36,117 nucleotides of DNA, taken from NCBI RefSeq assembly GCF_030552475.1, contig NZ_JAUPED010000024.1, positions 1 to 36,117 of the forward strand, read 5' to 3'. The notes under the pieces were generated by a model. That model was not told the DNA's origin and ran no database searches. It saw nothing but the letters and a program-made list of their open reading frames with translations. Shown in pieces: positions 1 through 36,117 of the stretch; the first letter of the stretch is position 1; every line of letters starts with the position of its first letter. This DNA is from Mariniflexile sp. AS56 (GTDB lineage: Bacteria > Bacteroidota > Bacteroidia > Flavobacteriales > Flavobacteriaceae). The translations under genes and the position numbers were made by a program.

Positions 1-546
1 ACCACATTAGAAACTATTAAGGGCTTGAGTAAAGCACAGGAATATGCATTAGTAGTTTGGCTCATTAGTTTTTACTTCGCTGGCATCAGAGTTAGTGATG
101 TTTTACAATTAAAGTGGGATGATTTTGTTGATAATCGCCTGCATTATCGAATGGACAAGAATAGCAAACTAGTTTCATTAAAAACACCAGATAAAGTTGT
201 GAAAATTCTAAAGAAACTAGAAAGACATGAAGACTCTATATTTATATTTAAAGAATTGGAGGGCGTCGATTTAAATGATAAAAAACGTCTAAGAACCAGA
301 ATAAAAACAGTAACAAGAAACTTTAACAGACGCTTAGAACTGGTGGCAGACAAAGCTGGTATTGACAAGAAAATAAGCATGCATATTGCACGCCACAGTT
401 TTGGTAATATTTCAGGAGATAAGATTCCCATCCAAATGCTGCAAAAGCTGTATAGACATTCTTCCGTGACCACCACCATACTTTATCAAGCTAATTTTAT
501 GCAAAAAGATACGGATGAGGCTTTGGATCGGGTTATTGATTTTTAA
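1..546 (+). CDS. Tyrosine recombinase (phage-type integrase), 5'-truncated by window edge
   Basis: This is the catalytic domain of a tyrosine site-specific recombinase, which cuts and rejoins DNA through a 3'-phosphotyrosine. The reading frame is open from base 1, so the gene starts outside the window; the TTG at 25 is internal and not a convincing start. Visible catalytic landmarks in order are the first Arg (GIRVSD, near base 88), the HxxR box (HIARHSFG, near 380), the RHSS motif (near 455) and the Tyr nucleophile (ILYQ, near 480). The layout fits the integrases of Bacteroidota conjugative or mobilizable elements. It runs in the same direction as the PUL but is separated from it by 517 bp. 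Together with the rteC remnant at the other end it suggests a mobile-element setting. Its arm-binding and core-binding domains are not in view, so it may be intact or a fragment. Confidence 0.9.
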   Translation, partial: TTLETIKGLSKAQEYALVVWLISFYFAGIRVSDVLQLKWDDFVDNRLHYRMDKNSKLVSLKTPDKVVKILKKLERHEDSIFIFKELEGVDLNDKKRLRTRIKTVTRNFNRRLELVADKAGIDKKISMHIARHSFGNISGDKIPIQMLQKLYRHSSVTTTILYQANFMQKDTDEALDRVIDF

Positions 547-833
547 TATTAATTAATCCAAAAAGGTAGCTATAATAAATTCAATTTGGGTCTTGTTTTA
601 GCAAAGTATTAGTTATAAATAAATCTCTTTAATATTTGCTGTTTCTACCATTTGAGATTTTAATCGAAAGTGTATTATCGCGATTATATAGCTCCTTATT
701 TAGTGCAATTAAAAGTAATTGTATTGAAGTTTTTATTCGTTTTTAGACAAATTCTAATATCAAGTATAAAAATGGTTTTTTACTTGTACATCTTTAGTTC
801 TTTTTAGTTTAGTTAGTACTTATGTTGTTTTTT

Positions 834-857
834 GTTACATTAATTGTAAAATGTAAC
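834..857. promoter_or_regulatory. Perfect 8-bp inverted repeat, candidate operator
   Basis: GTTACATT (834-841) and AATGTAAC (850-857) form a perfect dyad around an 8-bp AT-rich spacer. It lies about 55 bp upstream of the candidate -7 element at 911-918, a usual place for an activator site. The AraC-type regulator at 10726-14814 is the natural candidate ligand, but that link is inference. There is no T-run after the second arm, so a terminator is less likely. Confidence 0.4.
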
Positions 858-910
858 GACTTTACTACAATATCGAGACAATGGTCTGACTTCCGGTTCT
901 CGTTACTTTT

Positions 911-918
911 TAATTTTG
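911..918 (+). promoter_or_regulatory. Candidate Bacteroidota -7 element for the first susC operon
   Basis: TAATTTTG matches the Bacteroidota -7 consensus TAnnTTTG. No good TTG -33 element is visible about 19-20 bp upstream, which would fit an activator-dependent promoter. It would give a leader of roughly 140 nt before the SusC start at 1064. Confidence 0.3.
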
Positions 919-1026
919 AGTAATCTCTATTTTTAGTCATTAACTATTTGTTGATGAGTTTTCTATGTCAGTGTGCGAGTTTCCAATTAAACTTAAAATC
1001 AATGTATAGGTAGAAATGGAAATTAT

Positions 1027-1055
1027 CTAAACTAAAATTACTAACTAAACTAAAC
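1027..1055 (+). repeat. Tandem CTAAACTAAA motifs just before the susC start
   Basis: CTAAACTAAA occurs at 1027-1036 and again at 1045-1054, 18 bp apart, and ends nine bases before the ATG at 1064. It covers the ribosome-loading region, which has no Shine-Dalgarno sequence. It could be a translation-enhancing A-rich leader or a binding site, or simply low-complexity sequence. Confidence 0.3.
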
Positions 1056-1063
1056 GGAACTGA

Positions 1064-4000
1064 ATGAAACAGTATTTATGCACATTACTCAAAATAGTGT
1101 TCTTTTTTAATTTAATAATGCCATTATATTATTCCTCCCATGCACTAGGAGTCAGTAGTGAAAATAGTGGTATTACTTTATTAGATGAACAAGATTTAAT
1201 AATTGAAGGCACTGTTATTGCCTCAGATGATAATTTACCATTAACAGGAGTAAATATTATGGTAAAGGGTGATAAAGGGGGTACATCAACAGATTTTGAT
1301 GGAAACTTTATTTTAAAAGCAAAACCAACAGATGTTTTGGTTATTACCTATCTAGGATTTATTAAGCAAGAAATTCCTGTTCAAGGAAAAACTAAATTTA
1401 ATATTATTCTACAGGTAGATACAGCCAAATTAGATGAAGTTACCGTAGTGGCTTACGGACAACAAAAAAAGGAAAGTGTCGTGGCTTCTATAACTACTGT
1501 AAAGCCACAAGAATTAAAAATACCATCCAGTAATTTAACGGCATCCTTTTCAGGGCGAATTCCGGGGGTTATTTCTTATCAAACATCTGGAGAACCAGGA
1601 AATGATAACGCCGAGTTTTTTATTCGTGGTGTTTCAACATTTGGGTATCGTACGTCACCTTTAATTTTAATTGATGGCATGGAATCTAGTGTTGATGATT
1701 TGGCTAGAATGGATGTTGATGATATAGAAAGCTTTTCTATTATGAAAGATGCATCTGCAGCCGCCTTATATGGTTCTCGTGGTGCAAACGGAGTTATTTT
1801 AGTGAATACCAAAGAAGGAAAAGAAGGCAAGGCTAAATTATCTTTTAAATATGAAACCTATTTATCGTCCAACGTAAAAGATATTGAATTTGCAGATCCT
1901 GTAACTTATATGAATTTATGGAATGAAGCCGTTTTTACGTCAAGTAGAGGTAGTGAGATTGTAAACAAAGTTTTTACACAAAATGAAATTGATAATGTAC
2001 AAAACAATGTAAATCCTCAAGTTTTTCCTGCAACAGATTGGTATGGGACTTTGTTTAAAAGTAATGCTATTAATAAGCGTTTAAATATGAATGTTTCTGG
2101 TGGAGGTAAGGTTGCTAAGTATTATTTGTCAGGAACTTACACTAAGGATACAGGAGTGTTATCTGTAGACGATCGAAACAATTTTAACTCGGGTATTAAT
2201 TTAAATAAATTACAAATACGGTCTAATAATAACATCAATATAAGCCCCAGTTTTAAAGCTAAAGTGCAGTTTTATTTGGCGTTAGATGATTACACAGGGC
2301 CTCTAGATGGTGCTCAAACTGTTTTTGATATGGTAGGAAAAACAAGTCCTGTTTTATACCCTGCATATTATCAGCCAGATGAAGCTAACCAGTACGCAAC
2401 GCAAATTTTATTTGGTAACTATTTAGAAGGCGCCGATTATATTAACCCGTACGCTGAATCGGTAAAAGGGTATAGAGACTATACGCGGTCTAAATTAAGT
2501 GGACAAATTAATCTAGAGAAAGAATTTTCTAAGGATTTTAATGTGAGGTTAAAAGTAGGTTATGATAACGCATCGTACTTTCAAACAAGAAGACAATATA
2601 GACCATTTTATTACAATATTGGGAGGTATGATAAATACACTGGAGAGTATACGTTAGACTGGCTTAATGAAGAGAGTAACCCAGAAGATGCTATAGATTA
2701 CTCGCCATCTTCAAGTCAAGTATCTGCTGTTTTTTATTTAGAAGGTGCGACTAATTATAATAAGCAATTATCAGAAAAACATCAAATAGGGGCTACATTG
2801 GTTTACACCATGCGTGAAGAAAAAAACAATACAGCATCTTCTTTACAAAGTTCTTTACCAAACAGAAATTTAGGTTTGGCAGGTAGAATAAATTATGCCT
2901 TTGATGATAAGTATTTTATAGAAGGAAACTTTGGATATAATGGATCGGAACGTTTTTCTGAAGATAATAGATTTGGTTTTTTTCCATCGATAGGAGCAGG
3001 TTGGTATGTTTCCAAAGAAAAATTTTGGAAGCCTTTAGAAGATTTGGTAAACAAATTCAGAATCCGATCTTCTTATGGTTTAGTAGGTAATGATGCCATT
3101 GGCAATTCTAATGATAGATTCTTTTATTTATCAGAAGTTAATTTGAATAACAGCGGTAGATCTGCAACTTTTGGTGAAGAGCGTGAGTATTCTAGAAATG
3201 GAGTTGCTATAGAAAGGTACGCAAATAGTGCGATAACCTGGGAGAATGCAGAAAAATTCAATCTAGCAGTAGACCTTGGTTTATTTAATAACAAAATAGA
3301 CATTACTGCAGAATACTTTTTTGATAAACGTCATGATATTTTCTTAAGACGAACAGAAATTCCTGCAAGTTTAGGATTATCTACAGATTTGTATGCTAAC
3401 TCAGGAGAAGCAGCCAGTCGGGGATTCGAGTTTTCATTAAAAGCAAATCATTATGTTAATAAAGATTTTTGGATTCAAACTATGGCTAATTTCACCTACG
3501 CAACCAGTGAGTATTTAGCTTATGATGAGCCGGATTACACAAGCGCACCTTGGAGAAGTAGAATAGGACAGCCTATTAGACAAAACTATGGTTATGTGGC
3601 AGAACGTTTATTTTATGATGAAGACGATGTTATAAATTCACCAACACAAATAGGAGTACAAAACACCTATGAAGGTTATGGAGCTGGAGATATAAAATAC
3701 AAAGATATTAATGGAGATGGTGAAATTACTAGTGAAGATAGAGTGCCTATTGGGTACCCATCATCACCAGAAATAAATTATGGATTTGGTTTTTCAATGG
3801 GATATAAAAGCTGGGATTTTAGCTGTTTCTTTAACGGTATAGCACGTACGTCCTTTTTTATTGATTCAGGAGGAACACAACCATTTTACCAGTATAGTGT
3901 TGATGAAGGGGAAGCTATAAATCAGTTGCTTGATGTTTATGCTCAAAATCATTGGTCGGAAGATAATAGAGATCCTTATGCACTATACCCAAGATTAACA

Positions 4001-4273
4001 CATGCTAGAAGTGATAACAACGGTGTAAATAGTACATGGTGGTTAAGAGATGGGTCATACTTAAGGTTAAGACAAGTTGAAATTGGTTTTAATTTATCTA
4101 AAGACATTATAAAAAATAGTCTACCAATGTTGCAAAGCGGAAGGTTTTATTGTTCAGCAACAAACCTATTAACATTTAGCAAGTTTGATTTATGGGATGT
4201 GTCCTTAGGAGGGGATCCATATAACTACCCAGTTCAAAAAGTATTTAACCTAGGTCTTAGACTTGAATTTTAA
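1064..4273 (+). CDS. SusC/RagA-type TonB-dependent outer-membrane transporter (pair 1)
   Basis: This is the outer-membrane beta-barrel that imports oligosaccharides using TonB energy, working with the SusD lipoprotein encoded 13 bp downstream. The 1069-residue product has a signal peptide (about 1-28), a carboxypeptidase-regulatory-like domain (about 46-117, with the GVNIMVKG and STDFDGNF motifs), a DEVTVVAYG TonB-box-like segment (124-132) and a plug domain (about 135-245, ending near the typical LYGSRGANGVILV signature). A long barrel ends in an aromatic-rich strand (LGLRLEF). A Ca-binding-like loop of the SusC type (DINGDGEITSEDR) lies near residue 890. The length is normal for the family. 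It heads the first operon, and the 5' region carries a possible operator. The transported sugar cannot be read from the sequence; import of oligosaccharides from this PUL's polymer is inferred. Confidence 0.95.
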   Translation: MKQYLCTLLKIVFFFNLIMPLYYSSHALGVSSENSGITLLDEQDLIIEGTVIASDDNLPLTGVNIMVKGDKGGTSTDFDGNFILKAKPTDVLVITYLGFIKQEIPVQGKTKFNIILQVDTAKLDEVTVVAYGQQKKESVVASITTVKPQELKIPSSNLTASFSGRIPGVISYQTSGEPGNDNAEFFIRGVSTFGYRTSPLILIDGMESSVDDLARMDVDDIESFSIMKDASAAALYGSRGANGVILVNTKEGKEGKAKLSFKYETYLSSNVKDIEFADPVTYMNLWNEAVFTSSRGSEIVNKVFTQNEIDNVQNNVNPQVFPATDWYGTLFKSNAINKRLNMNVSGGGKVAKYYLSGTYTKDTGVLSVDDRNNFNSGINLNKLQIRSNNNINISPSFKAKVQFYLALDDYTGPLDGAQTVFDMVGKTSPVLYPAYYQPDEANQYATQILFGNYLEGADYINPYAESVKGYRDYTRSKLSGQINLEKEFSKDFNVRLKVGYDNASYFQTRRQYRPFYYNIGRYDKYTGEYTLDWLNEESNPEDAIDYSPSSSQVSAVFYLEGATNYNKQLSEKHQIGATLVYTMREEKNNTASSLQSSLPNRNLGLAGRINYAFDDKYFIEGNFGYNGSERFSEDNRFGFFPSIGAGWYVSKEKFWKPLEDLVNKFRIRSSYGLVGNDAIGNSNDRFFYLSEVNLNNSGRSATFGEEREYSRNGVAIERYANSAITWENAEKFNLAVDLGLFNNKIDITAEYFFDKRHDIFLRRTEIPASLGLSTDLYANSGEAASRGFEFSLKANHYVNKDFWIQTMANFTYATSEYLAYDEPDYTSAPWRSRIGQPIRQNYGYVAERLFYDEDDVINSPTQIGVQNTYEGYGAGDIKYKDINGDGEITSEDRVPIGYPSSPEINYGFGFSMGYKSWDFSCFFNGIARTSFFIDSGGTQPFYQYSVDEGEAINQLLDVYAQNHWSEDNRDPYALYPRLTHARSDNNGVNSTWWLRDGSYLRLRQVEIGFNLSKDIIKNSLPMLQSGRFYCSATNLLTFSKFDLWDVSLGGDPYNYPVQKVFNLGLRLEF

Positions 4274-4286
4274 AAAAAACATCAAT

Positions 4287-6284
4287 ATGAAAACTAATAT
4301 AAAACACATATTTATAATATTTACACTGTCAGTATGTATTACGGGGTGTTCAGATTATCTCGATATTGTACCAGACAATGTTGCAACAATAGATGACGCT
4401 TTCGATGATGAAAACTCTGCGGAAAGTTTTTTATTCACCTGTTATAGTCACATGCCAAGTTTGGGAGATCCTAGATCGAATCCTGGGTTTTATGCGGGAG
4501 ATGAGGCCTATAGAGATAATATTGCCATTCGAGGAGATGCTCCGCAATATTTAAAAGTTTCTGAGTTGGCTTTAGGGGGACAACAAACCGATTCTCCGTA
4601 CCTAGATTATTGGGGTGGTGGTAGAGGTGGATCTAGTTTATATTTAGGTATTAATGATTGTAATGTCTTTTTAGAAAATATTGATAAGCTTAGATATATG
4701 GACGAAGATTTAAGAAAACGTTGGATTTCTGAAGTAAAATTTCTAAAAGCTTATTATCATTTTTATTTGTTTAGAATGTATGGGCCTATTATTATTAATG
4801 ACACCAATCTGCCGATAGATGCCGATATTGAAGACATTCATAAATTTAGAAGTCCAGTGGACGAATGTGTAACATATATAGCCGATTTATTTTTTGAAGC
4901 AAGTTCAAATTTACCATTACATATAGCCGACATACAAAATGAATTAGGAAGAGCCACAAAAGGAGCTTCACTAGCTTTAAGAGCAAAAGTACTAGCAACA
5001 GGTGCAAGCCCTTTATTTAACGGTAATAGTGAATATGCAAATGTTATTGATTCTAGAGGGGTTAAACTCTTTTCGGAGTACGATTCCGATAAGTGGCGCT
5101 TGGCAGCCGAAGCATGTAAAATGGCAGTGGATACTATTGAGGCTTCAGGAGTTAAACTTTATACATTTGATAAAAGTGAAATTCAATTACCACCTAATAC
5201 TACCTACGACGAAATACCTGAAGAAATTGTAGATGTTTTAACAATTCAACAATCGTTATCTGAGCGTTGGACTGACGAAAAATTGTTTGTTTCAACCAAC
5301 GGTACCGCAGGTTTAATTCAAAATCATGCTCAAGCACGAACGCATCAAAAATTTCAAAATAACATTAACGCTTTAGGATTTTATTCACCAACATTGCGTA
5401 TAGCTGAAATGTTTTATACTAGAAATGGTGTGCCAATAGATGAAGATGTAACTTGGGATTATGCAGACCGTTATGGATTAATAGATTATGATGTAGATAA
5501 TGATGCGGATGTTGATGGTAATAATACACCAGATAACAAGTATTTTATAAAAGATGGAGAAACTACTGTAAACCTACATATAAATAGAGAGGTACGTTTT
5601 TACGGTAGTCTTGGGTTTGATAGAGGTATATGGTATGGTAATCCTGCAACGTATAATTCTACAGGGGCGCAGGCAGGATTTAATGATCATTATTTAGAGG
5701 CTCGAGGTTTAGAGTATTCAGGTACTGCCATTGGTTCTGGTATTTTTTCTCAAACGGGCTATTTTCCTAAAAAAATAGTGAATTTTAATAATGTTATAAG
5801 CAGTAGCGATACAAATTATAGTAGAGTGTCTTATGCTTTTCCCGAAATGCGTTTAGCAGATTTATATTTATTATATGCAGAATGTTTAAATGAAATTGAT
5901 GATAGAGCAACGGCCTATACATTTATCGATAAAGTAAGAGAAAGAGCGAACTTAAAAGGGGTGGTAGAATCTTGGGCTAATTTTTCATCAAATCCATCAA
6001 AACCATCTACTAGAGAAGGTTTTAGAGATATTGTACGTCAAGAACGTTTGATAGAATTGGTTTTTGAAGGGCATAGATTCTGGGATTTAAAACGATGGAA
6101 GCTTGCTGAATCTTATATGAATATGCCGTTTAGAGGATGGAACTATACCGGAGATACTGCTCAAGACTTTTATACGCCAAATGTATTAGGAACGCCTACC
6201 TATTCATTTAAAAATAATTTATGGCCTTTAGAAACAAACGAAATTTTGTCTAATCCTAATTTGATTCAAAATGGAGGTTGGTAA
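4287..6284 (+). CDS. SusD/RagB-type outer-membrane glycan-binding lipoprotein (pair 1)
   Basis: This surface lipoprotein lids the SusC channel and captures oligosaccharides. I start it at ATG 4287 because this gives a clean lipoprotein signal (lipobox ITGC, Cys near residue 21); the open frame extends 8 codons further upstream through a TTG overlapping the susC stop, which would spoil the signal. It has about 665 residues, larger than many SusD proteins. The N-terminal SusD pattern (CSDYLDIVPDN) and the C-terminal RagB pattern (RLADLYLLYAECLNE, then IVRQERLIELVFEGHRFWDL) are both present, with TPR-like helices between. An Asp-rich loop near residues 390-410 (DYDVDNDADVDG) could bind calcium. 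The gene sits directly after SusC1 and before the two accessory lipoproteins. Confidence 0.94.
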   Translation: MKTNIKHIFIIFTLSVCITGCSDYLDIVPDNVATIDDAFDDENSAESFLFTCYSHMPSLGDPRSNPGFYAGDEAYRDNIAIRGDAPQYLKVSELALGGQQTDSPYLDYWGGGRGGSSLYLGINDCNVFLENIDKLRYMDEDLRKRWISEVKFLKAYYHFYLFRMYGPIIINDTNLPIDADIEDIHKFRSPVDECVTYIADLFFEASSNLPLHIADIQNELGRATKGASLALRAKVLATGASPLFNGNSEYANVIDSRGVKLFSEYDSDKWRLAAEACKMAVDTIEASGVKLYTFDKSEIQLPPNTTYDEIPEEIVDVLTIQQSLSERWTDEKLFVSTNGTAGLIQNHAQARTHQKFQNNINALGFYSPTLRIAEMFYTRNGVPIDEDVTWDYADRYGLIDYDVDNDADVDGNNTPDNKYFIKDGETTVNLHINREVRFYGSLGFDRGIWYGNPATYNSTGAQAGFNDHYLEARGLEYSGTAIGSGIFSQTGYFPKKIVNFNNVISSSDTNYSRVSYAFPEMRLADLYLLYAECLNEIDDRATAYTFIDKVRERANLKGVVESWANFSSNPSKPSTREGFRDIVRQERLIELVFEGHRFWDLKRWKLAESYMNMPFRGWNYTGDTAQDFYTPNVLGTPTYSFKNNLWPLETNEILSNPNLIQNGGW

Positions 6285-6315
6285 TCTTATTTCTAACTTA
6301 AAAACACACACATTT

Positions 6316-7599
6316 ATGAAAACTAAATTTAAAGTAACAAATATAGCTCTATCCGCATTATTTATTTTTGTAGTTGCCTGTGGTAGCGAAGAGTTTATAG
6401 GGCAGCCAAGTTCAAATAGTACTGCACCAGGTTCAATATCTAATGTGCAAAGCATTGGAACTCCAGGAGGTGCTATAATAACTTATAACATTCCTGATGA
6501 TGAAGATTTTTCTCACGTAGAAGCCGTGTATAATGTTAGTGAAGGACAAGAAAGAAAATCTGTTGCAACCAAATACATTCAAACAGTAAATGTAGATGGT
6601 TTTGGAGATACACTTCCTAAAGTAATAGAACTTTATGCGGTTGATAAAAGTGGGAACAGATCCGAGAAAGTGGAGACTGAAATAACACCATTAACACCAC
6701 CGTATTTAGCCTTGCGAGAATCGTTAGAGGTTTCAAATGATTTTGCTGGGGTACTCTTAAAATGGGAGAATGAAACCGATGCAAAAAATCTTGGAATAAC
6801 TATTTTAAAACACGATGAATTTGGAGATTTTGTGCCTTATGAAACGGTTTATGATGATGCTTCAAACCTAAGATATCAAAACGTAAGAGGTATGGATACC
6901 TTAGCCGTTGAGCTAGGATTTTACGTTAAAGATCAATGGGGACATATAAGCGATACTCTTATTGGGATTTTTAAGCCGCTTTACGAAATTCAATTAGATA
7001 GAAAAAAATGGAAAGCCTTGCGATTAGATACTGATATTCCACAAGAATCCAACGGACAGCGTTTTGAAAGAGCGTTTGATGGTGATATTACAAAAAGTAG
7101 AGGGTCGGCATTTAATACCACCAACGATGCTGAATTTAGTTATTCACCTTTACATTGGACTCTGGATATGGGGGAAGAAAATCTATACAGCCGCTTTATC
7201 ATTTATGCAACCGAATGGGTAGATTATAACCGTGGTGCAATGCGTGTATTCGAAATTTATGGAACTAACGATCAAAGTCTTATAGACCGTGAAACCAATG
7301 GTGCTTACGTTTGGCCTAATGATGATAATCCGCACGAAACTGGTAATTGGAGAGAAGAAGGTATGGATGGCTGGGAACTCATAGGTGAATTTGAAGCTGT
7401 AAAACCATCTGGACTTCCGGGTATAGAACGTGGTCCAGGTGATAGAGATTTTGCAGAGGGCGGAATGAATTTTAATATGCCTGGTGGCTCAAAGTCTTAT
7501 AGATACCTGCGTATAAGACAAGTTGAAAATTGGGAAACACAAATTGAATGGGTAACCTTTGCCGAAATTGAATTTTTTGGAGCTCCTGTTAACAAATAA
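6316..7599 (+). CDS. DUF4959/DUF5126/DUF5000-type surface glycan-binding lipoprotein
   Basis: This is probably a SusE-position surface lipoprotein that binds the polysaccharide. The start at ATG 6316 gives a proper lipoprotein signal (VVAC, Cys near 22); the longer frame from 6271 overlaps the susD stop and lacks a signal. The 427-residue product shows a fibronectin-like DUF4959-type domain (about 35-125), a DUF5126-type domain (about 128-230) and a C-terminal F5/8 type C or discoidin-like DUF5000-type domain (about 235-427) with an FERAFDGD start and an EIYGTND strand. This three-domain order is typical of proteins encoded right after susCD in Bacteroidota PULs. No catalytic motif is visible. 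Binding of the PUL's glycan is inferred from position and fold. Confidence 0.85.
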   Translation: MKTKFKVTNIALSALFIFVVACGSEEFIGQPSSNSTAPGSISNVQSIGTPGGAIITYNIPDDEDFSHVEAVYNVSEGQERKSVATKYIQTVNVDGFGDTLPKVIELYAVDKSGNRSEKVETEITPLTPPYLALRESLEVSNDFAGVLLKWENETDAKNLGITILKHDEFGDFVPYETVYDDASNLRYQNVRGMDTLAVELGFYVKDQWGHISDTLIGIFKPLYEIQLDRKKWKALRLDTDIPQESNGQRFERAFDGDITKSRGSAFNTTNDAEFSYSPLHWTLDMGEENLYSRFIIYATEWVDYNRGAMRVFEIYGTNDQSLIDRETNGAYVWPNDDNPHETGNWREEGMDGWELIGEFEAVKPSGLPGIERGPGDRDFAEGGMNFNMPGGSKSYRYLRIRQVENWETQIEWVTFAEIEFFGAPVNK

Positions 7600-7611
7600 C
7601 ACATATAAAAA

Positions 7612-8298
7612 ATGAAAAATATATTAATAATAACATTGGCTTTAATCTGTTTATGTAATTGTTCTGAAATGAACGAGTTGCATCAGCCGTATTTAGATAG
7701 GGGAGAAACCATTTATCCAGCAAAACCAGATTCTTTAATTTCTTTTTCTGGTCAAAATAGAGTAAAGTTACAATGGTATGTTTATTCAGACTTGAGTATA
7801 AAAAAAGCAAGGATTTTTTGGAATGATAAAGCAGATTCTTTGGATGTTCCCATTACTGTAAATCAAGGTGTAAGGGATACTATAGGGGCGGTAGTAGAAA
7901 ACTTAAAAGAAGGAGGATACGTTTTTGAAGTTTTCAACTTAGATACGTATGGAAATAAGTCTATTCCTGTGGTTAGATCGGGTAAATCTCTTGGTGGGAT
8001 ATACCAATCTTCATTAAATAATAGACGTATTTTATCTTATAAAACAACAACGAATAATATCACATTTACAATGAGTTCTAGCGACCCAGCAGACTATGTG
8101 TACAGTGAATTTAAATATTTTGATAATAATAATTTAGTACGGGAGGCTAAACTTGATCTGGATAATTTAGAAACTATCAAAATACCTTTAGATGACATTG
8201 ATATTTCAAAAAATATACAATTTAGAAGTGTTTATCAACCTTTTGATAATGCCATCGATTTGTTTTATACAGAATTCGCAGAGTTTGTTATACAATAG
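7612..8298 (+). CDS. DUF4998-type lipoprotein, probable glycan-binding accessory
   Basis: This small (228-residue) lipoprotein has a signal ending in CLCNC (Cys near 17) and a sequence that looks like the DUF4998 family, including the LQWYVYSDLSIKKARIFWND stretch and a beta-rich body. DUF4998 proteins often follow a DUF4959/DUF5000 lipoprotein next to susCD genes, and the same order is seen here with a 12-bp gap. The biochemical role of the family is not known to me. A surface assembly or glycan-binding role together with the preceding protein is inferred. No enzyme motif is visible. Confidence 0.8.
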   Translation: MKNILIITLALICLCNCSEMNELHQPYLDRGETIYPAKPDSLISFSGQNRVKLQWYVYSDLSIKKARIFWNDKADSLDVPITVNQGVRDTIGAVVENLKEGGYVFEVFNLDTYGNKSIPVVRSGKSLGGIYQSSLNNRRILSYKTTTNNITFTMSSSDPADYVYSEFKYFDNNNLVREAKLDLDNLETIKIPLDDIDISKNIQFRSVYQPFDNAIDLFYTEFAEFVIQ

Positions 8299-8379
8299 TA
8301 ACAGTTAAACTAATTAATTATTAAATAATCAAGTTAAGTGTTTTTAAACGAAATGCCTAACTCATAAATATACCTTCAC

Positions 8380-10464
8380 ATGAAAAATAATTACAAAGTA
8401 GCATGTATAATCATTGCAATACTATGTCAAATTCAAGTTTTAAAAGCTCAAGATTTTTCAGTAATACCAAGTACCTTTAAAGGTGGTAGCACAGGGAGTT
8501 CAACAAACGATTCAAGAACATTAGAATATGCTAATAATGAAGCTTCACTTAGTCAATATGGTGGTTTTTTAGACGTAAAACTACCCGCTACAGGACATTT
8601 TAGAACAGAAATTTATAATGATAAATGGTACATGGTAGATCCAGAAGGCTATTTATATTTTGGGATAGGAATAAATTCGGTTAATGCAGAATCAGGTTAT
8701 ACTAACGTAAATTTGCCTAACGATTTAAAGGATGCTGGGTTTAATCATTTAGCTAATTGGTCCGATTTTGAGAGTATAAATAGTGGTTCAGAAAAAATAC
8801 CATATGTTTTTAGAGAATTGTTTATAGTTGGGTACAAAAATGAATCTCAAGCAAATAAGGATCTTTATGGAGATGGAATAATTCCTGTATTTGATACAGA
8901 ATTTTTATCCTTCGCCGATAACTTAGCGAAAACCGTTGCTTTAAAAAAAGATGACCCGTATTGCATTGGTGTGTTTTCGGATAATGAAATGCCAATTTAT
9001 TCCAACAGTACATATGGAGAATTGTTAGATCGCTATTTGGATATAACTAACAAAACAAATTCTAATTATTTAGGCGCTCACGATTGGATGATAGCAAGAA
9101 AGGGAACTAATTATACAATCGATAATGATGATCGTAATGATTTTCATGGATATTTAATGAGTACATATTACAGGATTGTCCATACAGCCATTAAGAAATA
9201 TGCGCCAAATATGCTTTATTTGGGGTCTAGATTGCATGGTGCTGCAAAAAATTATGAATCAATTTATAAAGATAGTGCACCGTTTATAGATGTATTTAGT
9301 GTTAATTATTATGGACCATTTGAGCCTGACACTACTCTCTTGGAAATGTGGACAGAACAATCTGGAAAACCTTTTATGATTAGTGAGTTTTACGCTAAGG
9401 GTTTTGATGTCGATTTAGACAATAGTGGTGGTGCCGGGTATCATGTGCCAACACAAGTAGATAGAGCAGCTTATTTTGAAAACTTCGCTATTAATTTATT
9501 AGAAAGTAAAGGTTGTTTAAGTTATCAATGGTTTAGGTTTCAGGATGACGCCAGTAATAAAGGTGTTATTAATGCAAATGGAGAATGGTATTCAGAACTT
9601 AAAACATCTCTTATAAAAATAAGTAAAGACATCTATAATTTTAGAGAATTTCTCGCTTTAGAAGATGCTAGTAATACTGGTGCTGATGGAGATAAACTGT
9701 ATGCTATAGAAGATAGTTTTACAAGAGGTGGTTCAAATGCAAATAAAAACTATGATGGCGAATTATTGATTGTAAAAGAAAGCCCAACGAATGCGGATTT
9801 TTCTAGACGAACTTGGTTGAAGTTTGATGTTAGTGAGTATGTTGCAATTGAATCTGCAACCTTACATTTAACCGGAAACCAATCTAGTGGAAATGCTTTT
9901 GATATGACGTTGCTTGGTGTAGAAGACGATTCGTGGTCAGAGGAAAGCATAACATGGAATAATGCACCCGAAGCTTCAACAGTAATAGCAGGTGTTTTTT
10001 CATCAAATGGCAATGTAGGTTCTAGATATGACTCGTATCAAATTGATATTACAGATTATGTTAGGGCTGAAATTGCAGGTAATAAGATCGTTTCCTTAAA
10101 TTTGGTAGATGCCGCTTCTTCCAATGAACAATTTAGAATAAGAGAAAAGGAAGATGCAGCCAATAATTCGCCTGCTTACATAACAATTTTAACAACAGAA
10201 TTATCGACTGAAGCTCCTATTAAGTCAAACTTCAAAATGTATCCTAATCCCGTAAATGATAGATTAGAAATAGACTCTAAAACTATTATTCAAATCATAG
10301 AGTTTTATAATATAAATGGAGCTGTTATTTTAACTAAAAACAGTTTTAACTCTAAAAATGCAGTTGTAGACGTAAGTACGCTATATCCTGGTGTTTATTT
10401 AGTAAAAATAACAAATATAAATGGTGAAGTAGAAGTACTCCGCTTGCTTAAAGATGCCTATTAA
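8380..10464 (+). CDS. Type IX-secreted GH50-like (clan GH-A) glycoside hydrolase with DNRLRE-type module
   Basis: This is a secreted retaining glycoside hydrolase of 694 residues. It has a signal peptide (about 1-23), a catalytic TIM barrel (about 60-420), a DNRLRE/CBM96-like beta-sandwich (about 445-605, WLKFDVSEY and WNNAPEAS motifs) and a C-terminal type IX sorting domain (about 618-694, starting MYPNPVNDRLEI). The barrel resembles GH50: a WYMVDPEGYLYFGIGINS entry strand, probable acid/base Glu203 (FSDNEMP), YLGSRL, SVNYYGP, probable nucleophile Glu336 (ISEFYAKG) and the WFRFQDD end motif. Characterised GH50 enzymes are mainly agarases, but nothing else in this PUL suggests agar, so the substrate is left open. 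It is the last gene of the first operon, 81 bp after the DUF4998-type gene, and has a distant paralogue at 22583-24028. As the only type IX cargo it is a good candidate for first attack on the polymer. Confidence 0.8.
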   Translation: MKNNYKVACIIIAILCQIQVLKAQDFSVIPSTFKGGSTGSSTNDSRTLEYANNEASLSQYGGFLDVKLPATGHFRTEIYNDKWYMVDPEGYLYFGIGINSVNAESGYTNVNLPNDLKDAGFNHLANWSDFESINSGSEKIPYVFRELFIVGYKNESQANKDLYGDGIIPVFDTEFLSFADNLAKTVALKKDDPYCIGVFSDNEMPIYSNSTYGELLDRYLDITNKTNSNYLGAHDWMIARKGTNYTIDNDDRNDFHGYLMSTYYRIVHTAIKKYAPNMLYLGSRLHGAAKNYESIYKDSAPFIDVFSVNYYGPFEPDTTLLEMWTEQSGKPFMISEFYAKGFDVDLDNSGGAGYHVPTQVDRAAYFENFAINLLESKGCLSYQWFRFQDDASNKGVINANGEWYSELKTSLIKISKDIYNFREFLALEDASNTGADGDKLYAIEDSFTRGGSNANKNYDGELLIVKESPTNADFSRRTWLKFDVSEYVAIESATLHLTGNQSSGNAFDMTLLGVEDDSWSEESITWNNAPEASTVIAGVFSSNGNVGSRYDSYQIDITDYVRAEIAGNKIVSLNLVDAASSNEQFRIREKEDAANNSPAYITILTTELSTEAPIKSNFKMYPNPVNDRLEIDSKTIIQIIEFYNINGAVILTKNSFNSKNAVVDVSTLYPGVYLVKITNINGEVEVLRLLKDAY

Positions 10465-10725
10465 TTTATTTATAATACAAGGTAGTTTATCTAAATCTAG
10501 TATTTCTTCTTTTAAAGATTTTAAGTTAATTCTGTTTTTTGTGGTTCTTAATTAGTTTTATTTCAATGGTTAATATTTTACAACTTATTTGCATATTACT
10601 GGTATTCAGTTATGTGTAAATAAGTTTCTAATTAAAATAAAGATTAGTTGTAGTAGGTTTTGTTTTGATAAAAATCGTTTAAAGAAAAACGAGGGTATTA
10701 TTTATATAAAAAACCTTGGCTAATG

Positions 10726-13700
10726 TTATTTAGAAAAAGGTAAACTTTCTTCTTTATCTTCAAAAACATCAAAATTTTCCTTAATAAATTCAGAAGGTGT
10801 TTTTCCATACTGTTTCTTAAACGATTTAGAAAAGTAGTTATGTGAATTAAAACCAACTGCGAACCCAATTTCGTTAACCAAATAATCACCTGTTTTCATA
10901 AGTGAAACAGCATGTTTTAGTCTAATACTTCTTATAAACTCTGTTGCAGATTGATTGGTTAATGATGTTAGTTTTCTATGTAAATGTGTCCTACTAAGGT
11001 GTAATTTATCGGTTAAATGTTCAACAGAAAAATCAGGATTACTAATGTTTTGTTCAACAACACTTATGGCGTTTAATAGAAATTTTTTGTCTAAGTCTAG
11101 AACCTCAATATCACTTGTCCAAACCTCTTGTTGAGATGAAAATAATGAACGAAGTGCTCTTCTCGAGTTAAGTAAATTATGTATTTGAGCAACCAATACA
11201 TCTTCATTAAATGGTTTGGGGACATAAAGGTCTGCGCCAGAATTAATTCCTGATATTCTATCTTTTATGGTGTCTAACGCCGTGAGTAATATAACAGGCG
11301 TATGGCTAATTCGAATATCATTTTTAATTTTAGAACAGAGCTCTACTCCATCCATTTCAGGCATCATAATATCCGAAATCACTAAATCTGGAAATAGGGT
11401 ATGAATTTGTTGATACGCTTCCTTACCGTTTTTTGCTGTTGCAATACGAAAGTGGTTTTGTAATGCACTTGATAAAAAGTCTAGTAATTCTAGGTTATCT
11501 TCTGTTATAAGTATTAAGGCTTCTTGGTTTTTTGTGTGCTCTTCAGTTTGATGCTCTGAAGTTATAATTTCTGATGATTCAAAAGAAAAACTATTTGGTT
11601 GCGTGACACTTGATGTATCTGCAATATGCATTGCGGTGTTAGGTTGGTATTGAGGTATACAAATACAGAAAGCAGAACCTTCATCTTCTAAAGTACTTAC
11701 TATTAATTGTCCGTTGTGCATGGAGATGTAGTTAGTAGATAACGATAGACCAATACCTGTGCCTCGGTTATAGTTTTTTTCTGTTTGGTAAAATCTTTCA
11801 AATATTTGCGGAAGGGTTTCTTCTGAAATACCGTATCCAAAATCAGAAATGTTAATAGAAATATAATCTTCATTAATATGCTCTCCAATAGTGTATATAT
11901 TCCAATTTGGCTTAAATGTTGGTTTTTTATTGTTTTTTATGGTTAATGTTATACTCGTATTATCAGGAGAATACTTAAAAGCATTTGATAGCATGTTAAC
12001 CAAAACCTTATCTAGTTTATCGGTGTCGAAGTCAATTTTTAAGTTAGGAACTTCTGATATAAATTGAAAATTAATACCACGTTGAAGTGCGTGTTCTTCA
12101 AAACAAGAAAAAACATTTTTACAGAAAGCTATTATATCTGTATTTACAGAAAGTAGTTTTAACTTACCGGAATCGGCACGTCTAAAATCTAGAAATTGAT
12201 TGATTAGCCTGAGTAATCTATCGGTATTATTTTTAATTAATTCTAGTTGCTTGTTAGAAGCAAGGGTGTTGGTATCTAGTTTTAATAATCTATTTACAGG
12301 ACCTTGAATTAGGGTTAGTGGTGTTCTAAATTCGTGAGAAATATTTGTGAAAAACTGAAGTTTCATTTGATGTAACTGTTCTTCGTTTTCACGATGTATT
12401 TTTTCTAATTTTATTTGAGACCTTAAATTCTGACGGTTTATTACTTGTTTTCTGAAAAAATAAATAGAACCTATTAAGGCTAATAAATAAAGCACATAAG
12501 CATACCATCGAGCCCAAATAGGAGGGATTATATTAATGTTTATTTTTGTAGAGTCTATGTTCCACACACCATCATTATTAGCGCTTTTAACTTCAAAAAT
12601 ATAATTGTTAGGAGGAATGTTGGTGAAATTGGCCCTACCAGTATAATCGGTTTCAATCCATTGATCATTAAATCCTAAAAGTCTATATTTAAATATATTT
12701 TTCTTTGGATTAATATAGTTGTTAGAAGTAAATTGAAATCCAATAAAATTTTGTGTATGGTGTAGTTCTAAAGGCGTATTGTTACTGAAAGGAATACTTT
12801 TATTATTAACTTTTATGGATATAATACTGGTTTTTGGTGGTTTTGGATTTTTTATAATTCTTGAAGGAGAAAATCTTATAACACCATTGGATCCACCAAA
12901 AAACAAATCGCCATTAGTGGCTTTTAGAGCAGATGTAGGGTGAAATAAATCGCTCTGTAAACTATTATTGGTTATGTAAGATTGGGCTATATTAGTTTGC
13001 ATATCGAATTTACACAAGCCATTTTCGGTTGTTAACCAAAGATTTTTTTTATCATCTTCTAATATTGAAAACACTTCGTTTCCAGGTAGGCCATTTTTAA
13101 TGGTATAATTTTCAAATTTCCCTGTTCTAGGATTAAATTTATCAAGTCCACCACCATTTGTACCTAACCATAAAAAACCATTACTATCTTCATGTATACA
13201 GTATAAGTAATTATGAGATACGCTTTGTGGATGGTTTTTACTTTGAAAATAATGTATAAATTCTTCACTGCCTTTCTTAAGTAGGTTAAGCCCATTTTGA
13301 GTAGCAAACCAGACGTTTTCTTGCTTGTCTTCAATAATAAAATGTACTTTATTGTTTGATATGGATTTGATATTTAGTGGGTTGTGTGTTGAGCGTGTAA
13401 TCTCTTTTGTTTTAAAATCATAAAAGAAAGCGCCTAAAGGGTAGTCGCTAACCCAAACACCATTATTAGTAGTTAAAATATCTAAAGCTTGAAATCCGGT
13501 TTCGAAATTAACAATGAGACGTTCAAAATTTGTTTTGCCTTTTTCGCGGTATAGTACACCATTTCCATAAGTGCCTACCCACAAAGTTTCATTTTTATCG
13601 TAAGATAAAGATTTTATATTTTCAATAGCTTTGCCTTGGTAATTAATAGGCAGTTTCTTAAATACGTTGGTTCTGGGATTGTAAAAATTTATGCCACCGT

Positions 13701-14814
13701 CATCTAAACCAATTAATACATTCTCACTATTTGGTACCTGAGTAAAACAGCTAACAATATTACCGTTTAAAGTTCTTTTTGTAGTCGATTGGTTGTAGCG
13801 TATAAAAGAATTATTATGTGCGCTATGAAAAGCTAAACCTCCCATCCAAGTACCAATCCATATATTTTGTTGAGAATCTTTATAGAGCGACCAAATGGAA
13901 TGGTTGGGTAGTTCTGAATATTTTTGTTGATCAATGTGGTGGCTTACTTTAAAATCTTCAATTAAAGTAATGCCCTTGTAAGTGGCTACCCAAATTCTAT
14001 TTTTTTCATCTTTTAAAAGACTTCTAACTTGGTTGCTTGGCAATTTTAGTTGTTTTGGAGTGTCTTCTAATATAGAGTAGTGCGTTTTTTTGTTATCAAT
14101 TTTATTAATGCACAGTAATCCTTTGGCTTCATAACCAATCCAGATGTTATCTTTTTCTATTAAAACGGATCTTACTAGGTTTCTTAGCCCTTTTGTTAAA
14201 AACTGAAAAGTGTTAGAACCCTTCGTAGCAAAATAAATATCGCCATCATTATAAAACACCCAAATAGTGCCTTCATCATCAATAGAAATACAGCTAACTT
14301 TTCCTGTAGTATTTTTAGTTTTTTTATAAAGTGCTCTATTTTTTTTCAGATCTAAAGTACCAAAACCATTTTCATCCGAAAACCAAAATTTATCGTCGGT
14401 ATCCTGAAATATAGATGTGATATTTTTGCCTATTATATTCCCATAATCATCTTTAATCGAATATCTTTTAAAGTAGTCGTTGTTGCGTAGGTATTCGCAA
14501 AGACCATTTTCTGTGGCGACCAAAATATTACCACTATGGCTTTTATAAAGTTTGTTTATTCTGTTGGATGGAATTGTGGATTCATTATTTTGTACATGGC
14601 TATAGCGTTTAGTTTTAGTGGAGTTATAGGCAAAAACACCATTGTTTGTGCTAAACCAAATAAAGCCCAAGTCATCTTCCAATATCGAAGTTACTTGAGA
14701 ATACGCTACACCTCCGTTGGGTGTAACTTTACAAATGGATATATAGGGATCGGTGTTAGCATGCAAAAATATCGTAAAGCAGCTAAACATTACAATATAG
14801 AATAAAAGTCTCAT
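10726..14814 (-). CDS. Hybrid two-component system regulator (sensor kinase fused to AraC-type response regulator)
   Basis: This is the one-protein sensor and transcription factor typical of Bacteroidota PULs. I start it at ATG 14814, giving a signal peptide (MRLLFYIVMF onwards) and 1362 residues; an 11-codon longer form begins at 14847. Domains in order are about 14 Reg_prop repeats forming two seven-bladed periplasmic propellers (about 25-680), a Y_Y_Y domain (about 690-760), one transmembrane helix (about 765-787), HisKA with phospho-His827 (SHEFRTP), HATPase (LSNAFKYSP, GYGISEE, GTGIGLS), a receiver with phospho-Asp1148 (ISDIMMPEMDG) and Lys in VPKPF, then an AraC helix-turn-helix (about 1260-1350). 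All catalytic residues look intact. It lies between the two susCD operons, convergent with the first and divergent from the GH88 operon. It probably senses an oligosaccharide in the periplasm and activates the PUL. Confidence 0.95.
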   Translation of the reverse strand: MRLLFYIVMFSCFTIFLHANTDPYISICKVTPNGGVAYSQVTSILEDDLGFIWFSTNNGVFAYNSTKTKRYSHVQNNESTIPSNRINKLYKSHSGNILVATENGLCEYLRNNDYFKRYSIKDDYGNIIGKNITSIFQDTDDKFWFSDENGFGTLDLKKNRALYKKTKNTTGKVSCISIDDEGTIWVFYNDGDIYFATKGSNTFQFLTKGLRNLVRSVLIEKDNIWIGYEAKGLLCINKIDNKKTHYSILEDTPKQLKLPSNQVRSLLKDEKNRIWVATYKGITLIEDFKVSHHIDQQKYSELPNHSIWSLYKDSQQNIWIGTWMGGLAFHSAHNNSFIRYNQSTTKRTLNGNIVSCFTQVPNSENVLIGLDDGGINFYNPRTNVFKKLPINYQGKAIENIKSLSYDKNETLWVGTYGNGVLYREKGKTNFERLIVNFETGFQALDILTTNNGVWVSDYPLGAFFYDFKTKEITRSTHNPLNIKSISNNKVHFIIEDKQENVWFATQNGLNLLKKGSEEFIHYFQSKNHPQSVSHNYLYCIHEDSNGFLWLGTNGGGLDKFNPRTGKFENYTIKNGLPGNEVFSILEDDKKNLWLTTENGLCKFDMQTNIAQSYITNNSLQSDLFHPTSALKATNGDLFFGGSNGVIRFSPSRIIKNPKPPKTSIISIKVNNKSIPFSNNTPLELHHTQNFIGFQFTSNNYINPKKNIFKYRLLGFNDQWIETDYTGRANFTNIPPNNYIFEVKSANNDGVWNIDSTKININIIPPIWARWYAYVLYLLALIGSIYFFRKQVINRQNLRSQIKLEKIHRENEEQLHQMKLQFFTNISHEFRTPLTLIQGPVNRLLKLDTNTLASNKQLELIKNNTDRLLRLINQFLDFRRADSGKLKLLSVNTDIIAFCKNVFSCFEEHALQRGINFQFISEVPNLKIDFDTDKLDKVLVNMLSNAFKYSPDNTSITLTIKNNKKPTFKPNWNIYTIGEHINEDYISINISDFGYGISEETLPQIFERFYQTEKNYNRGTGIGLSLSTNYISMHNGQLIVSTLEDEGSAFCICIPQYQPNTAMHIADTSSVTQPNSFSFESSEIITSEHQTEEHTKNQEALILITEDNLELLDFLSSALQNHFRIATAKNGKEAYQQIHTLFPDLVISDIMMPEMDGVELCSKIKNDIRISHTPVILLTALDTIKDRISGINSGADLYVPKPFNEDVLVAQIHNLLNSRRALRSLFSSQQEVWTSDIEVLDLDKKFLLNAISVVEQNISNPDFSVEHLTDKLHLSRTHLHRKLTSLTNQSATEFIRSIRLKHAVSLMKTGDYLVNEIGFAVGFNSHNYFSKSFKKQYGKTPSEFIKENFDVFEDKEESLPFSK

Positions 14815-14893
14815 TTGGTAGTTGGTTAAAAAAAAACTAAAGTACAAATAATATCAAGTTTAGAGTAAGGATGTTTTTAGTAAAAACTAGTAG

Positions 14894-14916
14894 ACATGTT
14901 GTTAATTGGAACATGT
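14894..14916. repeat. Paired ACATGT palindromes in the divergent control region
   Basis: The 6-bp palindrome ACATGT occurs at 14894-14899 and 14911-14916, 17 bp apart, and a third time at 15002-15007 just before the GH88 start. All three lie in the 197-bp region shared by the divergent regulator and GH88 genes. Spacing close to two helical turns would suit a dimeric binder. Function is inferred only. Confidence 0.3.
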
Positions 14917-14926
14917 GTATCTATAT

Positions 14927-14955
14927 GAAACATAATTGATACTAATAGGGAACAA
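14927..14955 (-). promoter_or_regulatory. Candidate promoter of the hybrid regulator gene
   Basis: Read on the minus strand, TTG (14955-14953) is followed after 18 bp by TATGTTTC (14934-14927), one base off the TAnnTTTG -7 consensus. This resembles the Bacteroidota housekeeping promoter and would give a leader of about 100 nt before ATG 14814. The ACATGT pair would lie just downstream of the start point, allowing repression or autoregulation. Confidence 0.3.
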
Positions 14956-14983
14956 TTAATGGAAATAAAAAAAATACATAGGT

Positions 14984-14991
14984 TATTTTTG
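14984..14991 (+). promoter_or_regulatory. Candidate -7 element for the GH88-susCD operon
   Basis: TATTTTTG matches TAnnTTTG and lies 20 bp before the GH88 start codon. There is no TTG at -33, consistent with activator dependence. The resulting leader would be very short (about 15 nt), which weakens the call. Confidence 0.25.
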
Positions 14992-15011
14992 TTAGGTTAA
15001 TACATGTTTTT

Positions 15012-16226
15012 ATGAAGCGAATTACTTTTTTAATCTTTTTTGTTTTTTTATTTCAAGCTTGCGGTTTTTATCAAAATAAAAAAGTAAGTCAAGATAAATT
15101 AATTAATACTATAACCGAACAGCTTTCTTATTTTCCTGAAATAAAAGATACGCTAAACCTCAAAACTTCTAGTAGAGTTTTTCCAAGAACGCTAACACCA
15201 TCGGGTAAACTTCAGTTAGTAGGAAAAAGAGATTGGACAAGCGGATTTTATCCTGGTGTTTTATGGTCCATGTACAATTTAACAGGAGAATTAAAGTGGA
15301 AGGAACAAGCAGAACTTTATACCTCGATATTAGAAAGCGAACAATTTAACGCATCAAACCACGATTTAGGATTTAAAATGATGCCAAGTTTTGGCGAAGG
15401 CTACAAGGTGACCAAGAATGAAAAATATAAGGACGTTTTAATTCAATCGGCAAAAACGTTGATTACCCGTTTCGATGAAAAAATAGGATGTATTAAATCT
15501 TGGGATCATAATAAAGATAAATGGGATTTTCCTGTTATAATAGATAATTTAATGAATTTGGAATTGCTGTTCTGGGCATGGAAGGAAACAGGCGATTCGG
15601 TGTTTTATAATATAGCAAATACACATGCTAAAACAACCATGAAACATCATTTCAGAAACGATTATAGTTCGTATCACGTGGTGGGCTATGATATGGAAAC
15701 GGGCGGGGTGGTTTCAAAAAACACACATCAAGGCTATGCCGATGATTCGTCTTGGGCGCGTGGACAAGCTTGGGCACTTTATGGTTTTACTATGATTTAT
15801 AGAGAAACAAAAGATCCTATATATTTAACCCAAGCAGAAAATGTGGCGAATTACATTTTAAATATAGCCAAATTACCGGAAGACTATGTGCCGTATTGGG
15901 ATTTCGATGTAAAAAATATAGAAGCTGAACCACGAGATGCTTCGGCGGCAGCCGTTATAGCTTCAGCTTTTTTCGAGCTCAGTGGTTATTCCGAAGAAAA
16001 TAGTAAAACATATATAAGTACAGCAAATCATATTTTAACGTCTTTATCATCAGAAAAATATTTTAATACCAAAGGCGCCAATAAAGGGTTTTTATTGAAA
16101 CATTCTACAGGATCCAAACCAAAAGATTCTGAAATTGATGTGCCATTAATTTATGCAGACTACTACTATCTAGAGGCTTTATTAAGGCGATCCAAACTTA
16201 ACAACCAAACTATAACTAAAAACTAG
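15012..16226 (+). CDS. GH88 unsaturated uronyl hydrolase, lipoprotein
   Basis: This enzyme removes the 4,5-unsaturated uronic acid left at the non-reducing end of oligosaccharides by a polysaccharide lyase, hydrating the double bond of the uronate. The 404-residue product has a lipoprotein signal (FQAC, Cys17) and an (alpha/alpha)6-barrel of normal length. The two expected aspartates are visible: Asp118 in NHDLGF and Asp178 in VIIDNLMNLELLFWA, 60 residues apart as in the family. A GYADDSSWARGQAW stretch follows near residues 240-255. It heads the second operon, five bases before susC2. With the lyase at 28223-30472 it makes the clearest case that the PUL target contains uronic acid. GH105 is the main alternative family, but the motifs fit GH88 better. 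Confidence 0.92.
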   Translation: MKRITFLIFFVFLFQACGFYQNKKVSQDKLINTITEQLSYFPEIKDTLNLKTSSRVFPRTLTPSGKLQLVGKRDWTSGFYPGVLWSMYNLTGELKWKEQAELYTSILESEQFNASNHDLGFKMMPSFGEGYKVTKNEKYKDVLIQSAKTLITRFDEKIGCIKSWDHNKDKWDFPVIIDNLMNLELLFWAWKETGDSVFYNIANTHAKTTMKHHFRNDYSSYHVVGYDMETGGVVSKNTHQGYADDSSWARGQAWALYGFTMIYRETKDPIYLTQAENVANYILNIAKLPEDYVPYWDFDVKNIEAEPRDASAAAVIASAFFELSGYSEENSKTYISTANHILTSLSSEKYFNTKGANKGFLLKHSTGSKPKDSEIDVPLIYADYYYLEALLRRSKLNNQTITKN

Positions 16227-16231
16227 AATTT

Positions 16232-19186
16232 ATGAAAAAAAAGCAATTGTTTTTTAAACTAATATTCCTGTCTTTCATTTTATTGTCTTTTACAAGTAAT
16301 GGACAAAATAAAAATGTTTCAGGAAATGTAACAGACCTTGCAGGCATACCTTTACCTGGGGTGAATGTTTTAGTAAAAGGTACTAAAAAAGGTTCAAGTA
16401 CTGATTTTGATGGTAATTACAATATCTCTGTAGTTACAGGGCAAACCCTTTTGTTTTCTTATGTGGGATTTAAAACGAAAGAAGTTGTTGTGGGAAGCAT
16501 AAATACTTATTCTGTTATTTTGGAAACAGATAATGCTCAATTAGATGAAATTATAGTTGTAGGATATGGTTCTCAAAGGAAAAGTGATATTACAGGTGCG
16601 GTTTCTTCTGTAGCTAAAGAACGATTAGAAATGGTCTCTAACACAAATGTTGCGCAGGCCATTCAAGGTTCAGTTTCAGGCGTTATAGTTAACAATAATA
16701 GTTCTAGCGCATCTGGTGGCGATGTCTCTATTATCATTCGAGGTAGAAATTCAATCTCTGCTAACAATAGCCCGTTGATAGTTTTAGATGGTATTCCATA
16801 CAGTGGTAGTCTTAATGATATCAATCCAGTTGATATTGAGGCCATGGAGGTCTTAAAAGACGCATCAGCTTCAGCAATATATGGTTCAAGAGGTGCCAAT
16901 GGTGTGATTTTAGTTACTTCAAAAAAAGGGAAAAGCGGAAAAGTGCGATTTAGCTATGATGGTTATTATGGTGTGCTTGAGGCTACTAATTTGCCTGATG
17001 TACTGTCAGCATCAGAATTTTATGATTTCAAAGAAACAAGAGAGCCAGGAGTATTTGATGATTCAGAAATAGAAATTTATGAAAGTGGAAGAGGTGTAGA
17101 CTGGATTGATTTAGCACTTCGATCAGGTTCCACTTTACAACATAACCTCTCGGTTTCAGGAGGTTCAGATAAGTTTAAATATTATATATCTGGTACGTTG
17201 TTAGATGTTAAGGGAATAACAGTGAATGATAATTTTCAACGATCAACACTTCGGCTTAATCTAGAATCCAATGCAACAAATTGGCTTAAAATAGGAACAA
17301 ACACACAATTGAGTTATAGTGACTCTAGTGGATTAGGACCATCATATAGTGATGCATTCTATATGAATCCTTTAACAACAAGTCATGATGAAAATGGCAA
17401 TCTTACTATTTATCCATGGCCAGAGGATGTTTTTTACGGTAATCCTTTACAAAATACATTAGCAGATAATAGTGATAAAAGGTATAAAGTGATTTCTAAT
17501 CTTTATTTCGATGTAGATTTAGGTTTTATCCCTGGTCTATCATATAGATTAAATTCGGGTATTGAATATACAAATTCAAGACAAGGAAGTTATTGGGGCG
17601 TAAATACAAAGAGAGGTTTTGAGAATCAAGGAGAAGCACAAGTCCGAAATGATTTTAGAACCAACGTATTGTTGGAGAATATTGTAACCTATAAAAAAGA
17701 CTTTGGAAAAAATAATTTATTTTTAACTGGATTATATAGTTTTCAAGAAGACTTAAGAGATGACCATGATTTAGATTCTCAAGGGTTTCCTAACGATGTA
17801 CTTACTTGGCGTCAAGCAAACGTAGCAGCTTTAGTAGAACCTGGTTATACGTATCAAAAAAGTACGGTCTTATCTTCAATGTTACGTCTAAATTATGGAT
17901 TTGATAATAGATATATATTGACCTTAACAGGAAGACGAGATGGGTATTCGGCATTTGGTGATTCTACTAAATTTGGTAATTTCTACTCAGCTGCTACGGC
18001 ATGGAATATTCATAATGAATCCTTTATGGAAAATTCAGGTGTTACCACTCTAAAATTAAGAGCGTCTTATGGTGAAAATGGAAATCAAGCCGTGTCGCCT
18101 TACGAGTCATTAACGCAATTAGTAGAACGTTCATATGTAGATGATAGCGGTACTTCTTTGCCAGGATACATTACAGATAATGAATTAGGGAACCCTAATT
18201 TAGGATGGGAAACAACTAGTGCGTTTAACCTTGGATTAGATTATGGATTTTTAAAGAATAGAATTAAAGGTAGTATTGAAGTATATCAATCAAGTACAAC
18301 AGATTTATTGACAAGCAGATCAATTTCTCCTTTTCACGGAGCTACAGATATAACCACAAATATTGGTGAAATACAAAATGAAGGTTTAGAATTATCTATA
18401 TCCACGAATGCCATTAGAACAGATAGTTTTAGCTGGGATATAGACGCTAACGTTTCATTTAACAGAAATGAAATTGTAGATCTATATGGAGACAAAACAG
18501 ATGATGTTGGAAATAATTGGTTTATAGGGAAACCTATTAGAGTGTATTATGCCTATGAGTATGATGGTGTTTATCAATTAGGAGATGATATTGCCAACGG
18601 CCCTCAACCAGATGCAGAACCAGGATATGCTAAAGTTAAAGACCAAATTACGGTTGACACGGATGGAGATGGAATTCCTGATGCTACCGATGGAGATATT
18701 AACGCAGACGATAGAATTATTTTAGGACAAAGAGATCCAAAAACAATAGCGGCTTTTAGTATGAATTTTTCCTATAAAAATTTCGGATTATATGTAATGT
18801 CTCAGGGAGCATTTGGTGCCATACAACAAAATGGTTTAAAAAGTGATAATGTTTTTGGGGAGGTTCGAAGAAATACGACAAAAAAGAATTGGTGGACTCC
18901 TGATAATCCTACAAATGATTTTTATGCTAATATCGATGGGGCAAATATAGATGGTGTTGGTTTTTATGAGAGCACGGATTATTGGAGAATAAAGGACATT
19001 ACCTTATCCTATGATTTAGGACAAAATGTACTCGATAAACTAGGCATAGAAAAATTTAGATTGTATGTCACAGGGCGTAACTTATTTACCTTCACTAATT
19101 ATGAAGGTTTAGACCCCGAGTTTACAGGAACTCGTGATGCACCACTACAACAAACATTTACATTAGGATTTAATGTTAATTTCTAA
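16232..19186 (+). CDS. SusC/RagA-type TonB-dependent outer-membrane transporter (pair 2)
   Basis: This is the second oligosaccharide-importing TonB-dependent barrel of the locus. It has 984 residues with a signal peptide (about 1-24, ending SNGQ), a carboxypeptidase-regulatory-like domain (about 28-98, GVNVLVKG and STDFDGNY), a DEIIVVGYG segment (105-113), a plug domain ending near IYGSRGANGVILV, and a barrel ending in FTLGFNVNF. A long Asp-rich loop (around residues 808-830, TDGDGIPDATDGDINADDR) may bind calcium and is longer than the matching loop in SusC1. It is 85 residues shorter than SusC1 and clearly diverged from it, so the pairs probably handle different oligosaccharides or sizes rather than being a recent duplication. 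The preceding gene is GH88 and the next is SusD2. Confidence 0.95.
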   Translation: MKKKQLFFKLIFLSFILLSFTSNGQNKNVSGNVTDLAGIPLPGVNVLVKGTKKGSSTDFDGNYNISVVTGQTLLFSYVGFKTKEVVVGSINTYSVILETDNAQLDEIIVVGYGSQRKSDITGAVSSVAKERLEMVSNTNVAQAIQGSVSGVIVNNNSSSASGGDVSIIIRGRNSISANNSPLIVLDGIPYSGSLNDINPVDIEAMEVLKDASASAIYGSRGANGVILVTSKKGKSGKVRFSYDGYYGVLEATNLPDVLSASEFYDFKETREPGVFDDSEIEIYESGRGVDWIDLALRSGSTLQHNLSVSGGSDKFKYYISGTLLDVKGITVNDNFQRSTLRLNLESNATNWLKIGTNTQLSYSDSSGLGPSYSDAFYMNPLTTSHDENGNLTIYPWPEDVFYGNPLQNTLADNSDKRYKVISNLYFDVDLGFIPGLSYRLNSGIEYTNSRQGSYWGVNTKRGFENQGEAQVRNDFRTNVLLENIVTYKKDFGKNNLFLTGLYSFQEDLRDDHDLDSQGFPNDVLTWRQANVAALVEPGYTYQKSTVLSSMLRLNYGFDNRYILTLTGRRDGYSAFGDSTKFGNFYSAATAWNIHNESFMENSGVTTLKLRASYGENGNQAVSPYESLTQLVERSYVDDSGTSLPGYITDNELGNPNLGWETTSAFNLGLDYGFLKNRIKGSIEVYQSSTTDLLTSRSISPFHGATDITTNIGEIQNEGLELSISTNAIRTDSFSWDIDANVSFNRNEIVDLYGDKTDDVGNNWFIGKPIRVYYAYEYDGVYQLGDDIANGPQPDAEPGYAKVKDQITVDTDGDGIPDATDGDINADDRIILGQRDPKTIAAFSMNFSYKNFGLYVMSQGAFGAIQQNGLKSDNVFGEVRRNTTKKNWWTPDNPTNDFYANIDGANIDGVGFYESTDYWRIKDITLSYDLGQNVLDKLGIEKFRLYVTGRNLFTFTNYEGLDPEFTGTRDAPLQQTFTLGFNVNF

Positions 19187-19203
19187 ATAATAAATTAAAC
19201 ACT

Positions 19204-20832
19204 ATGAAAACAATAAAATATATTTTAGCATTTACACTTTTAGGATCTGTATTTGTAGGATGTTCGGATCTTGAATTAGTAGAAGATCCGAGGGCTAATA
19301 TAGCCGCAGATAATTTATACAAAGACAAAGCTGGATTTGAGGTTGGATTGAATGGTTTATATGCTCAATACAGAAGAGAAAGAGGAGGGGATACGTATGG
19401 CAGTGGAAATGATTTAATGATTGATCCAGCAGTTACAGGTACAGATAATATGTATGGAAACGAACGCACTGGTTGGGCTAGAGGAGGCAATGAGCTTGAC
19501 GCTAGAAATACACCAACATATTCTGGTAATCGTCAATTATTAAATTGGTTGTATGAAATGAACAATGCGGCCAATACAATTATAGCTAGAGCCAAAAACC
19601 CAGCTATTGATTGGACTGACAAAGAGAAGAATAGAATCGTTGGTGAAGCTCGTTTACTAAGAGCTTGGGTTTATAGACATCTTTCTAGCTTATATGGTGA
19701 TATTCCATTAGTTTTAGAAGAGTCTAGTGGAGCAAATGTTATTACAGATTGGGTGCGAACTCCAATAGGAAAGGTTAGAGAAGCCATGGAAGCCGATTTA
19801 TTATTTGCTGAAGAACATTTACCAGAAACATCTTCAAATGGAGGAAAAGTGGTTAAAGGTGTAGCTACGCACTATTTAGCAGAATTATACTTGACTTTAG
19901 GAAGAGATGGAGAGGCGGTAACCAAAGCAAATGATTTAATAACTAAAGGACCTTTTAGTTTAATTACAGAAAGGTATGGTGTCAGAGCAAATCAACCAGG
20001 TACATCATTTACTGATATGTTTATAGATGGAAACTCAAACAAATCAGAAGGAAATACGGAAGTGCTTTGGGTAATGCAGCATGAGCTGGAAGTAAATGGA
20101 GGAGGAGATAATATTATGAGGCGTTGGCACCGAGCGAGGTCCCAAGATATTAGAGTTGATGGTAAATCAAATACCATTATGTTTTCTGTGGCAAATGGAG
20201 GTAGAGGCTTACAACGAGTTGCTCCAACACGTTATGCTTTAGAATTATATGAGACTTCTGATCATAGAGGAGGGCGTTTTGCATGGCGAGATTATGAAGT
20301 GTTAAATAATCCTGATAATGTTCCTAGTGGACGCGCCATTGGAGATACTATATTTTTCGATTGGAAAGGTAAAGATGAAAAACAGCAAAATAATTATTGG
20401 CCAAGTACTAGAAAGTGGGATTATGCTAACCCATTGGATTTAGCTGGATCTAGGAGCTATAATGATCAAGTTTATTTAAGATTAGCAGAAACCTATTTAA
20501 TTTTAGCAGAGGCACAAATGAACACTGGAGATCTAGAAGGGGCTGCAAAATCTATTAATAAATTAAGATTGCGTGCAAACGCTAGTTTAATAACTGCTGG
20601 AGATGTGGATATTGATTTTATTTTGGATGAACGTTCTAGAGAGTTATACTCTGAAGAACATAGAAAATATACTTTAGTACGTTTAGGTAAATGGTATGAA
20701 AGGTTTCAGCTTTACAATAAAGTTGGAGCTCCAAATGGAGATGAACGTCATACATTAATGCCGATTCCTCAAGATGCCATTGATGCTAATGGAATCCCCA
20801 TGACTCAAAATCCTGGATACGACAATGAATAG
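19204..20832 (+). CDS. SusD/RagB-type outer-membrane glycan-binding lipoprotein (pair 2)
   Basis: This is the lipoprotein partner of SusC2, encoded 17 bp downstream of it. The 542-residue product has a lipoprotein signal (FVGC, Cys near 20), the N-terminal SusD region (NLYKDKAGFEVGLNGLYAQY), TPR-like helices (ARLLRAWVYRHLSSLYGDIP, near 155) and the C-terminal RagB block (RLAETYLILAEAQMNTGD, ERSRELYSEEHRKYTLVRLGKW, TQNPGY end). It is about 120 residues shorter than SusD1, nearer the usual family size. A strong intrinsic terminator begins 11 bases after its stop codon, so it ends the GH88-susC2-susD2 operon. Aromatic residues that might contact sugar cannot be assigned without a structure. Confidence 0.94.
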   Translation: MKTIKYILAFTLLGSVFVGCSDLELVEDPRANIAADNLYKDKAGFEVGLNGLYAQYRRERGGDTYGSGNDLMIDPAVTGTDNMYGNERTGWARGGNELDARNTPTYSGNRQLLNWLYEMNNAANTIIARAKNPAIDWTDKEKNRIVGEARLLRAWVYRHLSSLYGDIPLVLEESSGANVITDWVRTPIGKVREAMEADLLFAEEHLPETSSNGGKVVKGVATHYLAELYLTLGRDGEAVTKANDLITKGPFSLITERYGVRANQPGTSFTDMFIDGNSNKSEGNTEVLWVMQHELEVNGGGDNIMRRWHRARSQDIRVDGKSNTIMFSVANGGRGLQRVAPTRYALELYETSDHRGGRFAWRDYEVLNNPDNVPSGRAIGDTIFFDWKGKDEKQQNNYWPSTRKWDYANPLDLAGSRSYNDQVYLRLAETYLILAEAQMNTGDLEGAAKSINKLRLRANASLITAGDVDIDFILDERSRELYSEEHRKYTLVRLGKWYERFQLYNKVGAPNGDERHTLMPIPQDAIDANGIPMTQNPGYDNE

Positions 20833-20842
20833 GTTCTTTTAT

Positions 20843-20885
20843 AAATCTACCTCCTTTCTTAAAGGATTGTGAGGTAGATTTTTTT
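20843..20885 (+). terminator. Intrinsic terminator after susD2
   Basis: AAATCTACCTC (20843-20853) pairs perfectly with GAGGTAGATTT (20871-20881) and runs into a T-tract (20879-20885). The loop also contains a smaller nested hairpin (CCTTT-CTT-AAAGG, 20853-20865). This is the clearest terminator in the window and separates the GH88-susCD operon from the degradative operon. Confidence 0.85.
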
Positions 20886-21136
20886 AACTATTTAATTGAA
20901 TAAGATTCCACGATAATTATTCTGGAACTTCCCATTGAAATGGGGGTTCTCATGAAATCAAATTTTATCGAGTACCTTTTAAAACAATGAAGAATGAGTA
21001 AAATGGTAATTTGAATACAGCGTTTCGGTTTTTGCATAAAGGCCAAAATAAAGTTCTGTGCTGAGCATAGCCGATGTTTCAACTACAAGGCAGTTCGCTT
21101 CAAAAATAATTTAAATAAGAGTAAATAGAAGGAAAT
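20886..21136. other. Gene-free leader with possible decayed or dispersed repeat
   Basis: With the terminator this makes a 304-bp gap before the first sulfatase. There is no convincing gene. Minus-strand frames are open for short stretches (for example 20979-21068, 29 codons, with no recognisable family), and the composition is less AT-extreme than other gaps here, with GC-containing blocks around 21020-21105. That looks like a relic of coding DNA or a dispersed intergenic repeat. I found no -7 element matching TAnnTTTG upstream of the sulfatase, so the promoter of the degradative operon is not located. Confidence 0.35.
20924..20950 (+). promoter_or_regulatory. Stable hairpin in the leader of the degradative operon
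   Basis: GGAACTTCCCATT (20924-20936) pairs with AATGGGGGTTCT (20939-20950) around a two-base loop, with one bulged C and G-T pairs. No T-tract follows, so it is not a classical terminator. It could be an mRNA-stabilising or processing element, or part of a repeat. Confidence 0.35.
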
Positions 21137-22561
21137 ATGAGAAAGCCATATTCTAATAGGTTGTTACTTGTCATTGGATTCAATCTAATGATATTTGGCT
21201 GTTATGCGCAAAATAATGCATCTATCAAAAAAACTCCAAACATCATACTCATTATGGCTGACGACCTCGGTTACGGTGATGTAGGTTTTAATGGAAACAC
21301 AAAAATTATAACACCACATTTAGATGCTATGTCAAAAGAAGGTGTTATACTTCAAAATTTTTATGCCGCAGCACCTTTATGTTCACCTACACGTGCAAGT
21401 GTTTTAACAGGAAGAAGCCCTTTTAGGCAAGGCGTTTTTGCAGCCCATACAGGAGGTATGAGACCTGCAGAAAAAACAATTCCAGAGTATCTAAAGAAAG
21501 AAGGTTATGCCACAGGATTTTTTGGAAAATGGCATATAGGTTGGATAGAACCAGATAAAGTGGAATCTAGAGGAAGTTATTCCCCACCATGGCACCATGG
21601 ATACGATGAAGCATTTGCAACTAAAAGTGCTGTTCCTACATGGAATCCAACAAAAACACCAGAAGGTTGGACAAGCTGGGGAGCTATGGACGACGGTTCG
21701 TGGGGCGGATCTATTTATATTGAAAACGGAACACCTGTAACCGATAATTTAGAGGGCGACGATAGTCGTATTATTATGGATCGTGCCATTCCTTTTATAG
21801 AAAAATCAATTTTAGAAGATAAACCCTTTTTAGCTACTATTTGGTTTCATACACCGCACGAACCTGTGGTTGCTGGTCCAGAGTATTTAGCAAAATACCC
21901 AAACCTTTCTGAAGGGCAAAAACACCTGTATGGCTGTATTACAGCGATGGACGATCAAATTGGGCGCTTACGTAAGTTCTTAAAAGAAAAGAACATTGAA
22001 GATAATACCATTATCTTTTTTACAAGTGATAATGGGCCTTCGGGACCAATTACTAAAAAAGGAATTGCTTCTGCGGGGCCGTTTCGTGGGCATAAACATC
22101 TTATGTACGAAGGTGGTTTACGAGTGCCTTCTTTAGCACTTTGGCCAGGGAAAATTAAAGCCAATCAAAAGTTAGATTATCAGGCTTCAACGGTAGATTA
22201 TTTACCTACTATTTTAGATATCCTCGATATTAAACCAAGCAAAAAAATTCCCTTGGATGGCGTGAGTTTAAAACCAGTACTATTAAATGGCTCTTCCGAA
22301 GAAAGAACCGCTCCTATCGCTTCAGGTTATCAACGTTTGTATAATGGAACAGAACTTTATGCATTGGTTAGTGGACAATATAAAATTTGCATTCCGAATA
22401 AAGGAGATAGCATGATGCTTTTCGATTTAAAAAGCGATCCTGGAGAAAAACATGATTTAGCTTCAGAAAAACCAGAAGTATTAAAAACTATGATGGAGGA
22501 ACTAGAAAAAATTAAAGCATCATGGAAAGATAGTCGTGAAGGAAAAGATTATCAGTGGTAA
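21137..22561 (+). CDS. S1-family sulfatase (arylsulfatase-like, CSPTR active site)
   Basis: This formylglycine-dependent sulfatase removes a sulfate ester from the glycan. The 474-residue protein has an N-terminal export signal (about 1-25); Cys22 after IFG might be lipidated, but the lipobox is poor and cleavage after YAQ is also possible. The N-terminal metal site is MADDLGYGD (40-48), and the active-site signature is Cys82 in CSPTRAS, with Cys converted to formylglycine. FGKWHIGW (about 130), the second metal site (FTSDNGPSGP, near 295-303) and the C-terminal subdomain are present. The length is typical of arylsulfatase-A-like S1 enzymes. It opens the degradative operon, 21 bases before the second GH50-like gene. 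No maturase is encoded in the window. The sulfate position attacked and the SulfAtlas subfamily cannot be read by eye. Confidence 0.92.
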   Translation: MRKPYSNRLLLVIGFNLMIFGCYAQNNASIKKTPNIILIMADDLGYGDVGFNGNTKIITPHLDAMSKEGVILQNFYAAAPLCSPTRASVLTGRSPFRQGVFAAHTGGMRPAEKTIPEYLKKEGYATGFFGKWHIGWIEPDKVESRGSYSPPWHHGYDEAFATKSAVPTWNPTKTPEGWTSWGAMDDGSWGGSIYIENGTPVTDNLEGDDSRIIMDRAIPFIEKSILEDKPFLATIWFHTPHEPVVAGPEYLAKYPNLSEGQKHLYGCITAMDDQIGRLRKFLKEKNIEDNTIIFFTSDNGPSGPITKKGIASAGPFRGHKHLMYEGGLRVPSLALWPGKIKANQKLDYQASTVDYLPTILDILDIKPSKKIPLDGVSLKPVLLNGSSEERTAPIASGYQRLYNGTELYALVSGQYKICIPNKGDSMMLFDLKSDPGEKHDLASEKPEVLKTMMEELEKIKASWKDSREGKDYQW

Positions 22562-22582
22562 AATTGAATAAAAATTAAAGTC

Positions 22583-24028
22583 ATGAAAAAGATATCTGTT
22601 ATATTTTTAGCAAGTTTATTCGTTGGTTGTGTAAATGCTAAACCTAAAGAAAAGCCTGCTACAAATGCTAATAAAGAGTATGTAATGGTCGATGCTAAGG
22701 TAAAAGTGTATCATAAAGACGGCACTCGAAGTTATAAAGATTATAAACCTTTTAAAACACGAACCGTAGAATTTCTTCCGGGTTATAAAGTACCTGAAAC
22801 TAAGCAAGAAATAAGTAAGTATGGCGGCGATTTAAGTAAACAAACAGGAATAGCTACAGGCTTTTTTCATGTTAAAAAAATAGGCGATCGTTGGTGGGGT
22901 ATCGATCCATTAGGCTTTCAATATTTCAATATTGCATTAAATAGTATCAATACAGGAAAATCTGAACGTACTCAAGCAGCGTTTACAAAAAAGTTTCAAA
23001 CTAAGGAAAATTGGATAAACCAAACGTTAAGCATGTTACAAGACAATGGTTTTAATAGTGCAGGTTCTTGGAGCGATGTGGATGCTATTGTAGAAGCAAA
23101 TAAAACCTTAGAAAAACCATTTCCGTATACGGTAAATTGGAATTTTATGAGTAGTTACGGGCGCAAACGTGGTGGCACACACCAGCAACCTGGACATACA
23201 GGATATCCAAACGATGCTATTTTTGTGTTTGATCCAGATTTTGAAACCTTTTGCGATACGCACGCTAAAAAACTGTTACAGTATAAAGACGATCCTAATT
23301 TATTCGGACACTTTTCCGATAACGAAATGCCTTTTAAATTTAAAGCTTTAGATAATTATTTAAGTTTAGCAACCGACGATTATGGTTATAAAGCCGGCGC
23401 CGCTTGGTTAAAAGAACAAGGAATTACTAAGGAAGAAATTACAAACGATCATCGTGAATTATTTATGGCTGTTGTAGCCGATAAATATTTTTCAATAATT
23501 TCTAAAGCCATTAAGAAGTACGATCCTAACCATATGTATATTGGTTCACGTTTTTATGCTAAAGAAAAAAATCACGAAGCATTTATGAAAACGGCTGGTA
23601 AATATCTCGATATCATTTCTAATAATTATTACAATTACTGGACGCCAGATGCTGAACAAATGCGCGATTGGGAAAAATGGTCTGATAAACCCTTTATAGT
23701 TACCGAGTATTATACAAAGGGAGAAGATTCTGGAATGGGAAATACTAGTGGAGCTGGATGGATTGTACGTACACAAGAAGATCGTGGTCTTTTTTATCAA
23801 AATTACAATCTAGCTTTATTGGAGTCTAAAAACTGTGTGGGTTGGCATTATTTTAAATATCAAGACAACGACCCAACGGCTAAAGGTGTAGATCCTTCAA
23901 ATATTGATGCTAATAAAGGTATTGTAAGTAATGAATATGAAGTTTGGGGCCCAATGATGAAAAAAATGGAAGCCGTAAATAATAATGTTTATAGTTTAAT
24001 CTCATATTTCGATAATAACAAAAAATAA
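22583..24028 (+). CDS. GH50-like (clan GH-A) glycoside hydrolase, lipoprotein
   Basis: This second GH50-like enzyme has 481 residues, a lipoprotein signal (LFVGC, Cys16) and no carbohydrate-binding or type IX module. The catalytic barrel spans about 90-475. Motifs shared with the protein at 8380-10464 are WWGIDPLGFQYF, SDNEMP (probable acid/base Glu248), YIGSRF, VTEYYTKG (probable nucleophile Glu375), GAGWIVRTQEDRG and a closing YFKYQDND. An extra segment of about 45 residues (around 170-215) is not present in the paralogue. The two are distant relatives, not a recent duplicate. One base separates its stop from the next start, so translation is probably coupled. It probably works at the cell surface or in the periplasm on shorter products; substrate unknown. 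Confidence 0.8.
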   Translation: MKKISVIFLASLFVGCVNAKPKEKPATNANKEYVMVDAKVKVYHKDGTRSYKDYKPFKTRTVEFLPGYKVPETKQEISKYGGDLSKQTGIATGFFHVKKIGDRWWGIDPLGFQYFNIALNSINTGKSERTQAAFTKKFQTKENWINQTLSMLQDNGFNSAGSWSDVDAIVEANKTLEKPFPYTVNWNFMSSYGRKRGGTHQQPGHTGYPNDAIFVFDPDFETFCDTHAKKLLQYKDDPNLFGHFSDNEMPFKFKALDNYLSLATDDYGYKAGAAWLKEQGITKEEITNDHRELFMAVVADKYFSIISKAIKKYDPNHMYIGSRFYAKEKNHEAFMKTAGKYLDIISNNYYNYWTPDAEQMRDWEKWSDKPFIVTEYYTKGEDSGMGNTSGAGWIVRTQEDRGLFYQNYNLALLESKNCVGWHYFKYQDNDPTAKGVDPSNIDANKGIVSNEYEVWGPMMKKMEAVNNNVYSLISYFDNNKK

Positions 24029-24029
24029 T

Positions 24030-24995
24030 ATGAACCATTCCAGCGCATTATATGGGCTTATTTGCCTATTTATAACTATAGGAGCTTCATCCTGTAAATC
24101 CAAATCGGATATTATTGATTGGGGGAATTATAAGTTTGTTAGGGCAGAAAATAACCCAATGATTTCTCCCGAAATGGATGGGCTAGAAGGCAAAATAGGA
24201 GGTAATATTAATGGTCCTTCGGTTATTAAAGTTCCGCATTGGGTCGAAAACCCTTTAGGAAAATATTACATGTATTTTGCGCACCATCATGGTGAATTTA
24301 TTCGGTTAGCTTATGCTGATTCGCCTGCAGGGCCATGGACAATTTATAAAGCCGGTGTGCTTCATATTGATAAAACCGCAGCAGTAGGTCACATTGCTTC
24401 CCCTGATGTTATTATAGATGATGAAACAAAAACCATGAGAATGTATTTTCATGGTTATAACCATAACAAAGAAGGCCAAAAAACGTTTTTTAGTACATCT
24501 AGTGATGGGCTAAATTTTAAGGGATCGGATACTGTATTAGGGCCTTCATATTTTCGAGTTTTCAAATACCAATCTAGTTATTACGCTTTAGTAAAAGGTA
24601 CTTTTTATCGCTCGGAAGATGGTATTCAACCGTTTAAGAAAGGCGCGTTAATATTACCAAAAGCAAGACATACAGCACTAAGCTTAAATGGAGATAAACT
24701 TGTTGTGTTTTATTCTCAAAAGGGAGATACTCCAGAACGAATTCTTAATTGTGAAGTCAATCTTTCTGAAGGCACATGGGAAAGTTGGAGGGCTAGTGAT
24801 CCAAATGAAATTTTAAAACCCGAAAAGGATTATGAAGGTGTTAATCTTCCTATTGAAACATCTGTAAATGGTTTTTCTCGAAATCCAGTTCATGAATTAA
24901 GAGATCCCGCTATTTTGATTGATAATAACGAGGTGTATCTCTATTATTCTATTTCTGGTGAATTTGGAATTGCAGTGGCAAAACTGAAAAAATAA
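24030..24995 (+). CDS. Five-bladed beta-propeller lipoprotein, GH43/GH117-like fold, function uncertain
   Basis: This 321-residue lipoprotein (SSC, Cys22) looks like a five-bladed propeller of the GH43/GH62/GH117 type: blade strands such as KYYMYFAHHHGEFIRLAYADSP, a GPW turn and HIASPDVIIDDE recur through the sequence, and the last blade has HELRDPAILIDNNEVYLYYS. GH43 enzymes use Asp in the first blade, but here the matching motif is NINGPSVI with Asn61. Asp126 (SPDVIID) and Glu289/Asp292 (HELRDP) could be the other acidic positions. The altered first blade means it may be a different hydrolase family, a lyase-like enzyme or a binding protein. It is translationally coupled to the GH50-like gene (1-bp gap), so the two probably act on the same oligosaccharide. 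Confidence 0.65.
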   Translation: MNHSSALYGLICLFITIGASSCKSKSDIIDWGNYKFVRAENNPMISPEMDGLEGKIGGNINGPSVIKVPHWVENPLGKYYMYFAHHHGEFIRLAYADSPAGPWTIYKAGVLHIDKTAAVGHIASPDVIIDDETKTMRMYFHGYNHNKEGQKTFFSTSSDGLNFKGSDTVLGPSYFRVFKYQSSYYALVKGTFYRSEDGIQPFKKGALILPKARHTALSLNGDKLVVFYSQKGDTPERILNCEVNLSEGTWESWRASDPNEILKPEKDYEGVNLPIETSVNGFSRNPVHELRDPAILIDNNEVYLYYSISGEFGIAVAKLKK

Positions 24996-25027
24996 TCTAA
25001 TAAACCGGAATCCTAATAAAATTCATA

Positions 25028-26629
25028 ATGAAACAAATATTTGTAATATTTATAACTTTTTTGTGTTTATCAAGTTGTTTGTCAACTAAAAGTAAAGAGA
25101 CTTCAACAGATACACCGCCAAACGTGCTTTTTATTTCGGTAGATGATTTAAACGATTGGGAAGGCGTATTACTTGGACATCCACAGGCTATTACACCTAA
25201 CATGGATAAGTTATTTAGTGAAGGCGTTTTATTTACAAATGCCCATGCATCGCAACCTGTTTGTACGGCTTCTAGAAACTCAATTCTTAGCGGTATTCAT
25301 CCCACGTCGTCTGGTTGGTATAGTTCTACGGCTAATATGAAGAAGAATTACGAAACCGTAATGGCAAATCATAACATGCTACCAGAACATTTTAAAAACA
25401 ATGGTTATAATACCTACGCTACGGGGAAAGTTTTCCATAGCGGCGAATCGGATTATAAAGATAAAACAGATGATTTTTGGACTGAATATTCGCCTCAATT
25501 TTGGAGAAATATGGAACCGCATATAAAAGAAAACGGTTATGGGTATCGAGGTACTATGTTTTATCCTTTTCCAAAAAATGGAGGTCAGTTAGTAGAACTT
25601 TATGGTGAAAAAGATATAATTGAAAACTATAAGGATACTAATAGATTTTACTCCTTATGTGGCGGCCCTTTAGAGGATGAAGACATTCCTGAAAAAGGCA
25701 TGTATGATGAGCAAATAGCTAATTGGGCTATAGATAAGCTTAATCAAAAACAAGATAAACCATTTTTTATGGCAGTTGGTTTTATTCGTCCGCATGTACC
25801 ATATACAGCACCAAAAAAATATTTCGATTTATACCCTATTGAGGATATTGTTGTACCAGAAGTTCCTGAAGATGAATTCGAAGATATTCCCATTATGGGA
25901 AAAGCCATTGCTTATGGTTACACACCTCGTGGAGGTTGGGGCGATGTGAGCCAGAAAAAAGAAATTTTACCAGAATTGGTGCAATCGTATTTAGCTTGCG
26001 TAACCTTTGTAGACGAGCAAATAGGAAAGGTGATTGATGCTTTAGAGAAAAGTCCGAATGGAAAAAACACCATTATAGTTTTGTGGTCCGATCATGGGCA
26101 GCATCTAGGAGAAAAAAGACATTTTAGAAAACAAGCCCTTTGGGAAGAAGCTACAAAAGTGCCGTTATATTTCAAAGTACCAAATAACAAAAGTAACGGG
26201 CAGAAAAGCAGCCAGGTGGTTAGCCTTTTAGATGTATATCCTACATTAACAGAACTTTGTAGTCTTCCTGAATTACCAAAATTAGAAGGCGAAAGTATGG
26301 TGCCTTTAATTAATGCACCAGAAACAAAAACAGAGCGATCTATATTAACAACATGGTATTACAAAAACCATGCAGTAAGGAGTAACGATTGGAGATACAT
26401 TAGGTATCGCAATGGCGGCGAAGAATTATACAATCATAAAATCGATCCTGGAGAACACATTAATTTAGCTGGTAATCCTGAATATGCTGAGATTATTGAA
26501 ACACATAAAAAATGGTTGCCAAAACAGGATGCTATTCCTGCCGGTTCAACCGAATGGGAAGGCGATAAATTAGATGGTATTGTAAAAGAATGGGAAGCTA
26601 ATAACACTATTCCTAAGTGGCTACGATAA
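25028..26629 (+). CDS. S1-family sulfatase (iduronate-sulfatase-like, CTASR active site), lipoprotein
   Basis: This 533-residue lipoprotein sulfatase (LSSC, Cys17) resembles iduronate-2-sulfatase-type S1 enzymes: PNVLFISVDDLNDW (31-44) supplies the first metal ligands, and the second metal site is VLWSDHGQHLGEKRHF (near 350-365), followed by a C-terminal domain with ELYNHKIDPGEHINLAGNPE. The active-site signature is Cys79 in CTASR, with Ala in place of the usual Pro, a variant known in some sulfatases. The IRPHVPY motif near 255 is typical of this group. It shares its overall pattern with the next gene but differs in the active-site motif and in a longer middle region, so the two likely remove different sulfates. 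The subfamily is not assigned. Confidence 0.9.
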   Translation: MKQIFVIFITFLCLSSCLSTKSKETSTDTPPNVLFISVDDLNDWEGVLLGHPQAITPNMDKLFSEGVLFTNAHASQPVCTASRNSILSGIHPTSSGWYSSTANMKKNYETVMANHNMLPEHFKNNGYNTYATGKVFHSGESDYKDKTDDFWTEYSPQFWRNMEPHIKENGYGYRGTMFYPFPKNGGQLVELYGEKDIIENYKDTNRFYSLCGGPLEDEDIPEKGMYDEQIANWAIDKLNQKQDKPFFMAVGFIRPHVPYTAPKKYFDLYPIEDIVVPEVPEDEFEDIPIMGKAIAYGYTPRGGWGDVSQKKEILPELVQSYLACVTFVDEQIGKVIDALEKSPNGKNTIIVLWSDHGQHLGEKRHFRKQALWEEATKVPLYFKVPNNKSNGQKSSQVVSLLDVYPTLTELCSLPELPKLEGESMVPLINAPETKTERSILTTWYYKNHAVRSNDWRYIRYRNGGEELYNHKIDPGEHINLAGNPEYAEIIETHKKWLPKQDAIPAGSTEWEGDKLDGIVKEWEANNTIPKWLR

Positions 26630-26671
26630 TCGATTAAAACAATTTTTATTACTAATAAAGAATATTACCCT

Positions 26672-28099
26672 ATGAAACGAATCGTTCTCCTTTTTATAAG
26701 TTTAGGTCTTTTTGCAAGCTGTTCTTCATCTAAAAAAGTAAAAACAGAAAAGAAACCAAATGTACTGTTTATTGCGGTCGATGACCTAAATGACTGGGCA
26801 GGTTATATGGGCAATAACCAAACTATTACTCCAAATATGGATGCTTTAGCTTCTCAAGGAACTTTTTTTAATTCAGCCCATTGTCAATATGCGGTTTGTG
26901 GTCCTTCACGGGCGAGCGTAATGTCTGGAATGTATTATCACAGTTTGGGCTTCGGAATGGAAGGCAGTATACAGAGGGAGGATGAAGAGGTTGTTAACGC
27001 TGTTAAAGAAAAAGGTTCTTCATTGATTTATCAATATTTTTCGGATTATGGTTATAAGACGATGGCAGCTGGTAAGCTCCTTCATCACCACGTTCCCGAA
27101 GAGACAGTTGATGTATCTCACGGTCGTGGTTCATGGGACTTTAATTTAGATGAAAATGGAAAAAAGAGAAGACTAAACTGGTTCGGCTCAAAAGGACTTT
27201 TAGATTGGGGCCCAATACACAAACCAGAAAATGAAATGAGTGATTATAAAGCCGCTGAGTGGGCTGTAGATCAACTATCACAGGAACACGATAAACCATT
27301 CTTCTTAATGACAGGTTTTATGCGTCCGCATACGCCTTTATATATTCAACAGAAATATTTAGACATGTATCCTCTTGATGACATCGAACTTCCGCCTTAT
27401 AAAGCCGATGATTATGATGATATTCCTGAAGCAGCCGAATCGGTTTGGAACTCGTATCCCGATGTACCATGGGCAATTAAGAATAACCAATGGCGGAAAA
27501 TGCTTCAGGCTTATATGGCTTGCATAACCTTTACAGATACTCAGGTTGGAAAAATATTAGATGCCCTAGAAAAGAGTCCGTATAGAGATAATACCATTGT
27601 CGTTTTATGGTCGGATCACGGATTTCATATGGGAGAAAAAAGTAGGTTTCAAAAACACACGGCGTGGGATCGTTCAACTAAAGTGCCATTAATCATAAAG
27701 GATCCTAGATCTAGTTCAATAAACGGTATTGCGAAACCGGTTGAATCTAACGTTCAACTTATTGACCTTTATCCAACACTATTAGAGCTTTGCGGATTAC
27801 CTGAAAATAAACAAGTTGAAGGGCAAAGTCTAGTTCCTCTTATAAAAAATACTAGCCTTGAATGGAAACACCCAGCTTATACCTTCAGAAGAGGGAAATA
27901 TGCTACTGTGAAATATGGTTCGTATCGATTTACAGAATACTTTGATGGTTCTCAGGAACTTTATAACCAGGAAAACGATCCAAATGAATGGAATAACCTA
28001 GTGCATTTAAGTAATGATAAATATAAAGCTATCATCGAAGATATGAAAGGAATGTTGCAAGAACCACATGCGGTATTGGGTTATGAGCAGTCCAAGTAG
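26672..28099 (+). CDS. S1-family sulfatase (iduronate-sulfatase-like, CGPSR active site), lipoprotein
   Basis: This 475-residue lipoprotein (FASC, Cys17) is the third sulfatase. Metal and active-site motifs are PNVLFIAVDDLNDW (29-42), Cys76 in CGPSRAS (canonical CxPxR), MRPHTPLY (near 215) and VLWSDHGFHMGEKSRF (near 315-330), with the C-terminal ELYNQENDPNEWNNL end. It is the same type as the preceding gene, 42 bp upstream, and a tandem origin followed by divergence is likely. Iduronate-sulfatase-like enzymes act on sulfated uronic acids or neighbouring sugars in several marine polysaccharides; which sulfate is removed here is unknown. A 123-bp gap follows before the lyase gene, with no convincing gene and only a short weak hairpin. 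Confidence 0.91.
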   Translation: MKRIVLLFISLGLFASCSSSKKVKTEKKPNVLFIAVDDLNDWAGYMGNNQTITPNMDALASQGTFFNSAHCQYAVCGPSRASVMSGMYYHSLGFGMEGSIQREDEEVVNAVKEKGSSLIYQYFSDYGYKTMAAGKLLHHHVPEETVDVSHGRGSWDFNLDENGKKRRLNWFGSKGLLDWGPIHKPENEMSDYKAAEWAVDQLSQEHDKPFFLMTGFMRPHTPLYIQQKYLDMYPLDDIELPPYKADDYDDIPEAAESVWNSYPDVPWAIKNNQWRKMLQAYMACITFTDTQVGKILDALEKSPYRDNTIVVLWSDHGFHMGEKSRFQKHTAWDRSTKVPLIIKDPRSSSINGIAKPVESNVQLIDLYPTLLELCGLPENKQVEGQSLVPLIKNTSLEWKHPAYTFRRGKYATVKYGSYRFTEYFDGSQELYNQENDPNEWNNLVHLSNDKYKAIIEDMKGMLQEPHAVLGYEQSK

Positions 28100-28222
28100 C
28101 GGTGACGCTCTAATTTTAAAAAGCGAGAATAGACGATTTAATATTATGAAGATGCAGGAGCTATTATAGTAATAGAGAATTTAAACGAATTAATAGCAGA
28201 TAAATTAAATAGTGATAATAAC

Positions 28223-30472
28223 ATGAAAGTAACTAATGGTGCTACCAAATTAGTTTTAATTGTATTTTTTTGTACGGTGTTTATACCACGTCAGGGGTAT
28301 TCAGGAAACATTATTGATACTAGCGATTACGCCTATTGGAGAAAACTGGCAACGACTTCTAAAATGTTTGGAGCGATGAAAACCAGTGCTATTTCCATTG
28401 CAAATCTAGGAGATGGTGAAACCCGAGATGTTATGGGAGCTAATGCGCTAGCCTATATTCTAGACCCTGTAAATAAAGCTAAATATATTAGTGCTATTAA
28501 AAATAAATTCGAAACTAGAATTCAAACTATTGTAATTGGTAATGGCGCCGCTACATCTTCTGTACGCTCTCATGAATTGTTTTATGCCCTTTTGGCACTC
28601 GATGTTATTCGATATGATTTGGATGCTGAGGTTCTTTCTAAATATGAAAGTTGGCTAGAAGATAAAATAATGGCCTTAGTAATTGGAAAATGGGATCCTC
28701 ATGGATGGGCTATGAGAATGATGTATTATAAATATATTGGAGACGACGCCAAATTTCTAAATGCAAAAAAAGAATTTGATATAGGATTATCAGAGCACTA
28801 TATGCCTAATGACGGAGTATCACCTGCAGGTAATGGCTACTGCGTACAACGATGGAACTCCATTGAACGTGCAGCCAAAAACACCATGTTAGATATTATG
28901 GAATATATGGGGTATAACGAATATTACAGTAACCCAGGAATTGTAGGATTAAAAGAATTTATATATGGTTATGCTACAGCGCCTTTCGGAAGAATTTTAC
29001 TGTACGGCGATTCACGAAATACCGAAGTTCAAAAGCCATGGGATATTGAAGAAGGGAATATCATTTTGTCACCACATATCGTTTCGGCCGCTCGGTTTTC
29101 ACCAGAAGCCTATAAATATGCTATGTGGGTATTACGTGAAGGTGCTGGTGTTTCAGAAGGTGTTTTAAAAGGGCATTTGTCAAATTACCTAATTATGGCA
29201 GGAACAGCTGCAAAAAATAATCCATTAGAATTTAATACCGATGATGCAGAATTAGCACCAAGTCGTTTATTTGAAAATTATGGTGCTTTAAAATCCAAAG
29301 ATCAATCTACCAACGGCCTTTATATGAGTATGATGAATCTTAAGGGGAATATTGAATATCATACCCATTATGAAACTAACGCATTGGCATTGGCCGGATA
29401 TGGTGAAATTTTAATTCGTAATGCGGGATACGATGGGCCTAATACCAATGCTACTATAAACGGAGTAACAGCTACTTTCGATTTTATGCATTCAAATTCA
29501 GAAGCAGCTAATGCGTTAATGATAGGCGGGAAAAGACATACCTCAAAAGTGGGAGATGGTATTATTGAAGGCATAATAGGACAGGATATAGAATATTTTA
29601 GAGGCTCTAGTACTAAAGCTATAGAAGGAACTCATTTTAGAGATGTAGTATTCATGCAACCTTCCAATAATGTTAATGGCTATTATGTGATTATGGATCA
29701 TGTAACAACACATAAACCAGAAGATAATGTAAATGTTGTGTGGCATCCTAATTCAGCAATTTTAAATACCGTTAAGGATGCTACCGAATATTTTTCTGAA
29801 ATTAAAATAGAAAAAGGAAATGCAGGGCCTCGTTTGTATTCTGATAACAAGGCTACATTAACAACCTTTTTAGGAACAGAACCAGCATCGGTAGAATTAA
29901 AAAAGACAGCCAATCAAGATAGATCTGGGTACGCCTTTGCTTCAGATTATATGTATGTTAATTACAATACACGCAACCAACAAGCCGATATTTTAACCGT
30001 GCTATTTCCTGGTGATAAAACTCATAAAGCAGGAGATTTAAAGAGAATCAAAACTGGCGATTATTCAGGTAGTGAAATTACTCAAAGTCAGGTTGTAGAT
30101 GTAGCACTTACCTCTGGTGGAAATGTATTAGGAAAACGTGGTTTAGAATCTTTTCAAGGAGAAGATATAGTTTACAGAAAACTAGGAAGGAAATTGGTTT
30201 CTTATTTTGTAAAGGGATTATCCTTTAAATCAGTGCAAGATACGCTAATAGGGTTTCAATCCGAAGCTTCAGTTGCACTATCCATGAATACTCGAGTTGA
30301 CGTTAAAGGAGTAAAAGGAAAGATTGTTTCTCCCGGAACTAAAGTGACTTTTTATGCAGCGGGTGTTTCAGCAGTAAAAATTGATGGTATAAAAGTCCCT
30401 ATAGTTAATTCTAAAGCGGATAATGTTACCGTTATCATTCCGAAAGGCATTTTTAAGGTCGAATTATTATAA
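28223..30472 (+). CDS. Heparinase II/III-like polysaccharide lyase
   Basis: This is a probable eliminating lyase that cleaves next to uronic acid and leaves an unsaturated uronic end, the substrate of GH88. The 749-residue protein has a signal peptide (about 1-28), an alpha/alpha-toroid (about 35-340) and a heparinase II/III-like beta-sandwich (about 355-560). A DGVSPAGNGYCVQRWNS segment (about 198-214) lies in the toroid cleft, where Asn/Tyr/Arg catalytic residues are expected. HTHYETNALALAGYGEILIR (His380, His382, Glu384) matches the HxH metal-site region of the family, followed by RNAGYDG. The C-terminal beta domain ends near 749. It does not look like PL8 in its catalytic motifs. PL15, PL17, PL21 and PL40-type lyases share this architecture, and I cannot choose between them. 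It may well define or extend a family. Confidence 0.78.
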   Translation: MKVTNGATKLVLIVFFCTVFIPRQGYSGNIIDTSDYAYWRKLATTSKMFGAMKTSAISIANLGDGETRDVMGANALAYILDPVNKAKYISAIKNKFETRIQTIVIGNGAATSSVRSHELFYALLALDVIRYDLDAEVLSKYESWLEDKIMALVIGKWDPHGWAMRMMYYKYIGDDAKFLNAKKEFDIGLSEHYMPNDGVSPAGNGYCVQRWNSIERAAKNTMLDIMEYMGYNEYYSNPGIVGLKEFIYGYATAPFGRILLYGDSRNTEVQKPWDIEEGNIILSPHIVSAARFSPEAYKYAMWVLREGAGVSEGVLKGHLSNYLIMAGTAAKNNPLEFNTDDAELAPSRLFENYGALKSKDQSTNGLYMSMMNLKGNIEYHTHYETNALALAGYGEILIRNAGYDGPNTNATINGVTATFDFMHSNSEAANALMIGGKRHTSKVGDGIIEGIIGQDIEYFRGSSTKAIEGTHFRDVVFMQPSNNVNGYYVIMDHVTTHKPEDNVNVVWHPNSAILNTVKDATEYFSEIKIEKGNAGPRLYSDNKATLTTFLGTEPASVELKKTANQDRSGYAFASDYMYVNYNTRNQQADILTVLFPGDKTHKAGDLKRIKTGDYSGSEITQSQVVDVALTSGGNVLGKRGLESFQGEDIVYRKLGRKLVSYFVKGLSFKSVQDTLIGFQSEASVALSMNTRVDVKGVKGKIVSPGTKVTFYAAGVSAVKIDGIKVPIVNSKADNVTVIIPKGIFKVELL

Positions 30473-30523
30473 TGGCTTTTTGAAAAAAAAGAATAGAAAA
30501 TTAATTGAAAATAAAATTATTAA

Positions 30524-31300
30524 ATGAATAAATTCAAAATACTTTTATTGGTATGTGTTGTTTTTTTGTATCAATGTAAATCAACATCTAGTTTAGCAAA
30601 AAGTAATACCCAAACAATGGATCTTTACCTATGTATTGGGCAATCTAATATGGCGGGGAGAGCACCCATAGAATTGCAAGATCAAGATAGCATTCCAAAT
30701 GTATTTCTATTTACTGGTACTGAAAATAAGCCATGGGAAAAAGGAGCAAATCCTTTAAATAAATATTCTACGATTAGAAAGGATTTAAAAATGCAAAAAA
30801 CAGGTCCTAGTTATGGTTTTGCAAAAGAAATGGCTCAAGCCATGCCAAATCAAAAAATAGGATTGATTGTTAATGCCAAAGGCGGTACGTCTATTGAAGA
30901 ATGGGAACCAGGAAAGACCTTTTATAATGAAGCCATAAGTCAAGTGAAAAAAGCCATGAAAGATGGTGTTTTAAAAGGTGTTATTTGGCACCAAGGTGAA
31001 GCGAATTCAAGAAAGTATAAACAATATATGCCAAAAATAACAGCATTAATTGAAGCTGTGAGAAAAGATTTGAACGTACCTAATTTACCATTTGTTGCCG
31101 GACAATTATCACCAGATAAACCACTACGAAATAATTTTAATGCCATGATTTTGGAGTTGCCAAACACGGTTAAAAATACAGGTGTTGTTACTACTGAAAA
31201 CACATCAACCATAGATAAAACACATTTTGATAGTGCAAGTCAGCGACTTTTAGGAAAACGGTATGCCATCGAAATGTTAAAACTAATTTCAGAAAAATAA
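30524..31300 (+). CDS. SGNH-type carbohydrate acetylesterase (SASA domain)
   Basis: This 258-residue esterase probably removes O-acetyl groups from the glycan. It carries the sialate O-acetylesterase/SASA-type blocks: nucleophile Ser41 in GQSNMAGR, GGTSIEEW (near 125), the VIWHQGEANS block (about 152-161) and the C-terminal Asp231-x-x-His234 pair in DKTHFDSASQ. The N-terminus has a hydrophobic signal; a Cys at 18 (FLYQC) might be lipidated although the lipobox is atypical. Size and motifs fit CE6-like carbohydrate esterases. Its place between the lyase and the beta-helix protein implies that the polymer is acetylated, probably blocking lyase or hydrolase access. Xylan acetylesterase activity is a known alternative for such proteins, but the context does not suggest xylan. 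Confidence 0.85.
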   Translation: MNKFKILLLVCVVFLYQCKSTSSLAKSNTQTMDLYLCIGQSNMAGRAPIELQDQDSIPNVFLFTGTENKPWEKGANPLNKYSTIRKDLKMQKTGPSYGFAKEMAQAMPNQKIGLIVNAKGGTSIEEWEPGKTFYNEAISQVKKAMKDGVLKGVIWHQGEANSRKYKQYMPKITALIEAVRKDLNVPNLPFVAGQLSPDKPLRNNFNAMILELPNTVKNTGVVTTENTSTIDKTHFDSASQRLLGKRYAIEMLKLISEK

Positions 31301-31325
31301 TAAAATCAAAACGCTTAAAATTATA

Positions 31326-32954
31326 ATGGGAAATAGAATTGTTTACGTTTTTGTTTTTATGTCTGCCTTGTTGCAAGCCCAAACCACCTATTTTGTGGAC
31401 GATCTTATTGGGCAAGACACCAACAATGGTACAAGTAAAGAAGCGCCGTTTAAAAGCATCGAAAAATTAAATCAATTGCCGTTAAAACCAGGTGATTCTG
31501 TGCTTTTTAGAAGAGGTGGTTCCTGGAAAGGTAACTTTATACCAAAGGGAAGTGGTGTTAAAAACAAACGCATAGTTTTTGGAGCTTACGGTTCGGGACC
31601 AATACCTATTTTAGATGCTGCTGGTAGCATTGCTAATGGAGAATCTGTATCTTATACTATTCGATTCTTTAATCAAGAATATTTAGAATTACGCGATTTA
31701 AAAATTAAAAATTATGCCGTTTCAGAAACGCCAAGGGAGTATCCAATAAAAAATAATGCGACTTATGTATATGCGCCTAAAATGGGAATTTATATAGAAG
31801 GAAAGGATTGCGGGACACTTCACGATATTCAATTAATTAATTTAGAAATTTGCCATGTAAATGGTGATATGAGTACCAAAGATAATGGAGGTGTTTTTGT
31901 TGAAATTACTAGAGATAAAATCGTTTCACAACAGAGAAAATCTAATTTCGATGGTTTGTATGTTGAAGGCTGCTATATTCATAATGTAGATAGAACGGGT
32001 TGGTCTAACAAATCTGTTTGGGACCGTAGATCTTTAAATAGCAGTTGGGGAGAAACGCTAGCAAATGGTAAAATTCACAATTGGTATCCAAATACAAATG
32101 TTGTTTTTAGAAACAATAGATTCGAAAAAGCTGGTGCTAATGCTTTAATTGTTAGGGTAGCAAAATCACCATTAGTAGAATATTGTTTGTTTACATATAA
32201 TGGCATTAAAGGTAGCGGTAATGCATCTTTCCCATTTAATTGTGATAATGCCCTTTTTCAGTATAACGAGGCGTCGTACACCTATTATAATAGTAAAGCC
32301 GATAGTTGGGACCATAAACCAGATGTAGATGCAGGTGGTTTTGATAGTGATTGGAATTGTAAAAACACCATATTTCAGTACAATTATAGTCATCATAACG
32401 GTCATGGAGGCATCCTTATTTGTAACGACGGAGCCAGTAAAACTAGTTTTAATGATGGCACAATTATTAGGTATAATATTTTTGAAGACAATGCCCATCA
32501 TATTGTAAGGAACTCTGGTACTACTACAAATACTAAAATTTATAACAACGTCTTTTTTGCAGGTAAGGCGCATGATGCAGTGCAGCTTATTTATCATAAA
32601 AGCTGGAACGGATATCCGGATAATACGGAATACAAAAACAATATATTTTATTCATTAGGCGAAGGGAATATGTTTGAATTTACTAAAAGTACCAGTACCA
32701 CTTTTCAAGCCAATACCTTTTTTGGAGATATAATAAACGAGCCTAAAGATTCAGCTAAAAGTAAATTGAATCCGCAGTTTAAAAGTGCTATGCCTGCTAG
32801 AACTAATTGGAAGTCTTATTTAAGATTCTTATTAAAAGATGAATCTCCGGATATTAATAAGGGTGTAAAAATTGATGGACACCCAATGATTGACTTTTTA
32901 GGAAATCCAATACAAGGAAGTCCAGATCGTGGCGTATTCGAAAATATTGATTAA
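31326..32954 (+). CDS. Secreted right-handed parallel beta-helix protein
   Basis: This 542-residue protein has a signal peptide (cleavage after LLQAQ, about residue 19) and a right-handed parallel beta-helix body. It starts with the TYFVDD...NNGTSKEAPFKSIEKL entry motif common to pectate-lyase-like and mannuronan-epimerase-like helices, followed by repeated short strands with Asn ladders (for example NVVFRNNRFEKAGANALIVR and NTIFQYNYSHHNGHGGILI). No catalytic site could be assigned. Families with this fold include polysaccharide lyases, GH28-like hydrolases and epimerases, and this may be any of them. It sits 15 bp before GH2 and 25 bp after the esterase, so it is part of the degradative operon. 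The acidic DHKPDVDAGGFDSDWNC segment (near 330) is the best candidate active or metal site. Confidence 0.7.
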   Translation: MGNRIVYVFVFMSALLQAQTTYFVDDLIGQDTNNGTSKEAPFKSIEKLNQLPLKPGDSVLFRRGGSWKGNFIPKGSGVKNKRIVFGAYGSGPIPILDAAGSIANGESVSYTIRFFNQEYLELRDLKIKNYAVSETPREYPIKNNATYVYAPKMGIYIEGKDCGTLHDIQLINLEICHVNGDMSTKDNGGVFVEITRDKIVSQQRKSNFDGLYVEGCYIHNVDRTGWSNKSVWDRRSLNSSWGETLANGKIHNWYPNTNVVFRNNRFEKAGANALIVRVAKSPLVEYCLFTYNGIKGSGNASFPFNCDNALFQYNEASYTYYNSKADSWDHKPDVDAGGFDSDWNCKNTIFQYNYSHHNGHGGILICNDGASKTSFNDGTIIRYNIFEDNAHHIVRNSGTTTNTKIYNNVFFAGKAHDAVQLIYHKSWNGYPDNTEYKNNIFYSLGEGNMFEFTKSTSTTFQANTFFGDIINEPKDSAKSKLNPQFKSAMPARTNWKSYLRFLLKDESPDINKGVKIDGHPMIDFLGNPIQGSPDRGVFENID

Positions 32955-32969
32955 CTATTACTATTGAAA

Positions 32970-35663
32970 ATGAGAAAAAATATTTATGTTTTAATGTTTA
33001 CCATCGCTGCTGTTTTTAATGGATGGTCTCAATCGCATCAAAAATTCACCATTAATAATAATTGGGTGTTTTATAAGGGCGATATAGATGTTTCTAAGAT
33101 TGAAAATTCTTCAACAGAAAAAGAAGCCCAATGGGAAACAATAAACATTCCGCATACATGGAATAATATAGATGCGACAGACGATACACCAGGCTATTAT
33201 CGCGGTATTGGTTGGTATAAAAAAAGCATATTTATAGCAGAAGAAGAGCGTCCAAAAACTAAAACCTTCATTTATTTCGAAGGTGCAAACCAAGTGGCCG
33301 ATTTGTATGTAAATGGAAAAAGGGTAGGGCAGCACAAAGGCGGTTACACAAGGTTTCATTTCGATATTTCATCATTTTTAAAATATGGTCAAGACAATAT
33401 TTTGGCTGTAAAAGTAGATAACAGTCATAATATTGACATTCCACCACTATCTGCCGATTTCACATTTTTTGGTGGTATTTATCGCGATGTGTTTTTACTT
33501 AAACGTAGCGCTATTTATTTTTCAATGGACGATTATAGTACGTCGGGTGTTTACATTAGCACACCTGAGGTTTCAAAAACTATAGCTAAAGTTGAGGTAA
33601 AAAGCCTGATTAAAAATGAATTGATTGGCAATAAAGCTGTTAACCTTGTAAATCGAATTATTGATAAGTATGGACAAACGGTTGCAACCACTACTAAAAA
33701 AGTAAAATTCAGCAAAAACGAAAAAAACAAAACGGTTTTAGAGGCTTTTACTATTAAAAACCCGCAGTTATGGTCGCCCGATAATCCGTATTTGTATAAC
33801 GTAATTACCCAAATTGAAGATGCCAAAACGGGAGAGGTTTTAGATCAATCTATTGAGCCTTTAGGGTTACGGTGGTTTAACTTCGACCCAGAAAAAGGGT
33901 TTTTCCTTAACGGTGAGCATTTAAAATTAATAGGTACAAACAGGCATCAAGATTATTTAAAAAAAGGGAATGCATTATCCGATGAAATGCACATGCGCGA
34001 TATACGATTGCTAAAAGAAATGGGTGGTAATTTTTTAAGAATTGCACACTATCCGCAAGATCCAACCGTGCTAGAAATGTGCGACAAACTTGGTATTTTA
34101 GCTTCAGTAGAAATTCCTATTGTAAACGCCATTACCGAATCGGAAGCCTTTACCGAAAACTGCCTTGTTATGGCAGAGGAAATGGTAAAACAAAACAACA
34201 ACCACCCATCTCTTATTATTTGGGCGTATATGAATGAGGTGCTTTTACGTTTACCATTTAGTCAAAAAACAGAAAAAGCACGTTACGAAATTTATGCAAA
34301 AAACGTCACCCAACTGGCGTCTAAAATAGAAGCTCATATTCGAGAACTCGATTCTAGTCGATATACTATGATTCCTAATCACGGTGCTATCAGTCGTTAC
34401 AAAGATGCAGGTTTAACTGCGGTGCCTATGATTCTTGGTTGGAATTTATACCAAGGTTGGTATGGTGGGGTTTTTAAGGGGTTTGATGAAAATCTTGATG
34501 AGCTCCATGAATTGTTCCCTAACCAAGCTTTAATTGTAACAGAATATGGAGCAGACGTACATCCTAGATTGCATTCCTTCGAATCGAATCGATTTGATTA
34601 TACTGTAGAATATGGTAATAAATACCACGAACATTACTTAAAATCTATAGTAGAAAGGCCTTTTATTGTTGGAGCTAATATTTGGAATTTAAACGATTTT
34701 TATTCCGAATCTCGAGGTTATGCTTTGCCACGAACCAATTTAAAGGGTATTACAACTTTAAACAGAGAAAAGAAAGATACATGGTGGTTATATAAAACCT
34801 ATCTTTCTAAGGAGCCTGTGGTTAAGTTTGGGCAAAACCAATGGACAATTCGTGGTGGCGTTGCCGAGTCAGGCACGCAACATTGTACGCAGCCTGTTAC
34901 GGTTTATAGTAATGGTAATTCGGTAGAATTATTACATAATGGAAAAACTTATAATGTTGAGGTTAAAAACAATATCGCTCGTTTTTCAATACCATTTGTA
35001 AATGGAACTAATGCTTTGGTTGCTAAAAGTGTCATTGATTCAAAGACTTTTGTAGATGTTATGGATGTCGATTTTAGGTTAGCACCCAATAAGTTTTCGG
35101 ATTATAAAGATGAATTTTATCAGCTAAATGTACTTTTAGGTTCAAAGAGAATATATGAAGATAAAAAACAAAGCATCATTTGGATTCCAGAAAAAGCATA
35201 CCAAGCAGGTAGTTGGGGATTTGTTGGCGGTGAGCCTTACCAACCTAAAACGAAATACGGTAGTTTACCGAGTTCAGAGCTAGATATTATCGATTCAGAA
35301 AACGATCCCATTTATCAAACACAGCGTGTGGGAATAGAGCAATTTAAACTTGATGTTCCGGATGGGAAATATGCGATAACCTTACATTGGGCAGAACTAG
35401 AATCGGATAAAGAACACGAAAAATTAGTCTATAATCTAGGAGACGATAAAGTAAAGGAAGATATTTCAGATCGGGTTTATAACATTCTAATCAATACTGT
35501 TTATGTTGAAAAACAATTTAACTTAAGAGCACGCTATGGCTCGGAAAAAGCAGTCCAGATTAAATACGAAATTCAGGTTACTAGTGGTAAAGGCATTATT
35601 ATCGATTTTGAGAAAATAAAAGGCTTGCCGGTATTAAATGCTTTTCAAGTTAGAAGAATGTAA
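32970..35663 (+). CDS. GH2 beta-glycosidase with C-terminal malectin-like domain
   Basis: This retaining exo-beta-glycosidase (beta-galactosidase or beta-glucuronidase type) has 897 residues. I use ATG 32970 because it gives a clean signal peptide (MRKNIYVLMF, cleavage after GWSQ); a TTG two codons upstream is the only alternative. Domains are the GH2 sugar-binding sandwich (about 25-180, IPHTWN, GYYRGIGWYKK, EGANQVADLYVNGK), an Ig-like domain (about 190-310) and a TIM barrel (about 315-610) with GTNRHQDY, acid/base Glu423 (WAYMNEV) and nucleophile Glu525 (TEYGAD). A further beta domain and a malectin-like carbohydrate-binding domain (about 775-895) complete it. There is no lipobox, so it is probably periplasmic. 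The substrate is not resolved by motifs. It is the last gene of the operon, and its stop codon directly abuts the rteC remnant. Confidence 0.92.
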   Translation: MRKNIYVLMFTIAAVFNGWSQSHQKFTINNNWVFYKGDIDVSKIENSSTEKEAQWETINIPHTWNNIDATDDTPGYYRGIGWYKKSIFIAEEERPKTKTFIYFEGANQVADLYVNGKRVGQHKGGYTRFHFDISSFLKYGQDNILAVKVDNSHNIDIPPLSADFTFFGGIYRDVFLLKRSAIYFSMDDYSTSGVYISTPEVSKTIAKVEVKSLIKNELIGNKAVNLVNRIIDKYGQTVATTTKKVKFSKNEKNKTVLEAFTIKNPQLWSPDNPYLYNVITQIEDAKTGEVLDQSIEPLGLRWFNFDPEKGFFLNGEHLKLIGTNRHQDYLKKGNALSDEMHMRDIRLLKEMGGNFLRIAHYPQDPTVLEMCDKLGILASVEIPIVNAITESEAFTENCLVMAEEMVKQNNNHPSLIIWAYMNEVLLRLPFSQKTEKARYEIYAKNVTQLASKIEAHIRELDSSRYTMIPNHGAISRYKDAGLTAVPMILGWNLYQGWYGGVFKGFDENLDELHELFPNQALIVTEYGADVHPRLHSFESNRFDYTVEYGNKYHEHYLKSIVERPFIVGANIWNLNDFYSESRGYALPRTNLKGITTLNREKKDTWWLYKTYLSKEPVVKFGQNQWTIRGGVAESGTQHCTQPVTVYSNGNSVELLHNGKTYNVEVKNNIARFSIPFVNGTNALVAKSVIDSKTFVDVMDVDFRLAPNKFSDYKDEFYQLNVLLGSKRIYEDKKQSIIWIPEKAYQAGSWGFVGGEPYQPKTKYGSLPSSELDIIDSENDPIYQTQRVGIEQFKLDVPDGKYAITLHWAELESDKEHEKLVYNLGDDKVKEDISDRVYNILINTVYVEKQFNLRARYGSEKAVQIKYEIQVTSGKGIIIDFEKIKGLPVLNAFQVRRM

Positions 35664-35968
35664 GATTTATTACTACTTCGTGGTCTTTTACTTTCTATGC
35701 TAAATAATTTTACATAATAAATTAGCTTACTAAGTATTTGAGGTTTATATTTTTAAAAGAATTATATTTCGTCTACCTTACTTGAAAACTTTGATTTAAC
35801 TACAATATGCCTAGAATCTTCTAATGCTTTTTTTATTAGAATAATTGCTGATTCGGCAATATCAACGATGTTTTCACTGTTGGCTTCTAGGTGTTCTAAT
35901 TCTTCCTCAAGTTTGGCAATTATTGGGGCATAATTTTTCAAAAAAGCAGGTATTGGTTTCTAATTCAT
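35664..35968 (-). pseudogene. rteC: rteC-like pseudogene, truncated and with in-frame stops
   Basis: On the minus strand one frame reads through an RteC-like N-terminal half: ATG at 35968, then KLEEELEHLEA, AESAIILIKKALED and KFSSKVDEI, continuing as FF, KYKPQILSKLIYYVKLF and IESKRPRSSNKS. RteC proteins belong to Bacteroidota conjugative transposons (tetracycline-linked regulation) and have the FFK..KP and KLIYY..L..IE pattern. The frame is broken by TAG at 35962-35960 (third codon) and TAA at 35764-35762 and 35755-35753, the last replacing the expected Lys of FFK. Homology ends at the GH2 stop codon, so the C-terminal half is missing. It is almost certainly dead. It does not appear as an open reading frame because of the stops. 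The remaining DNA to 36117 holds only the inverted repeat listed next. Confidence 0.75.
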
Positions 35969-36065
35969 TGCTTTAGCTTTTAGATGAAATTTGATAGTTT
36001 ATATTCTACTTAAACACTCCAAAAAAAGCGTTCTTTAGGTTTTTGTAAGCTTCCCCTATAACCGA

Positions 36066-36105
36066 ACTGTTTAAAAGTGTAAAATAATTATTAATTTTAA
36101 ACAGT
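36066..36105. promoter_or_regulatory. Perfect 11-bp inverted repeat just before a possible next gene
   Basis: ACTGTTTAAAA (36066-36076) and TTTTAAACAGT (36095-36105) form a perfect dyad with an 18-bp AT-only-rich spacer. ATG AGA AAA follows at 36109 and may start a gene that continues outside the window. It could be an operator, an mRNA leader hairpin or a mobile-element end. Only three codons of the possible gene are visible, so it is not called. Confidence 0.4.
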
Positions 36106-36117
36106 ATTATGAGAAAA

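What the first reader, a model, noticed from the sequence alone, without database searches (positions are those of the whole stretch)
8380..24028. Two diverged GH50-like enzymes in a PUL that does not look agar-directed
The proteins at 8380-10464 and 22583-24028 share the DPxG, SDNEMP, YxGSR, E(F/Y)Y.KG and closing aromatic-QD motifs of GH50-like clan GH-A barrels, with both Glu residues intact. Characterised GH50 enzymes are mainly agarases, yet the locus has GH88, a heparinase-like lyase and iduronate-sulfatase-like sulfatases and no recognised GH16, GH86 or GH117 agar set. They may form a clade with a new specificity, perhaps on a uronic-acid polymer.
Basis: partly seen in the sequence, partly recalled or inferred. 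Interest (0 to 1): 0.75.

Follow-up and report, generated by a model that had tools for sequence, protein, structure and literature searches.

The report
Non-agarase GH50 enzymes in sulfated-polysaccharide loci
Two sugar-cutting enzymes of a family best known for digesting agar belong to lineages that lack part of the usual active-site signature, and one of them sits in a conserved gene set that seems built to digest a different, sulfated and perhaps uronic-acid-containing polysaccharide.

Summary
Both proteins are GH50 with both catalytic Glu (best solved match 5t3b, BpGH50). GH50b (22583-24028) groups with BpGH50, apart from the solved agarases; joining it to the agarase half of the tree is rejected (AU p 2.6e-4). 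GH50a (8380-10464) is a deep, long branch: nesting among solved agarases is rejected (p 7e-59), the base of the agarase half is not (p 0.105). R752 and E757 of SdAga50D are kept in 21 and 20 of 21 agarase-half rows, and in 0 of 34 rows of the BpGH50 half. Published: BpGH50 is inactive on agarose; two Mariniflexile species carrying GH50b orthologues are agar-negative. GH50b sits in a recurring locus with sulfatases and an esterase; GH88 occurs at 7 of 21 such loci and 0 of 17 agarase-half loci. The uronate reading is plausible, not shown: the window's 'heparinase-like' protein is weakly supported, the one sulfatase tested has carrageenan sulfatases as closest named relatives, and sister GH50s sit with GH3/GH10. 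The two enzymes lie in two SusC/D units. A distinct Bacteroidetes GH50 subfamily was already in print; its substrate is the open question.

The parts
8380..10464 (+). GH50a: hydrophobic N-terminus (signal peptide inferred), GH50 catalytic domain (about residues 40-428), CBM96 (439-598), T9SS type A sorting tail (620-683)
22583..24028 (+). [quoted passage not shown] E248 and E375 are the predicted acid/base and nucleophile
1064..4273 (+). SusC-like TonB-dependent receptor of unit 1
   Evidence: Pfam
4263..6284 (+). SusD-like protein of unit 1
   Evidence: Pfam
6271..7599 (+). DUF4959-DUF5126-DUF5000 protein, probable surface glycan-binding protein (inference)
   Evidence: Pfam
7612..8298 (+). 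DUF4998 protein of unit 1
   Evidence: Pfam
10726..14847 (-). hybrid two-component regulator (HTCS)
   Evidence: Pfam
15012..16226 (+). GH88-family unsaturated uronyl hydrolase candidate
   Evidence: PF07470 E 9.6e-10; motifs (recalled)
16232..19186 (+). SusC-like receptor of unit 2
   Evidence: Pfam
19204..20832 (+). SusD-like protein of unit 2
   Evidence: Pfam
21137..22561 (+). Sulf1: S1 sulfatase; top solved match 6bia (named only 'Sulfatase'), next iota-carrageenan sulfatases, then an exo-4S-kappa-carrageenan sulfatase and a GalNAc-6-sulfatase
24030..24995 (+). P0004: five-bladed beta-propeller, family unassigned
25028..26629 (+). Sulf2: sulfatase, subfamily not tested
   Evidence: Pfam; motif
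26672..28099 (+). Sulf3: sulfatase, subfamily not tested
   Evidence: Pfam; motif
28223..30472 (+). P0005: rare 749-aa protein without a family match; candidate lyase, weakly supported
30524..31300 (+). SASA-family esterase
   Evidence: PF03629 E 4.1e-57
31326..32954 (+). right-handed beta-helix protein related to lacto-N-biosidases (called GH136-like here; the family number is recalled)
   Evidence: 7v6m E 1e-32, lacto-N-biosidase 6kqs E 2.8e-27
32964..35663 (+). GH2 with malectin domain; NLKG and TEYG motifs

Best explanation
GH50b belongs to the BpGH50-type half of GH50, which keeps the GH-A catalytic pair but has lost two conserved residues of the canonical GH50 site. In this locus it most likely works as a periplasmic lipoprotein beta-glycosidase on oligosaccharides of a sulfated, acylated, uronic-acid-containing heteropolysaccharide, not on agarose. 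Inferred order: binding and import by SusC2/D2; chain cutting by a lyase (P0005, or the heparinase-like protein that stands in its place in a relative); GH88 removes the unsaturated uronyl end; SASA and Sulf1-3 remove ester and sulfate groups; GH50b cuts the exposed beta-linkage (probably of a galactosyl residue); the propeller, GH136-like and GH2 enzymes finish the fragments. GH50a, from the neighbouring SusC1/D1 unit, is a different deep lineage with a CBM96 and a T9SS tail and would cut at the cell surface. Shown here: lineage of GH50b, loss of R752/E757, recurring locus. Inferred: substrate, linkage, location, order of steps, and that GH50a acts on the same glycan.
For: Tree of 47 rows: central split 100/100; GH50b held with 17 agarase-half rows is rejected, p-AU 2.6e-4; GH50a held with the solved-agarase clade (6 rows) is rejected, p 6.7e-59. 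R752 kept in 21 of 21 and E757 in 20 of 21 agarase-half rows; each 0 of 34 in the BpGH50 half (outlier row L043 dropped). BpGH50 inactive on agarose and on neoagarotetraose (PMC8260779, passages). M. gromovii and M. fucanivorans are agar-negative (PMC11278836, tables section) though both carry GH50b orthologues, 73-75% identical. Sulf1 occurs at 11 of 11 Flavobacteriaceae GH50b loci, the window and its C46 copy included. GH88 at 7 of 21 GH50b loci against 0 of 17 agarase-half loci, Fisher p 0.011. L019 has GH88, PL8, a heparinase-type protein, GH50b, BNR_4, a heparinase-type protein and PL8 in a row. The protein in P0005's place in L012 (also beside P0005 in L011) is heparinase II/III-like: hhalign prob 98.7, E 1.9e-16, four control families at most 0.6. 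The B. plebeius GH50 gene neighbours GH105|GH154 and both are reported deleted in four strains (PMC12316285, passage).
Against: 14 of 21 GH50b loci show no GH88 in the stretch held (up to about 10 kb each side; some, such as L011 and L015, are cut short), and L018 and L020-L023 show none of the families sought. The GH88 profile was built from GH50b loci, which favours them; four of the 17 control loci are under 12 kb. P0005 is not shown to be a lyase: AF2 pLDDT 40, E 0.024 on one heparinase-type pair, E 0.11 against six of them aligned, and its two best single alignments cover different regions. Sulf1's closest named relatives are carrageenan sulfatases. Sister GH50s (41-50% identical) sit with GH3 and GH10. 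The NxKG motif of the GH2 does not discriminate here: 8 of 9 GH2 proteins looked at have it, those of the GH3/GH10 loci too. API ZYM beta-glucuronidase is negative in the Mariniflexile type strains. GH50a at the base of the agarase half is not rejected. The clades were named after the first tree had been seen. No activity was measured.
Confidence: 0.48

Rival explanations
1. GH50b acts on a sulfated galactan (agar-, porphyran- or carrageenan-related, possibly with minor uronic acid), so it is a galactan enzyme with a changed subsite rather than a uronate-polymer enzyme.
For: Sulf1, the constant partner of GH50b in Flavobacteriaceae, matches iota-carrageenan sulfatases (E 5.6e-57) and an exo-4S-kappa-carrageenan sulfatase (E 4e-53) next after 6bia (E 5.3e-59, named only 'Sulfatase'); the propeller P0004 has its best, sub-significant PDB sequence match in 3r4y (GH117 by recall; E 0.0096); a small core of Sulf1, GH50b, SASA and a further sulfatase, with P0004 in two of four, stands without GH88 in L004, L010, L083 and L084; the B. 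plebeius GH50 lies in a porphyran locus; one GH50b carrier, G832, has two GH86-type matches elsewhere in its genome.
Against: No GH16 within 30 kb of GH50b in 6 of 6 genomes tested, as far as the contigs reach, against GH16 within about 14 kb of agarase-half GH50s in 3 of 4 genomes; no GH86-type match in 5 of those 6 genomes, and in G832 it lies over 2 Mb from GH50b; agar-negative species carry GH50b; R752/E757 lost; the fold search for P0004 is led by a mannobiose phosphorylase and GH43 enzymes.
Confidence: 0.28
2. GH50b is a beta-1,3-type glucanase or xylanase-like enzyme, as are GH50_2 and GH50_3, and the uronate enzymes act on other parts of the polymer.
For: GH50 members PaBglu50A and Fsa16295Glu are beta-1,3-glucanases (PMC11079163, abstract and passages); sister GH50s sit with GH3 (scanned in L061, L063, L087) and GH10 (L061, L064).
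Against: Full GH50b loci carry sulfatases, esterase and GH88; no GH3 or GH10 among the 19 window proteins scanned; the P. aeruginosa GH50 row L059 (taken by me as GH50_2-like) keeps R752/E757 and lies in the agarase half.
Confidence: 0.14
3. The two GH50 genes have nothing to do with one another: two neighbouring loci with different substrates (this can be true together with any of the other readings of GH50b).
For: Separate SusC/D pairs with an opposite-strand regulator between them; GH50a has no close relative in 198 genomes searched (best place other than itself 39%), its nearest tree neighbour L079 is 38-39% identical, and no close copy of SusC1 or SusD1 was seen in the loci compared (33% at best, in L061).
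Against: Adjacent on one contig, and both outside the solved-agarase clade.
Confidence: 0.4

Closest known systems
BpGH50 (BACPLE_01683, PDB 5t3b by recall) and its subfamily enriched in gut Bacteroidetes (Giles 2017, title only)
   Same: Same half of the GH50 tree, 34% (GH50b) and 31% (GH50a) identity, no N-terminal CBM-like domain, R752/E757 absent; a GH105|GH154 gene next to it in B. plebeius.
   Different: BpGH50 and GH50a lack the 752-757 loop; GH50b has a loop of similar length with K and S. GH50b lies in a sulfatase/GH88 locus, BpGH50 in a porphyran locus.
SdAga50D (4bq2), PfGH50B (6xj9), AgWH50C (5z6p), GH50_1-type agarases (pairing of names with entries recalled)
   Same: GH50 barrel; N533, E534, E695, F742 conserved.
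   Different: 23-27% identity; other half of the tree; they have R752/E757 and an N-terminal CBM-like domain.
GH50_2 (PaBglu50A) and GH50_3 (Fsa16295Glu), beta-1,3-glucanases; VadG925 beta-galactosidase (PMC11079163, passages)
   Same: Show that GH50 is not only agarases.
   Different: A P. aeruginosa relative (L059) falls in the agarase half; GH50_3 is reported to keep the Arg and Glu; Fsa16295Glu and VadG925 were not in my tree.

Membership tests
GH50 | sequence homology over the catalytic barrel | tested here: met
   5t3b E 1.5e-46 and 3.1e-65; profile E 4.7e-91
GH50 | two catalytic Glu (E534, E695 of SdAga50D) | tested here: met
   both Glu in GH50a and GH50b
GH50 | retaining hydrolysis | not testable with these tools
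   needs enzyme
GH50_1 beta-agarase | clade with solved agarases | tested here: not met
   GH50b into the agarase half p 2.6e-4; GH50a into the solved-agarase clade p 6.7e-59; GH50a at the base of the agarase half not rejected, p 0.105
GH50_1 beta-agarase | site residues R752 and E757 (shared also by GH50_3, so not agarase-only) | tested here: not met
   K/S in GH50b, loop deleted in GH50a
GH50_1 beta-agarase | N-terminal CBM-like domain | tested here: not met
   GH50 domain starts near residue 40-50 in both
GH50_1 beta-agarase | activity on agarose | not testable with these tools
   indirect only: BpGH50 inactive; two agar-negative carriers of GH50b
BpGH50-type subfamily | clade with BpGH50 - GH50b | tested here: met
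   100/95 starred fork (28 rows) holding BpGH50 and GH50b
BpGH50-type subfamily | clade with BpGH50 - GH50a | tested here: inconclusive
   same side of the 100/100 split, but the other side is not rejected, p 0.105; long branch
GH117 (P0004) | sequence or fold match to GH117 | tested here: inconclusive
   3r4y E 0.0096 (GH117 recalled); fold search led by 7fip mannobiose phosphorylase and GH43 entries, model pLDDT 68
Heparinase II/III-like lyase (P0005) | profile match | tested here: inconclusive
   no such Pfam match; hhalign E 0.024 on one pair, 0.11 against six aligned, control families 0.37-0.75
GH2 beta-glucuronidase (32964-35663) | NxKG plus catalytic Glu motifs | tested here: met
   NLKG, NE, TEYG; criterion from PMC6712278, passage; not discriminating, 8 of 9 GH2 proteins looked at have NxKG
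GH2 beta-glucuronidase (32964-35663) | identity to reference enzymes and the further N and Y motifs of that criterion | not tested
   reference enzymes not aligned

The most novel reading that the evidence does not exclude
GH50b is the first recognisable uronate-polymer branch of GH50: an enzyme of the orphan BpGH50-type subfamily that cuts a beta-linkage next to uronic acid in a sulfated, acetylated polysaccharide, with P0005 a new lyase family of the same pathway; the gut BpGH50 would have a related, non-agar job.
Probability: 0.33. Interest if true: 0.72.

Novelty: new variant of a known kind. Interest (0 to 1): 0.5.

Why it matters
The nearest solved relative, BpGH50, has a structure but no agarose activity in the report whose passages I read. 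The recurring partners of GH50b (a fixed sulfatase, an esterase, in a third of loci GH88) give a concrete shortlist of substrates and pretreatments for finding the activity of an orphan GH50 lineage found in Flavobacteriaceae, Prolixibacteraceae and other Bacteroidota (judging by record titles, in lake and groundwater samples too), with relatives in gut Bacteroides. It also means that naming such genes agarases from the family alone would be unsafe.

Tried and rejected
Rejected: that the two GH50s are a recent local duplication (35% identity, different lineages). Rejected: that unit 2 is an ordinary agar locus. Led nowhere: structure prediction of P0005 (pLDDT 40); fold search could not separate the propeller families for P0004; P0005 relatives in 345 Bacteroidota genomes: only the window's own genome; paper searches for GH50 with GH88, GH117, GH136, PL8 or uronic acid listed nothing that I recognised as this locus, judged from titles and starts of abstracts (in one search 15 of 20 papers were listed).

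Dropped before counting: row L043 (poorly aligned) from the residue counts; the duplicate window rows L001 and L003 from the trees; L066 and L067 (and L005, L006) from locus counts because they are the same genomes as L010 and L014 (identical neighbours, and equal contig lengths). Of the 56 rows of the first tree (split 97/92) nine were left out of the second: four long ones (L043, L039, L057, L041; two of these belong to the agarase half) and five near-identical ones.

On rereading, I corrected: the top Sulf1 match is named only 'Sulfatase'; NxKG occurs in 8 of 9 GH2 proteins; one GH50b carrier (G832) has GH86-type matches; P0005's best alignments disagree in region. For these I lowered the best explanation from 0.50 to 0.48, the novel case from 0.35 to 0.33, and raised the first two rivals by 0.01 each.
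Full report
Where it is. The window is G000:C17:1-36117 of a 4,651,383-base, 49-contig genome. Two congeners (G003, G004) carry stretches whose neighbours are 100% identical to named Mariniflexile gromovii and M. fucanivorans records, on contigs of equal length, so the genus is Mariniflexile. Size, contig number and a 288,312-base contig fit the entry 'Mariniflexile sp. AS56' in PMC11278836 Table 1 (4.7 Mb, 50 contigs, N50 288.3 kb; tables section read); the strain name is an inference from these figures.

Observation. Both proteins are GH50. That 5t3b is BpGH50, 4bq2 SdAga50D, 6xj9 PfGH50B and 5z6p AgWH50C is recalled; the six SdAga50D site residues named in PMC11079163 fall on the right letters of 4bq2. 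GH50a has CBM96 and a T9SS tail; GH50b has no Pfam match at E 0.001 and a lipoprotein-like start. They lie in two different SusC/D units with a hybrid two-component regulator between them on the other strand.

Lineage. I built a tree of 56 GH50 catalytic domains and again with 47 after removing four long and five near-identical rows. The family splits in two, 97/92 and then 100/100. One half holds SdAga50D, PfGH50B, AgWH50C, a Catenovulum enzyme, a P. aeruginosa GH50 and Bacteroidota agarase-like proteins. The other holds BpGH50, GH50b with its orthologues, a B. finegoldii protein and, on a long branch, GH50a with one relative (L079). Putting GH50b with the agarase half is rejected (p 2.6e-4). 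Putting GH50a in the solved-agarase clade is rejected (p 6.7e-59), but with the agarase half as a whole it is not (p 0.105). The groups tested were chosen after the first tree; the solved agarases stand for the characterised ones, as I had no other characterised sequences.

Active site. PMC11079163 (passages) lists N533, E534, E695, F742, R752 and E757 of SdAga50D as shared GH50 site residues. N533, E534, E695 and F742 are kept in both window proteins. R752 is kept in 21 of 21 and E757 in 20 of 21 rows of the agarase half (L009 has Q); in the BpGH50 half 0 of 34 rows have R752 and 0 of 34 have E757 (L043 dropped as misaligned). GH50b has K434 and S439 in a rewritten loop; GH50a and BpGH50 lack the loop. 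The P. aeruginosa row keeps R and E, and GH50_3 is reported to, so these residues mark canonical GH50 sites rather than agarose alone.

Function of relatives. BpGH50 showed no exo-agarase activity on agarose and none on neoagarotetraose (PMC8260779, passages); PMC8551122 (passage) speaks of its deficiency for agarose cleavage. Its gene and the GH105|GH154 gene Bacple_01684 are reported deleted in four gut strains (PMC12316285, passage). M. gromovii and M. fucanivorans are agar-negative (PMC11278836 Table 2) though both have GH50b orthologues, 75% and 73% identical.

Locus. GH50b relatives were found in 16 named records at 64-76% identity, in G586, G786 and G832, and more distantly (41-50%) in others. 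In Flavobacteriaceae 11 of 11 GH50b loci (window and own C46 included) have Sulf1, and 8 of 11 have the propeller P0004. The order HTCS-GH88-SusC-SusD-Sulf1-GH50b-P0004-Sulf2-P0005-SASA-GH136-like-GH2 recurs, with gains and losses, in Maribacter (L024), Formosa (L012), M. fucanivorans (L014) and Flavivirga (L013), and in part in Algibacter (L011), Draconibacterium (L016) and a Prolixibacteraceae MAG (L025). A small core without GH88 stands in the own genome's C46 (L004), in M. gromovii (L010), L083 and L084. GH88 occurs at 7 of 21 GH50b loci and 0 of 17 agarase-half loci (Fisher p 0.011); the profile came from GH50b loci, some loci are cut short, and four control loci are under 12 kb, so this is supportive only. 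In one Bacteroidetes MAG (L019) GH50b lies in a row with GH88, two PL8 and two heparinase-type proteins.

Agar set. PF18206 (GH86-type; the link of this model to GH86 is recalled) is absent from 5 of 6 genomes with GH50b, the own one, M. gromovii and M. fucanivorans among them; the sixth, G832, has two matches over 2 Mb from its GH50b. Of four genomes with agarase-half GH50s, two have it. In the 6 genomes with GH50b no GH16 lies within 30 kb of it, as far as the contigs reach (C17 is only 36 kb); in 3 of 4 genomes with agarase-half GH50s a GH16 lies within about 14 kb. The own genome has six GH16 matches on other contigs; their substrates were not examined.

Weak points. P0005 has no family match, a poor model and weak heparinase-type alignments: E 0.024, 0.11 against six aligned, and the two best single ones in different regions. 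Only a neighbour in relatives, in P0005's place in L012 and beside it in L011, is clearly heparinase-like. Sulf1's closest named relatives are carrageenan sulfatases, with a GalNAc-6-sulfatase not far behind. P0004 is a five-bladed propeller whose family I could not settle. The sister group of GH50b lies with GH3 and GH10, so the BpGH50 half probably holds more than one specificity. NxKG, a criterion for GH2 beta-glucuronidases (PMC6712278, passage), is in the window's GH2 but also in 7 of the other 8 GH2 proteins looked at. API ZYM beta-glucuronidase is negative in the type strains.

Literature. Searches on GH50 with GH88, GH117, GH136, uronic acid, PL8 or Mariniflexile listed no paper that I recognised as describing this locus; I saw titles and starts of abstracts, and only 15 of 33 and 15 of 20 papers were listed. 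The library lacks most subscription journals, and Giles 2017 was seen as a title only.

Verdict. The core observation is confirmed, two neighbour labels are not. 'Not an ordinary agarase' is well supported for GH50b and fairly for GH50a. 'Uronic-acid polymer' is the best guess, not a result.

Noticed in passing
G000:C46:7601-9037 (in L004): A third GH50 in the same genome, 77% identical to GH50b, in a small Sulf1-GH50b-SASA-sulfatase cluster; no SusC or GH88 match in the first 20 kb of that contig.
   Followed up: partly
L057:11818-15489: Photobacterium plasmid pDA100 encodes a 1224-aa frame with a GH50-like domain in which the nucleophile position aligns with Ala and N533 with Ile; possibly a non-catalytic or different member.
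   Followed up: no
L056 (Bacteroides finegoldii plasmid 7): A locus beside rhamnose genes holds a BpGH50-type GH50, DUF6528, a GH71/99-like protein, GH31, a GH2 48% identical to the window's GH2, and an esterase 41% identical to the window's SASA.
   Followed up: partly
window 28223-30472: P0005 family looks very rare: in 345 Bacteroidota genomes only the window's own had a match; the other copies I saw (L011, L014, L024, two in L085) lie in GH50b loci, where I looked.
   Followed up: partly
L061, L063, L064, L065, L087: Sister GH50s (41-49% identical to GH50b) sit with GH3 (L061, L063, L087), GH10 (L061, L064), GH2 (L061, L064, L065), PKD or CBM6 proteins, suggesting another substrate for that branch.
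   Followed up: partly
window 1-546: C-terminal part of a phage-type integrase (PF00589) at the contig edge.
   Followed up: no
L022:11599-12915: A PL10-type pectic acid lyase gene (PF09492) follows GH50b; frames in L023 and L020 cluster with it but were not scanned.
   Followed up: no
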